DNA from: Bradyrhizobium amphicarpaeae
GTDB lineage: Bacteria; Pseudomonadota; Alphaproteobacteria; Rhizobiales; Xanthobacteraceae
Direction of reading: 5' to 3'
DNA: 64,000 nucleotides
NCBI RefSeq assembly: GCF_002266435.3
Contig: NZ_CP029426.2
Span: forward strand, 2,944,001 to 3,008,000
The position numbers and the translations under genes were made by a program. Numbering within the stretch: the first letter of the stretch is position 1; each line of letters starts with the position of its first letter. Below are positions 1 to 64,000 of the stretch, in pieces. Below the pieces are notes generated by a model. That model searched no databases. It was not told the DNA's origin and saw only the letters and a program-made list of their open reading frames with translations.

Positions 1-32
1 TCCAAGGAAGGAACAACCTGGGAGATCGCGCG

Positions 33-146
33 ATGACCCGGCCCGACACGCCTTTCCCGCGGCACTGGCTCTATTACATCGCGCTGAAGATCGCGCTGCT
101 CGCGGGCGCGGTGGCGCTGGTGCTCAAGCTCTATGGGATGTGGTAA
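33..146 (+). CDS. small single-span membrane protein (37 aa)
   Basis: This short frame encodes a basic, aromatic N-terminus followed by one hydrophobic segment (about residues 14-33, rich in Ala, Leu and Val) and a short tail ending in GMW. A GGGAG ribosome-binding site lies 8 bases before the ATG. The stop codon sits six bases before the ATG of the following acetyltransferase, so the two are probably co-transcribed. I do not recognise a family; the only supported statement is that it would be a tiny inner-membrane protein. Start, binding site and spacing make it credible despite its size. Confidence 0.6.
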   Translation: MTRPDTPFPRHWLYYIALKIALLAGAVALVLKLYGMW

Positions 147-151
147 GGACG

Positions 152-643
152 ATGGCACAAGCACACCCAAAGCCCGGCCTGCGGCCGTTCCTGCCCGATG
201 ACGTGCCGGTGCTCGCCGCGATCTTCGCCGCCAGCATCGAGGAACTGACCGGCGACGACTATAGCGAGGCGCAGCAGCAGGCCTGGATGGAGGCGGCGGA
301 CAGCGAAGAGTTCGGCAAGCATCTCGCGTCCGACCTGACGCTGATCGCGACGCTCGAGGGATCGCCGGTCGGCTTTGCATCGCTGCGCGGCGCCGATCAC
401 ATTCGCATGCTCTATGTGCATCCGGCCGTCAGCGGGCAGGGTATCGCGGCCATGCTGACTGACGCGTTGGAGAAGCTTGCCGGCGGCCGTGGCGCTGCAG
501 CGCTCACGGTCGATGCCAGTGACACCGCCCAAGGCTTTTTCGCCAAGCGCGGCTACGTCGCCATGCAGCGCAACAGCATCACCGTCAACGACGAGTGGCT
601 GGCCAACACGACCATGAAGAAGACGCTCGGAGCGGGGCAATGA
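152..643 (+). CDS. GNAT-family N-acetyltransferase
   Basis: The 163-residue protein has the GNAT layout: an N-terminal LRPFLPDDVPVLAAIF strand-helix, a central strand ending RMLYVHP, then the acetyl-CoA pyrophosphate loop region SGQGIAAML, and a C-terminal FFAKRGYVA segment typical of the fold's last helix and strand. It should transfer an acetyl group from acetyl-CoA to an amine; the substrate cannot be read from sequence. I chose the ATG at 152 over an in-frame GTG at 140, because the GTG would overlap the preceding stop. Its stop overlaps the cimA start (ATGA), so the two genes are translationally coupled. Confidence 0.85.
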   Translation: MAQAHPKPGLRPFLPDDVPVLAAIFAASIEELTGDDYSEAQQQAWMEAADSEEFGKHLASDLTLIATLEGSPVGFASLRGADHIRMLYVHPAVSGQGIAAMLTDALEKLAGGRGAAALTVDASDTAQGFFAKRGYVAMQRNSITVNDEWLANTTMKKTLGAGQ

Positions 644-2238
644 GCAAGGAGCGCCTTTATCTGTTCGACACCACGCTGCGCGACGGCGCACAGACCAACG
701 GCGTCGATTTCACGCTGGCCGACAAGCAGGTCATCGCGGCGATGCTCGATGACCTCGGCATCGATTATGTCGAGGGCGGCTATCCCGGCGCCAATCCGAC
801 CGACACCGAGTTTTTCGGCACAAAGCCGGAGTTCAAGCATGCACGCTTCACGGCGTTCGGCATGACCCGACGGGCCGGACGCTCGGTCTCGAACGATCCC
901 GGCGTGGCCGGGCTCCTGGCAGCGAAGGCCGACGCGATCTGCTTCGTGGCAAAGGCATCCGCCTATCAGGTGCGCGTCGCGCTGGAGACGACGAAGGAGG
1001 AAAACTTCGCCTCCATCCGCGACAGCGTCGCAGCGGCGAAGGCCGCCGGCCGCGAGGTCATGCTCGACTGCGAGCATTTCTTCGACGGCTACAAGGAAGA
1101 TTCGAGCTTCGCGCTCGCTTGCGCGAAAGCCGCCTATGAGGCCGGCGCGCGCTGGGTGGTGCTGTGCGACACCAATGGCGGCACCATGCCCGACGAGGTC
1201 GAGGCCATCGTCACTGAAGTGACGAAGCACATCCCCGGCGATCATGTCGGCATCCACGCCCATAACGACACCGAGCAGGCGGTGGCCAATTCGCTCGCTG
1301 CGGTGCGTGCCGGCGCGCGGCAGATCCAGGGCACGCTGAACGGCCTCGGCGAGCGCTGCGGCAACGCCAATCTCTGCTCGCTGATCCCGACGCTGAAATT
1401 GAAGAAGGACTTTGCCGACACCTTCGAGATCGGCGTCACGGCCGAGAAGCTGGCGACGCTGGTCAAGGTCTCGCGCACGCTCGACGACATGCTCAATCGC
1501 GTGCCGAACCGGCACGCTCCCTACGTCGGCGAGAGCGCCTTCGTCACCAAGACCGGCATTCATGCCTCCGCGGTGCTGAAGGACCCGCAGACCTACGAGC
1601 ACGTGCTGCCGGAGACGGTCGGCAACCACCGCAAGGTACTGGTTTCGGACCAGGCCGGACGTTCCAACGTCATCGCCGAGCTCGACCGGGCCGGCATTCC
1701 CTACGAGAAGAGCGATCCGAAGCTGACGCGCCTCGTCGAGGAATTGAAGGAGCGTGAGGCCGCCGGCTACGCTTACGAATCCGCCAACGCCTCGTTCGAG
1801 CTGCTGGCGCGCCGCACGCTCGGCAAGGTGCCGCATTATTTCGAGGTCGAGCAGTTCGACGTCAATGTCGAGCAGCGCTACAACGCGCTCGGCGAACGTG
1901 TCACCGTCGCTTTGGCCGTGGTGAAGGTGGACGTCGCCGGCGAGCATCTGATCTCGGCCGCCGAAGGCAACGGTCCCGTCAACGCGCTCGACCTCGCCAT
2001 GCGCAAGGACCTCGGCAAGTACCAGAAATACATCGAGGGCCTGACGCTGATCGACTACCGCGTGCGTATTCTCAACGGCGGCACCGGCGCAGTCACACGC
2101 GTCCTGATCGAGAGCGAGGACGAGAACGGCGACAGCTGGACCACGGTCGGCGTCTCCCCCAACATCATCGACGCCTCGTTCCAGGCGCTGATGGATTCGG
2201 TGATCTACAAGCTCGTGAAGTCGGGCGCGCCGGCGTAG
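640..2238 (+). CDS. cimA: citramalate synthase (LeuA family)
   Basis: CimA condenses pyruvate with acetyl-CoA to (R)-citramalate, a threonine-independent entry to isoleucine synthesis. The 532-residue protein opens with the HMGL-type TIM barrel (LYLFDTTLRDGAQ, the metal- and substrate-binding DTTLRDG motif). It carries the GIHAHNDTEQAVANS metal-ligand motif near residue 205 and the GLGERCGNAN motif. The C-terminal region (from about 390) is the LeuA-type allosteric domain. Length and motifs fit the long citramalate synthase branch rather than 2-isopropylmalate synthase; that distinction rests on overall resemblance. The ATG at 640 is preferred over upstream in-frame starts because it overlaps the previous stop. 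Confidence 0.92.
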   Translation: MSKERLYLFDTTLRDGAQTNGVDFTLADKQVIAAMLDDLGIDYVEGGYPGANPTDTEFFGTKPEFKHARFTAFGMTRRAGRSVSNDPGVAGLLAAKADAICFVAKASAYQVRVALETTKEENFASIRDSVAAAKAAGREVMLDCEHFFDGYKEDSSFALACAKAAYEAGARWVVLCDTNGGTMPDEVEAIVTEVTKHIPGDHVGIHAHNDTEQAVANSLAAVRAGARQIQGTLNGLGERCGNANLCSLIPTLKLKKDFADTFEIGVTAEKLATLVKVSRTLDDMLNRVPNRHAPYVGESAFVTKTGIHASAVLKDPQTYEHVLPETVGNHRKVLVSDQAGRSNVIAELDRAGIPYEKSDPKLTRLVEELKEREAAGYAYESANASFELLARRTLGKVPHYFEVEQFDVNVEQRYNALGERVTVALAVVKVDVAGEHLISAAEGNGPVNALDLAMRKDLGKYQKYIEGLTLIDYRVRILNGGTGAVTRVLIESEDENGDSWTTVGVSPNIIDASFQALMDSVIYKLVKSGAPA

Positions 2239-2284
2239 ACAAAATGTAGCCCGGGCTACGGCAGATCGAGGAGGGTGCACACAC

Positions 2285-2662
2285 ATGATCGACCACATCT
2301 CCGTCGGCGTCAGCGATCTCGATCGCGCCGCGAAATTCTACGAGGCCACGCTCGCCGCCATCGGCCTTTTGCGCCTCGTCACGCGGCCGCGCACGGTCGG
2401 CTTCGGCAAGGCCTATCCGGAATTCTGGATCAATCTGCGCGAGGCCATGCCGCCGGTAGCCCCCGAAAGCGGCGTGCATATCTGCCTTCGGGCGAAGACG
2501 ACAAGCGAGGTCGATGCGTTTCACGCCGCAGCGCTGTCCGCCGGCGGCGCCTCGGACGGTGCGCCCGGCATCCGTCCGCATGACCGCGTGCGCTATTACG
2601 CGGCCTTCGTCACCGACCCAGATGGTAATCGGATCGAGGCGGTGACGTTTCCTGCGGACTAG
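2285..2662 (+). CDS. VOC (glyoxalase/extradiol-fold) family protein
   Basis: A 125-residue single-domain protein begins MIDHISVGVSDLDRAAKFY, the classic first beta-alpha unit of the vicinal oxygen chelate fold. It ends DPDGNRIEAVTF, the last strand carrying the conserved metal-ligand glutamate; His3 could be the partner ligand. Such small VOC proteins include glyoxalases, resistance proteins and isomerases, and the substrate is not evident. A GAGGAGGG ribosome-binding site lies 9 bases before the ATG. The gene is convergent with the LOG-family gene and their ends overlap by four bases. A perfect 14-bp palindrome (GTAGCCCGGGCTAC) precedes it, without a T-run. Confidence 0.85.
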   Translation: MIDHISVGVSDLDRAAKFYEATLAAIGLLRLVTRPRTVGFGKAYPEFWINLREAMPPVAPESGVHICLRAKTTSEVDAFHAAALSAGGASDGAPGIRPHDRVRYYAAFVTDPDGNRIEAVTFPAD

Positions 2663-3264
2663 AGCTTGCGCGCCACTTCCGGCGCAAGATCGCGCTGGCC
2701 GTCGGGAATCTGCGCAGCCGCGGCGCGCAGCCGTGGGACGATCTCCTCGACCTTGTCCGCTTTCAGGATATCGACGGAAAGTCCGGCCCGGATGAACTGG
2801 GTCTGGCGCATGTGGGACACCAGAGAGAACAGCGGCTCCCAGAAATTGTCCACATTGGCGAGCAGCACCGGCTTGGCGTGACGGCCGAGCTGCTGCCAGG
2901 TCAACTGCTCGACCAGCTCTTCGAGCGTGCCGAGCCCGCCGGGCAAGGCCACGAAGGCGTCCGAGCGCTCGAACATCAGCCGCTTGCGCTCGTGCATGTC
3001 TGGCGTGACGACCATCTCCTGCACCCGCGTCAGCGCGTTCTCGCGCATCCGCAGGAAGTCAGGGATGATGCCGGTGACGGTGCCGCCGTGATCCAGCACC
3101 GAGGTTGCGACCGCCCCCATCAGGCCAAGCGAGCCGCCGCCATAGACGAGGCGGATCTTATTGTCCGCCAGCGATTTGCCAAGCGCCTTTGCCGCTTCGA
3201 TGAAGTTGGGATTGGTTCCGGGGCCGGAGCCGCAATAGACGCAGACGGTTTTGATCGTGCTCAT
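2659..3264 (-). CDS. LOG family protein (cytokinin riboside 5'-monophosphate phosphoribohydrolase type)
   Basis: LOG-family enzymes hydrolyse nucleoside 5'-monophosphates, including N6-modified adenosine monophosphates, to release the base and ribose 5-phosphate. The protein (about 201 residues) starts with TVCVYCGSGPG, contains LVYGGGSLGLMG and the diagnostic PGGLGTLEELVEQLTW motif (PGGxGTxxE), and is the normal length for the family. I chose ATG at 3264 (MSTIKTVC); an ATG nine bases upstream (3273) is also in frame. It is a single gene on the minus strand between plus-strand neighbours. In plant-associated bacteria the family may contribute to cytokinin pools, but nothing here shows that. 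Confidence 0.9.
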   Translation of the reverse strand: MSTIKTVCVYCGSGPGTNPNFIEAAKALGKSLADNKIRLVYGGGSLGLMGAVATSVLDHGGTVTGIIPDFLRMRENALTRVQEMVVTPDMHERKRLMFERSDAFVALPGGLGTLEELVEQLTWQQLGRHAKPVLLANVDNFWEPLFSLVSHMRQTQFIRAGLSVDILKADKVEEIVPRLRAAAAQIPDGQRDLAPEVARKL

Positions 3265-3465
3265 TGGTGCCATGATGCATTGCAGCGAACAGGCGTCAAG
3301 CCCAATCGGTGATTCGATACTCTGGGGAATTTACCGGTAAATGGCGACAAACAATCGAAGATTCGCCATCTGGCGGGGTGCGTTGACATCGGGAAGGCTC
3401 TATATGACGGACGAAAATCGTTAATCGCAGCGACGCCCGCATCCGGCGGGCTTTCAGGCTTTTTG

Positions 3466-5421
3466 ATGGACCGACCTCAACCGTTCGACGGCGCCGACGT
3501 TCCCAACCCCGCCGGCGGTCCGCCGGAGCGGGCGACGCTGATGGGCACGCTGGCGCATCTGTGGCCCTATATCTGGCCGGGCGACCGCGTCGACCTGAAG
3601 ATGCGCGTGGTGTGGTCGCTCGTACTGCTGCTCGCTGCCAAGCTGATCACGCTGACGGTGCCGTTCAGCTTCAAATGGGCGACCGATGCGCTGACCGGCG
3701 CCAACACGGCGCCGGTGCAGGCGGACAATTGGCACCTCTGGGTGATCGCCTCGCCGCTGCTGCTGACCGCGAGCTACGGTGTGATGCGCGTCCTGATGGC
3801 GCTGCTGACCCAATGGCGCGACGGCATCTTTGCGCGCGTCGCCATGCATGCGGTGCGCAAGCTCGCCACCATCACCTTCATCCACATGCACGAGCTGTCG
3901 TTGCGCTTTCACCTCGAGCGCAAGACCGGCGGCCTGACGCGCGTGCTCGAGCGTGGCCGCGAGGGCATCGAGGTCATCGTGCGCATGGTGATCCTGCAGC
4001 TGATCCCGACCATCGTCGAGGTCACTCTGCTGATGGCGGTGCTGCTCTGGCAATTCGACTGGCGCTACGTGGTCGCGACCCTGATCACGGTCACGCTCTA
4101 CATGTACTACACCTACATCGCGACCGAGTGGCGGATCGGCATCCGCCGCAAGATGAACGATTCCGACACCGAGGCGAACACCAAGGCGATCGACTCGTTG
4201 CTCAACTACGAAACCGTGAAGTATTTCAGCGCCGAGGCGCGCGAGGCGCAGCGCTACGACAAGTCGGTCGCGCGCTACGAGGAGGCGAGCGTCCACAGCT
4301 ACACCTCGCTCGCGGTGCTCAACACCGGCCAGGCCGTGATCTTCACGCTGGGGCTGACCGCGACCATGCTGATGTGCGCGATCGGCGTGCGCAACGGCAC
4401 CAACACGGTCGGCGATTTCGTGCTTGTCAACGCCATGATGATCCAGCTTTACCAGCCCCTGAATTTCATGGGCATGGTCTATCGCGAGATCAAGCAGGCG
4501 ATCATCGACATCGAGAAGATGTTCAACGTCCTCGGCCGCGAAGCCGAAATCAAGGATGTGCCCGATGCGAAGCCGCTGGTGGTCTCCGCCGGCAATGTGC
4601 GCTTCGAGGACGTGCGCTTTGCCTATGAGCCGGCGCGGCCGATCCTGAAAGGCATCAGCTTCGAGGTGCCGGCCGGCAAGACGGTCGCGATCGTCGGCCC
4701 GTCGGGTGCGGGCAAGTCGACCATCTCGCGGCTCCTGTTCCGTCTCTACGACATCTCCGGCGGCAGGATCCTGATCGACGGCCAGGACATTCGCGAGGTC
4801 ACGCAGGCCAGCTTGCGCGCCTCGATCGGCATGGTGCCGCAGGACACCGTGCTGTTCAACGACACCATCCGCTACAACATCCGCTACGGTCGCTGGGACG
4901 CCGACGACGCCGAAGTCGAAGAGGCGGCGCAGCTGGCACAGATCGACCATTTCATCCGCATGGCGCCGAAGGGCTACGAGACCCAGGTCGGCGAACGCGG
5001 GCTGAAACTGTCGGGCGGCGAGAAGCAGCGCGTCGCGATCGCGCGCACGGTCTTGAAGGCGCCGCCGATCCTGGTGCTGGACGAGGCGACTTCGGCGCTC
5101 GATACCCATACTGAGCACGAGATCCAGGGCGCGCTCGACCGCGTGGCGAAGAACCGCACGTCGCTGGTGATCGCGCACCGGCTTTCGACCATCGTCGGGG
5201 CCGACGAGATCATCGTGCTGGACCAGGGCCGCATCGCCGAGCGGGGGACTCACGCCCAGCTGCTCGCGCATGGCGGTCTCTATGCCAGCATGTGGAACAG
5301 GCAGCGTGAAGCCGAGGCGGCCCGCGAGAAACTGGCCAAGATGGCCGATACCAGCGAGGCGCCCAACCGGGAGCCGCCGCCGGTCGACGACGCCCTGACG
5401 GCGCCTGCGGCAGCGGAGTGA
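3466..5421 (+). CDS. Atm1/HMT1-type ABC exporter (fused membrane and ATPase domains)
   Basis: This 651-residue half-transporter has an N-terminal six-helix exporter domain (about residues 40-340) and a C-terminal nucleotide-binding domain. That domain has Walker A GPSGAGKST, signature LSGGEKQRVAIAR, Walker B ILVLDEATSALD and switch His in VIAHRLST. The membrane domain contains the NYETVKYFSAE segment typical of Atm1/ABCB7 exporters of glutathione-linked sulfur or metal species. It would act as an inner-membrane homodimer. The ATG at 3466 follows an in-frame TTG at 3463. The C-terminal tail is Pro/Ala rich. Substrate assignment is by family only. Confidence 0.88.
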   Translation: MDRPQPFDGADVPNPAGGPPERATLMGTLAHLWPYIWPGDRVDLKMRVVWSLVLLLAAKLITLTVPFSFKWATDALTGANTAPVQADNWHLWVIASPLLLTASYGVMRVLMALLTQWRDGIFARVAMHAVRKLATITFIHMHELSLRFHLERKTGGLTRVLERGREGIEVIVRMVILQLIPTIVEVTLLMAVLLWQFDWRYVVATLITVTLYMYYTYIATEWRIGIRRKMNDSDTEANTKAIDSLLNYETVKYFSAEAREAQRYDKSVARYEEASVHSYTSLAVLNTGQAVIFTLGLTATMLMCAIGVRNGTNTVGDFVLVNAMMIQLYQPLNFMGMVYREIKQAIIDIEKMFNVLGREAEIKDVPDAKPLVVSAGNVRFEDVRFAYEPARPILKGISFEVPAGKTVAIVGPSGAGKSTISRLLFRLYDISGGRILIDGQDIREVTQASLRASIGMVPQDTVLFNDTIRYNIRYGRWDADDAEVEEAAQLAQIDHFIRMAPKGYETQVGERGLKLSGGEKQRVAIARTVLKAPPILVLDEATSALDTHTEHEIQGALDRVAKNRTSLVIAHRLSTIVGADEIIVLDQGRIAERGTHAQLLAHGGLYASMWNRQREAEAAREKLAKMADTSEAPNREPPPVDDALTAPAAAE

Positions 5422-5499
5422 CCTTGTCTCCGGTCCCAACTCTGGCCTAAACAGGCCCGCGCGAAGATCCGCGCCTTTAACCCCCAGCGGCAGATAGCG

Positions 5500-6198
5500 A
5501 TGTCCATTCTCGATTCGATCCAGCGTCAGATCCCGCCGATCCACAAGGAGGGCTATCCCTTCATTGGCGGCTTTGCGCTGGCAAGCCTCGTCCTGTTCTG
5601 GCTGTGGTCGCCTCTGGGGTGGATCGGCACGATCCTGACCGTGTGGTGCGCGCTGTTCTTCCGCGACCCCGTTCGTGTGACGCCGGTGCGCGAGGGGCTT
5701 GTGGTGTCGCCGGCCGACGGCCGCGTCTCGATGATCACCATGGCGCTGCCGCCGGCCGAGCTCGGGCTCGGCGACAGGCCACTGCCGCGCATCTCGGTGT
5801 TCATGAGCGTGTTCAACTGTCACGTGAACCGCGCTCCGGTCGCGGGCAGGGTGGACCGCATCGCCTACCGGCCCGGCCTTTTCATCAATGCCGAGCTCGA
5901 CAAGGCCAGCGAAGACAATGAGCGCAACTCGCTGGTGATCTCGACGCCGACGGCGCGGATCGGCGTGGTGCAGATCGCAGGGCTCGTCGCCAAGCGCATC
6001 GTCTGCTTCGTCAGGGAGGGCCAGGCGATCGGCGCGGGCGAGCGCTTCGGCCTGATCCGGTTCGGCTCCCGGCTCGATGTCTATCTGCCTGTGGGGACCA
6101 AGGCGCTGGTCTCGGAAGGGCAGACCGCGATCGCCGGCGAGACGATCTTGGCCGATCTTGCCGGAGACGACCCCAGCCGCGCCTTCCGCGCCAATTAA
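5500..6198 (+). CDS. psd: phosphatidylserine decarboxylase (short, Psd-A type)
   Basis: This enzyme decarboxylates phosphatidylserine to phosphatidylethanolamine at the inner membrane. The 232-residue protein has an N-terminal hydrophobic stretch ([19 protein letters not shown]), the VSPADGRV motif, the [14 protein letters not shown] segment, and near the C-terminus [11 protein letters not shown]. The Gly-Ser there is the self-cleavage site that makes the pyruvoyl group. It is short compared with the E. coli enzyme, as expected of the Psd-A class. It lies directly upstream of pssA, which makes its substrate, so the pair forms a phospholipid operon. The ribosome-binding site is weak. Confidence 0.93.
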
Positions 6199-6278
6199 CC
6201 AGGTCGGTGGGGGCCTTCCGCCGCAATGGCGGAGGGGGACGCGGCTTGCTATATCTCGCCTCGAGGTGAGGATCCGCG

Positions 6279-7160
6279 ATGACGCCCTATGACTTCAAAG
6301 ACCCCGATACGCGCCGCCGGCGGTTCCGCCCGATTCCGGTGCGGATGCTGGTGCCCAACGTCATCACGCTGCTGGCGATCTGCGCCGGCCTGACCTCGAT
6401 CCGCCTGTCGATCGAGGGGCGGATGTCGCTCGCCGTCTACGCCATCGTTTTCGCGGCCGCCCTCGACGGCATCGACGGCCGCGTCGCGCGCATGATCAAG
6501 GGCCAGTCCAAGTTCGGCGCCGAGCTCGACAGCCTCGCCGATTTCGTCAATTTCGGCGTCGCGCCCGCCCTGATGCTGTATTTCTGGCAGCTGCACGAGC
6601 TCGGCAATGCCGGCTGGATCGCCGCCATGGTGTTTGCGATTTCCGGCGGCCTGCGTCTGGCGCGCTTCAATGCCACCATGGACGATCCGAACAAGCCGGC
6701 CTTCGCTGCCAATTTCTTCACCGGCGTGCCGGCGCCGGCCGGCGCGATCACCGTGCTGCTGCCGATCTATGTCGCGTTCCTCGATCTCGGCCGCTGGCCC
6801 GCCGCGATGACGGCAGCCTATACCCTGCTGATCGGCTTCCTGATGGTGTCGCGACTGCCGGTGTTCTCCGGCAAGACCAAGCGCATGCGCGTGCCGCCCG
6901 AACTGGTGCTGCCGGCGTTCGTCGCGGTGGTCGTCTTCATCGCGCTGCTGATCGCCTATCCCTGGCATGTGCTGTCGATCGGCACGGCGCTGTATCTTCT
7001 CGCCTTGCCGCTCGGCTACAAATCCTATCGCGACCAGGCGCGCGCATTGCAGGCCACCGCACCGTCGGGAGGCGAGGTCACCTCGCCACCGTCGGCACCG
7101 ACGCTGGCGAACTTGTCGGAGCCGCCGCAGGACGACGACCGGCCCGGGAGGCTGCACTGA
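6279..7160 (+). CDS. pssA: CDP-diacylglycerol-serine O-phosphatidyltransferase
   Basis: PssA joins CDP-diacylglycerol and serine to form phosphatidylserine, which Psd next door decarboxylates. The 293-residue membrane protein carries the CDP-alcohol phosphatidyltransferase signature spread over DGIDGRVAR and GAELDSLAD (residues about 64-92), with the four aspartates in the usual spacing. It has roughly eight hydrophobic segments. GAGGTGAGGA lies just ahead of the ATG. The C-terminal 35 residues are Pro/Ser rich and probably cytoplasmic. Gap to psd is 80 bases. Confidence 0.93.
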   Translation: MTPYDFKDPDTRRRRFRPIPVRMLVPNVITLLAICAGLTSIRLSIEGRMSLAVYAIVFAAALDGIDGRVARMIKGQSKFGAELDSLADFVNFGVAPALMLYFWQLHELGNAGWIAAMVFAISGGLRLARFNATMDDPNKPAFAANFFTGVPAPAGAITVLLPIYVAFLDLGRWPAAMTAAYTLLIGFLMVSRLPVFSGKTKRMRVPPELVLPAFVAVVVFIALLIAYPWHVLSIGTALYLLALPLGYKSYRDQARALQATAPSGGEVTSPPSAPTLANLSEPPQDDDRPGRLH

Positions 7161-7282
7161 GCGGCCAGACACGGATATCTGCCATGAGGCCGGCCTGAGT
7201 TGGGTTGAGACCTGATCTCGGCTATATCGCCTTGTGCCGGTGGATCGCGCCAACAGCGACTGCCAATCTGGGAGAGAACGCC

Positions 7283-8002
7283 GTGACTGATAAAGCGACC
7301 GGGCCGCTGCCCGCTTCCGTCCTCGAAGCGCTGGGCCGCTACGACACGCCGACGATCTGCAACGCCATGGAGATCGTGGCGCCCGAGCGCCGGCTGATCG
7401 GCTACACCACCAAGCAACTGGTCTGCCCGTTCCCCGACCTGCCGCCGATCGTCGGCTATGCCCGCACGGTCGCGATCCGCTCGGTGCTGAAATCCTCGCT
7501 GCCCGCCGAAGAGCAGTCGAAGCGCCGGATCGACTATTACGAATATGTCGGCACCGGCCACGGCCCGCGCATCTCGGTGATCCAGGATATCGACGGCCCC
7601 GATGTCGGCTACGGCGCGTTCTGGGGTGAGGTGCAGAGCAACGTGCACAAGGCGCTCGGTTGTCTCGGCGTCATCACCGACGGCTCGATCCGCGACATCC
7701 CGCAATGGGCGCCGGGCTTCCAGGCGCTGGCCGGCTCGATCGGCCCGTCGCATGCCTGGGTGCACGCGGAGAGCTTCGGCGGCGAGGTGCGCGTTGCCGG
7801 CATGACCGTGAAGTCCGACGATCTGATCCACGCCGACCAGCATGGCGCCATCATGATCCCGCTCGACATCGCGGCCAAGCTGCCGGAGGCCGCCGAGCTC
7901 TGCGGCCGCCGCGAGACGCCGATCCTGGAGATCGCCCGCAGTCCCGACTTCTCGCTGGAGAAGCTGAAGGCCGCACTGAAGCGCTCGGCGGAGATTCACT
8001 GA
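7283..8002 (+). CDS. RraA-fold protein (aldolase/demethylmenaquinone-methyltransferase-like family)
   Basis: The 239-residue protein belongs to the RraA fold, shared by RNase E inhibitor RraA and by HMG/CHA aldolases. It has an early DTPTICNAME helix and the conserved Arg-Asp of the active site in TDGSIRDIP. The segment HADQHGAIMIP corresponds to the D(D/Q)xG motif before the last helices. Retention of the R-D pair suggests a metal-dependent lyase rather than an RNase regulator, but no substrate is indicated and no catabolic neighbours are present. I chose the GTG at 7283 because a GGGAGAG ribosome-binding site lies just before it; the frame stays open upstream to 7205. Confidence 0.8.
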   Translation: MTDKATGPLPASVLEALGRYDTPTICNAMEIVAPERRLIGYTTKQLVCPFPDLPPIVGYARTVAIRSVLKSSLPAEEQSKRRIDYYEYVGTGHGPRISVIQDIDGPDVGYGAFWGEVQSNVHKALGCLGVITDGSIRDIPQWAPGFQALAGSIGPSHAWVHAESFGGEVRVAGMTVKSDDLIHADQHGAIMIPLDIAAKLPEAAELCGRRETPILEIARSPDFSLEKLKAALKRSAEIH

Positions 8003-8004
8003 AC

Positions 8005-8316
8005 TTACGGCGATGATGCCTGCCGAGGGCCGCCCTGTTCGGTCAGAAACAGCGCGGCCTGATCGGGCTCACCAAGCACCGCGGCGGCGCACCCGATCAA
8101 GGTGAAGCCGCCTGCGAGATCCCACAGCGTAATGTCGTCTGCGCTGCGGGTGCCCTGAATCAATCGTGCTGCAATCACCGCGAACGCTGCTTCGATAAAG
8201 AGCAAAACGCTGAATGCCGGCAGGACGAGTTCCGGCTCGAGCAGGTGAAGCGCCAGCACCGCCGGCACCGCGGTGAGAAGACCGAACAGCGTCAACATTG
8301 CGATGGCTCCCGCCAT
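8005..8316 (-). CDS. small membrane protein, three predicted spans
   Basis: This 103-residue protein is strongly hydrophobic, with segments at about residues 7-28, 30-50 and 68-83 separated by a short polar loop (QGTRSADDITLWD). I recognise no family. It is convergent with the RraA-fold gene, with only two bases between the stops. The ATG at 8316 is used; an internal ATG at 8298 (MLTLFGLL) has a GGGAG nine bases upstream and is an equally good start. Composition argues that it is a real gene, since antisense shadows here are Arg/His rich rather than hydrophobic. Confidence 0.6.
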   Translation of the reverse strand: MAGAIAMLTLFGLLTAVPAVLALHLLEPELVLPAFSVLLFIEAAFAVIAARLIQGTRSADDITLWDLAGGFTLIGCAAAVLGEPDQAALFLTEQGGPRQASSP

Positions 8317-8593
8317 GGGCCTGCCGCGCTGCTACATGACAGCAAACGATCCACGGCTTCGATGTGGCGCAGGGCCGCAGCCGCAGCGCCCTGTTGCGGT
8401 CGGTATGGTTAGCGAACGGTTGAAATTCCTATCGCCGGGCGGCAATTCGGCGCTCGCAAGCGCGGCTAGCACGCTGTCCGAACTTAACCTTTACGCGGCT
8501 TTAAGGGCGGCGCTCTAGGGTTCCTGATGCGGTTCGGGTTGGGCCGCGCCAGCGGCCAGGATGGCCGTTGTTGCGTACGCGTTGGAGTATGCC

Positions 8594-9367
8594 ATGGACA
8601 TTATGACAGGCGCCGGGCTCGCGGGCGGATTGGCCGTTATTGTGGCCATGGTGCTGATGGGCGGCGATCTGCACATGTTCATCAGTGAACATGCGATGAT
8701 CATCATCTTCGGTGGCTCCGGCGCCGCGACCATGATCCGTTTTCCGCTCTCGGTGCTGATGCACGGCCTGCCGCTCGGAATGAAGTTTGCCTTCACGATG
8801 AGCCGGCTGTCGGCGCATGACCTGGTGGACGAGCTTGCCCGCATCGCCGAGATCGCCCGCAAGCAGGGACCGGTGGGACTGGAAAAGGTCGAGACCGACG
8901 AGCCGTTCCTCGCCAAGGGCATCCGATACGTCGCCGACGGTTACGACCTCGATTTCATCAGAGACAATCTGGAACGCGATCGCGACAATTTCCTGTTGCA
9001 TCTCAACGAAGGCAGCAAGATCTACCGCGCGGTCGGCGACTGCGCGCCCGCGTTCGGCATGATCGGAACGCTGATCGGCATGGTGCAGATGTTCTCGAAC
9101 ATGTCGGATCCCTCCAAGCTCGGCCCCTTCATGGCGACCGCGCTGCTGGCCACGCTCTATGGTGCGCTGGTTGCGAACCTGCTTTGTCTGCCGATCGCCG
9201 ACAAGCTGCACACCAAGCTGATCGACGAGGAAACCAATCGTACGCTGATCATCGACGGCATTCTGATGATCCGCGATTCCAAGAGCCCGACTTTGGTGCG
9301 CGAGATGCTGTTGGCCTATCTGCCCGAGAAGCATCGCCATGCCGAAGGCGAGCCGGTTCCGGCGTAA
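8594..9367 (+). CDS. motA: flagellar motor stator protein MotA
   Basis: MotA and MotB form the proton-driven stator of the flagellar motor. The 257-residue protein has two N-terminal membrane segments, a cytoplasmic loop with the charged region LARIAEIARKQGPVGLE, and two further segments. The third-helix motif is CAPAFGMIGTLIGMVQMF, and the fourth includes MATALLATLYGALVANL, matching the MotA/TolQ/ExbB proton-channel family. GGAG sits six bases before the chosen ATG; an in-frame ATG 33 bases upstream is less likely. It is followed 23 bases later by motB. No other flagellar genes are in the window. Confidence 0.9.
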   Translation: MDIMTGAGLAGGLAVIVAMVLMGGDLHMFISEHAMIIIFGGSGAATMIRFPLSVLMHGLPLGMKFAFTMSRLSAHDLVDELARIAEIARKQGPVGLEKVETDEPFLAKGIRYVADGYDLDFIRDNLERDRDNFLLHLNEGSKIYRAVGDCAPAFGMIGTLIGMVQMFSNMSDPSKLGPFMATALLATLYGALVANLLCLPIADKLHTKLIDEETNRTLIIDGILMIRDSKSPTLVREMLLAYLPEKHRHAEGEPVPA

Positions 9368-9390
9368 CGACTTACGCCGGGGTCTGACCG

Positions 9391-10218
9391 ATGGCAAAGA
9401 AGAAGCGCGAAGAAGCACACGGCGGCCATGGCTGGTTCGTGACGTTCGCCGACCTGATGGCCTTGCTGCTGGCGTTTTTCGTGATGCTGGTCGCGTTTTC
9501 AACCCAGGATGCCAACAAGCTGAAGATCGTTGCGGGCTCCATGCGTGAAGCCTTCGGCGTCCAGAGCGAAGCCCGCTACGCCGGCATCATCGAATCCGAC
9601 GGCCTGCCGACCCGCGCGCGGCTGAAGAACGTCGACCACATCCAGCCGGAAGAGTCGTCGAACACGCCGACGCCGGACCAGGAGGATCACGACAAGACGT
9701 CGGGCGCGAGGATGAAGGTCGACCGAAATTTCGCGCTGGCCGCCGCCTCGTTGAGGCAGGCGCTACAGGACATGCCTGAACTGACCGAGATATCCAAGCA
9801 CATCATGTTCGAGGAGACCAAGCAGGGCCTCAACCTGGAGATCGTCGACCAGGACGGCCGTTCGATGTTCGCCGACGGCTCCAAGGTGCCTTATGATCGC
9901 ACCCGCCGGCTCGTCGAGAAGCTCGCGATCCCGCTCAAGGCCACGCCGCTCCGCGTCTCCATCGCCGGCCACACCGCGGCCGGCTTCGTGCCGAACCGCA
10001 GCGACTACGGCGCCTTCGATCTATCGGCCGACCGCGCCAATGCCGTGCGTCAGATCCTCGAACGCGAGGGCCTGCCGCCGTCGCACATCTTCGCCGTCTC
10101 CGGCAAGGCGGATACTCAGCCGCTGTTTCCCGACGATCCCTCGCTTGCGGCGAACCGGCGGGTGACCATCACCCTGATGCGCGAAGATCCGCCGCTGCCC
10201 CCGAATCTGAAGCCCTAG
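9391..10218 (+). CDS. motB: flagellar motor protein MotB (peptidoglycan-binding stator subunit)
   Basis: The 275-residue protein has a short basic cytoplasmic start, then a single span FADLMALLLAFFVMLVAFS whose early Asp (in FADLMAL) is the conserved proton-carrying residue. A plug/linker region follows, and from about residue 150 an OmpA-like peptidoglycan-binding domain. That domain contains RVSIAGHTAAGF, DLSADRANAVRQIL and the closing NRRVTITLM. It anchors the MotA4MotB2 stator to the wall. Gene order and 23-base spacing indicate an operon with motA. Confidence 0.9.
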   Translation: MAKKKREEAHGGHGWFVTFADLMALLLAFFVMLVAFSTQDANKLKIVAGSMREAFGVQSEARYAGIIESDGLPTRARLKNVDHIQPEESSNTPTPDQEDHDKTSGARMKVDRNFALAAASLRQALQDMPELTEISKHIMFEETKQGLNLEIVDQDGRSMFADGSKVPYDRTRRLVEKLAIPLKATPLRVSIAGHTAAGFVPNRSDYGAFDLSADRANAVRQILEREGLPPSHIFAVSGKADTQPLFPDDPSLAANRRVTITLMREDPPLPPNLKP

Positions 10219-10391
10219 GCCTCTTGCGCTACCATCTTACCTGAGGCATGTCGTCACGCTGGCAACGAACGTGGCCGCGCCGTCACAGCATCCGTCTCGG
10301 CACCTGCTATGGTGATGGGCCGATTGACAGGCGCGGCGGAAGCGTCGAAAGGCGCCGGATCAATTCCAGGGAAGAAGCGTTTTCCACCTCC

Positions 10392-12290
10392 ATGACGGCG
10401 AGCATCACACAGGCCGAGACCCAGGACGGGCCGGTCACCTCGGGCTTTTGGTCCCTTACGCTCGGGAGCATCGGCGTCGTCTTCGGCGATATCGGCACCT
10501 CGCCGCTCTACGCATTCCATGAGGCCGTCAGGGGCGCCGCCCATGGTGCGCCGGTCTCACGTATCATGGTGCTCGGCGTGCTCTCGCTGATCCTGTGGGC
10601 GCTGCTGATCGTCGTCACCGCCAAATACGTCCTGCTGCTGCTGCGCGCCGACAACAACGGGGAGGGCGGCACGCTCTCGCTGATGGCACTCGGGCAGCGC
10701 GCGCTCGGGCGGCGGAGCTGGTTTCTGCTCGCCCTCGGCGTGGTCGGCGCCTCCATGTTCATCGGCGATTCCATGATCACGCCGGCGATCTCCGTGCTCT
10801 CGGCGGTCGAGGGCCTGAAGCTCGCGGCGCCCGCGCTCGAGCACTATGTCGTGCCGCTCACCGTCTTCATCCTGGTGCTGTTGTTCGCGGTGCAGAGCAA
10901 GGGGACCGCGCTGGTGGCCTCGGCTTTCGGGCCGGTGATGGTGGTCTGGTTCACCGTGATCGCCGTGATGGGAGCCGTCCACATCGCCGACGACCCGTCC
11001 GTGCTGGCGGCGATCAACCCCTATTACGCCGTGCAGTTCGTGCTGTCGCACGGCACGATCGGCCTCGTGACGCTCGGCGCCGTGTTCCTGGCGGTCACCG
11101 GCGGCGAGGCGCTCTATGCCGATCTCGGACATTTCGGCCGCAAGCCGATCCAGTCGGCCTGGATGTTCTTCGTGCTGCCCGCGCTCTTGATCAATTATTT
11201 CGGGCAGGGCGCGCTGGTGCTGTCCGATCCCAGTGCAATCGAACACTCGTTCTATCGCATGGTGCCCGAGAGCCTGGTGCTGCCGCTGGTCGGGCTTGCG
11301 ACCGCCGCGACCGTGATCGCGAGCCAGGCAGTGATCACCGGTGCCTATTCGCTGGTCTATCAGGCGGTGCAGCTCGGCCTCCTGCCGCGCTTCGAGGTCC
11401 GTTACACCTCCGAGACTCACGCCGGCCAGATTTACCTGCCGCGAGTGAACCGGCTGCTGCTGATCGGCGTGATGCTGCTGGTGCTGCTGTTCCACACCCC
11501 CAGCAACCTGGCCTCGGCCTACGGCATCGCGGTCTCCACAACCATGGTCGCCGACGGCATCATGGGCTTCGTCGTGATCTGGAAATTGTGGAACTGGCGC
11601 GCCGCCACGGCTGCGGCCGTGATCGTGCCCTTCGTCATTGTCGATCTGAGCTTCTTCAGCGCCAATCTCCTGAAGCTGCTCGAGGGCGCCTGGGTGCCAC
11701 TGTTGTTCGGCGTGGCCATGGCGGGAACGATCTGGACCTGGCGGAAGGGCTCCGGGATCCTGATCCAGAAGACGCGCCGGATCGAGGTGCCGCTGGACGA
11801 CCTGATCCGCAGCCTGGAGAAGCGGCCGCCGCACGTCGTCAAGGGTACCGCGGTGTTCCTGACCAGCGATCCCGCCTTCGTGCCGACCGCGCTCTTGCAC
11901 AATCTCAAGCACAACAAGGTGCTGCACGAGCACAACGTGGTCCTGACCATCGAGACTGCGCAAACGCCGCGGGTCGACCTGACGGAGCGGTTCCGCATGG
12001 AGAAGATCAGCGACAAGTTCTCCAAGGTCCGCCTGCGCTTCGGCTTCATGGAGCAGCCGAACGTGCCCAAGGCGCTCGCCATCGCGCGCAAGCAGGGCTG
12101 GCAGTTCGACATCATGTCCACATCGTTCTTCGTGTCACGGAGGTCGTTGAAGGCGTCGGCGCAGTCGGGCATGCCGCTATGGCAGGACCATTTGTTCATC
12201 GCGCTCAGCCGGTCGGCCAACGATGCCACCGACTATTTCCAGATTCCCACCGGGCGCGTGGTTGAAGTCGGAACCCAGGTGACTATCTGA
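10392..12290 (+). CDS. kup: Kup-family potassium uptake transporter (copy 1)
   Basis: Kup proteins are proton-coupled K+ importers of the inner membrane. This 632-residue protein begins after a short polar tail with [20 protein letters not shown], the family signature of the first helix, and has about twelve spans to residue 450. A cytoplasmic C-terminal domain ends [18 protein letters not shown]. The ATG at 10392 is used although the frame is open back to 10248, because the upstream part is Arg-rich and unlike the family. A close paralogue follows 140 bases later on the same strand. Confidence 0.92.
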
Positions 12291-12430
12291 CCGGTACTGG
12301 CACTCCCATGCGATAATTGCATGGCAAGGGCCCAGAATCGGGCTAGGCTATGCCGGCAGCGCAGGACTATAAGCCGCGCGCTCTTCCGCCGTTGTGCAGT
12401 GAAGCATTTTAGAGGCCATCGGGCTCTCCC

Positions 12431-14359
12431 ATGACAAGTGACGTAGCGATTTCCGCCCCGGAAACGGCGGCGGCCAATGGGCATGGCGACGCCCACACGA
12501 CCGCCGGCTTCGGGGCGCTGACACTCGGCAGCATCGGGGTGGTCTATGGCGATATCGGCACCAGCCCGCTCTACGCGTTCCGCGAAGCGGTGATGGCTGC
12601 CTCGGGCGCGGAGGGGGTTCCGACGCCGGCAGCAGTGCTGGGCGTGCTCTCCCTGATCCTGTGGGCGCTGATCGTCGTGGTCACGCTCAAATACGTCGTG
12701 ATCCTGCTCCGCGCCGACAACAATGGCGAGGGCGGCACGCTGGCGCTGATGGCCTTGGCCCAGCGCGCGGTTGGTACCGGCGGGGCGACCATCGTCATGC
12801 TCGGCATCATCTCCGGCGCGCTGTTCTACGGCGATGCCGTGATCACGCCGGCGCTCTCGGTGCTGTCGGCGATCGAGGGCATGAAGGACGTCACGCTGCG
12901 GTTCGAGCCCTACGTCGTACCGCTGACCGTGATCATCCTGGTTGGCCTGTTCGCCGTGCAGTCGCGCGGAACCGCCCGCGTCGCCGCCTTCTTCGGCCCG
13001 ATCATGTGCGTCTGGTTTGCGGTCCTTGCCGTGGCGGCGATCCATCCGATCATCCAGCAGCCGCAAGTCCTGTACGCGCTGAACCCGCTCTACGCGGTTT
13101 CTTTCATGCTCCACCACGGCATCATCGGCTTCATCACGCTGGGTGCGGTATTCCTGGCGGTCACCGGCGCCGAGGCGCTCTATGCCGATCTCGGCCATTT
13201 CGGCAAGCGGCCGATCCAGACCGCCTGGCTGTTCATCGTGCTGCCGTCGCTGGCGCTGAACTATCTGGGGCAGGGCGCGCTCGTACTCGGCGATCCCGGC
13301 GCCATCGTCAGCCCGTTCTTCCAGCTCTTCCCGCAAGGCTTCGTCCGCGGCTGCATGGTCGTGCTCGCCACCATGGCAACCGTCATCGCCAGCCAGGCGG
13401 TGATCACCGGCGCCTATTCGCTGACGCGCCAGGCGATCCAGCTCGGCCTGCTGCCGCGCTTCGAAATTCGCCATACGTCGGAAGCCCATTCCGGCCAGAT
13501 CTTCATCCCGCGCATCAACCAGCTGCTGCTGGTCGCGGTGGTGCTGCTGGTGCTGCTGTTCCGCTCCTCCAGCGCGCTGGCGTCCGCCTACGGCATCTCC
13601 GTGACCGGGACCATGGTGGTCACGGCGATGATGGGCTTCGTCGTGATCTGGAAGGTCTGGCGGTGGTCGCCGCTCGCGGCCGGAGCGCTGATCGTGCCGT
13701 TCATGTTCCTCGACCTTACGTTCCTGGCGGCCAACCTGCTCAAGGTGTTCGAGGGCGGCTGGGTGCCGCTGGCGCTCGGCGCGCTCATGATCATCCTGAT
13801 GTACACGTGGCGGCGCGGCAGCCGGCTGCTGTTCGAGAAGTCGCGCAAGCTCGAATTCCCGCTCGCAGACCTTGTCGCCATGCTGGAGAAGCGGCCGCCG
13901 CAGCGGGTGCCCGGCACCGCCGTGTTCCTGACCTCGGACCCGCTCAGCGCGCCGACCGCGCTGATGCACAGCCTGAAGCACTACAAGGTGCTGCACGAGA
14001 AGAACGTCATTCTCACCATCGAGACGGCGCAGACGCCGCGGATCGATCCGGCCGAGCGGGTCAAGCTGGAGCAGATCTCGCCGACCTTCTCCAAGGTGAC
14101 GCTGAAGTTCGGCTTCATGGAATCGCCGAACGTGCCGAAGGCGCTGGCGATCGCCCGCAAGCTCGGCTGGCAGTTCGACATCATGTCGACCTCGTTCTTC
14201 CTGTCGCGCAGGGCGCTCAAGCCCGCCGCCCATTCCGGCATGCCGCGCTGGCAGGACCGCCTGTTCATTTCGCTCAGCCGCTCCGCCAACGACGCCACCG
14301 ACTATTTCCAGATCCCGAGCGGCCGCGTGGTCGAGGTCGGCACCCAGGTGACGATCTAG
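12431..14359 (+). CDS. kup: Kup-family potassium uptake transporter (copy 2)
   Basis: This second Kup protein (642 residues) has the same architecture as its upstream neighbour: [20 protein letters not shown] at the first helix, about twelve spans, and a C-terminal domain ending [19 protein letters not shown]. The two align along their whole length without large gaps, so they arose by tandem gene duplication; the differences are spread throughout, so it is not recent. The 140-base gap could hold a separate promoter, but I see no clear one. Multiple kup genes are common in this group and may differ in affinity or pH range. Confidence 0.92.
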
Positions 14360-14516
14360 CCGGCCAGTCAACGCCGCACTTCAAGTCGCTGTGATTTAGC
14401 TTTAACTTGCGCCGCGCGGCTCAAGCCTTTGTAGCGCTTGATTTTCGTGAGCCGAGAGGCGAGGTTGCCGCCGGCCGGGACAGGTCCGGCGGGCACGCGC
14501 GATGTTGGAGGATGAT

Positions 14517-14843
14517 GTGGCAAACCAGGTGCAGGATCTGACCCCGGACGAGGTCTCCAAGGGTATCGCGGAGGGTCGCTATCTCCTCGTCGACGTGCGC
14601 GAGCCGAACGAGGTCGAAGCCGAGGCCTATCCCTACGGCGTCGTAGTGCCGCTCTCGACCTTCGATCCCAAGGCGATCCCCGATCCCCAAGGCAAGGACG
14701 TCGTGTTCGCCTGCCGTTCCGGGAAGCGCTCGGTGACGGCCTCGCTCGCGGCGCAGGCGGCGGGCCTGCCTTACGACAAGCATCTGGCCGGCGGCATGCT
14801 GGGCTGGAAGGCGGCGGGGCTTCCCAGCAAGGTCGGTGGCTGA
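14517..14843 (+). CDS. rhodanese-like domain protein
   Basis: A 108-residue single rhodanese domain. It starts VQDLTPDEVSKGIAEGRYLLVDVREPNEV and carries the active-site loop ACRSGKRSV, whose cysteine would form the persulfide; it ends GGMLGWKAAGLP. Such proteins transfer sulfane sulfur to cyanide or other thiophiles. I chose the GTG at 14517 because GGAGG lies five bases before it; an ATG at 14502 is in frame but has no such site. The gene runs straight into the aminotransferase gene, so they are probably one transcript. Confidence 0.87.
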   Translation: MANQVQDLTPDEVSKGIAEGRYLLVDVREPNEVEAEAYPYGVVVPLSTFDPKAIPDPQGKDVVFACRSGKRSVTASLAAQAAGLPYDKHLAGGMLGWKAAGLPSKVGG

Positions 14844-14850
14844 CCTCGCG

Positions 14851-16032
14851 ATGACCTCCAAGAGCTCCTCGCTGAACAAGGTCTTCGCCGACCTTCCCGT
14901 CACCATCTTCGAGGCGATGTCGCAGGCCGCGCGCGACAACGCCGCGATCAATCTCGGCCAGGGCTTTCCCGACGATCCCGGTCCCGAGGACATCCGCCGC
15001 GCCGCGGCCGAGGCCTCGCTGAACGGCTACAACCAGTACCCCTCGATGATGGGCCTGCCGGAGCTGCGGCAGGCGATCGCGACCCATTACGGCCATTGGC
15101 ACGGACTCAAGCTCGATCCGATGAGCGAGGTGATGGTCACCTCCGGCGGCACCGAGGCGCTGACCTCGGCGATCCTCGCGGTGGTCCAGCCCGGCGACGA
15201 GGTGGTCTGCTTCCAACCGGTCTACGATTCCTATCTGCCGATCATCCGCCAGGCCGGCGGCATTCCGCGCCTCGTGCGGCTGGAGCCGCCGCACTGGCGC
15301 TTGAATGAGGACATGCTGAAAAGCGTCTTCAATTCAAAGACCAAGGCGGTGCTGTTCAACAACCCCTTGAATCCCAGCGCGGTGGTGTATCCGCGCGAGG
15401 ATCTCGAACTGCTGGCGCGTTACTGCCAGGAGTTCGATGTCATCGCGATCACTGACGAAGTCTGGGAGCACGTCACCTTCGACGAGCACAAGCACATCCC
15501 GCTGATCACCATTCCCGGCATGCGCGAGCGCACCATCAAGGTCGGCTCGGCCGGCAAGATCTTCTCCCTGACGGGCTGGAAGATCGGCTTCGTCTGCGCC
15601 GCGCCGCCGCTGCTGCGCGTCGCCGCCAAGGTGCACCAGTTCCTGACCTTCACCACCGCGCCGAACCTGCAGGCCGCCGTCGCCTACGGCCTCGGCAAGC
15701 CCGACGAGTATTTCCTGTCGATGCGCAAGGATTTGACGCGGAGCAGGGACCGCCTGACCAAGGGGCTGGAGAGCCTAGGCTTCCCCGTGCTGAAGTCGCA
15801 GGGTACCTACTTCCTCACCGTTGACCTGTCGCCGCTCGGGCTCAACGAGAGCGACACCGAGTTCTGCTGGCGGATCGTGAAGGACTACAAGGTGGCGGCG
15901 ATCCCGGTATCGGCTTTCTACGAGCAGGACCCGGTGACCTCGGTGGTGCGCTTCTGCTTTGCCAAGAAGGACGTGACGCTGGACACCGCGCTGGAGCGGC
16001 TGTCGGACGCCGTGCGCGGCCGCAAGAGGTAG
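14851..16032 (+). CDS. PLP-dependent aminotransferase, class I/II
   Basis: A fold-type I aminotransferase of about 393 residues. Features include INLGQGFPDDPGPE at the N-terminus, the VTSGGTEALTSAI cofactor-phosphate loop, NNPLNPSA, ITDEVWEHVTF (Asp binding the pyridine nitrogen), and the Schiff-base lysine in GSAGKIFSLTGWKIG. The Arg that binds the substrate carboxylate lies in VRFCFAKK. The closest-looking groups are methionine/kynurenine aminotransferases and DapC-like enzymes; substrate cannot be settled. The frame also allows GTG at 14836, overlapping the rhodanese stop. Downstream potF-like gene follows after two bases. Confidence 0.88.
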   Translation: MTSKSSSLNKVFADLPVTIFEAMSQAARDNAAINLGQGFPDDPGPEDIRRAAAEASLNGYNQYPSMMGLPELRQAIATHYGHWHGLKLDPMSEVMVTSGGTEALTSAILAVVQPGDEVVCFQPVYDSYLPIIRQAGGIPRLVRLEPPHWRLNEDMLKSVFNSKTKAVLFNNPLNPSAVVYPREDLELLARYCQEFDVIAITDEVWEHVTFDEHKHIPLITIPGMRERTIKVGSAGKIFSLTGWKIGFVCAAPPLLRVAAKVHQFLTFTTAPNLQAAVAYGLGKPDEYFLSMRKDLTRSRDRLTKGLESLGFPVLKSQGTYFLTVDLSPLGLNESDTEFCWRIVKDYKVAAIPVSAFYEQDPVTSVVRFCFAKKDVTLDTALERLSDAVRGRKR

Positions 16033-16034
16033 AG

Positions 16035-17147
16035 ATGACCAATGTCGGCCGCTCCGGACTGGGCCTTGGGCTTGCGATCGCCGCCGCGTTGACGTTGCTC
16101 TCTGTCCCCGCAGGGGCCGACGAGCGCGTCGTCAACTTCTACAACTGGTCCAACTACATGGCGCCGGATGTCCTCGACGCCTTCACCAAGGAGACCGGTA
16201 TCAAGGTGGTCTACGACACCTTCGATGCCAACGAGACGCTGGAGACACGCCTGATGGCCGGCAAGTCCGGCTACGACGTGGTGGTGCCCACGGCCTATTT
16301 TCTGCAGCGCCAGATCAAGGCCAACATCTTCCAGAAGCTCGACAAGGCGAAGCTGCCGAATCTCGTCAACGCCTGGCCGATGGTGACCAGGAACCTTGCG
16401 ACCTACGATCCCGGCAACGACTATGCCGCCAACTACATGTGGGGCACGACGGGCATCGGCTACAACGTCGCCAAGGTGAAGCAAATCCTCGGGCCGGATG
16501 CCAGGATCGACAGCTGGGACATCGTCTTCAAGCCGGAAAATCTCGCCAAGTTCAAAGACTGCGGCGTGCACATGCTCGACTCCGCCGACGACATCTTTCC
16601 GGCGGCCCTGAACTATCTCGGGCTCGATCCCAACTCGACCAGGCAGGCCGACCTGGAGAAGGCCGCCGAGGTCGTCGCGAAAGTCCGCCCCTCCGTACGC
16701 AAGTTCCACTCGTCCGAATATCTCAGCGCGCTCGCCACCGGCGAGATCTGCTTCGTGGTCGGCTGGTCCGGCGACATCTTGCAGGCCCGCGCCCGTGCGG
16801 CGGAAGCCAAGAATGGCATCGAGATCGGCTACGCCATTCCGAAGGAGGGCGCGCAGATGTTCTTCGACAATCTCGCGATCCCCGCGGACGCCAGGAACGT
16901 CAAGGAAGCCTACGAGCTGATCAACTATCTCTACCGCCCCGACGTCGCCGCCAAGAACTCGGACTTCCTGTCCTACGCCAGCGGCAACCTCGCCAGCCAG
17001 AAGCTGGTCGATCCGAAGATCCTGAACGACAAGAACATCTATCCGGACGAGGCGGCGCTCGCAAAACTGTTCGTCATCACGGCGCGTGATCCGGCGACAC
17101 AGCGGGTCATCAACCGGTTGTGGACCAGGGTGAAGACGGGGCGGTGA
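16035..17147 (+). CDS. polyamine-type ABC transporter periplasmic binding protein (PotF-like)
   Basis: The 370-residue protein has a signal peptide (hydrophobic 10-26, cleavage near AGA-DE). The mature protein begins ERVVNFYNWSNYMAPDVLDAF, as in PotF/PotD putrescine and spermidine receptors. Further family segments are TGIGYNVAKV, DIFPAALNYLGLDPNS and the C-terminal YLYRPDVAAKN. It would deliver a polyamine to an inner-membrane ABC importer, but no permease or ATPase gene is near, so it may serve a transporter encoded elsewhere. It starts two bases after the aminotransferase stop, suggesting co-transcription. Confidence 0.88.
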   Translation: MTNVGRSGLGLGLAIAAALTLLSVPAGADERVVNFYNWSNYMAPDVLDAFTKETGIKVVYDTFDANETLETRLMAGKSGYDVVVPTAYFLQRQIKANIFQKLDKAKLPNLVNAWPMVTRNLATYDPGNDYAANYMWGTTGIGYNVAKVKQILGPDARIDSWDIVFKPENLAKFKDCGVHMLDSADDIFPAALNYLGLDPNSTRQADLEKAAEVVAKVRPSVRKFHSSEYLSALATGEICFVVGWSGDILQARARAAEAKNGIEIGYAIPKEGAQMFFDNLAIPADARNVKEAYELINYLYRPDVAAKNSDFLSYASGNLASQKLVDPKILNDKNIYPDEAALAKLFVITARDPATQRVINRLWTRVKTGR

Positions 17148-17157
17148 GCGGCTGCCG

Positions 17158-17275
17158 CGTCATTGCCAGCGAAACGAAGCAATCCAGAATCTCTCCGCGG
17201 AGGCATTCCGGACTGCTTCGTCGCTTTCAGTGCAAAATTGCTTTGCAATTTTGTCACGAGCTCCTCGCAATGACG
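17158..17275. repeat. palindromic intergenic repeat (CGTCATTGC type)
   Basis: The gap between the PotF-like gene and lpxXL is filled by an imperfect inverted repeat: CGTCATTGCCAGCGAAACGAAG... on the left and ...GCTCCTCGCAATGACG on the right. The internal pair GAAGCAATCCAGAA / TTCCGGACTGCTTC is also inverted. A second perfect 9-bp hairpin is nested inside (CAAAATTGC, 17233-17241; GCAATTTTG, 17245-17253). This looks like the short dispersed palindromes common in Bradyrhizobium chromosomes. It lies between convergent genes and could serve as a bidirectional terminator. Confidence 0.75.
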
Positions 17276-17279
17276 GCGC

Positions 17280-18212
17280 CTACCGCCACCTGCGGTGCAG
17301 CCACAGCCACTGCTCGGGATGCTCGCGCACCCAGCCTTCAACCACGCTGGTTATCGCCTGCGTCGTGCCCTGGATGTCGATCTTGCCGTCGGCATCGCGT
17401 ACCGGCTGAATCTCTTCCGTCAGCTCGGCCCGGAAGCGGTTGCCGGGCAGGCGGATGATGCGAACGCCGTGGATGGGGCATTCGACCTGGCGCAAGAGGC
17501 GCGCCAGCATCGGGTTGGCGCGGGTCTTGCGGCCGAAGAACGTCACCTCGACGCCGCCGGTCAGGTACTGGTCGATCAGCATGGCGACGTGCTTGCCGTC
17601 CCTGAGCGCCTGCGCGAGGCGCAGCGGCGCATCGCGGCCCGCCGGGATCAGCGTGCCCATGTTGACCTGGCGCATCTCCTGGATGATGCGGTCGGCCGAG
17701 GCGATGTTCGGCCGGCGGTAGAGGATCGCGGTGTCGAGCCCGTGCGCGACGGCAGCGAGCGCCGGTAGTTCCCAATTGGACAGATGCGCAGCGAAGATCA
17801 GCGCCGGCTTGCCGTCGTCGCGGATCCGGTCGAACCGTTCGATGCTGGCCTGCGGCAGCTCGATCCGGCTGTTTTCCGGATGGGCGCGATCGTAGTCCCA
17901 GACACGGTCCATATGCGCAAACTCGCCGCCGACGCGGCCGAGATTGTCCCACACACCCATCAGGATCTGTTCGATCTCCTCCGGCGATTTCTCGGGAAAG
18001 GCGGCGGTGAGATTGGCGCGGCCGATGCGGTGCTCGCGCAGGCGCGGGCCGATCAGCTGGGTCACCCGCGCGAAAAAGTCCGAAGTCTTGGCCGGATCGA
18101 AATAGCGCGTGGTGCGCAGCATGCCGACGGTGGCGGCGCCGATCAGGCCTCCGCCGATCGATTTGGCTGCATTCCGCGCGCGAATCTTCGTGCTGATGGG
18201 AATCAGCGCCAT
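17280..18212 (-). CDS. lpxXL: lipid A VLCFA acyltransferase (LpxXL, HtrB/LpxL family)
   Basis: Lauroyl-acyltransferase family enzymes transfer an acyl group from acyl-ACP to lipid A on the inner membrane. The 310-residue protein has an N-terminal hydrophobic segment, the acceptor motif region AAHLSNWELPALA (HxxxxE, catalytic His-Glu) and GTLIPAGRDAPLRLAQALRDG. It ends with VREHPEQWLWLHRRW, the family's closing motif. Its place as last gene of the acpXL cluster, eight bases after fabF1, identifies it as the enzyme that attaches the very-long-chain fatty acid carried by AcpXL. The name rests on context; the family assignment rests on sequence. Confidence 0.87.
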   Translation of the reverse strand: MALIPISTKIRARNAAKSIGGGLIGAATVGMLRTTRYFDPAKTSDFFARVTQLIGPRLREHRIGRANLTAAFPEKSPEEIEQILMGVWDNLGRVGGEFAHMDRVWDYDRAHPENSRIELPQASIERFDRIRDDGKPALIFAAHLSNWELPALAAVAHGLDTAILYRRPNIASADRIIQEMRQVNMGTLIPAGRDAPLRLAQALRDGKHVAMLIDQYLTGGVEVTFFGRKTRANPMLARLLRQVECPIHGVRIIRLPGNRFRAELTEEIQPVRDADGKIDIQGTTQAITSVVEGWVREHPEQWLWLHRRWR

Positions 18213-18220
18213 GCGTCCGG

Positions 18221-19498
18221 TCAGGCCGGTTCGCGGGTCAGGATCAGCGAGGCGTTCTGGCCGCCGAAGCCGAACGAGTTCGACATCACCGCGGTGACGC
18301 GGGCGTCGCGCGCCTTGTTGCCGACGACGTTGAACAGGATCGTCGGATCCGGCGTCTCGTAATTGATCGTCGGCGGGATGCGCTGATGCTCGAGCGTGAG
18401 CAGCGAGAAGATCGCCTCGACGGCGCCGGCGGCCGAGATGGTGTGGCCGACCATCGACTTGTTGGACGTGACCGGAATCTTCTGCGCGAGCTCGCCGAAC
18501 ACGGCCGATGTCGTGTTGAACTCCATCTTGTCGTTCTCGGGCGTCGCGGTGCCGTGCGCGTTGATGTGGTCGATCTGGTCCGGCGTCATGCCGGCATCGG
18601 CCAGCGTCTTGTTCATGCAGCCGATGATCGGCTTGCCATCAGGAGAAGAGCGGGTGCGATGGAAGGAATCGGTCAGCTCGCCGCAGCCGGCGATCACGCC
18701 GAGTATCTTTGCGCCGCGCGCGGTCGCTGCCTCGTAACTTTCCAGCACGAGCGCGCCGGCGCCTTCGGCCATGACGAAGCCGTCGCGGTTCTTCGAGAAG
18801 GGGCGGGAGGCCGCCTGCGGCGGATCGTTCTGGGTCGACAACGCCGACAGCAGCGAGAAGCGCACGAGGGCTTCCGGGTTCACCGTGCCGTCGGTCGCCA
18901 CGCACAGCGCAGCGTCGGTCTCGCCGCGGCGGATCGCCTCGACGCCGAGCTGGATCGAGGTCGCTCCGGACGCGCACGCCGTCGACAGCGAGATCGGCGA
19001 GCCCTTGGTGCCGAAGGTCTCGGCGAGATGCGCGGCCACCGAGCCGAACATGAAGCGGTGGTGATAGGCGCTGTACTTGCCACCGCCGGAGATGCGCAAG
19101 AGATCGTCATAGGTGAAGTCGGGCGCGCCGACGGCGCGGCCGAGTTCGCGGCGCTGCGGCCATTCGACTTCGACCGGCGCTACCGCGAGGAAGAGGGGGC
19201 CCGGGAAATCGGCCTTGGCGCCGATGCCGGCCTGCTCGAGCGCTTCCTCCGTCACGAGCTCGGCCATCCGCTCGGACAGGCCGGTGGAGGAGAACGGATC
19301 GACGCTGACGAAATCGACAGTGCCGGCCATCGTGGTCTTGAGGCCGTCGACCGGAAAACGCGTGATGGTACGGATGCCGGATTCACCGGCGACGAGCTTG
19401 GCCCAATTGTCGGCCTTGCCGGCACCGAGCGAGGTCATGATGCCCATGCCGGTGACGACGACGATGGGACGCCCGAGTTTGTCGCGTGGTGCAGTCAT
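18221..19498 (-). CDS. fabF1XL: beta-ketoacyl-ACP synthase of the VLCFA cluster (active KAS)
   Basis: A 425-residue KAS II-type condensing enzyme that should extend acyl chains on AcpXL. The full catalytic set is visible: nucleophile Cys175 in LSTACASGA, His315 in INAHGTATP, Lys347 in SNKSMVG and His352 in GHTISAAGAVEA. A GGGGGGA ribosome-binding site precedes the chosen ATG at 19498; the frame is open further upstream but with Arg-rich sequence. It follows fabF2 by 19 bases and precedes lpxXL by eight. In Rhizobium and Sinorhizobium clusters an alcohol-dehydrogenase-like gene lies between this gene and lpxXL; it is absent here. Confidence 0.88.
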   Translation of the reverse strand: MTAPRDKLGRPIVVVTGMGIMTSLGAGKADNWAKLVAGESGIRTITRFPVDGLKTTMAGTVDFVSVDPFSSTGLSERMAELVTEEALEQAGIGAKADFPGPLFLAVAPVEVEWPQRRELGRAVGAPDFTYDDLLRISGGGKYSAYHHRFMFGSVAAHLAETFGTKGSPISLSTACASGATSIQLGVEAIRRGETDAALCVATDGTVNPEALVRFSLLSALSTQNDPPQAASRPFSKNRDGFVMAEGAGALVLESYEAATARGAKILGVIAGCGELTDSFHRTRSSPDGKPIIGCMNKTLADAGMTPDQIDHINAHGTATPENDKMEFNTTSAVFGELAQKIPVTSNKSMVGHTISAAGAVEAIFSLLTLEHQRIPPTINYETPDPTILFNVVGNKARDARVTAVMSNSFGFGGQNASLILTREPA

Positions 19499-19517
19499 GT
19501 CGATCCCCCCGGGTGAG

Positions 19518-20723
19518 CTAGCCAACTGCCTCGACCAGCGCCATGCCTTCGCCGCGCCAGTGTCCGGCTCCGACCACCACAATCTGGGTGGGCGCTCCCT
19601 GCATTTCAATCTCAGTGCCGGTCGAATCGTTCGGCGGGAATAGCGCACCGCGCGAGATCGACAGCGCGGCGAGCGCGATGCCGAGCGGGAATTGCGTCTC
19701 CATGGTGTGGCCGAACATCGTGCCGGTCGAGCGCACCGGGAAGTCGGCATGGCCCTTCAGGAAGCCGCGCTCTTCGCTCGTCGCGGGCTCTGCACCGGTC
19801 GCGCCCGTGATGATCGCGCCTTTGCCTTCGCGCCTGGGCAGTTTGGTCCACAGCTGCTCCAGCGTTGCGGCCATGTCGCCGGGCTGCTTGCGCCGGGCGA
19901 GGTCGGCGACGACGCTCGTCAGTCTGGCGAACGGCTTGGCGCCACGCGCTTGCGCATGCGCTTTCGACTCCAGCACGAGGAAGGCGCCGGCAGATCCCAG
20001 CGCGAAGCCGGCGTGGTCCTTGCGCGCCCAGACGGGTGCGAATTTGTCCTTGAGGTTGAAATCGCCGAATTCGTAGAGGACGAGCAGGTCCTTGCGCTCG
20101 CCATTGTGCGAGCCGCCGACCAGCGCGATGTCGCTCTCGCCCGAGGCGATGCGCGCGAGCGCAATGCGGGCAGCATCGGCGCCGGCGACCTCTTCGCCCA
20201 TGAAGGTGCGCGAGGTGCCGCCGAGCCCGTGCACGATGGCGATGTTGCCGGCGAGCAGGTTGGAGAGCTGTGCCAGGAACAGCGTCGGCCTGAGATCGCT
20301 CATCAGGCGCTCGTTGAGGAAGCCGGGCGCGTTTGCGCCCTTGGCCTCGGCCGTCAAGACGCCGGTGTCGACGTTGAGATCGCGCTCGCCACCGCCGGCG
20401 GCCACCACCATGTCGATCTTCGACAGGATGTCCTTGTTGCCCTTGATCCCGGCGGAATCGAGCGCGAGTCCGGCGGCGTAGGTGCCGATGCGCTGCCAGG
20501 CTTCCATCTGGCGCTGGTCGCCCTTCTTCGGGATCTGGGCGTCGAAGGAGACGGGCATCAAGGGATGCACGATGTAGGGTGCAAAGCCCTTCTCGTCGAC
20601 ATTGATGCGCTTCTCGGAAAGCGCGGCCCAGTTGGCGTCCAGGCCCTCGCCGAGCGAGGTCGCTAGTCCAATGCCGGTGATCCAGACTTCAGTCTGGCCG
20701 GGCCTCGAAGCAGTGTCATTCAT
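19518..20723 (-). CDS. fabF2XL: degenerate beta-ketoacyl-ACP synthase of the VLCFA cluster
   Basis: The 401-residue protein aligns with KAS II enzymes from end to end but lacks the catalytic machinery. Where FabF1 has STACASG, this protein has HGLGGTS (residues 165-171), and it contains no cysteine at all. The AHGTGTP motif is replaced by GATGAEP (about 307-313), losing the first catalytic His. The second His survives (His339 in MFGHTMET). By analogy with chain-length factors (KS-beta) of type II polyketide synthases, it may pair with FabF1 and set chain length; this is inference. Its ATG overlaps the fabZ stop. Confidence 0.82.
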   Translation of the reverse strand: MNDTASRPGQTEVWITGIGLATSLGEGLDANWAALSEKRINVDEKGFAPYIVHPLMPVSFDAQIPKKGDQRQMEAWQRIGTYAAGLALDSAGIKGNKDILSKIDMVVAAGGGERDLNVDTGVLTAEAKGANAPGFLNERLMSDLRPTLFLAQLSNLLAGNIAIVHGLGGTSRTFMGEEVAGADAARIALARIASGESDIALVGGSHNGERKDLLVLYEFGDFNLKDKFAPVWARKDHAGFALGSAGAFLVLESKAHAQARGAKPFARLTSVVADLARRKQPGDMAATLEQLWTKLPRREGKGAIITGATGAEPATSEERGFLKGHADFPVRSTGTMFGHTMETQFPLGIALAALSISRGALFPPNDSTGTEIEMQGAPTQIVVVGAGHWRGEGMALVEAVG

Positions 20724-21190
20724 GGCGATACGGCCTGTTGCGGAAAGCCGACGCGCTCGGCGACTTTCGCCATGTGGCCGCGTATATCCGCATTGGGGAA
20801 GGGAATCAGCGTGAAGGTCAGCGCCGAATTCGCGCGCAGCTTGCCGCCGACCCTGATCTTGGCTTCGGTCATGGCGTAGCCGGAGCCTTCATGGACGAGG
20901 CTCGCCTCGATGCTCATGAGATCGCCGGGGAAGACCGAACCGCGGACCTTGGCTTCCTTCACGGCGGCAAGGATCGGCATGCGCTCGAACTTGAGCACGC
21001 CGAGCTGAAGCCAGCCCGAAGCCTGCGCCATCGATTCGATCAGGAGCACGCCGGGCATCAAGGGGTAACCCGGGAAGTGCCCCTCGAAGATGGTGCTCTC
21101 CTTGGGGACCTGGGCTTCGACGACAATCGTCTTCTCGTCGACCTTGAGGTCGACGATGCGATCGATCATGTGGAAGTATTCGAGTTGCAT
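20720..21190 (-). CDS. fabZXL: 3-hydroxyacyl-ACP dehydratase of the VLCFA cluster (FabZ-type)
   Basis: A 156-residue hot-dog-fold dehydratase. The active-site motif is EGHFPGYPLMPGVLLIESMA, with the catalytic His in HFPG and the helix Glu in LIESMAQ. It would dehydrate 3-hydroxyacyl-AcpXL during VLCFA elongation. I start it at ATG 21190 (MQLEYFHMIDRI); the frame continues upstream but into Arg/Pro-rich sequence overlapping acpXL. The stop overlaps the fabF2 start (ATGA), and acpXL ends ten bases upstream. Confidence 0.9.
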   Translation of the reverse strand: MQLEYFHMIDRIVDLKVDEKTIVVEAQVPKESTIFEGHFPGYPLMPGVLLIESMAQASGWLQLGVLKFERMPILAAVKEAKVRGSVFPGDLMSIEASLVHEGSGYAMTEAKIRVGGKLRANSALTFTLIPFPNADIRGHMAKVAERVGFPQQAVSP

Positions 21191-21200
21191 GACCGCGCCC

Positions 21201-21488
21201 TTAGGCGCTCGCGCCCTTGGCCGCAACCAGTTCGTCGATGCGGGCGCACAGATTCTTCAGCACGAAATACTGCTCGGTGGTCGCCTTGCCGTCGTTGACC
21301 TCCTGGGTCCACTTTTCCAGCGGCAGCTTGATGCCGAATTGCTTGTCGATCGCAAACGCGATGTCCAGGAAATCGAGGCTGTCGATGCCGAGATCGTCGA
21401 TGGCATGACTATCCGGCGTGATCGTGTCGCGCGGGATGTCGCAGGTTTCAGCGATGATCGTGGCGACCTGATCGAATGTGGAAGACAT
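21201..21488 (-). CDS. acpXL: acyl carrier protein AcpXL
   Basis: This 95-residue carrier has the phosphopantetheine site [15 protein letters not shown], Ser in DSLDFLD. It carries the 27-hydroxyoctacosanoate-type acyl chain destined for lipid A in Rhizobiales. It is longer than housekeeping AcpP, and a C-terminal extension ([13 protein letters not shown]...) matches AcpXL proteins. ATG at 21488 is chosen; a GTG directly before it (21491) is in frame. It is the first gene of the five-gene minus-strand cluster, with a 222-base upstream gap that should hold the promoter. Confidence 0.92.
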
Positions 21489-21710
21489 CACTAAGCCTTT
21501 GATATATTGCGGATATTTATCAGATTGTCCAGAGTGGCACGGTGGGTGGGCATCGCGCCCCTGATGACGCCCTCAACCCCCCTCTGGCCGGGTCGAAAGC
21601 CCGTATATCGGAGCGACGCCCTGAGTTCAATGGAGCCGGGCAGGCGGCGAGACAGGGCTGGGGATGCCCCGCTGGTGTCCCTTACCCCTCCGTGCCGGGG
21701 CGAGACAGGC

Positions 21711-22052
21711 CTAGATATGCGGCGTGGTGATCTTGACGCAGTCGCGACGGCCCATCAGCACGCAATCCTGGGTCCGGCGCAGGTCCGCGATGTTTACCGC
21801 GAGCCAAATTCCGATTGCAGTGAGCGCGATGGTGAAGGCCAGCGCCGCGATGTTGGCGAGCATGCGATGGCGGAAATCGTCCGGCTCGGCGCGGGGTTGC
21901 TCGTAGCGCGACAGGTCGGGCGGTTCGGGCACGACGCGCAACGGCTGCACGGTACCGCTACCGCGGGGCGGCGCCGGGGAAGGCGAGGTGCGCGGCCTGA
22001 ACTGGAGCACCCGGTGCTCGTCGTCAGAGCTTATGGGCCGCTGGGTCGTCAT
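21711..22052 (-). CDS. hypothetical protein with one transmembrane segment
   Basis: The 113-residue protein has a Pro/Arg-rich N-terminal half (residues 1-60), then one membrane span (about 66-86, ANIAALAFTIALTAIGIWLAV). A short tail follows with two cysteines (DCVLMGRRDC). I do not recognise a family. It sits upstream of acpXL on the same strand, separated by 222 bases, and is divergent from the ParB-like gene. The ordered hydrophobic segment argues against an antisense shadow. Confidence 0.65.
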   Translation of the reverse strand: MTTQRPISSDDEHRVLQFRPRTSPSPAPPRGSGTVQPLRVVPEPPDLSRYEQPRAEPDDFRHRMLANIAALAFTIALTAIGIWLAVNIADLRRTQDCVLMGRRDCVKITTPHI

Positions 22053-22367
22053 GGGGCGGGGATCACTCCAAAGCAGCGATTTTAGATAGCATACGTGGTG
22101 AACGCGTTGCAGGAAATCTTCTCGATACTCGCGTGCATTCGTGCGCTCGCACTATTTGTGCATGGACCGGTCTGGAGCCATTGCGGAACCGGCCCTCATG
22201 CCGATACCGGGGCGCGAGGGTTGCGTTGCAACAACAACCAAGGTTGCGCCGCCACCATCGGCTTGTGATCTCGATGTCCTCGCGAACACGTTTTGCCGCC
22301 GCATGGCCCATGTCATAGTCGGGGAACCTGAACCCGTCAGTTGCATCCATCCGAAGGGTCTTCGACC
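22053..22367. other. 315-base intergenic region between divergent genes
   Basis: This gap separates the start of the minus-strand hypothetical gene from the start of the ParB-like gene, so it must hold both promoters. I see no RNA gene, no long inverted repeat and no convincing coding frame; the open frames present on both strands have the Arg-, Ala- or Pro-rich composition of shadows. A weak GAAGGG site lies nine bases before the downstream ATG. Confidence 0.5.
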
Positions 22368-22997
22368 ATGACCACGACCAACGCGCGCGAGCCGAGAGTG
22401 CATCCGGTCCCGATCCTGTCGCTCCGGCCGACGCAGATGACGGTCGGCATGCGCGAGGTCGAGGAGAAGCGCAAGCGCTGGCGCGAGCACGACAAGAAGA
22501 AGCAGGCCGATCTGCTCGGCAAGCACATGATCCCTGTCGTCTACGGCCCCGACGCGCGGTACTACGTGATCGACCATCATCATCTCGGCCGCGCGCTGCA
22601 CGACGAAGGTGTCAAGGAGGTGCTGGTGACCATCGTCGGCGACCTCCGCATGGTCGAGCGCGAGGCGTTCTGGGGCGTGATGGACAACAAACGCTGGGTC
22701 TATCCTTACGACGCCAAGGGCGAACGGCGACAGTTCCGCGACCTGCCGAAATCGGTCGCCGATCTCAAGGACGATCCGTTCCGCAGCCTTGCCGGCGAAT
22801 TGCGCCGCCTCGGCGGCTTCGCCAAGGACACCACGCCGTTCTCCGAATTCCTGTGGGCCGACTTCCTGCGCCGAAAGGTCTCGCGCAAGGTAGTGGACGC
22901 CGATTTCGACAAGGCACTCGAGAAGGCGATGTCCGCAGCAAAGAGCAAGGGCGCGATCTACCTGCCCGGCTGGTGCGGTCCGGAAGACGATGACTAG
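22368..22997 (+). CDS. ParB-like nuclease-fold protein (ParBc_2 type)
   Basis: A 209-residue protein with the ParB/sulfiredoxin-like fold of the Pfam ParBc_2 group. It contains VHPVPILSLRPTQMTVGMREV, a basic helix (EEKRKRWREHDKKK), and IPVVYGPDARYYVIDHHHLGRAL, where the DHHH motif resembles the D-H/G-E-R-R motif region of ParB. The rest is helical. Members are usually cytoplasmic and of unknown function; this is not a chromosome-partitioning ParB, since there is no helix-turn-helix or parA partner. The ATG at 22368 was chosen over an upstream ATG at 22341. Confidence 0.72.
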   Translation: MTTTNAREPRVHPVPILSLRPTQMTVGMREVEEKRKRWREHDKKKQADLLGKHMIPVVYGPDARYYVIDHHHLGRALHDEGVKEVLVTIVGDLRMVEREAFWGVMDNKRWVYPYDAKGERRQFRDLPKSVADLKDDPFRSLAGELRRLGGFAKDTTPFSEFLWADFLRRKVSRKVVDADFDKALEKAMSAAKSKGAIYLPGWCGPEDDD

Positions 22998-23031
22998 AGG
23001 CGTCGCGAATCGCGTGCGGTGATGCCTCACA

Positions 23032-23187
23032 TCAGTCGCGCTGGAAGATCCTGGCGTCGGGATAGGCGCGGCGAGCGTAGGTGACCACCAGCGCGCGGTC
23101 CTGGGTGTCCAGGAAGGGCGTTCGGATCCGGTGCGCCCCGACGATGAGATGCCACAGGCCATTGAGCTTCTGGATCACGATCTTCAT
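23032..23187 (-). CDS. small hypothetical protein (51 aa), DUF2188-like shape
   Basis: The frame encodes 51 residues beginning MKIVIQKLNGLWHLIVGAHR and ending YPDARIFQRD, a strand-strand-helix pattern that resembles the small DUF2188-type fold. That resemblance is by eye only. A GAGGA site lies nine bases before the ATG. It is convergent with the ParB-like gene, which ends 34 bases away. Codon use fits its neighbours. Confidence 0.5.
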   Translation of the reverse strand: MKIVIQKLNGLWHLIVGAHRIRTPFLDTQDRALVVTYARRAYPDARIFQRD

Positions 23188-23457
23188 TTTGAATAGTCCT
23201 CGATGACTCCTCATTGCAGCGGATGCCGCTGGTCGTCGCATTGCTTGGGATCGCAGACGCGGCCGTAAAATTCCCATCGCGGCTCGCATTCCGCCGCAAA
23301 ACACGCCGATGACTGTTAGTTGGTTATGGCTTGTGCCCTGATAAGCCGAATCCCATCACAGTCGCTTGAGTGAAATCAATTTCCGCGCCCATGAAGCCGT
23401 CCTGAAACAGAGCCGCCCCATCTCTGTACGGTGGTCGAGCTCATACAGGAGGCGAAG

Positions 23458-23601
23458 ATGCGCCGTCTGGTTTTCGTAATTGCACTGCTCGCGGTCGCTT
23501 CGGCAGGAATTTCGGCATCGTTTGCCGCGGTTCATCACGCCAAGTCGTTGACGTTCGCGGAGCGCTTTGCTCCGGCGCTCGAGTTGATGGCGAAGCGCTA
23601 G
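23458..23601 (+). CDS. small exported peptide (47 aa)
   Basis: A short gene encoding MRRLVFVIALLAVASAG..., a basic start followed by a hydrophobic core and a plausible signal-peptidase site (SASFAA-VH). The remaining tail of about 24 residues is amphipathic (SLTFAERFAPALELMAKR). A consensus AGGAGG lies five bases before the ATG, the best ribosome-binding site in this region, which strongly supports translation. Function unknown; it may be a secreted or membrane-attached small protein. Confidence 0.65.
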   Translation: MRRLVFVIALLAVASAGISASFAAVHHAKSLTFAERFAPALELMAKR

Positions 23602-23832
23602 CGGCATAGCGCTCTCCGCCGGGAGCCATGCAGCGGCTGATCGCTCCGGCGTGGACGTCACGTAGTGCCCGTGGACAGGCCGGATGCGGCGACGGCCGGA
23701 ACAGGCTTGACCTGCCGCAAATCTGCGTCGCTGCGGTCGGTTAAAGTTCGTCGGCATGATTGCCGAAGCAGCGTTGCGCCCCGATGGCGAGGGCGAGGTC
23801 GGTTTCAGGTCATGCTGGCCGGAGACACGACC

Positions 23833-24000
23833 GTGAGCCTCATCTTTCGCATCGTCTTCATCATCGCCGGCGCGCTCACCGCGTTGTTCGTCGCGCGTGA
23901 CGCCCTGAACTTCACCATCATCCAGACCTTCGTCGCCGTCCTGCTCGTGACGGCCGTCGTGGGCGCTGGAAGTCTCTGGAGCATGCGGCGGAAGACGTGA
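23833..24000 (+). CDS. small two-span membrane protein coupled to the P-type ATPase
   Basis: This 55-residue protein (MSLIFRIVFIIAGAL...) has two hydrophobic segments (about residues 2-19 and 24-46) and a basic end (SMRRKT). The GTG at 23833 is preceded by GGAG eight bases upstream; an ATG at 23812 is in frame but less well placed. Its stop overlaps the GTG start of the P-type ATPase (GTGA), so translation of the two is coupled. Small membrane peptides often modulate P-type ATPases (for example KdpF); a similar role is possible but unproven. Confidence 0.6.
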   Translation: MSLIFRIVFIIAGALTALFVARDALNFTIIQTFVAVLLVTAVVGAGSLWSMRRKT

Positions 24001-26573
24001 GCAACGCAGAACGCGGCAGTCCGGCCGGGCTCAGCGAAACCGAGGCCCGGCTGCGGCTGCAACAGGACGGTTACAACGAACTGCCTCGGCCCGAACGGCG
24101 CACGCGGCTTCGCATCGTTCTCGATGTGTTGCGCGAGCCGATGCTCGCGCTCCTTCTGTGCGGCGGGCTGATCTACCTGCTGCTCGGCGACCTCCGCGAG
24201 GCCCTGCTGCTCGTGGCATTCGGCGCCATCTCCGTCGTGATCACGATCGTGCAGGAAACCCGCACCGAGCGCGTGCTGGAGGCGTTGCGGGAGCTGACAA
24301 GTCCGCGAGCGCTCGTGGTCAGGGACGGCGAGCGCCGGCGCATCGCGGGCCGGGACGTCGTCCGCGGCGATCTCGTCATTCTGGCTGAGGGCGATCGGAT
24401 CCCGGCCGATGCAGTCCTCGTCAGCGCGCGTGATCTGGCGGTCGATGAGTCCCTGCTGACTGGAGAATCGGTGCCGGTTCGCAAGCAGGCCGTCAAGACG
24501 CTGGTCGCCAAAGCGTCCTCGACTGAAAAGGCCGCCCTGGCTGAACATCGCCCGGGCGGCGATGACCTGCCGTTCGTGTATTCGGGCTCGCTGGTCGTGC
24601 GAGGCGAGGGCCTCGCCGAGGTCGATGCCACCGGCCCTCGCAGCGAGATCGGAAAGATCGGACTGTCGCTGCATGGCCTGCAACAGGAGCCGCCGCGGCT
24701 GCAGCAGCAGACCGCACGGCTCGTGCGGCTTTGCTTTCTCGGCGGCGCGGCCATCAGCCTCGCCGCCGTCCTGCTCTACGGAACGTTGCGCGGGGATTGG
24801 CTGCAGGCGCTGCTCGGAGGCATCGCGATCGGCATGTCCATGCTGCCTGAGGAGTTTGCCGTCGTCCTCACGGTGTTCATGGCCATGGGCGCCTGGCGGA
24901 TCTCGAAGGCGCGGGTGCTGACGCGGCGCGCGGCCGCGATCGAGGTGCTGGGCTCCGCGACCTTGCTGTGCACCGACAAGACCGGCACGCTGACGCAGAA
25001 CCGGATGTCGGTCGCGGAACTGAGGCTGCCCGACGGGGCGAGCGTGCGCCTGGTGTCGTCGCAGGCGGCGCCCATGGGAGCAGAATTTTTCGAGCTGGTG
25101 CGTTGCAGTGCTCTGGCGAGTTCGTCCGAACCGTTCGATCCCATGGAGAAGGCCCTGCATGTGTTCGCGCAGGCGAGCCTGCCGGAGGATGAGGCAATCC
25201 CGGGTGCCCGGACCTTGATCCGCAGCTACGGCCTGCGCCCCGAACTGCTGGCGATGACCCAGGTCTGGCAATCATCCCAGGCAGTGTTCGCCTCGGCCAA
25301 GGGCGCTCCCGAAGCGATTGCGCGCCTCTGCAAGCTGGATGGCCCGGACCAGGACGCGATGCGGGATGCGGTCGCGGCGATGGCGAAGGATGGTCTTCGC
25401 GTGCTGGGCGTCGCCGCCGCGGCCTGCGACGGCGAGGCCCTGCCGAGCTCGCAGGAAGGCTTTTCGTTTCGCTTCCTCGGTCTCGTCGGGTTGGCCGATC
25501 CGCTTCGTCCGAACGTCGCCGAGGCGGTGGCCGAATGTCGTTCGGCCGGCATCCGCGTCGTCATGATCACGGGCGACTATCCGGCGACCGCCTTGGCGAT
25601 CGCCGGGCAGGCCGGGCTCGACGTCAACGAGGTCGCAACCGGCGAGCAGATCAAGCTCGCGGACGATAACGGGCTGGAGGCACTGGTCAGGAACGTGAAC
25701 GTGTTCGCGCGGGTGCTTCCGGAGCAGAAGCTGCGGATCGTTCAGGCCATGAAGCGTAACGGCGAGATCGTCGCGATGACCGGCGACGGCGTCAACGATG
25801 CGCCGTCGCTGAAGGCGGCGCATATCGGGATCGCGATGGGTGGCCGCGGCACCGATGTCGCCCGCGAGGCCTCCTCGATCGTCCTGCTCGACGACGATTT
25901 CGGCTCCGTCGTTGCATCCATCCGGTTAGGCCGCCGGATCTACGACAATCTGCGCAAGGCCATGGCCTTCATTTTCGCCGTCCACGTTCCGATCGCGGGG
26001 CTTGCCCTGCTGCCCCTGGTTTTCGGGCTGCCTCTGGTTCTCGGCCCCGTTCACATCGCGTTTCTGGAGCTGATCATCGACCCCGTCTGCTCGCTCGTGT
26101 TCGAAGCCGAGCGGGAGGAGCGCGATGTCATGAGCCGCCCGCCGCGACGTGCCGATGCGGAGCTGTTCTCGTGGGCCTTGGTCGGCTGGAGCGTCCTGCA
26201 GGGCGTCGTTGCATTTGTGTTGATCGCGGCGATCTTCGTCGTCGCGCTTCGTTGGGGCGTTCCGCCCGAAGAGGCCCGCACGCTGGCCTTCATCGCGCTC
26301 GTCGTCTGCATCGTGGCGCTGGTACTGGCCAACCGGTCCTTCAGCGCGTCCTTCCTGTCTGCCTTCTTCCGTCCGAATCCGGCCTTGCTCTGGATATTCC
26401 TGTCGATCGCGTCCATTCTCGCTGCGGCCCTGTTCTGGCCGCCAGCGTCCGGTCTGTTCCGGTTCGGTCCGCTGCACCTCGACGATCTCATGGTCACCCT
26501 CGGCGCGGGACTGCTGGTGCTTACGGTGCTCGAACTGCTGAAGCCGATATGGGCACGGCGGTTGCGATTCTAG
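23997..26573 (+). CDS. cation-translocating P-type ATPase, unknown ion
   Basis: An 858-residue P-type ATPase. The phosphorylated Asp is residue 327 in CTDKTGTLTQNR, the actuator loop is VDESLLTGESVPVRK, and the hinge is AMTGDGVNDAPSLKAA. There is a P2-type arrangement of about ten spans, with six after the catalytic domain. The M4 ion-binding motif reads PEEF (from Pro284) where Ca2+ pumps have PEGLP. M6 contains LELIIDPVCSLVFEAE, with acidic residues. The ion therefore cannot be assigned. Translation starts at a GTG overlapping the stop of the small membrane protein upstream. It is convergent with the MgtC-family gene, whose stop overlaps by four bases. Confidence 0.87.
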   Translation: MSNAERGSPAGLSETEARLRLQQDGYNELPRPERRTRLRIVLDVLREPMLALLLCGGLIYLLLGDLREALLLVAFGAISVVITIVQETRTERVLEALRELTSPRALVVRDGERRRIAGRDVVRGDLVILAEGDRIPADAVLVSARDLAVDESLLTGESVPVRKQAVKTLVAKASSTEKAALAEHRPGGDDLPFVYSGSLVVRGEGLAEVDATGPRSEIGKIGLSLHGLQQEPPRLQQQTARLVRLCFLGGAAISLAAVLLYGTLRGDWLQALLGGIAIGMSMLPEEFAVVLTVFMAMGAWRISKARVLTRRAAAIEVLGSATLLCTDKTGTLTQNRMSVAELRLPDGASVRLVSSQAAPMGAEFFELVRCSALASSSEPFDPMEKALHVFAQASLPEDEAIPGARTLIRSYGLRPELLAMTQVWQSSQAVFASAKGAPEAIARLCKLDGPDQDAMRDAVAAMAKDGLRVLGVAAAACDGEALPSSQEGFSFRFLGLVGLADPLRPNVAEAVAECRSAGIRVVMITGDYPATALAIAGQAGLDVNEVATGEQIKLADDNGLEALVRNVNVFARVLPEQKLRIVQAMKRNGEIVAMTGDGVNDAPSLKAAHIGIAMGGRGTDVAREASSIVLLDDDFGSVVASIRLGRRIYDNLRKAMAFIFAVHVPIAGLALLPLVFGLPLVLGPVHIAFLELIIDPVCSLVFEAEREERDVMSRPPRRADAELFSWALVGWSVLQGVVAFVLIAAIFVVALRWGVPPEEARTLAFIALVVCIVALVLANRSFSASFLSAFFRPNPALLWIFLSIASILAAALFWPPASGLFRFGPLHLDDLMVTLGAGLLVLTVLELLKPIWARRLRF

Positions 26574-27100
26574 ACGCCGTCCTGGGAGCCGGTCTTCGGC
26601 ACAGCCTCCGCATGGTGCGGATCTTCCTTGCCGCCGAGGGAGCGATGCAGCCAGCGTTCGACGCGGCGGCCGATCGTGAGCAGCACGAAAGTGAAGGCCA
26701 GCGCGACCAGCACGAAAGTGAAGGCCAGCGCGACCAGCACGATCTTCCATTGCCCGGCGCCGCACGCAATGCCGAGACAGGCGGCGAGGAAGGTGCAGGC
26801 CGCGCTGGTCAGGCCGCGCACGCGAAAACGATCGCTCTCGTGGACGATGACGCCGGCTCCGAGGAAGCCGATGCCGGTCAGGATGCCCTGGATCACGCGG
26901 CTCGCCGCATCGGTGACGTTGCCGTGCTCGCCGAACTGCACCGCGAGCAGCACGACGGTTGCGGTGGAGAGCCCGACGATGCCGAGCGTCTTCAGTCCGA
27001 TCGGCTTGCCGTGCAGGTCGCGATTGAGGCCGATCGCGCTGCCGGCGAATGTCGCGGTGCCGAGGCGCAGCAGGATTTCGGGCCAATCCATCCCGGTCAT
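26570..27100 (-). CDS. MgtC/SapB family membrane protein with internal duplication
   Basis: The 176-residue protein is an MgtC/SapB family member: LRLGTATFAGSAIGLNRDL, GLKTLGIVGLSTATVV, GILTGIGFLGAGVIVHES and VRGLTSAACTFLAACLGIACG are the characteristic blocks, with four to five spans. The family is linked to Mg2+ limitation or membrane homeostasis, with uncertain biochemistry. The last hydrophobic segment contains a nine-residue sequence, LVALAFTFV, twice in a row because of a 27-bp tandem duplication, which lengthens that helix. It overlaps the P-type ATPase end by four bases. Confidence 0.85.
   Translation of the reverse strand: MTGMDWPEILLRLGTATFAGSAIGLNRDLHGKPIGLKTLGIVGLSTATVVLLAVQFGEHGNVTDAASRVIQGILTGIGFLGAGVIVHESDRFRVRGLTSAACTFLAACLGIACGAGQWKIVLVALAFTFVLVALAFTFVLLTIGRRVERWLHRSLGGKEDPHHAEAVPKTGSQDGV
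26682..26735. repeat. 27-bp perfect tandem duplication inside the MgtC-family gene
   Basis: Two identical 27-bp units (26682-26708 and 26709-26735, each beginning AGCACGAAAGTGAAGGCC) lie head to tail, followed by the first seven bases of a third unit. The unit is nine codons long and keeps frame. The absence of any difference between copies points to a recent slippage event. Confidence 0.9.
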
Positions 27101-27110
27101 GTCTTGTCCG

Positions 27111-27695
27111 TCACGTCTTCGGCACGCGTCCCATCATGTAGAATTCGTCGTTCGGGCGCATGCCCGTGAAATTCGCCAGCCGGTTCGACAGCGCGAAAAA
27201 GGCGGAGATCGCGGCGATGTCCCAGATGTCGTCGTTGCTGAAGCCGTGCGGCGCGAGCGAGGCGAAATCGTCCTCGGAAATCCGTTGCGCGTCGGCCGAG
27301 ACCTTCATCGCGAAGTCGAGCATCGCCTTCTGCCGCGGCGTGATGTCGGCCTTGCGGTAGTTCACCGCGACCTGATCGGCAATCAGCGGGTTCTTGGCGC
27401 GGATGCGCAGGATCGCGCCGTGGGCGATCACGCAATACTGGCACTGGTTGGCGGCCGAGGTCGCGACCACGATCATCTCGCGCTCGGCCTTGCTGAGGCC
27501 GCCGTCCTTCTCCATCAGCGCGTCGTGATAAGCGAAGAAGGCGCGGAACTCGTCGGGACGATATGCCAGCGTCAGGAACACGTTCGGCACGAAGCCGCTC
27601 TTCTCCTGCACGGCGAGTAGTCGCGTGCGGATGTCATCGGGCAGCGTATCGAGGGCAGGAGCGGGGAAGCGTTGCGCGGGCTGTGTCATGGGCAT
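27111..27695 (-). CDS. peroxidase-related / AhpD-like carboxymuconolactone-decarboxylase-fold enzyme
   Basis: A 194-residue helical protein of the AhpD/CMD fold. Its redox motif is CQYCVIAHG (Cys-x-x-Cys followed by His), preceded by LSKAEREMIVVATSAANQ, as in alkylhydroperoxidase-like and uncharacterised peroxidase-related enzymes. The C-terminal segment DDIWDIAAISAFFALSNRLAN is also typical. It probably reduces peroxides through its vicinal cysteines; the electron donor is unknown. Starts at 27695 and 27689 are both possible ATGs. The frame runs further upstream through a palindromic repeat and is not coding there. Confidence 0.82.
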   Translation of the reverse strand: MPMTQPAQRFPAPALDTLPDDIRTRLLAVQEKSGFVPNVFLTLAYRPDEFRAFFAYHDALMEKDGGLSKAEREMIVVATSAANQCQYCVIAHGAILRIRAKNPLIADQVAVNYRKADITPRQKAMLDFAMKVSADAQRISEDDFASLAPHGFSNDDIWDIAAISAFFALSNRLANFTGMRPNDEFYMMGRVPKT

Positions 27696-27759
27696 GGATT
27701 CCGGCTTGGGGCCGGAGACCATAATCGATGCGCGCGGCGGGCTCAACGTGAGGCTCTCG

Positions 27760-27893
27760 TGCCCCGGACGCAGCGCAGCGCCTCTTCGGCGGTGCGCTGC
27801 AGAGCCGGGGCCCATGTTTCCGAGAGTGTGTGGCGTGGGTCCCGGCTCTGCGCAGCAACGCAAGAGCGTTGCAGCGCGTCCGGGACACCAGAG
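27760..27893. repeat. inverted pair of palindromic intergenic elements
   Basis: Two copies of one hairpin element face each other. The left copy (about 27760-27815) reads GTGCCCCGGACGCAGCGCAG...GCGCTGCAGAGCCGGGGCCC. The right copy (about 27837-27890) reads GGGTCCCGGCTCTGCGCAGC...GCAGCGCGTCCGGGAC, the same element in opposite orientation. Each copy is itself an imperfect hairpin. The element lies upstream of the AhpD-like gene and directly downstream of the HerA-type gene's stop, so it may terminate the latter's transcript. Confidence 0.75.
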
Positions 27894-27898
27894 CGGTC

Positions 27899-29638
27899 TT
27901 ACCGCAGCGGCTTCTTCAACAGTGAGAAGCGGTCCGGATCGAGCCCCAACGAGGGCTGCAGCATCGGGGCCTCGACATTGGAGAGCGTCTTGGCGGGCGG
28001 GGCCGAGAACACCGGATCATTCGGTACGTCGCGCTGCGAGGTGGCGCCGCGCCAGCGTTCGAGCACGGCGCTGACGAAATGCATGTCGTGGCCGGAGGTG
28101 ACCGAAGGCACGCTGCTGATGGTGGCCTCACCGCGCGGCAATTGGTGCGGTGGCACCTCCTTGAAGCGCAACCGGGTCGGCAGCGCGACGCCTTCGCCGA
28201 AGGCCAGCACTTCACGCGTGCCGAGCGAGGGCACGAAGGACAGCAGGTTCGCGGCGGCATCCGACACCGCGGCGCGCAGCAGCGCCTGGTCGCGCTCGTT
28301 GGCAAGACGCATCGTGAACAGCGTATTGCACTGGGAGATGATGGTGGCATCGAGCTCGGCTGGACGCTGGGTGATGAGACCGAGATAGACGCCGTATTTG
28401 CGGCCTTCCTTGGCGATGCGTGACACCGCCTTGCGGGTCGGCCCGAAGCCGACGTTGCGGTCCGCGGAGGCGTAGCGATGCGCTTCCTCGCAGACGAACA
28501 GCAGCGGCGAGACGCCGTCGCTCCACAGGCCGAAATCGAAGGCCATGCGGCAGAGCACCGAGACGACGGAATCGATGACCTCGGCCGGGAAGCCGGCGAG
28601 CTGCATCACCGTCATCGGCTTGCCGTTGGCGGGGAGACGGAACAGCAGGCTGATGACTTCGGCCATGGTGTCGCCGCCGACATTGGCGTTGTCGAACATG
28701 AAGGCGTAGCGGGGGTCGTTGCGCACCGCCTCGATGCGCGAGATCAGCTTGTGATAGATGATGCGCGAGGAGCGGTTCTCGAGCTTGCCCATGCGCTCGT
28801 CGATCAGCGACATCAGGTCGACCAGGCGGTACGGCACCGGGGTGTCGACGGTGTAGCCGACCTGCTTGGGATCGATGCGCTTGAGGCCGATGCGGTCGGC
28901 GTTCTGGTATTGGGTGTAGACGCCCTTGGCGAGCGGGATCACCTCGGCGAGGATGTCGAGCTCCTCGGGTACGCCGGCGCGGCCGCCGAACAGCACGTCG
29001 ACGATTTCCTCGAAATTGAACAGCCAGAACGGCAGCTTCAGATTGCGCGGGTTGAGCACCAGCGCGCGGTCGCCGAAGCAGCGGCCGTATTCGTTGTGCA
29101 CATCGAGCAGGAAGATGCGCAGGTTCGGGCGCGCCTTCAGGATCTCGTTGAGCAGCAGCGACACGCCGGTGGATTTGCCGACGCCGGTCGATCCCAGTAC
29201 CGCAAAATGCTTGGACAGCATTTCCTCGACATCGACATAGGCGACGACCGAGCGGTCCTGCTGCAGGAAACCGACATTGATTTGGTCCGAGCCGGTCGGC
29301 GCGTAGATCGTGCGCAACTCCTGGCTGGTGATGAGATCGACGGCATCGCCGATGGTCGGATAATTGGTGACGCCGCGCTGGAATTTCGGCTTGTCGCTGG
29401 CGTTGAGGATCTCGCCGAGCAGGTCGACCGAGGCAACCGCAATATAATTGTCGCTGCTCGACAGGTTCTCGCAGGACACCTCGGTGATCATCGCGACGAT
29501 GACCGAGCTGGAGCTGCGAATACTGACGAAGCGGCCGACGGTAGCCCGAACTTCCGAGATCGGCATCTGGCTTTCCGCCAAGAGCCCGACCCGGGCGAGC
29601 GATCCGCGAACCGAAATCACGCGTCCAAAGGATGTCAC
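27899..29638 (-). CDS. HerA-type hexameric ATPase (DNA translocase/helicase family)
   Basis: The protein (about 579 residues) has the HerA N-terminal barrel (FGRVISVRGSLARVGL...). The RecA-like motor domain has Walker A GSTGVGKST (around residue 160), Walker B LLFVCEEAHRYA, a DVHNEYGR acidic motif, and a sensor/arginine-finger region LITQRPAELDATIISQCNT. HerA usually works with the NurA nuclease in end resection; no nurA-like gene is adjacent, as is common for bacterial HerA-like ATPases. The start is uncertain: GTG at 29638 (MTSFGRV) is preferred over a TTG at 29662. It is transcribed away from the dioxygenase promoter. Confidence 0.82.
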   Translation of the reverse strand: MTSFGRVISVRGSLARVGLLAESQMPISEVRATVGRFVSIRSSSSVIVAMITEVSCENLSSSDNYIAVASVDLLGEILNASDKPKFQRGVTNYPTIGDAVDLITSQELRTIYAPTGSDQINVGFLQQDRSVVAYVDVEEMLSKHFAVLGSTGVGKSTGVSLLLNEILKARPNLRIFLLDVHNEYGRCFGDRALVLNPRNLKLPFWLFNFEEIVDVLFGGRAGVPEELDILAEVIPLAKGVYTQYQNADRIGLKRIDPKQVGYTVDTPVPYRLVDLMSLIDERMGKLENRSSRIIYHKLISRIEAVRNDPRYAFMFDNANVGGDTMAEVISLLFRLPANGKPMTVMQLAGFPAEVIDSVVSVLCRMAFDFGLWSDGVSPLLFVCEEAHRYASADRNVGFGPTRKAVSRIAKEGRKYGVYLGLITQRPAELDATIISQCNTLFTMRLANERDQALLRAAVSDAAANLLSFVPSLGTREVLAFGEGVALPTRLRFKEVPPHQLPRGEATISSVPSVTSGHDMHFVSAVLERWRGATSQRDVPNDPVFSAPPAKTLSNVEAPMLQPSLGLDPDRFSLLKKPLR

Positions 29639-29756
29639 AATGAATGAACCTGGCAAGAGCAAGGGGTTTGTCCCAGACTATGCGCGGCCCTGGCTGGACA
29701 AACGGTTAAACGGCGGGCGCAGGCACTTCGTTAAATCCGCGACAATTCGGCCGTGA

Positions 29757-30057
29757 GGTTTGTTCCGATTGCATACTTGCGGCCGGAAACGCTGGGAAAT
29801 TGCTGCAATTTCAGGCCGCTGAGGGTTAGAACGAATTAAGGAAGATTTTACCATCCGGCCAGTCATTCAGCCGTTCGGGGGACATCTCCCTTCGATCCAG
29901 GGGATGTTTGATTTGTTGACGGGACCTAATCATTTGTACATTGGTACAAATGGGCCGGCGGGGCCTCGTGACCATTTTGGGCGCATGAGCGCGTCGCAGC
30001 CGTGGCCCGATTGCGCGATCCGGTCGGCGGATCGCCAACTGCGCCCTGGAGGAAAGC
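29757..30057. other. 301-base intergenic region upstream of the dioxygenase gene
   Basis: The first half (29757-29910) shows nothing I can name. From 29914 it contains the promoter and operator described separately. The last 100 bases form a leader, ending in a GGAGG ribosome-binding site (30048-30052) five bases before the dioxygenase ATG. Confidence 0.6.
29916..29952 (+). promoter_or_regulatory. promoter with TetR-type operator upstream of the dioxygenase gene
   Basis: A -35-like TTGACG (29916-29921) is followed after 15 bases by TACATT (29937-29942). Overlapping the -10 is a perfect inverted repeat, CATTTGTAC - 4 nt - GTACAAATG (29931-29952). The whole stretch nearly duplicates the promoter of the TetR gene at 53918-53952: both read TTGTTGACG, GACCT, ATC, TTTGTAC and GTACAAAT in the same register. 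The TetR protein encoded at 53957 is therefore the likely repressor; that is inference. Confidence 0.7.
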
Positions 30058-31026
30058 ATGCAAGCCGAACCGATCCTCGATCTCGCTCATCTCGGCCATA
30101 TGGAGCTGCTGACTCCGAAGCCCGATGAGAGCCTGAAATTCTTCGTCGATGTCATGGGCATGACCGTCAGCGGCCAGAAGGGCGAGTCGGTCTATCTGCG
30201 CGGTTGGGACGATTACGAGCGCTACTCGCTCAAGCTGACGGCGTCGAAGACCTCAGGCATGGAGCACATGGCGCTGCGCGCGCGCAGCCAGCAGGCGCTG
30301 GAGCGTCGCGTCGCCGCGCTGAAGGGCTCCGGCTTCGACATCGGCTGGATCGACGGCGACATGGGGCAGGGGCCGACTTTCCGTTGCCGCGATCCCGACG
30401 GCCACATCGTAGAGCTCTACTACGAGACCGAATGGTATCAGGCGCCGCCGGAACTGAAGCCGGCGCTGAAGAACCAGGCGCAGCGCTTTCCCGCGCGCGG
30501 GGTCAATGTCCGCCGTCTCGATCATCTCAACTGCCTCGCCGTCGACATCAAGGCGAACCGCGAGTTCTTCGAGAACTATCTCGGCTGCCGCCTCACCGAA
30601 CAGATCGTGCTCAACGACGGACGCGAAGCTGCGATGTGGCTGACCATGTCGAACAAGAGCTACGATTTCGCCTATTCGCTCGACCATTCGGGCGTGCCGG
30701 GCCGCTTCCACCACGTCACCTACGCGCTCGACAGCCGCGAGGAGATTCTGCGTGCGGCCGACATCTTCCTGGAGAACGGCATCCACATCGAGACCGGCCC
30801 GCACAAGCACGCGATTCAGCAGACCTTCTTCCTCTACGTCTACGAGCCCGGCGGCAACCGCGTCGAGGTCGCCAATGCCGGCGCCCGCCTGATCCTCGCG
30901 CCGGACTGGAAGCCGATCGTGTGGACCGAGGAGGAGCGCAAGAAGGGGCAGGCCTGGGGGCTGAAGACGATCGAGTCGTTCCACACCCACGGCACGCCGC
31001 CGGTGGAAGTGAAGAAGCACGCGTGA
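30058..31026 (+). CDS. type I extradiol (catechol 2,3-dioxygenase-like) dioxygenase
   Basis: A 322-residue two-domain VOC protein of the extradiol dioxygenase class, which opens catechols next to the hydroxyl pair using Fe(II). The N-terminal domain begins LAHLGHMELLTPKPDESLKFF. The C-terminal catalytic domain supplies the metal ligands: His in RRLDHLNCLA, His in RFHHVTYAL and Glu in GGNRVEVANAG. Catalytic residues of the family (second His in HHVTYA, Tyr in LYVYEPGG) are present. GGAGG lies five bases before the ATG. It stands alone, but its promoter matches that of the TetR operon 24 kb away, which has the lower-pathway enzymes but no ring-cleavage enzyme. The actual substrate is unknown. 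Confidence 0.85.
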   Translation: MQAEPILDLAHLGHMELLTPKPDESLKFFVDVMGMTVSGQKGESVYLRGWDDYERYSLKLTASKTSGMEHMALRARSQQALERRVAALKGSGFDIGWIDGDMGQGPTFRCRDPDGHIVELYYETEWYQAPPELKPALKNQAQRFPARGVNVRRLDHLNCLAVDIKANREFFENYLGCRLTEQIVLNDGREAAMWLTMSNKSYDFAYSLDHSGVPGRFHHVTYALDSREEILRAADIFLENGIHIETGPHKHAIQQTFFLYVYEPGGNRVEVANAGARLILAPDWKPIVWTEEERKKGQAWGLKTIESFHTHGTPPVEVKKHA

Positions 31027-31068
31027 GCGTGATGGCTTTTGTTTGACTCGATCTCGCGGCGGGCTCGG

Positions 31069-31206
31069 TTACCTCTCCCGCTTGCGGGAGAGGTCGGCGC
31101 ACTTGCGCCGGGTGAGGGCTCTATACTCTTGGGGAATCCCACGGCGGAGATACCCTCACCCCAACCCTCTCCCGCAAGAGGGAGGGAGCGCACCTGCTTC
31201 GCGGTT
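31069..31206. repeat. composite palindromic intergenic repeat (CTCTCCCGCTTGCGGGAGAG type)
   Basis: This gap between convergent genes contains a hairpin (CCTCTCCCGC - TT - GCGGGAGAGG, 31072-31093), a GCGCACTTGCGCC hairpin, and a right-hand inverted counterpart, CCCTCACCCCAACCCTCTCCCGCAAGAG..., ending GCGCACCTGCTTCGCGG. It matches a dispersed repeat family common in Bradyrhizobium. It could terminate both the dioxygenase and the nicB transcripts. Confidence 0.7.
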
Positions 31207-31232
31207 AGCGATCAAACTAACTTCATCATGCT

Positions 31233-34200
31233 CTAATGCGCTGTCGCACGCACCCGCGCGATCGTCTCGCGAACGCCTGACCAAGCCGGCTTGTCCGGCG
31301 CGAATTGCCTGCGCAAGAAAGTGACGAGTTCCTCGATTTGCGCGTCGCTCATGCTGTTTCTGAATGCGGGCATGTAGCCGAGGTCGCTCGACACGGGATC
31401 GGCGATGCCGTGCAGGATCACCTGCACGAGATTGTCCGCCTTTGTGCTGTGAATGTTGCTGTTGAGCGCGAGCGAGGGCCGGGAGCCGAATAGCGGCAGG
31501 CCGCCGACCTCGTGGCAGACGGCGCAGGCGCCCTGATAGAGCCGTGCGCCGCTGGAGGAGGCGACCGTGACCTGCGTTGCGCTCTCGAGCTTTGCGGCAA
31601 GCGCAGGCGCATCGGCTGCGGTGTCGTTGAACGAATTGAGATAGACCGCCATCGCGCGGATGTCCCGGTCGGGCAGGGCCTTGAGGTCCCTGACGACAGG
31701 CGCCATCGGGCCGGCAGCGACGCCGTGATAGCGCGAATGGCCGGTGCGCATATAGGCGAACAGCTCGTCCTCGCTCCATGGGATCGGGGCATGCGAGACC
31801 GAGGTCAGCGGCGGCGCCTCCCAGCCCTCGGCAAAGCCGCCGGCGAGGTAGGTGTCGCGCTGCTCGGCGCCCAACGCATTGCGCGGCGAATGACAGCCGC
31901 TGCAATGGCCGAGGCCCTCGACGAGGTAGGCGCCGCGATTCCAGGCCTCGGATTTGGTGGGGTCGGGCTTGAATTCCTTGGTCTGGTGGAACAGCGCATT
32001 CCATCCCGCGAGCAGCGGGCGCAGATTGAGCGGGAAGGCGAGGGTGTTCGCCGGCGCCGTCGCGCGCACCGCTGGCTGCGCCATCAGGTAAGCGTAGAGC
32101 GCCTGCATGTCGGCGTCACCGGTCTTTGAAAAATGCGTGTACGGAAAGGCGGGATAGAGCTGCCGTCCATCGCGGTGCAATCCTTCGCGCATCGCGCGCT
32201 CGAAGGCTGGGTAGGACCAGGCGCCGATGCCGGTCTCGACATCAGGCGTGATGTTGGTCGCGTAGATCGTGCCGAACGGTGTCTCCAATGCGCGGCCGCC
32301 GGCGTAGAGCGCGCCATTGATCGTGGTGTGGCACTCCGCGCAGTTGCCGAGCGCTGCGAGTTGCTCTCCGCGCGCGATTGTCGCGGCGGAATAGACCGAT
32401 GCATCCGGTCGCGCGATCGGCGCGATCGCGCGTCCCGGCAGCAGCGCCGCGCCGATGCCGATCGCGGCGGTGCAAACCGCCGCAATCGTCGCGACAATGC
32501 CGGCGCGTTTGGCGAAGGGATTCTCCCAGCTGCGCGACGGCTGCGGCGGAACGGGCGCGGGCAGGGCCTGCGGCGGCGCCGGCGTAGTGCCGTGCAATCC
32601 CTTCAGGATGCGTTCCGGCGTAAACGGCGGCTCGCGAAAGCGCACGCCGGTCGCATCGAAGATCGCATTGGCAATTGCCGCGGCGCTCGGGACCGAGGCG
32701 GATTCGCCGACGCCGAGCGGCGGCTGATCCGGTCGCGGCAGCATCAGCACGTCGATCTTGGGCACGTCCGGGAACGGGATGATCGGATAGGCGCCCCATT
32801 CGCGCGCCGCCACCGCGCCACGCTCGAACGAGACCTCCTCCATCAGCGCGCGGCTGGTGGACTGGATGACGTTGCCGTGGATCTGGTGGCGCACGCCGTC
32901 CGGATTGATCATCAATCCGGAATCCTGTCCCGCAACCACACGCGTGACGCTGACATCGCCGGTCGATGTGTTCACCGCGACGTCGGCAATCCAGGCCGAC
33001 CACGCCGCGCCATAGCCGGGAAACTTGCTGTGGACGTAGAGCGCATAGGCGAAACCGCGCCCGCGCACGATTTCGCCGTCTTTCTCTTCGCGCACCGGCC
33101 GGGGCGTCCAGCCCGCACGCTCGGCCACCGCATTGACGAGATCGACGGCGCGCTGATCCTTGAGATAACGCAAGCGGTATTCGATCGGGTCGACGCCGGC
33201 CTCGGTGGCGGCTTCGTCGATGTAGGATTCGTGCGCAAAGGTGTTCGGCAGCGCGGAAACACCGCGGAACCAGGAGGCGCGCACGATCGGCGGCATATCG
33301 TGGGCGACGACACGCATGTGGTCGTAATCGTAGGGCGGGATCGCGGTGCGGTCGCCCATCTGGAGCACGGCGGGGTCGGATGGAATGCGCCCGGTGAGCA
33401 GCAACGCCAGCGTCGGCGCGGCGTTCGAGGGATAGCGCGTGGCGAGATCGTAACCGGCGATGCCGCCGTCGGCATCGAGCCCGCCATCGACATCGATGAG
33501 CTGCGCCGTGCCCTTGGGCTCCCAGGCGTGCTCCTGCTCGCGTGTGAGCTGCACGCGCACGGGGCGCCCGACCGCGCGCGACAGCAGCAAGGCGTCGGCG
33601 GTGACATCGTCAGCGCAATTGCGGCCGTAGCAGCCAGCGGCCTCCAGCCGGATCACCTCGATCTCGCTCTCGGGTCGCTCGATCAGCAGCGCGAGGTCGC
33701 TGCGCAGCACATGCGGATTTTGCGTGCCCGACCAGACCCGGATATTGCCGTCGCTGAAATCGGCAACCGCACAGGATGGGCCGATCGAGGCGTGCATCTG
33801 ATAAGGCCACACGTAAGTGCGCTGCATCGGCTTGGCCGCGTTTGATATCGCCGCATCGACGTCGCCCTTGTCGATCAGCGTGCGCGGCGTCGAGGGATTG
33901 GCGCGCAGCGCCGTCTCGACGTCGGCAAGATCGGTCAACGCCGGCGTCGGCTTCCAGCTCACCTCGAGCTGCTCGGCCGCGCGGATCGCATTTTCCTCAC
34001 GCTCGGCGACGAGACCGACGAAGTCGCCGATGCGGATGACGGCGACAAGGCCGGGAATGTCGCGCACCGAGGATTCATCGACCGCGATCAGGCTGGTGCC
34101 GACGAACGGGCCGGCATCGACGCCGGCATAGGGCGGCCGCACCACGCGGCCGTGCAGCATGCCGGGGACGCGGATATCGTGCACGAAGGTCAACGCGCCG

Positions 34201-34754
34201 GTGGCCTTGGCGGGCAGATCGACGCGCGGCATCGACTGACCGACGATGGCATAATCGCCGACCGCCTTGACGGTGACGTCGTCGGCAAGTTCGAGGCGGA
34301 TCGTCTCGCTGCCGATCAACTCCCCATAACTGATGCTGCGATTGTCGCGTCCGCGCACGAGGCCGTCTTCGATCCTGAGATCTGCCGCCGGTAGCTCCAG
34401 CCGCTCGGCGGCACGCGCGATCAGGAAGTGACGCGCTTGCGCCGCGGCCTTGCGCAGCGGCACGGCGGTGATCTGGATGGTCTCGCTCGCGATCGTCGCG
34501 CCCTGGTTCGGCACCACCGCGGTGTCGCCGAGCACGACGACGACGCGCGCAAAGGAGACATCCAGCTCCTCGGCGACGATCTGGCCGAGCGCGGTGCGGA
34601 TGCCTGTGCCGAGATCGACATGGCCGTTATAGGCGTTGACCGAGCCGTCCGCGGTGATGCGGATGAAAGTTTCGGAGGTGAGCTCGTCCACGGTGCGGAC
34701 GACCACGAGCGAGCCGGATTGACGCTCAACTCCATCAGGGGCAGGGGAGGCCAT
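31233..34754 (-). CDS. nicB: nicotinate dehydrogenase large subunit (molybdopterin domain fused to cytochrome c)
   Basis: A 1173-residue fusion. Residues about 1-735 form a xanthine-oxidase-family molybdenum domain with GHVDLGTGIRTALGQI, PNQGATIASETIQ, AAGCYGRNCADDV and the catalytic-Glu motif GVGESASVPSAA. A membrane-anchor-like segment follows (about 755-780). Then comes a cytochrome c part with three haem sites: CAECH (about 805), CSGCH (about 953) and CAVCH (about 1078). This is the architecture of NicB of Pseudomonas putida, which hydroxylates nicotinate to 6-hydroxynicotinate and passes electrons via haem to the respiratory chain. Isoquinoline or aldehyde dehydrogenases share the design. 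The nearby 6-hydroxynicotinate reductase and enamidase genes favour nicotinate. Its ATG overlaps the nicA stop by one base. Confidence 0.82.
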   Translation of the reverse strand: MASPAPDGVERQSGSLVVVRTVDELTSETFIRITADGSVNAYNGHVDLGTGIRTALGQIVAEELDVSFARVVVVLGDTAVVPNQGATIASETIQITAVPLRKAAAQARHFLIARAAERLELPAADLRIEDGLVRGRDNRSISYGELIGSETIRLELADDVTVKAVGDYAIVGQSMPRVDLPAKATGALTFVHDIRVPGMLHGRVVRPPYAGVDAGPFVGTSLIAVDESSVRDIPGLVAVIRIGDFVGLVAEREENAIRAAEQLEVSWKPTPALTDLADVETALRANPSTPRTLIDKGDVDAAISNAAKPMQRTYVWPYQMHASIGPSCAVADFSDGNIRVWSGTQNPHVLRSDLALLIERPESEIEVIRLEAAGCYGRNCADDVTADALLLSRAVGRPVRVQLTREQEHAWEPKGTAQLIDVDGGLDADGGIAGYDLATRYPSNAAPTLALLLTGRIPSDPAVLQMGDRTAIPPYDYDHMRVVAHDMPPIVRASWFRGVSALPNTFAHESYIDEAATEAGVDPIEYRLRYLKDQRAVDLVNAVAERAGWTPRPVREEKDGEIVRGRGFAYALYVHSKFPGYGAAWSAWIADVAVNTSTGDVSVTRVVAGQDSGLMINPDGVRHQIHGNVIQSTSRALMEEVSFERGAVAAREWGAYPIIPFPDVPKIDVLMLPRPDQPPLGVGESASVPSAAAIANAIFDATGVRFREPPFTPERILKGLHGTTPAPPQALPAPVPPQPSRSWENPFAKRAGIVATIAAVCTAAIGIGAALLPGRAIAPIARPDASVYSAATIARGEQLAALGNCAECHTTINGALYAGGRALETPFGTIYATNITPDVETGIGAWSYPAFERAMREGLHRDGRQLYPAFPYTHFSKTGDADMQALYAYLMAQPAVRATAPANTLAFPLNLRPLLAGWNALFHQTKEFKPDPTKSEAWNRGAYLVEGLGHCSGCHSPRNALGAEQRDTYLAGGFAEGWEAPPLTSVSHAPIPWSEDELFAYMRTGHSRYHGVAAGPMAPVVRDLKALPDRDIRAMAVYLNSFNDTAADAPALAAKLESATQVTVASSSGARLYQGACAVCHEVGGLPLFGSRPSLALNSNIHSTKADNLVQVILHGIADPVSSDLGYMPAFRNSMSDAQIEELVTFLRRQFAPDKPAWSGVRETIARVRATAH

Positions 34755-35236
34755 CAATCAACGGCCTCGGTGAGCTGGCCTGAAGCGCGCATCACGGCGC
34801 GCAGGATTTCGACATGGGTGCCGCAGCGGCAGAGATTGTAGCGCAGCGCGGCGACCGCCTCCTGCTCGGTCGGCCGCGGGTTGATCGCGAGCAGCGCCTT
34901 GGTGGTCATGATCATGCCGTTGAGGCAATAGCCGCATTGCGCAGCCTGTTCGTCGATGAACGCCTGCTGCACCACGTCAGGCTTGTCGCGCGTGCCGAGT
35001 CCTTCGAGCGTCACGATGTCGCGGCCGGCGCAGCCAGTGACGGGAATCACGCAGGAGCGGGCCGGGGCCCCGTCGATCAGGACAGTGCAGGTGCCGCATT
35101 CGCCGAGGCCGCAACCATATTTCGGGCCGTTGAGCGCGAGGTCGTTGCGCAGCACGTAGAGCAGCGGCGTCTCCGGCGCTGCGGCGATGTCGTGGATCGC
35201 CCCATTCACGGTGAGACGGATCGGTGTCTGCGTCAT
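34754..35236 (-). CDS. nicA: nicotinate dehydrogenase small subunit (2x[2Fe-2S])
   Basis: A 160-residue ferredoxin-type subunit of molybdenum hydroxylases. The N-terminal plant-type [2Fe-2S] cluster uses CGLGECGTC (Cys42, 47, 50) and a further Cys62. The C-terminal four-helix cluster uses CGYCLNGM and NLCRCGTH. It relays electrons from the molybdenum site of NicB to the haems. Gene overlap with nicB (stop/start sharing one base) fixes stoichiometric expression. I start at ATG 35236 (MTQTPIRL). Upstream sequence in the same frame codes a direct repeat and is leader DNA, not protein. Confidence 0.86.
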   Translation of the reverse strand: MTQTPIRLTVNGAIHDIAAAPETPLLYVLRNDLALNGPKYGCGLGECGTCTVLIDGAPARSCVIPVTGCAGRDIVTLEGLGTRDKPDVVQQAFIDEQAAQCGYCLNGMIMTTKALLAINPRPTEQEAVAALRYNLCRCGTHVEILRAVMRASGQLTEAVD

Positions 35237-35256
35237 CCTCGTTTCCAAGCGCTCGG

Positions 35257-35292
35257 CCAAGTCGTGTCGAAAATCCAAGTCGTGTCGAAAAT
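35257..35292. repeat. 18-bp perfect tandem repeat in the nicA leader
   Basis: Two identical 18-bp units (CCAAGTCGTGTCGAAAAT, 35257-35274 and 35275-35292) lie directly head to tail in the nicAB 5' leader, between the proposed promoter and the nicA start. The identity suggests a recent duplication. It could duplicate a regulator contact or merely lengthen the leader. Confidence 0.85.
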
Positions 35293-35302
35293 CTACGTCG
35301 CG

Positions 35303-35330
35303 ACGATACCGTTTGTACACAAACGTGCAA
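35303..35330 (-). promoter_or_regulatory. nicAB promoter with palindrome between -35 and -10
   Basis: On the minus strand TTGCAC (35330-35325) and TATCGT (35308-35303) are 16 bases apart and form a plausible sigma-70 type promoter for nicAB. The spacer is an imperfect palindrome, CGTTTGTACACAAACG (35310-35325; arms GTTTGT/ACAAAC). A repressor bound here would block RNA polymerase. A related sequence, TCGTGTACAAACGA, is found in the enamidase/fpr control region. Confidence 0.5.
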
Positions 35331-35460
35331 GCCATGCATGCCGCACTGCAGCGCGACTGCCTGCTTTGTGGACAGAGCCCATAGGCAAATGAGGTTTTAT
35401 GCAGCAGCCCCATCTTTTGCGCTGCACCGCCGCTTGACAGCCATCCGGGGCGCGCGCACC

Positions 35461-35480
35461 ATCGTTCGTATACGAATGAT
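35461..35480. promoter_or_regulatory. palindromic operator upstream of 6-hydroxynicotinate reductase
   Basis: A 20-bp near-perfect palindrome (ATC.TTCGTATACGAA.GAT, a single mismatched pair) lies 25 bases before the hnr ATG. A TTGACA (35434-35439) upstream could be the -35, which would place the palindrome at or just after the -10 and start site, a repressor position. Its right half (GTATACGAATGAT) recurs in the enamidase/fpr divergent region at 46403-46415. The MarR protein encoded at the end of this operon is the obvious candidate ligand-responsive repressor. Confidence 0.65.
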
Positions 35481-35504
35481 AACCGCGGTCTCGCTGGCTC
35501 TGAC

Positions 35505-36962
35505 ATGGTGATGGAAACGACGAGCGCTGCTCTCGACAAGATCCGCTGCGATGCTTGTCCGGTGATGTGCTACATCAAGCCGGGCGCCGCGGGCGCCTGC
35601 GATCGCTACGCCAATCACGACGGCAAGCTCGTCCGCGTCGATCCGCATGTGATCCTGGAGCGCACGGTCTCGCATGGCGGCAAGCTGGTCCCGTTCAGCC
35701 GCACCGAAGATTGGGACGGCAAGATCGTCCACGAACCCTCCACCTTTGTGACGGCGATCGGCGCAGGCACGACCTATCCCGACTACAAGCCGGCGCCGTT
35801 CATCGTCTCCGCGGAGGTCGACGGCGTCGACATGGTGACTGTCGTCACCGAGGGCATCTTCTCCTATTGCGGCATCAAGGTGAAGATCGACACCGATCGC
35901 TATCTCGGGCCGGAGACCGCGACCGTCCGGGCGCAGGGCGAGGCGGTCGGCCACGTCACCACCAGCGAATACGGCTCGCAGATGCTGTCGCTCGGCGGCG
36001 TGCATCATCTGACCGGCGGCTCAAAGAAGGAGGGCCGCGTCACCTGCGACACGCTGATGGATCTCGCCAATTGCAAGGCGGTCGAGCTGACCATCGACGG
36101 CGGCGCGAGTGTCGTGGTGCAGGCCGGCCAGCCGCCGATCGTCAACGGCATGAAAGAAGAGCGCATGCGGGTCGGCTGCGGCTCGGCGACGATCGGCATG
36201 TTCGCCAAGCAATGGCACGGCAAGGTCGACGAGGTCGTCGTGGTCGACGACCACATCACCGGCGTGCTCAGTGAGCACCAGGCCGGCAAGCTGCTCGACA
36301 TCGCCGACACCGGCATCAAGATGAAGGGCCGCCGCTCGACGCCCGGCCGTTATTTCCAGGTCGCCGATCCCGGTACGGGGTGGGGTGGGACCAACATCTC
36401 CGATCCGCTCGCGATCCTCGGACCGTTCGATGCCAAGGAGGCAAAGCCGGGTCTTTCGATGCTGATGGTCTCCACCACCGGTGAGCATTCGTCCTATTAC
36501 GTGCTCGACGAGGCCCTGAAACCGGTCGAGACCGAAATGCCTGCCGAGCTGAAGTTTTCGGTCGAGCGCATCCAGGAGAATTGCGAACCGGCGCTGTGCA
36601 CGGTGCTGTTCATGGCGGGTGCCGGCGGCTCGCTGCGGGCAGGCGTCACGGACAATCCGGTGCGGCTGACACGTTCGGTGAAGGATGCGCTGACGCGCGT
36701 CACCAGCGGCGGCGCGCCGGTGTATGTCTGGCCCGGCGGCGGCATCACCTACATGGTCGACGTGACGCAGATGCCGGCGGGCGCGTTCGGCTACGTGCCC
36801 ACACCGGCGCTGGTCGCCCCGATCGAGTTCACGATGAAGCTGTCCGACTACGCCGCGCTCGGCGGCCACATGGATTACGTGAAGCCGCTCTCCGAGGTGC
36901 AGAACGGCGAGGATGTCCGCCAGCTGCCCTGGCAGAACCCGATCCCGGGACCTCGGGCATGA
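35505..36962 (+). CDS. hnr: 6-hydroxynicotinate reductase
   Basis: The 485-residue protein matches 6-hydroxynicotinate reductase of the Eubacterium barkeri nicotinate pathway, as I recall that family. That enzyme is an iron-sulfur enzyme reducing 6-hydroxynicotinate to 1,4,5,6-tetrahydro-6-oxonicotinate, with reduced ferredoxin as donor. Near the N-terminus are Cys15, Cys18, Cys22 and Cys32 (CDACPVMC...ACDRY), a likely [4Fe-4S] ligand set. Conserved-looking Gly-rich blocks follow, such as DPGTGWGGTNISDP and WPGGGITYMVDV. It heads an operon with UPF0280 and DUF1185 genes, an ABC importer and marR. The start may be ATG 35505 or 35511; no strong ribosome-binding site is visible. Family recognition is from memory, supported by the enamidase gene nearby. 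Confidence 0.78.
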   Translation: MVMETTSAALDKIRCDACPVMCYIKPGAAGACDRYANHDGKLVRVDPHVILERTVSHGGKLVPFSRTEDWDGKIVHEPSTFVTAIGAGTTYPDYKPAPFIVSAEVDGVDMVTVVTEGIFSYCGIKVKIDTDRYLGPETATVRAQGEAVGHVTTSEYGSQMLSLGGVHHLTGGSKKEGRVTCDTLMDLANCKAVELTIDGGASVVVQAGQPPIVNGMKEERMRVGCGSATIGMFAKQWHGKVDEVVVVDDHITGVLSEHQAGKLLDIADTGIKMKGRRSTPGRYFQVADPGTGWGGTNISDPLAILGPFDAKEAKPGLSMLMVSTTGEHSSYYVLDEALKPVETEMPAELKFSVERIQENCEPALCTVLFMAGAGGSLRAGVTDNPVRLTRSVKDALTRVTSGGAPVYVWPGGGITYMVDVTQMPAGAFGYVPTPALVAPIEFTMKLSDYAALGGHMDYVKPLSEVQNGEDVRQLPWQNPIPGPRA

Positions 36963-37855
36963 CGAGGCTCCCGCAAATCGCATTGCTGTCTGATGGCCGG
37001 CGGCTGCATTTGCAGGATGGTCCGATTGACCTGGTCGTTGAGGCGCGGGGACGCGCGGACGATGTGCGTGCGGCTTACGAGGCTGCGGCGCGACGGTTTG
37101 CCGGGCTGCTCGACGAACTCTGCGCCGAATTGCCGGAGCTGCGGAGCGCCGCCGGGAAGCGTAGTTCGCTGAAGGGCGTGGTTGCGCGTCGGATGCACGC
37201 CGCTGTCGCGCCTTACGCCTCCGATTGCTTCATCACGCCGATGGCGGCTGTTGCCGGGAGTGTGGCGGAGGAGATCCTGGGCGCCATGCTCGGCGCTGCG
37301 ACGCCGGACCGTGTCTATGTGAACAACGGTGGCGACATTGCGCTTCATCTCGGTAGGGCTGAATATTTCTCCGTCGGCCTGATGGACCGACCTGATCGCG
37401 ACGGCGTGATGCGGACGATGCGGCTGGATGCCGACGATCCCGTACGCGGCATCGCGACCAGCGGACGGCACGGCCGCAGTTTTTCGCTCGGAATTGCGGA
37501 TGCCGTGACGGTGTTGGCGGCGACGGCGTCGCAGGCCGACGCGGCTGCGACCGTGATCGCCAATGCGGTCGATCTGCCCGGGCATCCCGCCATCGTCCGG
37601 ACGCCTGCCAACGAGTTGCAGCCCGACAGCGACCTCGGCGCGCGACTTGTGACCCGCAATGTCGGTGTATTGTTGCAGAATGAGATCGCGATGGCACTCG
37701 AATCTGGCGCGGAACGTGCACGTCAATTGTTCGATCGCGGATTGATCGAGGGTGCCGTGGTGCGGCTTTGTGGTGATATGCTTGTCATCGGAACCAAGGA
37801 TATAGAAGAGCAACGAACGCGCCCGCTTGTACCGGAGAACGCGGTCTGTGCCTGA
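36959..37855 (+). CDS. UPF0280 family protein (ApbE-like fold)
   Basis: A 298-residue protein of the UPF0280 group, whose fold resembles ApbE flavin transferases. The block VYVNNGGDIALHL (about residue 120) and the later TSGRHGRSFSLGIADAVTVLAAT are typical. ApbE proteins attach FMN covalently to Thr/Ser of partner redox proteins; whether UPF0280 proteins do so is not established. Its ATG overlaps the hnr stop (ATGA), so it is translationally coupled to the reductase. That suggests a role in maturing, or a catalytic step next to, 6-hydroxynicotinate reductase. This role is inference. Confidence 0.8.
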   Translation: MTRLPQIALLSDGRRLHLQDGPIDLVVEARGRADDVRAAYEAAARRFAGLLDELCAELPELRSAAGKRSSLKGVVARRMHAAVAPYASDCFITPMAAVAGSVAEEILGAMLGAATPDRVYVNNGGDIALHLGRAEYFSVGLMDRPDRDGVMRTMRLDADDPVRGIATSGRHGRSFSLGIADAVTVLAATASQADAAATVIANAVDLPGHPAIVRTPANELQPDSDLGARLVTRNVGVLLQNEIAMALESGAERARQLFDRGLIEGAVVRLCGDMLVIGTKDIEEQRTRPLVPENAVCA

Positions 37856-37870
37856 ACGGGGAAGCGAAGC

Positions 37871-38455
37871 ATGAGCGCGATCATCCGCAAGATCGTCACC
37901 GTCGTCGAAGAGACCCAGATGGAGATGGGCCGGCAGGTCTCGCCGCCGACCCGGCGCGCGGCGGCGATTGCCGTCATCGAAAATCCCTTTGCCGGACGAT
38001 ATGTCGAAGACCTCTCGCCGCTGATTGCGATTGGCGAGGAACTGGGCGAGCTCCTGTCGAAGCGCGCGGTGGCGGCGCTCGGCATCGATGGCGCCAAGGC
38101 GCAGAGCTACGGCAAGGCCGCGGCCGTCGGAGAGAACGGCGAACTGGAGCATGCCGCCGCGATCCTCCATCCCAAGATGGGCGCGCCGGTGCGCAAGGTT
38201 CTGGGCAAGGGCGCAGCGCTGATCCCGTCGTCCAAGAAGCGGAGCGGTCCCGGCACGACGCTCGACATTCCGCTCGGGCACAAGGATGCCGCGTTCGTGC
38301 GCAGCCATTTCGACGGCATGGAGGTGCAGATCAACGACGCGCCGCGCGCCAACGAGATCATGGTCGCGGTCGCCGTCACCGACAGCGGCCGTCCGCTGCC
38401 GCGCGTCGGCGGGCTGACGGTTGCGGAAGTGAAGGGCGAGGACGGCTTGAGATAG
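37871..38455 (+). CDS. DUF1185 / amino acid synthesis family protein
   Basis: A 194-residue protein of the Pfam family named amino acid synthesis (DUF1185). It begins IRKIVTVVEETQMEMGR and has PPTRRAAAIAVIENPFAGRYVEDLSPL, SYGKAAAVGENGELEHAAAILHPKMGAPVR and SSKKRSGPGTTLDIPLGHKDA. Structures are known but no function is established for the family as far as I know. It lies 15 bases after the UPF0280 gene in the hnr operon. Its position suggests it takes part in the ring reduction or opening steps, or in tautomer/lactam handling. That is a guess from context. Confidence 0.8.
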   Translation: MSAIIRKIVTVVEETQMEMGRQVSPPTRRAAAIAVIENPFAGRYVEDLSPLIAIGEELGELLSKRAVAALGIDGAKAQSYGKAAAVGENGELEHAAAILHPKMGAPVRKVLGKGAALIPSSKKRSGPGTTLDIPLGHKDAAFVRSHFDGMEVQINDAPRANEIMVAVAVTDSGRPLPRVGGLTVAEVKGEDGLR

Positions 38456-38536
38456 AGCTCGGAGCGGGAGGCGGGCGCAGCCTCTCCGATGAGATCACGC
38501 AGAAGACGTAAGAGAGTTCAAAAACTGGAGGTTGGG

Positions 38537-39739
38537 ATGCGAGCAAGAAATTACTTCGTCGGCGCGGCGTTTGCGCTTCTGGCGGGCGGCATGGCTAATT
38601 CGGCCCTGGCGCAGGACATCAAGATCGGCGAGATCAACAGCTATTCGCTGCTGCCGGCGTTCACCGAACCCTATCGCAAGGGCTGGCAGCTCGCGGTCGA
38701 AGAGATCAACGCGGCCGGCGGCATCAACGGCAAGAAGCTCGTCGTCATTTCGAAGGACGACGGCGGCAAGCCGGCGGACGCGCAGACCGCGGCCAACGAG
38801 CTCGTCTCGAGCGAGGGCGTTGCGATGCTGACGGGTACGTTCCTGTCGAACATCGGCCTCGCCGTCAGCGACTTCGCCAACCAGAAGAAGGTGTTCTTCC
38901 TCGCGGCCGAGCCGCTGACGGACGCCGTCACCTGGTCCAAGGGCAACAAATACACCTTCCGCCTGCGTCCTTCCAACTACATGCAGGCGGCGATGCTGGT
39001 GGAGGCGGCCGCGAAGCTGCCGGCAAAGCGCTGGGCGACCATCGCGCCCAACTATGAATACGGCCAGTCCGCAGTCGCCGTCTTCAAGAAGCTGATGTCG
39101 GAGAAGCGCCCGGACATCCAGTGGGTCGACGAGCAGTGGCCGCCGCAGGGCAAGATCGACGCGGGTCCGGTGGTGCAGGCCGTTGCCGCCGCCAATCCCG
39201 AGGCGATCCTCAACGTCACCTTCGGCGCCGATCTCGTCAAGCTCGTGCGTGAAGGCAACACCCGCGGCCTGTTCAAGGGGCGCGAAGTCGTCTCGTTCCT
39301 GACCGGTGAGCCGGAATATCTCGATCCGCTCAAGGACGAGACGCCCGAGGGCTGGATCGTCACCGGTTACCCCTGGTACTCGATCAAGACGCCCGAGCAT
39401 GACGCGTTCCTGAAGGCCTACCAGACCAAGTACAACGACTATCCGCGCCTCGGCTCGATCGTCGGCTACCAGACCATCAAGGCGGCCGCCGCAATCCTGG
39501 CGAAGGCCGGCTCGACCGATCCGGAGAAGCTGATCGCCGCGGCGGAGGGGATCTCCATGCCGTCGCCGTTCGGAGAGATCACCTTCCGCAAGATCGACCA
39601 TCAGTCGACGCTCGGCGCATTCGTCGGCAAGACCGCGCTGAAGGACGGCAAGGGCGTGATGGTGGACTCGGTCTACAAGAAGGGCGCGGACTACCTGCCC
39701 AGCGATGCCGAGGTCGAGAAGCTGCGTCCGAAGGATTGA
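38537..39739 (+). CDS. branched-chain-type ABC transporter substrate-binding protein
   Basis: A 400-residue periplasmic receptor of the LivJ/K type. The signal peptide covers residues 1-26 (NYFVGAAFALLAGGMANSALAQ), followed by IKIGEINSYSLLPAFTEPYRKGWQLAVEEINAAGGING and KLVVISKDDGGKPADAQTAANELV, the standard family opening. GGAGG is five bases before the ATG. Members often bind aromatic or heteroaromatic acids rather than amino acids. Here, between pathway genes and the matching permease and ATPases, nicotinate or 6-hydroxynicotinate is the natural candidate. A palindromic repeat separates it from the permease gene. Confidence 0.87.
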   Translation: MRARNYFVGAAFALLAGGMANSALAQDIKIGEINSYSLLPAFTEPYRKGWQLAVEEINAAGGINGKKLVVISKDDGGKPADAQTAANELVSSEGVAMLTGTFLSNIGLAVSDFANQKKVFFLAAEPLTDAVTWSKGNKYTFRLRPSNYMQAAMLVEAAAKLPAKRWATIAPNYEYGQSAVAVFKKLMSEKRPDIQWVDEQWPPQGKIDAGPVVQAVAAANPEAILNVTFGADLVKLVREGNTRGLFKGREVVSFLTGEPEYLDPLKDETPEGWIVTGYPWYSIKTPEHDAFLKAYQTKYNDYPRLGSIVGYQTIKAAAAILAKAGSTDPEKLIAAAEGISMPSPFGEITFRKIDHQSTLGAFVGKTALKDGKGVMVDSVYKKGADYLPSDAEVEKLRPKD

Positions 39740-39748
39740 CGCCGCTGC

Positions 39749-39839
39749 CGTAGGGTGGGTTAGCCGAAGGCGTAACCCACCACGGTCTGCAACCGCAGAA
39801 CCAGAAGAGGTGGGTTACGCTGCGCTAACCCACCCTACG
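39749..39839. repeat. palindromic intergenic repeat (CGTAGGGTGGGTTAGC type)
   Basis: A perfect 16-bp inverted repeat, CGTAGGGTGGGTTAGC (39749-39764) and GCTAACCCACCCTACG (39824-39839), encloses a second inverted pair (GCGTAACCCACC / GGTGGGTTACGC). A separate hairpin, CTCCCCGC - AAGA - GCGGGGAG, follows just downstream (39846-39865). The block sits inside the transporter operon between receptor and permease genes. It could lower downstream expression, as such hairpins do in other transport operons. Confidence 0.8.
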
Positions 39840-39896
39840 AAGCCCTCTCCCCGCAAGAGCGGGGAGGGGTGAACCAACACTCAACCCGGACCGCCG

Positions 39897-41786
39897 ATGG
39901 CCTTTTACGTCGTACAGTTTCTGACCGGTCTCGCCAGCGCGGCGTCGCTGTTCCTGGTGGCCTCGGGCCTGTCGATCATCTTCGGCGTGACGCGGATCGT
40001 CAATTTCGCGCATGGCGCCTTCTACATGATCGGCGCCTACATTGCCTTCACCCTGACGGAGCGTCTGTCGGGTGCATTCGGCTTCTGGGGCAGCATGGTG
40101 CTGGCGGCGATGGCCGTGGCGCTGATCGGCGTGCTCGTCGAGATGGTGCTGCTTCGCCGCATCTATCACGCGCCAGAGCTATTCCAGCTGCTCGCGACCT
40201 TCGGCCTGACCTTGATGGTCGAGGATCTCGTGGTGCTGATCTGGGGGCCCGACGATCTCGTCGGCCGCCGCGCGCCGGGCTTCCGGGGCGCCATCGATTT
40301 CTTCGGTCAGAACATCCCGAGCTATGATCTGTTCCTGATCGTGCTCGGGCCCGTCGTGCTCGGCATCCTCTGGCTGCTGTTCCAGCGCACGCGCTGGGGC
40401 GTGCTGGTGCGCGCGGCGACGCAAGACCGCGACATGGTCGCGGCGCTCGGCGTCAATCAGAAATGGCTGTTCACGTCCGTGTTCGCGGTCGGCGTCTTCC
40501 TCGCCGCGCTCGGCGGCGCGCTCCAGATCCCGCGCGATGCCGTCCACCACGCCATGGATCTGCGCATCATCGTCGAGGTCTTCGTTGTCGTCGTGATCGG
40601 CGGCCTCGGCAGCATCGTCGGCGCCTTCGTCGCGGCGGTGCTGGTCTCCGAGCTCAATGCCTTCGGCATCCTGATCTTTCCGAAGATTTCCATCATCCTG
40701 GTCTTCCTGGTGATGGCGGTGGTGCTGATCGTGCGGCCCTGGGGGCTGTTCGGCAAGCCGGAGGCGCCCGCGCGCAAGACGCCCGGGCTCACCGTCAATC
40801 CATGGCGCCCGCTGACGTCGAACGAGCGGCTTGCGGCGCTGGCGGCGCTCGTGATCGCAGCGACACTGCCGCTGTTTGCCGGCAACTACGTGCTGACCGT
40901 CGGCTCCGAGATCGCGATCTTCGTGATCTTCGCCGTCAGCCTGCACTTTCTGATGTCGGTCGGGGGGCTCGCGTCCTTCGGCCATGCCGCCTATTTCGGC
41001 CTCGGTGCCTACGGCGTTGCCTTCCTCGCCAAGATGGCGGGGCTGCCGATGATCGTGTGCCTGCTGCTCGGGCCGCTGCTGGGCTGCATGGGGGCCGCCG
41101 TGTTCGGCTTCTTTGCCGTACAGCTATCGGGTGTGTACTTCGCGATGCTGACGCTCGCCTTCGCGCAGATCGTGTGGTCGATCGCGTTCCAATGGGTGAG
41201 CGTCACCGGCGGCGACAACGGCATATTGGGCGTCTGGCCGGAAAAATGGGCGGGAAGCCCGTCGCACTTCTATTGGCTCGCGCTCGGCGTTGCCGCGTTG
41301 GTGACCATTGCGCTGCGGGCCATGGTGTTCTCGCCGTTCGGCTACGCGCTTCGGGCCACGCGCGACTCGCTGCTGCGCAGCGAAGCGATCGGCATCAATG
41401 CCAAGCGCATCCAGTGGACGGCGTTCGTGATCGCGGGCACGACCGCCGGCATCGGCGGTGCGCTGTTCGCCTACCTGAAGGGGAGCGTCTTTCCTGACAA
41501 TCTCGGCATCTCGCTGTCGGTCGATGCGCTCGTCATGGTGCTGCTCGGCGGCGTCGAGACGGTGTCGGGCGCGGTGATCGGCGCGATCGTCTACAAGGCG
41601 CTGAGCATCTGGCTGATAAGCCAGACCGACCTGTCGAAGCTCGTGCTCGGCGGCTTCATCATGCTGATCGTCGTCGTCTTCCCCAAGGGCATCGTCGGCA
41701 TGCTGGAAATGCTGGCGCAGCGCCGCAGGAAGTCGTCGCCGCCGGGATCATCTCTGCTTGCCAAGCCGATCGAGTCCGCCGAATGA
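39897..41786 (+). CDS. fused branched-chain-type ABC permease (LivH-LivM)
   Basis: A 629-residue fusion of the two permease subunits that are normally separate. Residues about 1-290 match LivH (FGVTRIVNFAHGAFYMIGAY, AALGVNQKWLFTSVF, IIVEVFVVVVIGGLGSIVGAF). From about 320 on it matches LivM (SVGGLASFGHAAYFGLGAYG, RATRDSLLRSEAIGINAKRIQW, LVMVLLGGVETVSGAVIGA). Each half has the conserved cytoplasmic coupling helix. There are about 16 spans. The stop overlaps the livG-type ATG. The fusion keeps the two subunits at one-to-one ratio. Confidence 0.88.
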   Translation: MAFYVVQFLTGLASAASLFLVASGLSIIFGVTRIVNFAHGAFYMIGAYIAFTLTERLSGAFGFWGSMVLAAMAVALIGVLVEMVLLRRIYHAPELFQLLATFGLTLMVEDLVVLIWGPDDLVGRRAPGFRGAIDFFGQNIPSYDLFLIVLGPVVLGILWLLFQRTRWGVLVRAATQDRDMVAALGVNQKWLFTSVFAVGVFLAALGGALQIPRDAVHHAMDLRIIVEVFVVVVIGGLGSIVGAFVAAVLVSELNAFGILIFPKISIILVFLVMAVVLIVRPWGLFGKPEAPARKTPGLTVNPWRPLTSNERLAALAALVIAATLPLFAGNYVLTVGSEIAIFVIFAVSLHFLMSVGGLASFGHAAYFGLGAYGVAFLAKMAGLPMIVCLLLGPLLGCMGAAVFGFFAVQLSGVYFAMLTLAFAQIVWSIAFQWVSVTGGDNGILGVWPEKWAGSPSHFYWLALGVAALVTIALRAMVFSPFGYALRATRDSLLRSEAIGINAKRIQWTAFVIAGTTAGIGGALFAYLKGSVFPDNLGISLSVDALVMVLLGGVETVSGAVIGAIVYKALSIWLISQTDLSKLVLGGFIMLIVVVFPKGIVGMLEMLAQRRRKSSPPGSSLLAKPIESAE

Positions 41787-42574
41787 GCGTTGCACCCCCG
41801 CTTCTCGTGGTCGAAGGCCTGACCAAATCCTATGGCGGCATCCATGCCGTGCGCGGCGTTTCGTTCTCGCTGCGCGCCGGCGAGATTCTGGCGCTGATCG
41901 GGCCGAACGGCGCCGGCAAGAGCACCTGCTTCGACATGCTCAACGGCCAGAACCAGCCCGATACCGGGCAGGTCCGCCTGCTCGGCGAAGAGACCACCGG
42001 CAAGAAGCCGCGCGAGATCTGGCGCATGGGCGTCGGGCGCACGTTCCAGATCACCGCGACCTTCGCCACCATGACCGTTCGCGAGAACGTGCAGGTGGCG
42101 CTGATTTCACATGGCAAGCAGCTGTTCAATCTGTTCGGCTCGGCGCCCAAGTTCGACCGCGGCGAGGCCGGGCGGCTGCTCGAGCTGGTCGGCATGGGCG
42201 GCTACGCGGATCGTCCTTGCGGCGAGTTGGCCTATGGCGACCTCAAGCGGCTCGAGCTTGCGGTGGCGCTCGCCAACCAGCCGAAATTGCTCCTGATGGA
42301 CGAGCCGACCGCCGGCATGGCGCCGCGCGAGCGTGTCGACCTGATGCGGCTCACGGCGCAAATCGCGCGCGAGAAGTCGATCGGCGTGCTCTTCACCGAG
42401 CACGACATGGACGTGGTGTTCGAGCACGCCGACCGCATCATCGTGCTGAATCGAGGGACGCTGATCGCCGAAGGCACGCCGGCCGAGGTGCGCGGCAATC
42501 CGCAGGTGCAGGCGGTCTATCTCGGCGAGGGTCTCGTCTACGATGCCCGCCATCGCGAGGGGGCCTCGGCATGA
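41783..42574 (+). CDS. branched-chain-type ABC transporter ATPase (LivG-like)
   Basis: A 263-residue ATPase. Walker A is GPNGAGKST, the signature region is AYGDLKRLELAVALANQP (degenerate, as in LivG proteins), Walker B is LLLMDEPTAGMAP and the switch His is in FTEHDMDVVFEHADRI. LivG-specific segments are WRMGVGRTFQITATFATMTV and the C-terminal GNPQVQAVYLG. It pairs with the following LivF-like ATPase. ATGA overlaps join it to both neighbours, giving a tightly coupled operon. Confidence 0.9.
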   Translation: MSVAPPLLVVEGLTKSYGGIHAVRGVSFSLRAGEILALIGPNGAGKSTCFDMLNGQNQPDTGQVRLLGEETTGKKPREIWRMGVGRTFQITATFATMTVRENVQVALISHGKQLFNLFGSAPKFDRGEAGRLLELVGMGGYADRPCGELAYGDLKRLELAVALANQPKLLLMDEPTAGMAPRERVDLMRLTAQIAREKSIGVLFTEHDMDVVFEHADRIIVLNRGTLIAEGTPAEVRGNPQVQAVYLGEGLVYDARHREGASA

Positions 42575-43275
42575 AGCTCACCGTCGAGGGCCTCAACAGC
42601 CATTATGGCCCGGCGCATATCCTGTTCGACATTGGCTTTGAGGTCGGCGAGGGCGAGGTGGTGGCGCTGCTTGGGCGCAACGGCGCCGGCAAGTCGACCA
42701 CGTTCCGCTCGATCGTCGGGCTCGTGGCGCAACGCTCCGGCCGCATCATGTTCGAGGGCAAGGACGTCTCGCTGCGTCCGACCCACGAAATCGTGCGCGA
42801 GGGGCTCGGCTATGTGCCGGAGGAGCGCCGCATCTTCACCGACCTGACGGTGGAGGAGAACCTCGAAGTCGGCAAGCAGCCCAGGCGTCCGAATGCGCCA
42901 TACTGGACCCGCGAAAAACTATTCGCGCTGTTTCCAAATCTCGGCGAAATGAAGAACCGCCCGGGCGGCCGCATGAGCGGCGGCGAGCAGCAGATGCTCA
43001 CCATCGCGCGCACCCTGATGGGCAATCCGTCACTGGTGCTGCTGGACGAGCCCTCGGAGGGCCTGTCGCCGAAGATCGTGGAACAGATGGTCGATGCCAT
43101 CCTGACCATGAAGAAGGAGGGCGTCAGCATCGTCGTCTCCGAGCAGAATCTGCACTTCGCGCGGCTGATCTCGGATCGCGCCTACATCATCGAGCGCGGC
43201 CGCATCTGCTTCGGCGGCACCATGGCCGAGCTCGACGCTCGTCCGGATATCCGCGACGCGCATCTGTCGTTGTGA
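42571..43275 (+). CDS. branched-chain-type ABC transporter ATPase (LivF-like)
   Basis: A 234-residue ATPase: Walker A GRNGAGKSTT, signature MSGGEQQMLTIARTLMGNP, Walker B LVLLDEPSEGLSPKIVEQM, and SIVVSEQNLHFARLISDRAYIIERG in place of the usual switch region, as in LivF proteins. YVPEERRIFTDLTVEENLEVG is the characteristic Q-loop neighbourhood. The start overlaps the LivG stop. It completes a four-gene importer that probably brings in the heteroaromatic substrate of the surrounding pathway. Confidence 0.9.
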   Translation: MKLTVEGLNSHYGPAHILFDIGFEVGEGEVVALLGRNGAGKSTTFRSIVGLVAQRSGRIMFEGKDVSLRPTHEIVREGLGYVPEERRIFTDLTVEENLEVGKQPRRPNAPYWTREKLFALFPNLGEMKNRPGGRMSGGEQQMLTIARTLMGNPSLVLLDEPSEGLSPKIVEQMVDAILTMKKEGVSIVVSEQNLHFARLISDRAYIIERGRICFGGTMAELDARPDIRDAHLSL

Positions 43276-43298
43276 GGCAAGGGAAGGGCTGCGAACGG

Positions 43299-43754
43299 AT
43301 GGCGAGAAGCGTCACGGCGAAGAAGAGCGTCAAGCCGGGAAAACCGCCTTACGTGCTCGACGAGCAGGTCGGCTTCATCCTGCGCCAGGTCTGGCAGCGC
43401 CACAGCTCGATCTTCTCCCGCGATATCGGCACCAATTTGACGCCGACGCAGTGGGCGGCATTGTCGAAACTCGCCGAGACCGGGCCGTGCTCGCAGAACC
43501 AGCTCGGCCGGCTGACGGCGATGGACGTCGCGACCATCAAGGGCGTGATCGACCGCCTGACCGCGCGCGGGTTGACTGAGACCAGCCAGGATCCCGAGGA
43601 CGGTCGGCGGCTCCTTGTCAGCCTGACGCGCGCCGGTCAGCAGCTTTCGGAGAAGGTCGCGCCGAACGCGCTCGCCATCACCCGGGAAACGCTGTCGCCG
43701 CTCGATGCGAAAGAGCGCGAGATGCTGATGGCGCTGTTGAACAAGCTGCGGTGA
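43299..43754 (+). CDS. MarR family transcriptional regulator
   Basis: A 151-residue winged-helix protein. It has VGFILRQVWQRHSSIFSRDIG, TPTQWAALSKLAETGPCSQNQLGRLTAMDVATIKGVIDRLTARGL (recognition helix) and DPEDGRRLLVSLTRAGQQL (wing). MarR proteins bind 16-20-bp palindromes as dimers and release on binding phenolic or heteroaromatic ligands; NicR, which controls nicotinate genes in Pseudomonas, is of this family. As last gene of the hnr-transporter operon it is well placed to control the operon and the matching palindrome at the enamidase gene. ATG 43299 is used; a GTG at 43272 overlapping the livF stop is possible. Confidence 0.87.
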   Translation: MARSVTAKKSVKPGKPPYVLDEQVGFILRQVWQRHSSIFSRDIGTNLTPTQWAALSKLAETGPCSQNQLGRLTAMDVATIKGVIDRLTARGLTETSQDPEDGRRLLVSLTRAGQQLSEKVAPNALAITRETLSPLDAKEREMLMALLNKLR

Positions 43755-43762
43755 AGGGTGCG

Positions 43763-43851
43763 GTAGGGTGGGCAAAGCGAAGCGTGCCCACCACCTTTCC
43801 CAGTCAGCAAGAGATCGTGGGCACGTCACTTCGCGCCTTTGCCCACCCTAC
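43763..43851. repeat. palindromic intergenic repeat (GTAGGGTGGGCAAAG type)
   Basis: An inverted repeat with outer arms GTAGGGTGGGCAAAG (43763-43777) and CTTTGCCCACCCTAC (43837-43851). An inner pair, CGTGCCCAC (43783-43791) and GTGGGCACG (43817-43825), is nested within. It is a relative of the repeat at 39749 and lies immediately after the marR stop, where it could terminate or stabilise the operon transcript. Confidence 0.8.
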
Positions 43852-43883
43852 GGCAGTTGAACGAGATGCGGGGATTGGCGACT

Positions 43884-43914
43884 AACCTCGATGGGGACGT
43901 CATCGAGGTTTTTT
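43884..43914 (+). terminator. terminator-like hairpin that overlaps the next gene's ribosome-binding site
   Basis: A perfect 10-bp stem, AACCTCGATG (43884-43893) and CATCGAGGTT (43901-43910), with a 7-base loop, runs into six T residues (43909-43914). It is a textbook intrinsic terminator for the upstream operon. The ATG of the following gene is only two bases after the T-run, and its only Shine-Dalgarno (GAGG, 43905-43908) is inside the 3' arm of the stem. The same hairpin would therefore both end transcription and hide the ribosome site. Confidence 0.75.
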
Positions 43915-43915
43915 C

Positions 43916-44305
43916 ATGAGAGCGGCGACGCGGTTTGTATTTGTCTTGGGTTTCGGCGCGGTGCTCGCCGGCCAATGCGTGCCGGCCTTTGCCGCCCAGC
44001 CTTATGAAGGTTTCTGGGCGTCGACCAAAAAGGACTGCCGCGACGACGACAGCCCCAACCGCATGAGCATCGAAGGCGGCAATCGGTTGTATTGGTACGA
44101 GACACGGTGCCGCGCCAGCGAGATCACCGCCGACGGAAAGCTCGGCTGGACAATGAAGCTCGCCTGCGAAGGCGAGGGCGAGAAGTTTCGCTCCAATCCC
44201 CGGGTCTCCATCGCAACGGACGGCAAGCTGGTGATGGACAACGGACCGGTCGGGCGTGACAAGCGCCAGACCTATGTGCGTTGTGAGATCGCGAGGAAGC
44301 GTTGA
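43916..44305 (+). CDS. secreted hypothetical protein
   Basis: A 129-residue protein with a clear signal peptide (hydrophobic 8-24, cleavage after AFA near residue 27). The mature part opens QPYEGFWASTKKDCRDDDSPNRMSIEGG and contains four cysteines, which could form two periplasmic disulfides. It looks like a small lipocalin- or inhibitor-like beta protein, but I recognise no family. Its ribosome-binding site is buried in a terminator-like hairpin. It is convergent with the next gene, four bases between the stops. Confidence 0.75.
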   Translation: MRAATRFVFVLGFGAVLAGQCVPAFAAQPYEGFWASTKKDCRDDDSPNRMSIEGGNRLYWYETRCRASEITADGKLGWTMKLACEGEGEKFRSNPRVSIATDGKLVMDNGPVGRDKRQTYVRCEIARKR

Positions 44306-44309
44306 TCCC

Positions 44310-44999
44310 TTACGTCTGCCCCGGCCATTTGGCGCGGTAGCGGATTTCGCTGCCGTCGCCGAGCCGCCGCCACGTTCCGAACTCCGGCGTATGCGGCGCG
44401 CGGGCGCTCAAATCGATCGGATAGATCCGGCTCGGCTGGCCCTGGATGTCCACGGCGAGCTGCCGGTGCGAGGTTCGAAACGCGAGCTCGACCTTGCCTG
44501 CGATGACAGGCTGGTCGCCGTCACGATGAAAGGCGGCCGGGGTCACTTCGCCCGGCATCGTATTGAGGTCGGTCTGCAATTCGATGGTGATGCCCTGGGC
44601 TGATGTCGGCACTGCGATCCCGGCCGGAAAACGGACCTCGAACACGAGCAGGGGATTGGCGCCGTTGCGGTTGAGCCATGGCGTCGCGGTCGCATAGGCG
44701 TAGGCAATGTAGATGCCGATCCCGGCGACGCAGAGCAGGACGACAACGCCCAGTGACTTCAAGCTGTTGCGCGTGACGCTGCCCTTGCTGGTGTCATTGC
44801 CGGAGCGCGCCACCAGCCAGTTGGCGAGCACCGCGCCGGCGATCGCGCCGATGGGCGAGTAGACGAACAATCCCAGCAGCCCCGATGTGATCGGGTCCGC
44901 CCGGTTGCCGAAATCGAACAGGGAAAGCAGCACGAAGGTCGTGACATAGCCGGCCACCGCGGCGACGACGCCGATAGCTATGCGCGATGAGCTCTTCAT
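44310..44999 (-). CDS. hypothetical membrane protein
   Basis: The 229-residue protein has three hydrophobic segments in its N-terminal half (about residues 8-27, 39-62 and 83-104). A soluble C-terminal domain of about 120 residues follows, rich in beta-type pattern (LLVFEVRFPAGIAVP, ITIELQTDLNTMPG, RIYPIDLSARAPHT). No family recognised. GAGG precedes the ATG by five bases. It lies between the secreted-protein gene and the enamidase gene; its sequence gives no reason to link it to the catabolic genes. Confidence 0.72.
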   Translation of the reverse strand: MKSSSRIAIGVVAAVAGYVTTFVLLSLFDFGNRADPITSGLLGLFVYSPIGAIAGAVLANWLVARSGNDTSKGSVTRNSLKSLGVVVLLCVAGIGIYIAYAYATATPWLNRNGANPLLVFEVRFPAGIAVPTSAQGITIELQTDLNTMPGEVTPAAFHRDGDQPVIAGKVELAFRTSHRQLAVDIQGQPSRIYPIDLSARAPHTPEFGTWRRLGDGSEIRYRAKWPGQT

Positions 45000-45124
45000 G
45001 TTTCCCTCGATGGTCCAGCAACGAACTGCGGCCGCCGAGGGCTGCCTGCGTTAGACGCAGCAGGCAGGAGACTTGTTCAACGCCTTCAAGGGGCGATGCG
45101 GAGCGGCGTGCCGCTCCGGCTGCG

Positions 45125-46321
45125 TCACTTCACCACGATTTCCGGCACCTTGCCGGCCGGCGGGGTGTTGCGGCTGCGCTGGGTGCGGACGATGCCGTCG
45201 ATGATGGTCATGCCGATGCCGGGGAGGTCGCCGAGCTGGACGCTCTCCAGGATGTTCTTGCCGGGCGAGTGTTGGGCCTTGTCCATGATGACGAAATCGG
45301 CGGATCGCCCCACTTCAATGAGGCCGCAATCGAGCTCGCGCATCCGGGCGGTGTTGCCGGTGGCGAGGCAGAACGCGATCTCGGCCGGCAGCTCGCCGAG
45401 CGAGGACAGCATCGAGACCATGCGCAAAATGCCGAGCGGCTGCACGCCGGAGCCGGCGGGCGCATCGGTGCCGAGGATGACCCGGTGCAGATCGCCCATC
45501 TCGCGCGCCGTGCGCAGCGTGAACAGAGCGGAGCGCTCATTGCCGTTGTGTACGAGCTCGAGGCCGCGCTTGCAGCCCTCGCAGATGCAGCGGATCTGGT
45601 CGTCGGGGAGGGCGGTGTGGCCGCCATTGATGTGGCCGACCACGTCGGTGTCGGCCTCCAGCACGACGTCCTTGTCGATCAGGCCGGAGCCGGGGATCGA
45701 GGGGCCGCCGGTGTGGATCGTGCTCTGGATCCCGTATTTGCGCGCCCAGCCGACCATCTTGCGTGCGGTCGGGCCGTCCTTGACGCCGCCGAGGCCGACC
45801 TCACCGAGCAGCTTGACGCCGGCCGCGGCCAGCTCCTTGAAGTCCTCCTCGACCATCTCGCATTCGATCACCGGCGCGCCGGCGTGAACCTTCACGCCGC
45901 CCGGCCGCAGCGTCCAGAACGCGCGCTGGGCAAAGATCGCCATCGCTTTCAGGCCGACGACGTCGCGGGGGCGGCCCGGCATGTGAACCTCGCCGGCCGA
46001 GATCATGGTGGTGACGCCGCCATGGAGGTAGCTGTCGATCCAGTTGATCTGGTTCTGCCGCGGCGTCCAGTCGCCGGCGACGGGGTGGACGTGGCTGTCG
46101 ATCAGGCCCGGCGCCACCGTGGTGCCCTGGGCGTCGACGATGGTGGTTGCACCTTCGATGTCGACGTCCTTGAAACGGCCGATCGCGGTGATCTTGCCGT
46201 TCTCGGCGACGATGGTGTCGCCGTCCAGGATCGGCTTTTCCAGCGCGCCGGACAGGATCAGGCCGATGTTCCGGATCACCAGCTTCGACGGTCCGGTAGC
46301 CTGGGGTGCGTCATGCGCCAT
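45125..46321 (-). CDS. ena: enamidase (tetrahydro-6-oxonicotinate hydrolase), amidohydrolase family
   Basis: Enamidase opens 1,4,5,6-tetrahydro-6-oxonicotinate to 2-formylglutarate and ammonia. The 398-residue protein resembles Eubacterium barkeri enamidase in distinctive segments: VIRNIGLILSGALEKPIL, LHGGVTTMISAG, HMPGRP, GEVGLGGVKD, HTGGPSIPGS, VGHINGGHTAL and the C-terminal SRNTPPA. Metal ligands of the amidohydrolase fold are visible: His-x-His in DSHVHP, Glu in GEVGLG, His in HTGG and HINGG, and Asp in GTDAPAG. AAGGAG lies eight bases before the ATG. It diverges from fpr across a region with palindromes like those at the hnr promoter, placing it in the nicotinate pathway after Hnr. Confidence 0.85.
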   Translation of the reverse strand: MAHDAPQATGPSKLVIRNIGLILSGALEKPILDGDTIVAENGKITAIGRFKDVDIEGATTIVDAQGTTVAPGLIDSHVHPVAGDWTPRQNQINWIDSYLHGGVTTMISAGEVHMPGRPRDVVGLKAMAIFAQRAFWTLRPGGVKVHAGAPVIECEMVEEDFKELAAAGVKLLGEVGLGGVKDGPTARKMVGWARKYGIQSTIHTGGPSIPGSGLIDKDVVLEADTDVVGHINGGHTALPDDQIRCICEGCKRGLELVHNGNERSALFTLRTAREMGDLHRVILGTDAPAGSGVQPLGILRMVSMLSSLGELPAEIAFCLATGNTARMRELDCGLIEVGRSADFVIMDKAQHSPGKNILESVQLGDLPGIGMTIIDGIVRTQRSRNTPPAGKVPEIVVK

Positions 46322-46396
46322 GGAAGGGGCTCCTTATTCCCTGCTGCAACGCTTCCGATCTTGGGCAGCCTTGACCGCGGGAGCAAGCGGGATTAT

Positions 46397-46428
46397 TCAT
46401 TAGTATACGAATGATCGTGTACAAACGA
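46397..46428. promoter_or_regulatory. palindromic control sites between enamidase and ferredoxin reductase genes
   Basis: The divergent intergenic region contains CATTAGTATACGAATG (46398-46413), a near-palindrome centred on GTATAC and extended by TT/AT flanks. Directly after it is TCGTGTACAAACGA (46415-46428). The first shares GTATACGAATGAT with the operator in front of hnr; the second shares TGTACAAACG with the reverse complement of the nicA promoter palindrome. One or two common regulators are implied. Base assignments are direct; regulation is inference. Confidence 0.6.
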
Positions 46429-46479
46429 CGCATAGCTGCCCGCCTCGACAACCGCATTGACGCGACACGGATAGGTGAG

Positions 46480-47253
46480 ATGAGCAATTTCAATCAGGAA
46501 AGCGTTTTGAGCGTCCATCACTGGACCGACACGCTGTTCTCTTTCAAGACCACCCGCAGCCCGACCTTCCGTTTCCGTAACGGCGAATTCACCATGATCG
46601 GGCTCAAGGTCGGCGAGAAGCCGCTGCTGCGGGCCTATAGCGTTGCCAGCGCCAATTACGAGGACACGCTGGAGTTCTTCTCGATCAAGGTTCCGGACGG
46701 CCCGCTGACCTCGCGCCTCCAGCACCTCAAGGAAGGCGACGAGATCATCGTCAGCCGCAAGGCCACCGGCACGCTGGTGATCGATAATCTCGAGGAGGGC
46801 CGCAACCTCTATCTCATCGGCACCGGCACCGGCCTTGCGCCGTTCCTGAGTGTGATCAAGGACCCCGAGACCTACGAGCGGTTCGAGAAGGTCGTGCTGT
46901 TGCACGGCTGCCGGCACGTGAAGGAACTCGCCTATGGCGAGATGATCACCGAGACGCTGCCGAAGGACGAACTGATCGGCGAGTACATCCAGAACCAGCT
47001 GATCTACTACCCGACCGTGACCCGCGATCCGTTCCGCAACCGCGGTCGCATCACCGATCTCATCACCTCTGGCAAGCTGTTCGCTGATATCGGCCTGCCG
47101 GCGCTGGAGGCCGCTCACGACCGCGTCATGATCTGCGGCAGCCCGGCCCTTGTCGCGGACACCCGCGTGCTCCTGGGCGAACGCGGCTTCATCGAGGGGA
47201 ATCACGGCGAGCCGGCCCAATTCGTGGTCGAAAAGGCCTTTGCCGAGCGCTAA
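46480..47253 (+). CDS. fpr: ferredoxin-NADP+ reductase
   Basis: A 257-residue FAD enzyme of the bacterial subclass of plant-type reductases. The FAD-binding motif is LLRAYSVASANY (RxYS), the NADP pyrophosphate site is YLIGTGTGLAPFLSVI, and there are VLLHGCRHVKELAY and CGSPALVADT, with a C-terminus AQFVVEKAFAER. It moves electrons between NADPH and ferredoxin or flavodoxin. Divergent from the enamidase gene and sharing its control region, it could supply reduced ferredoxin to 6-hydroxynicotinate reductase. A housekeeping oxidative-stress role is the alternative. AGGTGAG sits at the ATG 46480; an upstream in-frame ATG (46411) overlaps the operators and is rejected. Confidence 0.88.
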   Translation: MSNFNQESVLSVHHWTDTLFSFKTTRSPTFRFRNGEFTMIGLKVGEKPLLRAYSVASANYEDTLEFFSIKVPDGPLTSRLQHLKEGDEIIVSRKATGTLVIDNLEEGRNLYLIGTGTGLAPFLSVIKDPETYERFEKVVLLHGCRHVKELAYGEMITETLPKDELIGEYIQNQLIYYPTVTRDPFRNRGRITDLITSGKLFADIGLPALEAAHDRVMICGSPALVADTRVLLGERGFIEGNHGEPAQFVVEKAFAER

Positions 47254-47358
47254 CACCCAATTCTTGCCCGATAAGATCGTCATTTCGCCGTCTGCCGGGC
47301 GTTGCGGCGCCGATTCGGCGCTTGATACACTGTGGGAGCGAATCAGCGGAGTTCCCAC

Positions 47359-47682
47359 ATGGTTGCGGACAGCGACAGCAACATCGCCTGGCACCGGGTC
47401 CAGTTGAAGAAGAACCGCGCCGAGTTGAAGTCGCTCGAGACCGCGCGCTTCACGATGGGCGAGATCGCCTCCTCGAAGCGGAACGGCCAGACCCAGAAGA
47501 CGGTGGCCGAACTCAAGCGCAAGATCGCGCAGTCCGAGCGCGTCATCGCCGATCACGACAAGCGCACGCGCCGTCCGCTCGGCACCGACCTGCAGAGCCT
47601 CAGCAATGGCAGTTGGAGTCATTGGGACGCATACACGCAGCAGCAGCGCAAGACGGGGCAGCGTTCGCCGGGAGGCGGATAG
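47359..47682 (+). CDS. hypothetical coiled-coil protein
   Basis: A 107-residue, strongly charged protein. Residues about 10-75 form a probable helix or coiled coil (VQLKKNRAELKSLETARF, TVAELKRKIAQSERVIADHDKR); the tail is Gly/Ser/Gln rich. No family recognised. GGAG lies seven bases before the ATG. It is on the same strand as fpr (106 bases upstream) and the P450 (90 bases downstream), without obvious link. Confidence 0.65.
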   Translation: MVADSDSNIAWHRVQLKKNRAELKSLETARFTMGEIASSKRNGQTQKTVAELKRKIAQSERVIADHDKRTRRPLGTDLQSLSNGSWSHWDAYTQQQRKTGQRSPGGG

Positions 47683-47771
47683 GTCGTCTCCTCGCGCGAG
47701 TTCCGCCCCCCTTGCGCGTCGGTCCGCCCATACCATCTGGGTGAGACGCCAATAATCACTCCGGTGATCCC

Positions 47772-49037
47772 ATGACAGTGCGCCTCGATTTCACCAGCGA
47801 GGCCTTCTTCCGTGATCCGCCCAAGGCGATCGCGGCGTTGCGCATGTCGGGTCCTCTCGTCGCGACGCGATTTCCCCTGGTCGGCGATGTCTGGATCACC
47901 ACGACCCATGACGCCACCGCGCAGGTCCTGAAGGACGGCGCGACCTTCACGCTGCGCAAGGAGGACGGCGACGTCGCCGGGCTGCGCTGGTGGATGCCGA
48001 GATACGTCAGGACCATCGCCAACAACATGCTGACGATGGACGAGCCTGGCCATACCAGGCTACGCAGCATCGTGGACGAGGCCTTTCGCCGCCGTGCGAT
48101 CGTCGCCATGGAGCCGCGCATCCGCGTCATCGCCGACGGTCTCGCCGACGAGCTGTTCGCTAATGGAAGTCCGGCCGATCTGGTCCAGCGCTACGCGCGA
48201 ATCCTGCCGCTCGCAGTGATCTCCGAGCTGCTGGGACTGCCTCTGGCCGACCGGCCCAAATTCATCGCCTGGGGCAACGCGATGTCCTCGCTGACCAACG
48301 TCGTCGGCTTCTTCCGATTGCTGTGGACCTTTCGCAAGATGCGGGCCTATCTCGAACAGCAATTGCAGGCCGCGCGCACGCAGGGCGGCGAGGGCCTGAT
48401 TGCCGAATTGGTCCAGGTCGAGCGCGAAGGGGCCCAGATCACGCCGGACGAGATGGTCTCGATGGTGCTCCTGCTGCTCGCAGCCGGCTCCGAGACGACG
48501 ACCCATCTCATCAGCGGATCCGCCTACGAGTTGCTCCGACGTCCGGACGACTGGCTGGAGCAGGACTGGAGTCGCATAGGACTTGCGGTGGAGGAGTTTC
48601 TTCGCTTCGTGTCACCGGTGCAGTTCTCTAAGCCGCGCCATGTGCGGCGAGACGTCGAGGTCGAAGGCGTGCGTCTGAAGAAGGGCGACCGTGTCATGGT
48701 GATGCTGGCCGCGGCCAACATGGACCCGGCGATGCATGATCATCCCGAAAGCCTCGATCTGGAACGCAAGCCGAACCGTCACATCTCGTTCGGAACAGGA
48801 GTCCATTTCTGCCTCGGCCATCAGCTCGCGCGCATCGAGGCGGCCTGCGCACTGGAAGCACTGTTCGTGCGGTGGCCGAAACTTGGTCTGGCCGTTGATC
48901 CCGCCGAGGTCCGCTGGCGGCGGAGGCCGGGGATCCGCATGATTGCGAAGCTTCCCGTTTCGGCCGAGGCCCGCGGAACAAGCGCGTCTTCGCGTCGCGA
49001 AGCGAGCGTCGATCGTTCCTTCACCGTTGCGAGCTGA
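47772..49037 (+). CDS. cytochrome P450
   Basis: A soluble bacterial P450 of 421 residues. The I-helix oxygen-binding motif is LLAAGSETTTH, the K-helix ExxR is in VEEFLRFVSP, and the haem-Cys loop is FGTGVHFCLGHQLAR (Cys near residue 350). DEPGHTRLRSIVDEAF is the C-helix motif that contacts haem propionate. It hydroxylates an unknown substrate. No ferredoxin gene is adjacent, but fpr lies 0.5 kb upstream and could be part of the electron supply. An intrinsic terminator follows the gene. Confidence 0.9.
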   Translation: MTVRLDFTSEAFFRDPPKAIAALRMSGPLVATRFPLVGDVWITTTHDATAQVLKDGATFTLRKEDGDVAGLRWWMPRYVRTIANNMLTMDEPGHTRLRSIVDEAFRRRAIVAMEPRIRVIADGLADELFANGSPADLVQRYARILPLAVISELLGLPLADRPKFIAWGNAMSSLTNVVGFFRLLWTFRKMRAYLEQQLQAARTQGGEGLIAELVQVEREGAQITPDEMVSMVLLLLAAGSETTTHLISGSAYELLRRPDDWLEQDWSRIGLAVEEFLRFVSPVQFSKPRHVRRDVEVEGVRLKKGDRVMVMLAAANMDPAMHDHPESLDLERKPNRHISFGTGVHFCLGHQLARIEAACALEALFVRWPKLGLAVDPAEVRWRRRPGIRMIAKLPVSAEARGTSASSRREASVDRSFTVAS

Positions 49038-49080
49038 GGACCAGACTTCTTCGGAGAGGGGCGTTCCTTCCGCTGGACTC

Positions 49081-49111
49081 GCGGACCGGTGTTCAGCCGG
49101 TCCGCTTTTTT
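49081..49111 (+). terminator. intrinsic terminator of the P450 gene
   Basis: A perfect 9-bp stem, GCGGACCGG (49081-49089) and CCGGTCCGC (49097-49105), with loop TGTTCAG, is followed by six T residues (49106-49111). The T-run is on the plus strand only, so it terminates the P450 transcript. It overlaps the last codons of the convergent DUF763 gene. Confidence 0.88.
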
Positions 49112-50343
49112 GTCGCCGCGAGATCGCGTTCCCAGCCGAACACGGAGAGGCCGTCGAGGTCGGGTGAGGCGGCGCGCTCGCCGGCAATGTAGGCCTCCAC
49201 CGAAGGGCCGCGCGCGGTCCGCTCCAGCTGTCGCGCCTGGTCGTCGAGCCGCTTCATCGCCTGCATCTCTTCCTCACGCCCGAGCCTGGCGTTCTGGATC
49301 GCGCCCTTCAGCACGCGGATGGTCTCGTCATAGACCTTGATCGGCACCGGATAGGGATGGCGGTCCTTACCGCCATGGGCGAGCGAGAACCGCGCGGGAT
49401 CGGCGAAGCGATAGGGCGCGCCATGCACGACCTCGGCGACCATTGCGAGTGAGCGCACGGTGCGCGCGCCGACGCCTGGCGTCAGCAGCAATTCCGGGAA
49501 ATCGACCGGTCCGCGTTCCGCGGCGGCTGCGAGGGTGCCGTGCAGGCGCCGTGCGAACACATCCTTCGGCCGGACATCGTGATGCGCCGGCATGATCAGA
49601 TGCGGCAGCATGGCCTGCGCCGGCTCGGGGGCGGTGTCGGTCAGCCGCTCGAACTCGGTGAGGATGCGATCGGGGCCGAGATCGCTGAGGAGATCGAGCT
49701 GGGCGCTGCGCGAGATTTCGGCGCGGTGGTCGGTGAGGTTGACGATCTCGCCTTGCTGAGGGCCGTCGATCGCGCTGTGCGGTGTATCGACGAAGCTCTT
49801 CAAAGCCTCGGAGTGCCAGTGATAGCGGCGGGCCTGCCGCTTGTCGCCGTTCATGCCCTGCTGCACCACCGTCCATTTGCCGTCGGTGGTCACGAAGAAG
49901 CCGTGGAGATAGAGATCGAAGCCGTCCTGCACGGCCGCGCTGTCGACCTTCGCCACCAGGCGGCTGGCGCGGGTGAGCTTTGCGCTGTCGAGGCCGACGC
50001 GGTCGCCGAGCTGCATCAGCTCGTCCGGCGTCTTGCGCGAATGCTGACCGCGGCCGCCGCACACGTAAATCCCGAGCTCATCCTGGAGCGGTCCGAGCCC
50101 GCGCTTCAGCGCGCCGATCACGGACGTGGTGATGCCCGAGGAGTGCCAGTCCATTCCCATCACGGCGCCGAACGACTGGAACCAGAACGGATGCGACAGC
50201 CGCTGGAGAAACGCGTCGCGGCCGTAATGATGCACGATCGCCTGCGTGACGATCGACCCGAGCGAGGCCATGCGGCTCGCCAGCCAGGGCGGAACCCGCC
50301 CGGTATGCAAGGGAAGATCGGCGCTGCCGGTGCGTCTGGTCAT
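49093..50343 (-). CDS. DUF763 domain protein
   Basis: A 416-residue protein of the DUF763 family, found in archaea and scattered bacteria. It opens RRTGSADLPLHTGRVPPWLASRMASLG and has WHSSGITTSVIGALKRGL, GIYVCGGRGQHSRKTP, DLYLHGFFVTTDGKWTVVQQGMN and LLLTPGVGARTVRSLAMVAE. The last resembles a helix-hairpin-helix DNA-binding motif (TPGVGARTVRSL). Function is not established; the HhH-like motif suggests a nucleic-acid role. Single gene; the convergent P450 terminator overlaps its end. Confidence 0.82.
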   Translation of the reverse strand: MTRRTGSADLPLHTGRVPPWLASRMASLGSIVTQAIVHHYGRDAFLQRLSHPFWFQSFGAVMGMDWHSSGITTSVIGALKRGLGPLQDELGIYVCGGRGQHSRKTPDELMQLGDRVGLDSAKLTRASRLVAKVDSAAVQDGFDLYLHGFFVTTDGKWTVVQQGMNGDKRQARRYHWHSEALKSFVDTPHSAIDGPQQGEIVNLTDHRAEISRSAQLDLLSDLGPDRILTEFERLTDTAPEPAQAMLPHLIMPAHHDVRPKDVFARRLHGTLAAAAERGPVDFPELLLTPGVGARTVRSLAMVAEVVHGAPYRFADPARFSLAHGGKDRHPYPVPIKVYDETIRVLKGAIQNARLGREEEMQAMKRLDDQARQLERTARGPSVEAYIAGERAASPDLDGLSVFGWERDLAATKKRTG

Positions 50344-50469
50344 GATGACTCAATTAGCGCAATTCGGCGACGGTTGCATCTGCGGAATGCTGCGTTGCAA
50401 AAGAGGGTGGACTGAAGCAGGCCGGGAAACGTTGAGCTGGCTGCGCGAATGCAATGACGGAACCAGTCC

Positions 50470-51609
50470 ATGAACTTGCAGGCCCTGATGGCAGACATCG
50501 ACAGGATGTTCAGCTGGATCCCGTCGTGGTTTGTTGGCCTCGGCTTGGTTGTCGGCGCGATGCTCCTTGCGCTGTTTGCTTACCGTGTCGCCGTATGGCT
50601 GCTCAACCGCGCTTTCGGAACGCGTCTTCCGCTTCTGAGCGTGTTCATCGACCGCACCGCGGGCCCTGCCCAACTGGCTGTGTGTCTGGCGGCCGTGGCT
50701 CTGGTCCTGCCGCTTGCGCCGCTCGACGACACGATCCGGACGCCGCTGACGCGCCTCTTCGTCGTGGCCTTCATCGCCCTGATCGGCTGGATATCGATCC
50801 GGATCGTCGACATGAGCGCGGCGCGCTATCTGCAGAATTTCCGGGATGTCACCGAGAATTTCGTCGCGCGCAAGCACGTCACGCAAGTTCGCGTCTTCAA
50901 GCGCGTCACCGACACCATCATCGTCGTCATCACGGTGTCGACTGCATTGATGACGTTCGATTCGGTGAGGCAATATGGCGTCAGCCTGTTCGCCTCCGCC
51001 GGCGCGGCCGGTATCATCGTCGGTCTTGCCGCGCGGCCGCTGCTCAGCAACCTGATCGCCGGCCTGCAGATCGCGATCACCCAGCCGATCCGCATCGAGG
51101 ACGCCGTCATTATCGAGAACGAATGGGGCTGGGTCGAGGACATCGCCTCGACCTATGTCGTGATCCGGCTGTGGGACTGGCGCCGCATGGTGGTGCCGCT
51201 GTCCTATTTCATCGAGAAGCCGTTCCAGAACTGGACTCGCGACACCGCTTCGTTGATCGGTGTGATTGCCCTTCACGTTGACTATCGCGCCGACGTCCCG
51301 CGTATCCGGCGCTGGCTGGAGGAGGCCGTGAAGCATTCCAAGCTCTGGGATGGCGCCGTGGTCAATCTTCAGGTGATCGACGCGGACTCGCGCACCATCG
51401 AGCTGCGTGCGCTCGTCAGTGCGCGGAACGCGCCGCAGTCCTGGGATCTGCGCTGCGAGATGCGGGAGAAGCTGATCGCCTTCATCCGCGACGAGATGCC
51501 GGAAGCGCTGCCGCGCGAGCGGGCGATCCTGATCCCGTCGGCAGACGATGCCGACCTGCGGCGGCCTGTTAGGCCACCGGAGAAGATGCGGGCGAGCGCG
51601 CGCAATTGA
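50470..51609 (+). CDS. MscS-type mechanosensitive channel family protein
   Basis: A 379-residue membrane protein with about five spans; the last is the pore helix (VSLFASAGAAGIIVGLAARPLLSNLIAGLQIAI) with the Gly/Ala packing pattern of MscS TM3. The beta domain follows: EDAVIIENEWGWVEDIASTYVVIRLWDWRRMVVPLSYF, then an alpha/beta C-terminal domain. It probably opens under membrane tension to release solutes. It stands alone, convergent with the PepSY gene 12 bases downstream. The ribosome-binding site is weak. Confidence 0.87.
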   Translation: MNLQALMADIDRMFSWIPSWFVGLGLVVGAMLLALFAYRVAVWLLNRAFGTRLPLLSVFIDRTAGPAQLAVCLAAVALVLPLAPLDDTIRTPLTRLFVVAFIALIGWISIRIVDMSAARYLQNFRDVTENFVARKHVTQVRVFKRVTDTIIVVITVSTALMTFDSVRQYGVSLFASAGAAGIIVGLAARPLLSNLIAGLQIAITQPIRIEDAVIIENEWGWVEDIASTYVVIRLWDWRRMVVPLSYFIEKPFQNWTRDTASLIGVIALHVDYRADVPRIRRWLEEAVKHSKLWDGAVVNLQVIDADSRTIELRALVSARNAPQSWDLRCEMREKLIAFIRDEMPEALPRERAILIPSADDADLRRPVRPPEKMRASARN

Positions 51610-51621
51610 CTCTCCGAGCGA

Positions 51622-52542
51622 TCAGCCGGCGCCGACCATAGCCGCGCCGGATTGCCGGTCGGAACGCGGACGCCGCTTGCGCAGTTGACGTCGCGCCCAG
51701 ATCAGGAGGCCGGTGGACAGCAGCGCCAACAATGCGACTGACGTCACGACGTTGAGCGGCGAGGCGATTAAGACCGACCAGTTTCCTTCATGGATCAGGC
51801 GCGGCCAGTTGCGCGGCAGCGGCGTGACCTCCGATGGATTGACGGCGTATGCGCGCAGCTCTCCATCCTCATAGAGACGCGCCATGATTCGACCTCCGCG
51901 CGTGCCGATCGAGATCACGTGCGCGAAGTCATGGGAGGCCGCGACCATGCGTATCGCGTCGGGCAGGGCGAGGGGACGGCCGCCGGCCGGAGCGGCTCCG
52001 CCCTGGAACGTCAGGCCGAACGCCATGCACAGGCCGGTCAACGGGCTCAACAGGACCAGCGGCAGCGCGAACCAGGCGGTGCCCTTGTGCCATCCGGACA
52101 GCGTGTTGCGCAGCCGCGGCAGTCCCATGAGGATGCCGAGCATCATCAGGGCGACCATGGCGATGGTCGAGATCGTCACCAGCCACGCCTGGCCGAGCAG
52201 CCGCTCATGCGTGACGCGCGCCCACCGGAAGAGCTCGCTGAGGCCTGAGCCGGCGGCGGCAGGCGTGCCGGTCACGAGGTCGATCGCCGGCGTGCCGGAG
52301 CCTTGCAGCGTCATCCGCTGCCCAGCCGCATTGATCGAAAGCCCGCGCGCCTTGTTGTCCGGATCATATGTCTTCACCAGCTCGACGATTCGTGCGGGAT
52401 CGATCGCCGGACCGCCGATGCCACCGACTTGCACGAGTGGCTCGAACGACAGGATCAGGCCGGTCGCGATGATCGCAAACAGGGGAAGCGCAAAGATCAG
52501 CGTGATCCAGCGATGGAGCGTCAACAACAGCGGTTTGTTCAT
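51622..52542 (-). CDS. PepSY-associated transmembrane protein
   Basis: A 306-residue inner-membrane protein of the PepSY-associated TM group. The first helix has LLLTLHRWITLIFALPLFAIIATGLIL with the conserved His in TLHRW. A periplasmic PepSY-like domain is followed by two helices in the middle (TISTIAMVALMMLGILMGLP; WFALPLVLLSPLTGLCMAFG), a second PepSY-like stretch, and a last helix near the C-terminus. Family members are linked to siderophore or flavin-type reduction at the membrane, function uncertain. I start at ATG 52542 (MNKPLLLTLHRW), with GGAG eight bases upstream. Confidence 0.8.
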   Translation of the reverse strand: MNKPLLLTLHRWITLIFALPLFAIIATGLILSFEPLVQVGGIGGPAIDPARIVELVKTYDPDNKARGLSINAAGQRMTLQGSGTPAIDLVTGTPAAAGSGLSELFRWARVTHERLLGQAWLVTISTIAMVALMMLGILMGLPRLRNTLSGWHKGTAWFALPLVLLSPLTGLCMAFGLTFQGGAAPAGGRPLALPDAIRMVAASHDFAHVISIGTRGGRIMARLYEDGELRAYAVNPSEVTPLPRNWPRLIHEGNWSVLIASPLNVVTSVALLALLSTGLLIWARRQLRKRRPRSDRQSGAAMVGAG

Positions 52543-52848
52543 TCTTCGGTCTCCGGCGATCTGGGACACTCGTCGCCTGACGCAGTCCCGAAGACAAATG
52601 ACGCTTTGTCCAGATTGCCGCGTTGATGTGCAGCAAATGGAAGCGCGCGGTTATCGGCGATGCTGCGATCGCAAATCGTTTGCAGGTTCGAGCATCGTCG
52701 ACATTTGAGCCGCGCAAGCCGCCTACCGGCTGGATCGCGTCGAGCCCGCCGGACGGCTGCTCTTCCGTCACGGTTGAGCAGGTCAGCCGTCCTGGCTGGC
52801 AGCGTGCGCTTGGAGATCGAGCTCTTGGTTAGGCCCGATTGAAGCGCC
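52543..52848. other. 306-base gap without recognised features
   Basis: This stretch lies between the PepSY gene start and the TctC-type gene stop, both on the minus strand. I see no inverted repeat with T-run, no RNA gene and no convincing reading frame. It should contain the PepSY gene promoter, but I could not pick one out. Confidence 0.5.
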
Positions 52849-53829
52849 TCACTGCGCGCGGATGTCGGCAGCCTTCAGCACCGGCTGCCATTTGGTCGCC
52901 TCGGCGTGCATGTAGGCGTCAAACTCCTTGGGCGAAGAGCCGACCGGCGCGGCGCCGATCTTGCCGAGTGTCGACAGCACGTTCGGATCCTGCAGTGCCG
53001 CCTTGAGATCGGTCTCGAGCTTCGCCACGATCTCCGGCGGCATTTTGGCCGGACCGAGCACGCCCCACCAGACCGAGACGTCGTAACCGGGGACGCCGGA
53101 TTCTGCGACGGTCGGAACGTTGGGCAGCGCCTTGGAGCGCTCGGCCGAGGTCACAGCAAGCGCGCGCACCGGGCCACCTTCGAGCTGTCCGATCGCTTCC
53201 GCGAGCGGATTAATGCTGAGCGGGATCTCGCCTGCGATCACGGCCGTCAGTGCCGGCGCGCCGCCTTTGTACGGGATCGCGACGATCTTGGTGCCGGACA
53301 TGTATTTGAGCAGCTCACCGGCGAGATGCGCCGAGGTGCCGTTGCCGGACATGCCGTAAGACAGCTTGTCCGGCTCCTTCTTCGCTGCGGCCAGGAGCTC
53401 GCCGAGCGTCTTGTACGGGCTGTCCTTGGCGACGACGATGGCAAGCGGCGAGGAGGCGATCTCGGTGATCGCGGTGAAGTCCTTGAACGTGTCGTAGGGC
53501 ACGCTCGGGTAGATGAACTGGTTGAGCGGATGGCCGCTGGCGACCAGGATCAGCGTGTAGCCGTCGGGCGCGGCCTGCGTCAGCGCCTGCGAGGCCACGA
53601 TGCCGCCGGCGCCGGGACGGTTGTCGACCACCGGCTGCTGCCCCCAGGTCTTGGCCAGCGCCTGGCTCAGCGTGCGCGCGAGCACGTCGACTGCGCCGCC
53701 GGCCGCGTAGGGCACGAGGATATGAACAGGCTTGCTCGGATAATTGTCGGCGGCCTGCGCCGCGCTGCCCGCGAGCAGCAAGCCGGCGCCCAGCATCCAT
53801 CCGCCGATCGTCTTGTTCAAACCCAGCAT
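52849..53829 (-). CDS. tripartite tricarboxylate transporter substrate-binding protein (TctC/Bug family)
   Basis: A 326-residue periplasmic binding protein. The signal peptide (hydrophobic about 7-24) ends near AAQA-AD. The mature part has YPSKPVHILVPYAAGGAVDVLAR, VVDNRPGAGGIVASQALTQAAPDGYTLI and PNVPTVAESGVPGYDVSVWWG, all Bug-family hallmarks. Such proteins bind carboxylates such as tricarballylate, citrate or aromatic acids. The membrane subunits TctA/B are not in the window. It diverges from the TetR gene across 127 bases containing the TetR-type operator, so it is probably co-regulated with the aromatic operon and may bring in its starting acid. Confidence 0.88.
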   Translation of the reverse strand: MLGLNKTIGGWMLGAGLLLAGSAAQAADNYPSKPVHILVPYAAGGAVDVLARTLSQALAKTWGQQPVVDNRPGAGGIVASQALTQAAPDGYTLILVASGHPLNQFIYPSVPYDTFKDFTAITEIASSPLAIVVAKDSPYKTLGELLAAAKKEPDKLSYGMSGNGTSAHLAGELLKYMSGTKIVAIPYKGGAPALTAVIAGEIPLSINPLAEAIGQLEGGPVRALAVTSAERSKALPNVPTVAESGVPGYDVSVWWGVLGPAKMPPEIVAKLETDLKAALQDPNVLSTLGKIGAAPVGSSPKEFDAYMHAEATKWQPVLKAADIRAQ

Positions 53830-53917
53830 ATTCCCAGCACTCCTTGCGGGCGCACGCATCCTTCGCAGCATCCTTGCATCGGTCTTCGAGTCGTCCGGAT
53901 GGCGCCCATGGTTCTTG

Positions 53918-53952
53918 TTGACGAGACCTGATCTTTTGTACGATAGTACAAA
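53918..53952 (+). promoter_or_regulatory. TetR promoter and operator
   Basis: TTGACG (53918-53923) is followed after 15 bases by TACGAT (53939-53944). A perfect inverted repeat, TTTGTAC - GATA - GTACAAA (53935-53952), overlaps the -10 and probable start site. Only four bases separate the repeat from the TetR ATG, with no ribosome-binding site, so the transcript is probably leaderless. The block nearly duplicates that at 29916-29952. Confidence 0.72.
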
Positions 53953-53956
53953 TAAC

Positions 53957-54667
53957 ATGGTACGCAAGCCCGCTAGCAAGGAAACAGCCCGCAAGCCGAA
54001 CATGCGCGAAGCGATTCTCGCTGCGGCCGAGGAGCTGTTTGCCACCAACGGCTTCAATGCCGTCTCGGTGCGCGACATCGCGCAGGCCGCCGGAGCCAAT
54101 CCCGGCAGCGTGACCTATCACTTCAAGACCAAAGACGGCCTGCTGCTGGAGATTTACCGGCGCCATTGCGGGCCGATGAACTTGCGCCGCTTCGAGCTTC
54201 TTGCCGCCGCAAAACGCGTCCGCGATCTGCAGGATCGGCTCGAGGCGATCGTGCGCGCCTATGTGGTGCCGGCCTTCACCTCGGGCAGCGACCTTGCCGG
54301 CGGTGGGGCGCGCTTCACCCGGCTAAGAGCCGTGATGTCGGCGGAAGGCAACGAGGTCGCGCGAAAGATCATCGCGCAGACGTTCGACGACACCAGCCAC
54401 GCCTTCATCGATGCGATCCACGAGAGCCTGCCGCACATTCCGCGCACCGACATCGTCTGGCGCAGTCACTTCCTGCTCGGCGCGCTCTATTACTCGCTGG
54501 TGACGCCGGACCGCGTCTCGCGCCTGTCGCGCGGCGAGGCCGATGGCGGCGATGCCGCCAGCGCCATCGAGCAGCTGGTGCAGGCCACGGTCGCTGCGTT
54601 CCAGGCTCTGCCGCTCGATCATGCCGCGCCGGCGCGGCGGCGGCCGGTCGTCGGCAGCAAGACTTGA
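53957..54667 (+). CDS. TetR family transcriptional regulator
   Basis: A 236-residue repressor. The N-terminal helix-turn-helix is MREAILAAAEELFATNGFNAVSVRDIAQAAGANPGSVTYHFKTKDGLLLEIY, a textbook TetR DNA-binding domain. The C-terminal ligand domain is all-helical. TetR proteins bind 15-20-bp palindromes and release on ligand binding. The perfect palindrome ending four bases before its ATG indicates autoregulation and control of the divergent TctC-type gene. It heads the LigI-GalB-LigK operon. The lack of a ribosome-binding site and the position of the promoter suggest leaderless translation. Confidence 0.88.
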   Translation: MVRKPASKETARKPNMREAILAAAEELFATNGFNAVSVRDIAQAAGANPGSVTYHFKTKDGLLLEIYRRHCGPMNLRRFELLAAAKRVRDLQDRLEAIVRAYVVPAFTSGSDLAGGGARFTRLRAVMSAEGNEVARKIIAQTFDDTSHAFIDAIHESLPHIPRTDIVWRSHFLLGALYYSLVTPDRVSRLSRGEADGGDAASAIEQLVQATVAAFQALPLDHAAPARRRPVVGSKT

Positions 54668-54697
54668 AAGCCGCGGTTTCGCCCGGCGGTTGAAGTG

Positions 54698-55636
54698 ATG
54701 ACGATGATGTACACGCCCACCATTCCGCCGCCCGATCCGAACACGCGCACGCCGAAGTTCAAGCTGCCAAGACTATCCTGCGACGCGCATTGCCACATCT
54801 TCGGGCCCGGTGCGAAATACCCTTATGCGCCGGACCGATCCTATACGCCGCCGGACGCGCCGCTGGAGGATTTTCGCATCCTGCATGCCAGGCTCGGCGT
54901 CGAGCGCGCCGTCATCGTCAATGCCAGCGTCCACGGCACCGACAACAGCGTGGCTCTCGATGCGATCGCGCGGAGTAACGGCGCCTACCGCGCGGTCGCC
55001 AACATCGACGATACCATCACCGAGCGCGGTCTTCGCGTGCTGCACGAGGGTGGCTTCCGCGGCTGCCGCTTCAATTTCGTCCGCCATCTCGGCGGCATCC
55101 CCGACAAGGGCATGTTCGACCGCGTCATCGCAATGGTCGCGCCGCTCGGCTGGCACGTCGACCTGCATTTCGACGCGATCGACCTGCCCGACTATGCCGA
55201 CATGCTGGGAAGGCTGCCGCTGAGCTACACCATCGACCATATGGGACGGGTGAAGGCCTCCGAAGGACTCGACCAGCTCCCGTTCAGGATCCTGATCGAA
55301 CTGATGCAGCGCGACGAGAAATGCTGGGTCAAGATCTGCGGTTCGGAGCGGGTGTCCTCCAGCGGTCCGCCCTTTACCGACGCGGTGCCGTTCGCGCGAA
55401 AGATCGTCGAGACCGCGCCGGATCGCGTCATCTGGGGCACCGACTGGCCGCACCCGAACGTCAAGGTGATGCCCAATGACGGCGATCTCGTCGATCTCAT
55501 TCCGCTGTTCGCGCCGGAGCCGGAGCTTCAGCAGAAGATCCTGGTCGACAATCCCGCGTTCCTGTTCGGTTTCGACGATGACCGCGCGCGCGATCGATGC
55601 AAGTCACCGAATGAAAGAGGGGAGTTCGTCCCATGA
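54698..55636 (+). CDS. LigI-like amidohydrolase (2-pyrone-4,6-dicarboxylate lactonase type)
   Basis: A 312-residue amidohydrolase-2 protein. Metal-binding or catalytic motifs are CDAHCHIFGP (His-x-His) at the start, IDHMGR in the middle and IWGTDWPHPN (Asp) near the end. YAPDRSYTPPDAP is characteristic of the lactonase group containing LigI. LigI hydrolyses 2-pyrone-4,6-dicarboxylate to 4-oxalomesaconate in protocatechuate 4,5-cleavage and related gallate routes. The two genes that follow encode the next two steps, which supports the call. Start choice among several ATGs/GTG (54695-54707) is uncertain. Stop overlaps the next ATG. Confidence 0.8.
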   Translation: MTMMYTPTIPPPDPNTRTPKFKLPRLSCDAHCHIFGPGAKYPYAPDRSYTPPDAPLEDFRILHARLGVERAVIVNASVHGTDNSVALDAIARSNGAYRAVANIDDTITERGLRVLHEGGFRGCRFNFVRHLGGIPDKGMFDRVIAMVAPLGWHVDLHFDAIDLPDYADMLGRLPLSYTIDHMGRVKASEGLDQLPFRILIELMQRDEKCWVKICGSERVSSSGPPFTDAVPFARKIVETAPDRVIWGTDWPHPNVKVMPNDGDLVDLIPLFAPEPELQQKILVDNPAFLFGFDDDRARDRCKSPNERGEFVP

Positions 55637-56346
55637 AGACAGGTCTGGTCATTACCGCACATCCCGGCGATTTCGTCTGGCGTGCCGGCGGTGCCATCGC
55701 GCTGCACGCGAAGAAGGGCTATCGTATGAAGATCGTCTGCATGTCCTTTGGCGAGCGTGGCGAGAGCCAGTTCGCCTGGAAGGAGAAGGGCGCGACGCTG
55801 GAATCGGTCAAGGCCGGCCGCAAGGACGAGGCGGAGCGGGCGGCGCAACTGCTTGGCGCGGAGATCGAGTTCTTCGATTGCGGGGACTATCCGCTCAAGC
55901 TCACCGAGGCGCATTTCGATCGCATGGTCGACATCTACCGCGAGCTCAATCCGAGCTTCGTGCTGACCCACGCGCTGGAAGACCCCTATAATTTCGACCA
56001 TCCGAACGCGGCGCATTTCGCGCAGGAGACCCGAATCGTCGCGCAGGCCATGGGCCACAAGCCCGGCGCGCAGTACAAATATTCGGCGCCGCCGGTGTTC
56101 CTGTTCGAGCCGCACCAGCCGGAGCAGTGCAATTACAAGCCGGACCTGCTCCTCAAGATCGACGAGGTCTGGAAGGAGAAGTACGAGGCGTTCCAGATCC
56201 TCGCCGCGCAGAAGCATCTCTGGGGCTATTACGAGCGCGTCGCGCTCAATCGCGGCATCCAGGGCAGCCGCAACACCGGCGTGCCCATGACCTATGGCGA
56301 GGCGTATCAGCGCCTGTTCCCGACCGTTACGGAGGAGCTGGCATGA
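55633..56346 (+). CDS. galB: GalB-like 4-oxalomesaconate hydratase (PIG-L/LmbE fold)
   Basis: A 237-residue PIG-L-fold protein. GalB of Pseudomonas putida, a zinc-dependent hydratase acting on 4-oxalomesaconate, is the relevant family member. The metal motif here reads [14 protein letters not shown], with Gly-Asp-Phe where deacetylases have Asp-Asp-Glu. Other features are [41 protein letters not shown] (further His ligands) and [12 protein letters not shown]. The changed motif fits a hydratase rather than a deacetylase. ATGA overlaps link it to both neighbours, the lactonase and the aldolase. Confidence 0.82.
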
Positions 56347-57026
56347 AGCCGGTCGTCGTTCGCAACATCAAGAGAGCCGATCCCGCCGGCATGGCGGAGT
56401 ACGGCGTCTCGACCGTGCACGAGGCCTATGGCCGCATCGGCCTGATGAAGCCTTATCTGCGTCCGGTCTGGGCAGGGGCGTCGATTGCCGGTCCCGCCGT
56501 CACCGTGCTGGCGCAGCCCGGCGACAACTGGATGATCCATGTCGCGGTCGAGCAGTGCAGGAAGGGCGACATCCTCGTCGTCGGCTGCACCACCGACAAT
56601 ACCGACGGCATGTTCGGCGAGCTGCTCGCGACCTCGCTGCAGGCCCGCGGCGTGCAGGGGCTGATCATCGACGCCGGCTGCCGCGACGTCAAAGCGCTGC
56701 ACGAGATGAAGTTTCCGGTATGGTCGCGCGCGGTGTCGGCCAAGGGCACGGTCAAGGCGACGCTCGGCTCGGTCAACATCCCCGTGGTTTGCGCCGGCGT
56801 CAATGTCGATCCCGGTGACATCGTCGTGGCCGATGACGACGGCGTTGTCGTGGTCCCGAAGCGCTATGCCGTCGAGGTCGCCGAAAAGGCCAGGAAGCGC
56901 AACGCGGATGAAGGCGGCAAGCGCAAGCGGCTGGCATCGGGTGAGCTGGGTCTCGACATGTACAGCATGCGCGAGGCGTTGGCGAAGGCCGGGCTCGTCT
57001 ATGTCGACAATCCTGAGGATGTTTGA
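56343..57026 (+). CDS. ligK: 4-carboxy-4-hydroxy-2-oxoadipate aldolase (LigK/GalC type, RraA fold)
   Basis: A 227-residue class II pyruvate aldolase that splits 4-carboxy-4-hydroxy-2-oxoadipate into pyruvate and oxaloacetate. Motifs are [13 protein letters not shown], the nucleotide/phosphate-like loop [20 protein letters not shown], the catalytic Arg-Asp in [12 protein letters not shown], and [16 protein letters not shown]. These match LigK/ProA aldolases rather than RNase regulator RraA. With the preceding two enzymes it completes the path from pyrone dicarboxylate to central metabolites. Confidence 0.87.
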
Positions 57027-57045
57027 AGAGAAGCGGAGCGGGCGG

Positions 57046-57915
57046 ATGGATCGTCTCAAGCTGAAAGCCGTGCTCGGCAGCCACCCTCATGTGCAGGCGG
57101 TGAAGCGCGGCGAGCTTCGCTCCGACCTTTTCGATCTGGACTTCGTCGCGTACACGCCGACCAACACCGCGTTCAAGCCGATGGTGCGTGAGCAGGCCTT
57201 CGACGTCTGCGAGATGGCGATCGTCACCTATCTGATGGCGAAGTCGCATGGCAAGCCGCTGGTGCTGCTGCCGGCGACCATGCTCGCCCGCTTCCAGCAT
57301 TCCTATGCGCTATACAACCCTGAAAGGGGAACGCTGGGGCCGTCCGATCTCGAAGGCAAACGCGTCGGCATCCGCTCGTTCACGACGACGACCGGAGCCT
57401 GGATCAGGGGCATCCTCGCCAACGACTACGGCGTCAAGCTCGACGCGATCCGCTGGATCACCTTCGAGGATCCGCATGTCGCCGAATATGTCGACACCAC
57501 CGAGCGCGCGCCGAAGGACAAGAAGATCCTGCAGATGCTGCTCGACGGTGAGCTCGACGCCGTCCTCGGCGAGACCTCCGATGATGCCAGGCTGAAGCCA
57601 CTCTTTCCCGATCCGGCAGCGGAAGCCGCCGAATGGTACGCCCGGCGTGGCGTCGTGCCAGTCAATCATCTCGTCGTCGTGACCGAGCAACTCGCGAGAA
57701 CACGTCCCGAGATCGTTGCGGGCATCTATGATCTGCTCAAGCGGAACAAGGAACAGATGGGCCCGGCGACGACGCCGGACCTCATCCCGTTCGGGGTCGA
57801 GGCCAACCGGAAGTCGCTGGAGCTGATCGTCGACTACGCATTCCAGCAGGCGCTGATCCCGCGCCGCTATGCGGTCGATGAGCTGTTCGACGCGACGACA
57901 CGAGGATTGAATTGA
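57046..57915 (+). CDS. 4,5-dihydroxyphthalate decarboxylase-like protein (Pht5/binding-protein fold)
   Basis: A 289-residue protein with the periplasmic-binding-protein-like fold but no signal peptide, as in 4,5-dihydroxyphthalate decarboxylase (Pht5), which makes protocatechuate. Visible blocks: CEMAIVTYLMAKSHGKPLVLLP, SDLEGKRVGIRSFTTTTGAWIRGIL, LDAVLGETSDD and YARRGVVPVNHLVVV. Some family members are simple binding proteins. ATG 57046 with GGAG seven bases before it is preferred over ATG 57019. In this operon it could remove a carboxyl group before ring cleavage; the substrate is inferred from context only. Confidence 0.75.
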   Translation: MDRLKLKAVLGSHPHVQAVKRGELRSDLFDLDFVAYTPTNTAFKPMVREQAFDVCEMAIVTYLMAKSHGKPLVLLPATMLARFQHSYALYNPERGTLGPSDLEGKRVGIRSFTTTTGAWIRGILANDYGVKLDAIRWITFEDPHVAEYVDTTERAPKDKKILQMLLDGELDAVLGETSDDARLKPLFPDPAAEAAEWYARRGVVPVNHLVVVTEQLARTRPEIVAGIYDLLKRNKEQMGPATTPDLIPFGVEANRKSLELIVDYAFQQALIPRRYAVDELFDATTRGLN

Positions 57916-58829
57916 TGGTGGATCCGAAGCGATGGCAGATCGGGCTGGTCGGCTATGGCGAGGTCGGCCGTATCCTGGCCGAGGATCTGCGTCAGCAGGA
58001 CATCAAGGTCTCAGCCTACGACATCAAGCTCGGGGGCGAGCAGGGCGTGCCGCTGAGCGAGCATGCGGCGAAATTCGGTGTGACGCTGGCGGTATCTCAT
58101 GCCGAGCTGACGGCGAAATCGGACTTCATCATTTCCGCCGTCACCGCAAGCCAGGCGGTGCCTGTCGCAAAGTCCTGCGCGACTGCGATCAACCAGGGCA
58201 CATGGTTCCTGGATTTCAACTCGGCCTCGCCCGGGGCCAAGCAGCGTGCCGCTGCGCTGATCGACGGCGCTGCGGGTCGCTATGTCGAGGGCGCCGTGAT
58301 GACCTCGGTGCCGCCGTATCGCATCAAGGTGCCGCTGCTGCTCGGCGGCCCCGGCGCGAGAGAGCTGGAGCCGCTTCTAAACGCCATCGGCTTTGCCGCC
58401 AAGGTTGCGAGCGACAAGCTCGGCGTGTCCTCGGCGGTGAAGATGTGCCGCAGCATCATGATCAAGGGCCTGGAGGCCATGGTCATCGAGAGTTTTACGA
58501 CCGCGCGCGCCTATGGCGTCGAGGACGCGGTGCTGGCCTCGCTCTCGGAAACCTTTCCCGCGATCAACTGGGAGAAGCAGGGCGCCTATTTCTTCCAGCG
58601 CGTGATCGAGCACGGTCGCCGGCGTGCCGAGGAAGTGCGTGAGGTCGCCGAGACCGTGCGCGAGGCGGGGCTGACGCCGTGGTCGGCGCAGGGAACAGCC
58701 GAGCGTCAGGCCTGGGTTGCCGATCTAGCCGATCAGGGGTTGTTCGGAACGAAGGGCACGAAAGAGTTCGCCCGCAGTGCCGATTGGCGTACCGAGGCAG
58801 ATCGAATCCTGGCGAAGGTCAAGCGCTGA
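57915..58829 (+). CDS. NAD(P)-dependent dehydrogenase, 6-phosphogluconate/3-hydroxyisobutyrate type (DUF1932)
   Basis: A 304-residue two-domain dehydrogenase. The N-terminal Rossmann motif is IGLVGYGEVGRILAEDL (GxGxxG), then DFIISAVTASQAVPVAKS and FLDFNSASPGAKQ. The C-terminal helical DUF1932 domain has SSAVKMCRSIMIKGLEAMVIE, the conserved Lys being probably catalytic. It oxidises or reduces a beta-hydroxyacid or semialdehyde. In the operon it could take the place of the missing semialdehyde dehydrogenase leading to pyrone dicarboxylate, or handle a different intermediate. Start/stop overlap with the Pht5-like gene. Confidence 0.82.
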   Translation: MVDPKRWQIGLVGYGEVGRILAEDLRQQDIKVSAYDIKLGGEQGVPLSEHAAKFGVTLAVSHAELTAKSDFIISAVTASQAVPVAKSCATAINQGTWFLDFNSASPGAKQRAAALIDGAAGRYVEGAVMTSVPPYRIKVPLLLGGPGARELEPLLNAIGFAAKVASDKLGVSSAVKMCRSIMIKGLEAMVIESFTTARAYGVEDAVLASLSETFPAINWEKQGAYFFQRVIEHGRRRAEEVREVAETVREAGLTPWSAQGTAERQAWVADLADQGLFGTKGTKEFARSADWRTEADRILAKVKR

Positions 58830-58845
58830 CGCCAAGCACGCGCAT

Positions 58846-59166
58846 TCAGCTCAGAACCCTGCCACGGTCGCGATAGTTCGTGATTTCGTCACGGGCGAGC
58901 TCGATCTGGTCGACCAGACGCTTGGCCTCGCGGACGACCTGCTCCTTGGCGGGCGCGGTGCGGAACTCTCTGAGGATCATGCGGATGCACTTGTCGGCGG
59001 TATCGAGCGTCCAGAGCGCGCGGGTCATGTCGTCCTGCGTGTGGATCGCCGAAATATCGAGGCTGGATAGGACTTCGCCGATTCCATTCAGTCGCTTGAC
59101 GGCTGTTTCCGCCAGCGTGCCGGCCCGAATGGAACGATAATCCATGCTACTGAATGCACTGAACAT
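58846..59166 (-). CDS. hypothetical helical protein
   Basis: A 106-residue, mainly helical, charged protein (IRAGTLAETAVKRLNGIGEVL, RALWTLDTADKCIRMILREF, AKEQVVREAKRLVDQIELARDEI). No family recognised. ATG at 59166 is used; an internal ATG at 59145 (MDYRSI) could be the real start. It is convergent with the dehydrogenase gene, 16 bases between stops. Regular amphipathic spacing supports a real protein over an antisense shadow. Confidence 0.6.
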   Translation of the reverse strand: MFSAFSSMDYRSIRAGTLAETAVKRLNGIGEVLSSLDISAIHTQDDMTRALWTLDTADKCIRMILREFRTAPAKEQVVREAKRLVDQIELARDEITNYRDRGRVLS

Positions 59167-59365
59167 ACACGTACTTCCCCACCGAACTCAGACCTTCAGG
59201 GCGTCCCCTTAGTACGAGCCGGACGGCCTGTGGTGCAATGCGCACAGCTACGGTCCGGGATTCTACCGGACTCGGATTGGGGCCGTGAAGCCGGTCCGGA
59301 ACGGTCCGAAGATCGACTGCGTGTTCCGACGATTTTACCGTCGGGAACCCTGGCTGCACACGCCC

Positions 59366-60607
59366 TCAGCTCCCCGGCCGGAACAGGGCCGGCCGCTGCC
59401 GTGCAAAGGTCTGCCGGCCATCCTTGAAGCCCATCATGATTTCGGGCAGCTCGGCGATCGCGAAGCGGCTGTCTTGCGTGTCGAGCACGATGAGATCGGC
59501 GGGATTGCCGACCTTGATGCCGTAATCGTCGAGATTCAGCAGCCGCGCCGGAAGCTCGGTCACGAGATCGAGGCAGATGCCGAAATCCCTCACCGAGGCG
59601 TGCGCGACGTTGGCGTAGAAGTTCGCCATCCGCAGCAGCGAGGCGTCGCCGAACGGCGTGAAGGGATTGAGGACGTTGTTGGTCGCGACCGAGCACACGA
59701 CGCCGTCGCCCGCGAGCTTGTGGGCGAGGGTCAGCCCGCGTGGCGCATTGTGGCTGGCCTCGCGCCCCATCAAATAGAGATCGGTCGCGGGCAGAACGGT
59801 GACGGCGACGCCGGCTCTCGCCAGTTGGGCGGTGGCAGCTTTCATCCGCTCGGGCGGCAGGGCAGAGAGCTTTGTCGCATGGCCGATTGTGACCCGTCCG
59901 TGATAGTTGCGCCGCTCGGTCTGGCGGCAGACTTCTTCGAGATGCGACCAGGAGGGATCGAGATCGAAATCCAGATGGAGGTCGACGTCGACGTCGAACT
60001 CCTGCGCGAGATCGAAGATGCGCGCGAGATGCGCATTCGGGTCGGTGTCGGTATAAGGACAGCCGCCGATGGTCTCGCCGCCGTTGCGCAGCGCCTGGAC
60101 CAGCAGCTCCTCCGCTCCGGGATCGTTGGTCAGACCTTCCTGCGGGAACACGCAGAGCGACAGGTCGAGCGCCCAGGCGTAGTCGCGCTTCAGCGCTTTC
60201 ACCGCCTCGAAGCTGCGCAGGCCGATCCGCGGATCGATCTCCACATGCGTGCGCATCCGCGTCGTGCCGTGCACGATCGCACGTTCGAGCACCTTGGCGC
60301 CGCGGGCGTAGACGTCCTCGACGGTGAAGTCGCGTTTCATTGCCGAGACGGCCCGGATGGCATCGCCGAGACTTCCGTGATCGTGGCCGCAGCGGTCGAG
60401 CAGGCAGGCCTTGTCGAGATGGATGTGGGTATCGACGAAGCCGGGCAGGGCGAGATGACCTCCGATATCGACCTCGACCGCTTCGCAGGCGAGCTTCGGC
60501 TCGATCGCGGCGATCCGGCCGGCTTTCACGCCGATGTCGACGGGCGCGGCGGATGATCGCAACAGCGCGTTACGGAAGATCAGGTCGAAGGCGGGCTGGG
60601 TTGTCAT
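59366..60607 (-). CDS. cytosine-deaminase-like amidohydrolase
   Basis: A 413-residue amidohydrolase of the cytosine/isocytosine deaminase branch. It has IGGHLALPGFVDTHIHLDKACLLDR (His-x-His ligands), TRMRTHVEIDPRIGLRSFEAVKALK, DVDVDLHLDFDLDPSW, RVTIGHATKLSALP (His ligand) and the late Asn pair in VATNNVLNPFTPFG, where deaminases have an Asp-containing SDNxxDP motif. The replacement of that Asp (DN to NN) is noteworthy because it is normally catalytic. The substrate, an amide or deaminable heterocycle, is unknown. Single gene, divergent from the NTF2-like gene. Confidence 0.83.
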   Translation of the reverse strand: MTTQPAFDLIFRNALLRSSAAPVDIGVKAGRIAAIEPKLACEAVEVDIGGHLALPGFVDTHIHLDKACLLDRCGHDHGSLGDAIRAVSAMKRDFTVEDVYARGAKVLERAIVHGTTRMRTHVEIDPRIGLRSFEAVKALKRDYAWALDLSLCVFPQEGLTNDPGAEELLVQALRNGGETIGGCPYTDTDPNAHLARIFDLAQEFDVDVDLHLDFDLDPSWSHLEEVCRQTERRNYHGRVTIGHATKLSALPPERMKAATAQLARAGVAVTVLPATDLYLMGREASHNAPRGLTLAHKLAGDGVVCSVATNNVLNPFTPFGDASLLRMANFYANVAHASVRDFGICLDLVTELPARLLNLDDYGIKVGNPADLIVLDTQDSRFAIAELPEIMMGFKDGRQTFARQRPALFRPGS

Positions 60608-60751
60608 GGCTCTTGCGGACGGAATTTAGAGCAATCAGCGGGGATCGGTGGCTCCAGATTGTCGGCAGTGTAGCGAGGCAAATGTTCAAAATATATGCAT
60701 GGATTCCGAGACAGTGGCGTTAATATTCCGCGAACCTTGGGAGAACCTGCC

Positions 60752-61171
60752 ATGTCCGTTGCCGCAAGAGCCGAAACTGCACACTTGTCCGACGCGGCGA
60801 TCGTCGAGGCCTATCTCACGGCATCGATGATTCCCGATCCGGATGCTGCGGCGGCCTATATGGCGCCGGGCACGGTGATCACGTTCACCGGCGGGCGCGA
60901 ATTCGATCACCCGCGCGGCCCGACGGGTTTCAACGCCAAGCGCTATCGCTGGGTCAAGAAGAGGATGGACCGGTTCGACGTCTGCCCCGGCGACGGCGAG
61001 ACCGTGGTCTACAGCGTCGGCACGCTCTACGGCGAATGGATGGACGGGACCCCGTTCGAGGGCAACCGCTACGTCGACCGCTTCGTGGTTCGTAACGGCA
61101 AGATTACCAAGATGGACGTCTGGAACGACAGCGCCGAGCGCATCCTGCTCCAGCGCGGCATCGAGGCGTAG
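60752..61171 (+). CDS. NTF2-like / SnoaL-fold protein
   Basis: A 139-residue alpha+beta barrel protein. It has SDAAIVEAYLTASMIPDPDAAAAYMAPGTVITFTGG, RYRWVKKRMDRFDVC, VVYSVGTLYGEWMDGTPFEGNRYVDRFVVRNGKITKMDVWND. This is the pattern of the NTF2-like family (ketosteroid isomerases, dehydratases, limonene epoxide hydrolases). GGGAG is eight bases before the ATG. Divergent from the amidohydrolase gene; the two may act on the same unknown substrate. Confidence 0.78.
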   Translation: MSVAARAETAHLSDAAIVEAYLTASMIPDPDAAAAYMAPGTVITFTGGREFDHPRGPTGFNAKRYRWVKKRMDRFDVCPGDGETVVYSVGTLYGEWMDGTPFEGNRYVDRFVVRNGKITKMDVWNDSAERILLQRGIEA

Positions 61172-61302
61172 TGGCAATCTCACCGTATCGAAAGCTGCGA
61201 TAACTGCTAGGCGCAAGCACGTGTGGCGGCTGGAGCGCGCCTGCGCTATCAAGTTCCGTGTTTGCGCCCGGATACGGCGCGAATCCCCTTTAGGAGCCCC
61301 CG

Positions 61303-62211
61303 ATGCGTCTACCTATCATTTTTCTGGCCGTCTCATGTCTTGCGAGTGCCGCCTCGGCCGAGGACCTCACGGGCACGCTCCAGAAGATTAAGGAGACGAA
61401 GAAGGTCACGCTCGGCTATCAGGAAGCGTCCGTGCCGTTCAGCTATCTGGACGGCAACCAGAAGCCGGTCGGCTTCGCCATGGACATCTGCCTCAAAGTC
61501 GTCGATGCGGTGAAGAAGCAGCTCAACATGCCCGACATCGCCGTCGACACGCTCGCGGTGACCTCGTCGAACCGGATTCCCTTGATGGTCAACGGCACGC
61601 TCGACCTGCACTGCTCGGCGACCACCAACAACGCCGACCGGCAGAAGCAGGTCGCCTTCACCAACACGCATTTCCTCAGCGCGACGCGCTTTGCTGCCAA
61701 GAAGGCCGCGAAGATCAACACCATCGACGACCTCAAGGGCAAGGCGGTCACGGCGGTGGCCGGCTCGGTCAACCTGACGCAGCTCGCCAAGGTCAATACG
61801 GAGCGCAATCTCGGCATCAATATCATGCCGGCGAAGGACCAGGCCGAGGCGTTCCTGCTGCTGGAAACCGACCGTGCCCAGGCTTACGCACTCGACGACG
61901 TGCAACTCGCGGTCGCGATCGCGCGCTCGAAGGAGCCGCAAGCCTTCATGATCAGCGAGGAGGCGTTCTCCAAGCCCGAGCCCTACGGCATCATGCTGAG
62001 GCGTGAGGATGCGCCGTTCAAGGCGCTCGCCGACCGCGCGACTGCGGAGCTCTACGCGAGCCCGGAGATCGAGGTGCTCTACAAGAAATGGCTGCAATCG
62101 CCGACGCCGCCGAACGGCCTCAACTACAACGTCCCGATGTCGCCCGCCCTGCGCAACGCCTTCAAGAAGCCGAGCTCGAGCGCAGATCCCGACGTGTATG
62201 TGGTGAACTGA
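61303..62211 (+). CDS. amino-acid-type ABC transporter substrate-binding protein (GltI-like)
   Basis: A 302-residue periplasmic receptor. The signal peptide is residues 1-19 (LPIIFLAVSCLASAASA), then TLQKIKETKKVTLGYQEASVPFSYLDGNQKPVGFAMDIC. The ligand motifs VNGTLDLHCSATTNNADRQKQVAFT, FAAKKAAKINTIDDLKGKAVTAVAGSVN and RAQAYALDDVQLAVAIA are those of glutamate/aspartate-type binding proteins. No permease or ATPase gene is nearby. It lies 131 bases after the NTF2-like gene and is convergent with the acyl-CoA dehydrogenase gene. Confidence 0.88.
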   Translation: MRLPIIFLAVSCLASAASAEDLTGTLQKIKETKKVTLGYQEASVPFSYLDGNQKPVGFAMDICLKVVDAVKKQLNMPDIAVDTLAVTSSNRIPLMVNGTLDLHCSATTNNADRQKQVAFTNTHFLSATRFAAKKAAKINTIDDLKGKAVTAVAGSVNLTQLAKVNTERNLGINIMPAKDQAEAFLLLETDRAQAYALDDVQLAVAIARSKEPQAFMISEEAFSKPEPYGIMLRREDAPFKALADRATAELYASPEIEVLYKKWLQSPTPPNGLNYNVPMSPALRNAFKKPSSSADPDVYVVN

Positions 62212-62244
62212 GGCGAGGGCGCTCGATCGCGCACTTCGCGCTTC

Positions 62245-63456
<1,212 letters not shown>

Positions 63457-63505
63457 CTCTGGTCTCCTTGATCGGCGGACGGTGCGGGCTCCAGCGCGCG
63501 TCGCT

Positions 63506-64000
63506 TCAAGCGACGCGATAGTCCCTGAATTTCTCGCGCAGCGTGGATTTGAGCACCTTGCCCGTGCCGGTCATCGGAAATTCGTCGAGGAATTCGACGG
63601 CGTCCGGCATCCACCAGTTGGCGATTCTCGGGCGCATGTGGTCAAGCAGCGTTTTGCCGTCGACGGTTGCGCCCTTCCTGCGGACGACCAGGAGCAGGGG
63701 ACGTTCCTGCCATTTCTCATGGTTGATCGCGACCACCGCGGCCTGAAGCACATCGGGGTGGGACAAGGCGACGTCCTCGAGCTGGATCGAGGAGATCCAT
63801 TCGCCGCCGGACTTGATGACGTCCTTGGAGCGGTCGGTGAGCGTGACGTGGCCCTGGCTGTCGATCACGGCCATGTCGCCGGTGATCAACCAGCCGTCGC
63901 GGTCGAGACCTTCCTCGAGCTTCATGTAGCCGGAGGCGACCCAGGGACCGCGGGCGCGGAGATGGCCGACGGTCTTGCCATCGCGCGGCAGCTCGTTTCC
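63506..64000 (-). CDS. acyl-CoA synthetase (AMP-binding), C-terminal part, cut by window end
   Basis: Only the last 164 residues are inside the window; the gene continues beyond base 64000. Visible parts: [52 protein letters not shown] (adenylate-forming A8 hinge, [15 protein letters not shown]), and the catalytic lysine motif [17 protein letters not shown] at the C-terminus. These identify an acyl-CoA synthetase of the medium/long-chain class. It precedes the acyl-CoA dehydrogenase gene and probably activates that enzyme's substrate. Confidence 0.88.

Follow-up and report, generated by a model that had tools for sequence, protein, structure and literature searches.

The locus analysed here places a nicotinate dehydrogenase of respiratory type beside genes predicted to serve reductive ring opening. 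It lies on the single 7.03 Mb contig of Bradyrhizobium amphicarpaeae, and the window, by which we mean the whole 64,000-nucleotide stretch of DNA that was analysed, covers bases 2,944,001-3,008,000. The genes named in an earlier note on this DNA, for a NicA/NicB-type hydroxylase, a 6-hydroxynicotinate reductase homologue (Hnr), an enamidase and a ferredoxin-NADP reductase (Fpr), were confirmed at, or very close to, the positions it gave (Table 1). The same span also holds genes for a UPF0280 protein, a DUF1185 protein, an ABC importer and a MarR-family regulator, which were absent from that note. Taken as a whole, we consider it quite probable that this is a chromosomal nicotinate-catabolism cluster that belongs to the aerobic Azorhizobium type, which forms THON, and that UPF0280 acts on Hnr in it. 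This explanation draws directly on gene content, on enamidase orthology as judged by sequence, on conservation, on the co-occurrence and adjacency of Hnr and UPF0280 and on the predicted UPF0280 fold; we infer the substrate, the electron route, the activity and target of UPF0280 and the downstream steps.

Table 1. Features of the nicotinate cluster (positions in the window).
Feature	Position	Strand	Basis
NicB-like molybdopterin subunit, nicotinate dehydrogenase of respiratory type	31233..34757	-	Pfam and CxxCH motifs
NicA-like [2Fe-2S] subunit	34754..35236	-	Fer2, Fer2_2; translation
Hnr, 6-hydroxynicotinate reductase homologue	35505..36962	+	annotated plasmid homologues; published SG-6C homologue
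UPF0280/COG2122 protein, predicted ApbE fold	36959..37855	+	NF003322; fold model; adjacency and co-occurrence
AA_synth/DUF1185 protein, conserved in cluster	37871..38455	+	PF06684, 254 bits; PDB 2qtp, E 3.6e-88
ABC importer substrate-binding protein, branched-chain amino acid/urea type	38489..39739	+	Peripla_BP_6
ABC importer permease, two BPD_transp_2 stretches	39897..41786	+	Pfam
ABC importer ATPase 1	41783..42574	+	ABC_tran, BCA_ABC_TP_C
ABC importer ATPase 2, start approximate	42571..43275	+	ABC_tran; UrtE/LivF-like
MarR-family regulator	43272..43754	+	PF01047
Two ORFs without Pfam family	between MarR and enamidase		
Enamidase	45125..46321	-	PDB 2vun match
Fpr-type ferredoxin/flavodoxin-NADP reductase, start probably 46480	46411..47253	+	NF008178 below cut-off; NAD_binding_1, FAD_binding_6

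Hnr was accompanied by at least one of 14 other searched genes in each of 80 related loci, which are the best 80 of at least 592 confirmed relatives, about half of them Bradyrhizobium and, by record, Pseudomonadota or Acidobacteria-type, with one labelled merely as a bacterium. Gene order is constant across the Bradyrhizobium loci as far as their contigs extend, and the cluster is thus more than a chance arrangement. The nearest relatives are Bradyrhizobium (Hnr is 99% identical in locus L025), and Hnr occurs in 192 of 195 sampled genomes of this genus, in which the nicotinate route is apparently near-universal. ORF clustering of 40 divergent loci brought out no obvious extra conserved enzyme, with few of the unlabelled clusters identified, one of them as a 521-aa protein without a Pfam family. 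The DUF1185 gene is nearly as constant a neighbour of hnr (72 of the 80 loci) as UPF0280, the protein for which whole-genome co-occurrence was computed.

The first enzyme bears out the claim of a molybdenum hydroxylase with a three-haem tail. The NicB-like protein matches Pfam MoCoBD_1/2, Cytochrom_C and Cytochrome_CBB3, and, C-terminal to its molybdopterin domains, has CxxCH haem motifs at residues 806, 952 and 1078; its most hydrophobic 19-residue window, at 754, falls between the molybdenum and haem parts. The NicA-like reading frame is open to 35539, with a likely start at the ATG at 35236. The predicted architecture is therefore that of NicAB, a [2Fe-2S] subunit together with a molybdenum subunit that is extended by three haem c domains.

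The enamidase is the safest assignment in the cluster. In phmmer its residues 12-395 match the Eubacterium barkeri enamidase (PDB 2vun) with an E-value of 7.2e-109, and the second-best PDB match reaches 6.5e-6. By sequence it is a full-length orthologue of the E. barkeri enzyme, clearly above other amidohydrolases. It thus lies within the characterised enamidase clade, the placement on which the earlier note had staked its reading. Of the four segments that had been quoted as matching the E. barkeri protein, GEVGLG, HINGG and SRNTPPA are identical in 2vun, and HMPGRP is HFPGRP there.

Hnr is the less familiar protein. At E<=0.001 neither Pfam nor NCBIfam assigns it to a family. Homology to DUF39/HcyBio would have accounted for COG2122 being a partner of both; PF01837 (DUF39) is absent from the scan of Hnr at E<=10, though a remote link may exist. 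Sequence search returned no related solved structure, and the 25 Hnr plasmids listed (26 found) gave no distant homologue. Plasmid records annotate its homologues as 6-hydroxynicotinate reductase. According to its abstract, the 2006 study of Alhapel reportedly purified E. barkeri Hnr with covalently bound flavin, and is said to assign to it one [2Fe-2S] and two [4Fe-4S] clusters. The window's Hnr has 10 cysteines in total, fewer than the 12 that this set would need if all ligands were cysteines; some ligands may be of another kind. Across 32 aligned sequences six of them are invariant, C225, C360 and the N-terminal group C15, C18, C22 and C32, the latter in 32 of 32 relatives. Given these counts, the cofactor set may differ from that of E. 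barkeri. The canonical flavinylation motif D-x-x-[ST]-G-A-[ST] is found in none of the 32 Hnr sequences, and other linkages are possible. The SG-6C homologue is given as 42% identical to E. barkeri Hnr in passages of PMC3511419, a figure that belongs to the SG-6C protein.

In the proposed route, the ABC importer probably takes up nicotinate, which NicAB would hydroxylate to 6-hydroxynicotinate while passing electrons through its three c-type haems to respiration. Hnr would then reduce 6-hydroxynicotinate to 1,4,5,6-tetrahydro-6-oxonicotinate with low-potential electrons, and the enamidase would open the ring to give 2-formylglutarate and ammonium; further enzymes, not seen in the window, would lead from 2-formylglutarate to glutarate and acetyl-CoA. 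The electrons for Hnr may derive from NADPH, passed on by Fpr to a ferredoxin or flavodoxin whose gene would lie elsewhere. The motif scan of the 64-kb window revealed no ferredoxin-type cysteine motif in a plausible gene. The best NCBIfam model of the Fpr-type reductase is PRK10926 (NF008178), for which its 162.9 bits fall short of the cut-off (390). Of 88 loci, many of which break off at contig ends, 33 contain an Fpr homologue, and this stands within 1 kb of hnr in five contexts. In L065, L088 and L138 the Fpr-like gene is 0.1-1.0 kb from hnr, and in L138 it is likewise 1.0 kb away from ena; a Sagittula plasmid has it immediately ahead of hnr in the same orientation, and on a Comamonadaceae plasmid it is divergent from hnr. 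This nearness would fit a possible electron supply from NADPH through Fpr and ferredoxin or flavodoxin to Hnr.

The Azorhizobium pathway is said to have been worked out by Kitts in 1992, and the first three genes had reportedly been noticed in Proteobacteria by Alhapel in 2006. The predicted pathway agrees with this Azorhizobium biochemistry, for which the earlier note names a tetrahydro-6-oxonicotinate route. Passages of PMC3511419 describe clusters of this kind from A. caulinodans, B. japonicum USDA110 (blr3818-blr3830), R. palustris HaA2 and strain SG-6C, which degrades nicotinate via 6-hydroxynicotinate, and according to part of PMC3357923 the Azorhizobium mutant 61305R, affected in the catabolic nicotinate dehydrogenase, is Nic- but 6-OH-Nic+. 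The union of a respiratory first step with reductive ring opening, which the earlier note put forward, is thus a real and conserved assembly, but the combination had already been published. The published clusters and the Azorhizobium work establish it, and the window is one further copy of a described aerobic route.

What matters here is not the pathway itself but its partner gene UPF0280, which may be needed for a working Hnr. The UPF0280 ATG overlaps the hnr stop codon (ATGA). In a fixed set of 299 Pseudomonadota genomes including the window's own, Hnr was found in 21 genomes from 8 genera, which are related and hence non-independent events. The same 21 carry UPF0280 at E<=2e-55, by coordinates on the same strand and at most 0.6 kb from hnr, while the other 278 gave only three partial matches (E about 4e-4 to 1e-3); in most genomes at most 5-7 first-look candidates were scored per genome, and a missed homologue is possible in these counts. 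By tblastn, which found more than ORF clustering alone (28 of 40), UPF0280 comes after hnr at a distance of at most 307 bp in 76 of the 80 loci, is displaced in two and lies outside the locus in two; the whole genomes behind these four exceptions all carry it. Moreover, it is present on all 25 Hnr plasmids listed (26 found) and in 191 of the 195 Bradyrhizobium genomes, where three genomes without Hnr are also without UPF0280, and the one Hnr genome lacking a UPF0280 match is an 87%-complete draft. As a counter-case, one plasmid outside the listed Hnr plasmids (25 of 26 found) has UPF0280 in four places, with no hnr annotated around two of the copies. Co-absence and retention at a second site argue against mere linkage, and on account of this co-occurrence we propose that Hnr is the target on which UPF0280 acts. 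UPF0280 is thus a near-obligate partner of Hnr, with a predicted ApbE fold, and a useful lead outside the earlier note.

The assignment to COG2122/UPF0280 is given by NF003322 (413 bits, cut-off 290) and by the fold of PDB 2o34, and the structural model has the fold common to solved ApbE structures. With Pfam ApbE (PF02424) the protein scores 21.5 bits, below the gathering cut-off of 25.6, and it is the only ApbE-fold protein that our searches found in the genome. As assigned by motif rather than superposition, the serine (ATSG-like) and aspartate (ADxxxT) motifs are present in 18 of 18 UPF0280 sequences and the ApbE catalytic histidine motif in none; the histidine stands at the aligned column in 10 of 11 ApbEs. 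Since ApbE has a Ser-His-Asp catalytic triad, as stated in part of PMC12052999, the full triad is not found in UPF0280. The literature examined contained no established COG2122 activity. In the open-licence literature searched, the name UPF0280 was not found, COG2122 does occur, and we saw no report joining hydroxynicotinate with flavinylation.

We therefore had to weigh several ways in which UPF0280 might serve the cell. Most likely it works on Hnr itself, in cofactor maturation, the foremost candidate activity being the covalent attachment of a flavin. Indeed, if Hnr carries a covalent flavin here as well, a protein with a predicted ApbE fold whose gene overlaps the hnr stop would be the natural candidate for attaching it. 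Several points run counter to flavin transfer: the missing histidine, the flavinylation motif absent from all 32 Hnr sequences, the Hnr cysteine count, the role in homocysteine synthesis elsewhere, and the remark in part of PMC5764234 that the homology between COG2122 and ApbE seems not to reach the flavin-binding region. The same source reports that COG2122 is required, by genetic evidence, for anaerobic homocysteine synthesis in Desulfovibrio, from which one might suppose that UPF0280 serves general metabolism (sulfur transfer, homocysteine or cysteine) and sits beside hnr by operon inheritance. We regard this as very unlikely, as DUF39/HcyBio has no match in the window's genome or in five relatives, UPF0280 is co-absent with Hnr, and in both cases where a locus is missing the gene, the genome has it at another site. 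A larger, still minority, share of our expectation goes to UPF0280 taking part in the Hnr reaction, as a subunit or as a partner in catalysis, or handling an unstable intermediate; the ApbE fold would then have been re-used, much as the T-fold is shared by urate oxidase and GTP cyclohydrolase. Maturation of Hnr by UPF0280 remains the reading that we carry forward.

The surroundings of hnr bear on a further question, that of the substrate. Near hnr in 88 loci, the hydroxylase is of the cytochrome type in 48 (on partial matches in L047 and L138), and a fused iron-sulfur/molybdopterin protein in 30 (on partial matches in L092 and L103); the remaining 10, several of which are cut by contig ends, showed no hydroxylase. 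An FAD subunit of molybdenum-dehydrogenase type accompanies 28 of the 30 fused loci (Pfam check in L098 and L153). On an Hnr tree of 59 rows, from which the near-copies L026-L054 and the short L137 were left out, at least four changes of hydroxylase type are needed. Enamidase is gained or lost at least 18 times, a count inflated by loci cut short, and many branches of the tree have weak support. A close enamidase was found in 11 of the 21 Hnr genomes (all E<=1e-160) and not seen in the other 10; in two Hnr-less genomes there is an enamidase of 42% identity (E 1.5e-91 and 1.2e-90). Enamidase is present in at least 43-44 of the 80 loci, depending on the presence rule, a minimum given how many loci break off before their full extent, and at >60% identity on 15 of the 25 Hnr plasmids listed (26 found). 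Some Hnr-UPF0280 clusters without a close enamidase hold hydantoinase A genes (L134, L136, L137 and Sagittula) or acetophenone-carboxylase-like genes. Genes annotated as 6-hydroxynicotinate reductase in such clusters may thus act on other rings, and it could be argued that the window's cluster, too, degrades another pyridine or N-heterocycle, its Hnr being a reductase of wider specificity. We think this unlikely, since the window holds both an enamidase and a cytochrome-type NicAB, and passages of PMC3511419 describe a cluster of this kind from the nicotinate degrader SG-6C. The nicotinate reading is therefore retained for the window. Given the varied hydroxylases and ring openers around hnr, the constant part of these clusters appears to consist of Hnr, UPF0280 and, in most cases, DUF1185, to which different first and third steps are added. 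A bolder proposal, which we offer tentatively and with some doubt, is that UPF0280 specifically serves the Hnr family by transferring or handling its flavin, with an ApbE fold that lacks the histidine base and at a non-canonical site. With Hnr it would form a mobile reductive-dearomatisation module, joined time and again to molybdenum hydroxylases of cytochrome or FAD type and to ring openers of enamidase or hydantoinase type for different N-heterocycles. As the two genes are almost always paired, and this in tractable aerobes, the function of COG2122 is testable by co-expression.

Compared with known systems, the window has a 6-hydroxynicotinate reductase homologue and an enamidase in common with the E. 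barkeri fermentation (ndh, hnr, ena), but its first enzyme is a cytochrome-linked NicAB, whereas that of E. barkeri is reportedly a selenium-dependent FAD enzyme; the low cysteine count of Hnr would be a second difference if all cluster ligands are cysteines. With the nic cluster of Pseudomonas putida it shares the NicAB-type three-haem architecture and differs in the second step, which is predicted to be reductive (Hnr) here and there is said to be taken by the decarboxylating monooxygenase NicC. In relation to the FMN transferases ApbE, Ftp and FmnB and to the COG2122 protein DVU1097 (PDB 2o34), the UPF0280 model has the same fold and keeps GGD, ATSG and ADxxxT, but, set against ApbE/Ftp/FmnB, it has no counterpart of the catalytic histidine and stays under the Pfam ApbE cut-off. 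The clusters of A. caulinodans, USDA110, HaA2 and SG-6C, compared here by their description in passages of PMC3511419, come from the same or neighbouring genera. Those passages leave two proteins unnamed; the two extra conserved genes of the window are UPF0280 and DUF1185, and UPF0280 is tied to Hnr.

The near-obligate Hnr neighbour UPF0280 is found at four places on a single plasmid of Hydrogenophaga sp. BPS33 (related locus L154, NZ_CP044550). Downstream of both copies whose surroundings were examined (n = 2) lies a short ORF of the 'uracil-DNA glycosylase family', followed by MarR, then a Rieske protein and finally a VanB-type reductase; IS1071 transposases separate the repeats, and no hnr is annotated around these two copies in NZ_CP044550. 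These surroundings are an Hnr-free setting for UPF0280.

DUF1185 (AA_synth) forms a tandem pair in some Hnr clusters, whereas the window carries a single copy; it is conceivable that this protein acts downstream of ring opening.

Coordinates of features in the window and in related loci
Feature	Location	Strand	Setting
UPF0280	L154 NZ_CP044550 1105-2037		surroundings examined
UPF0280	L154 NZ_CP044550 11914-12846		surroundings examined
Tandem DUF1185 pair	L139 10749-11914		Hnr cluster
Tandem DUF1185 pair	L153 11359-12518		Hnr cluster
Tandem DUF1185 pair	L155 7934-9198		Hnr cluster
Cytochrome P450	window 47772-49037	+	right of nicotinate cluster
DUF763 protein	window 49093-50343	-	right of nicotinate cluster

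The Hnr match is split into two pieces in genome G016 (L021/L022) and contains a TGA in G139 (L018), reflecting either decay or sequencing error. In five clusters (L134, L136, L137, L152 and L153), Hnr is accompanied by hydantoinase A or acetophenone-carboxylase-like genes, and no close enamidase was seen within the locus stretch. These clusters possibly encode a different N-heterocycle pathway, the reductase of which is annotated as 6-hydroxynicotinate reductase.
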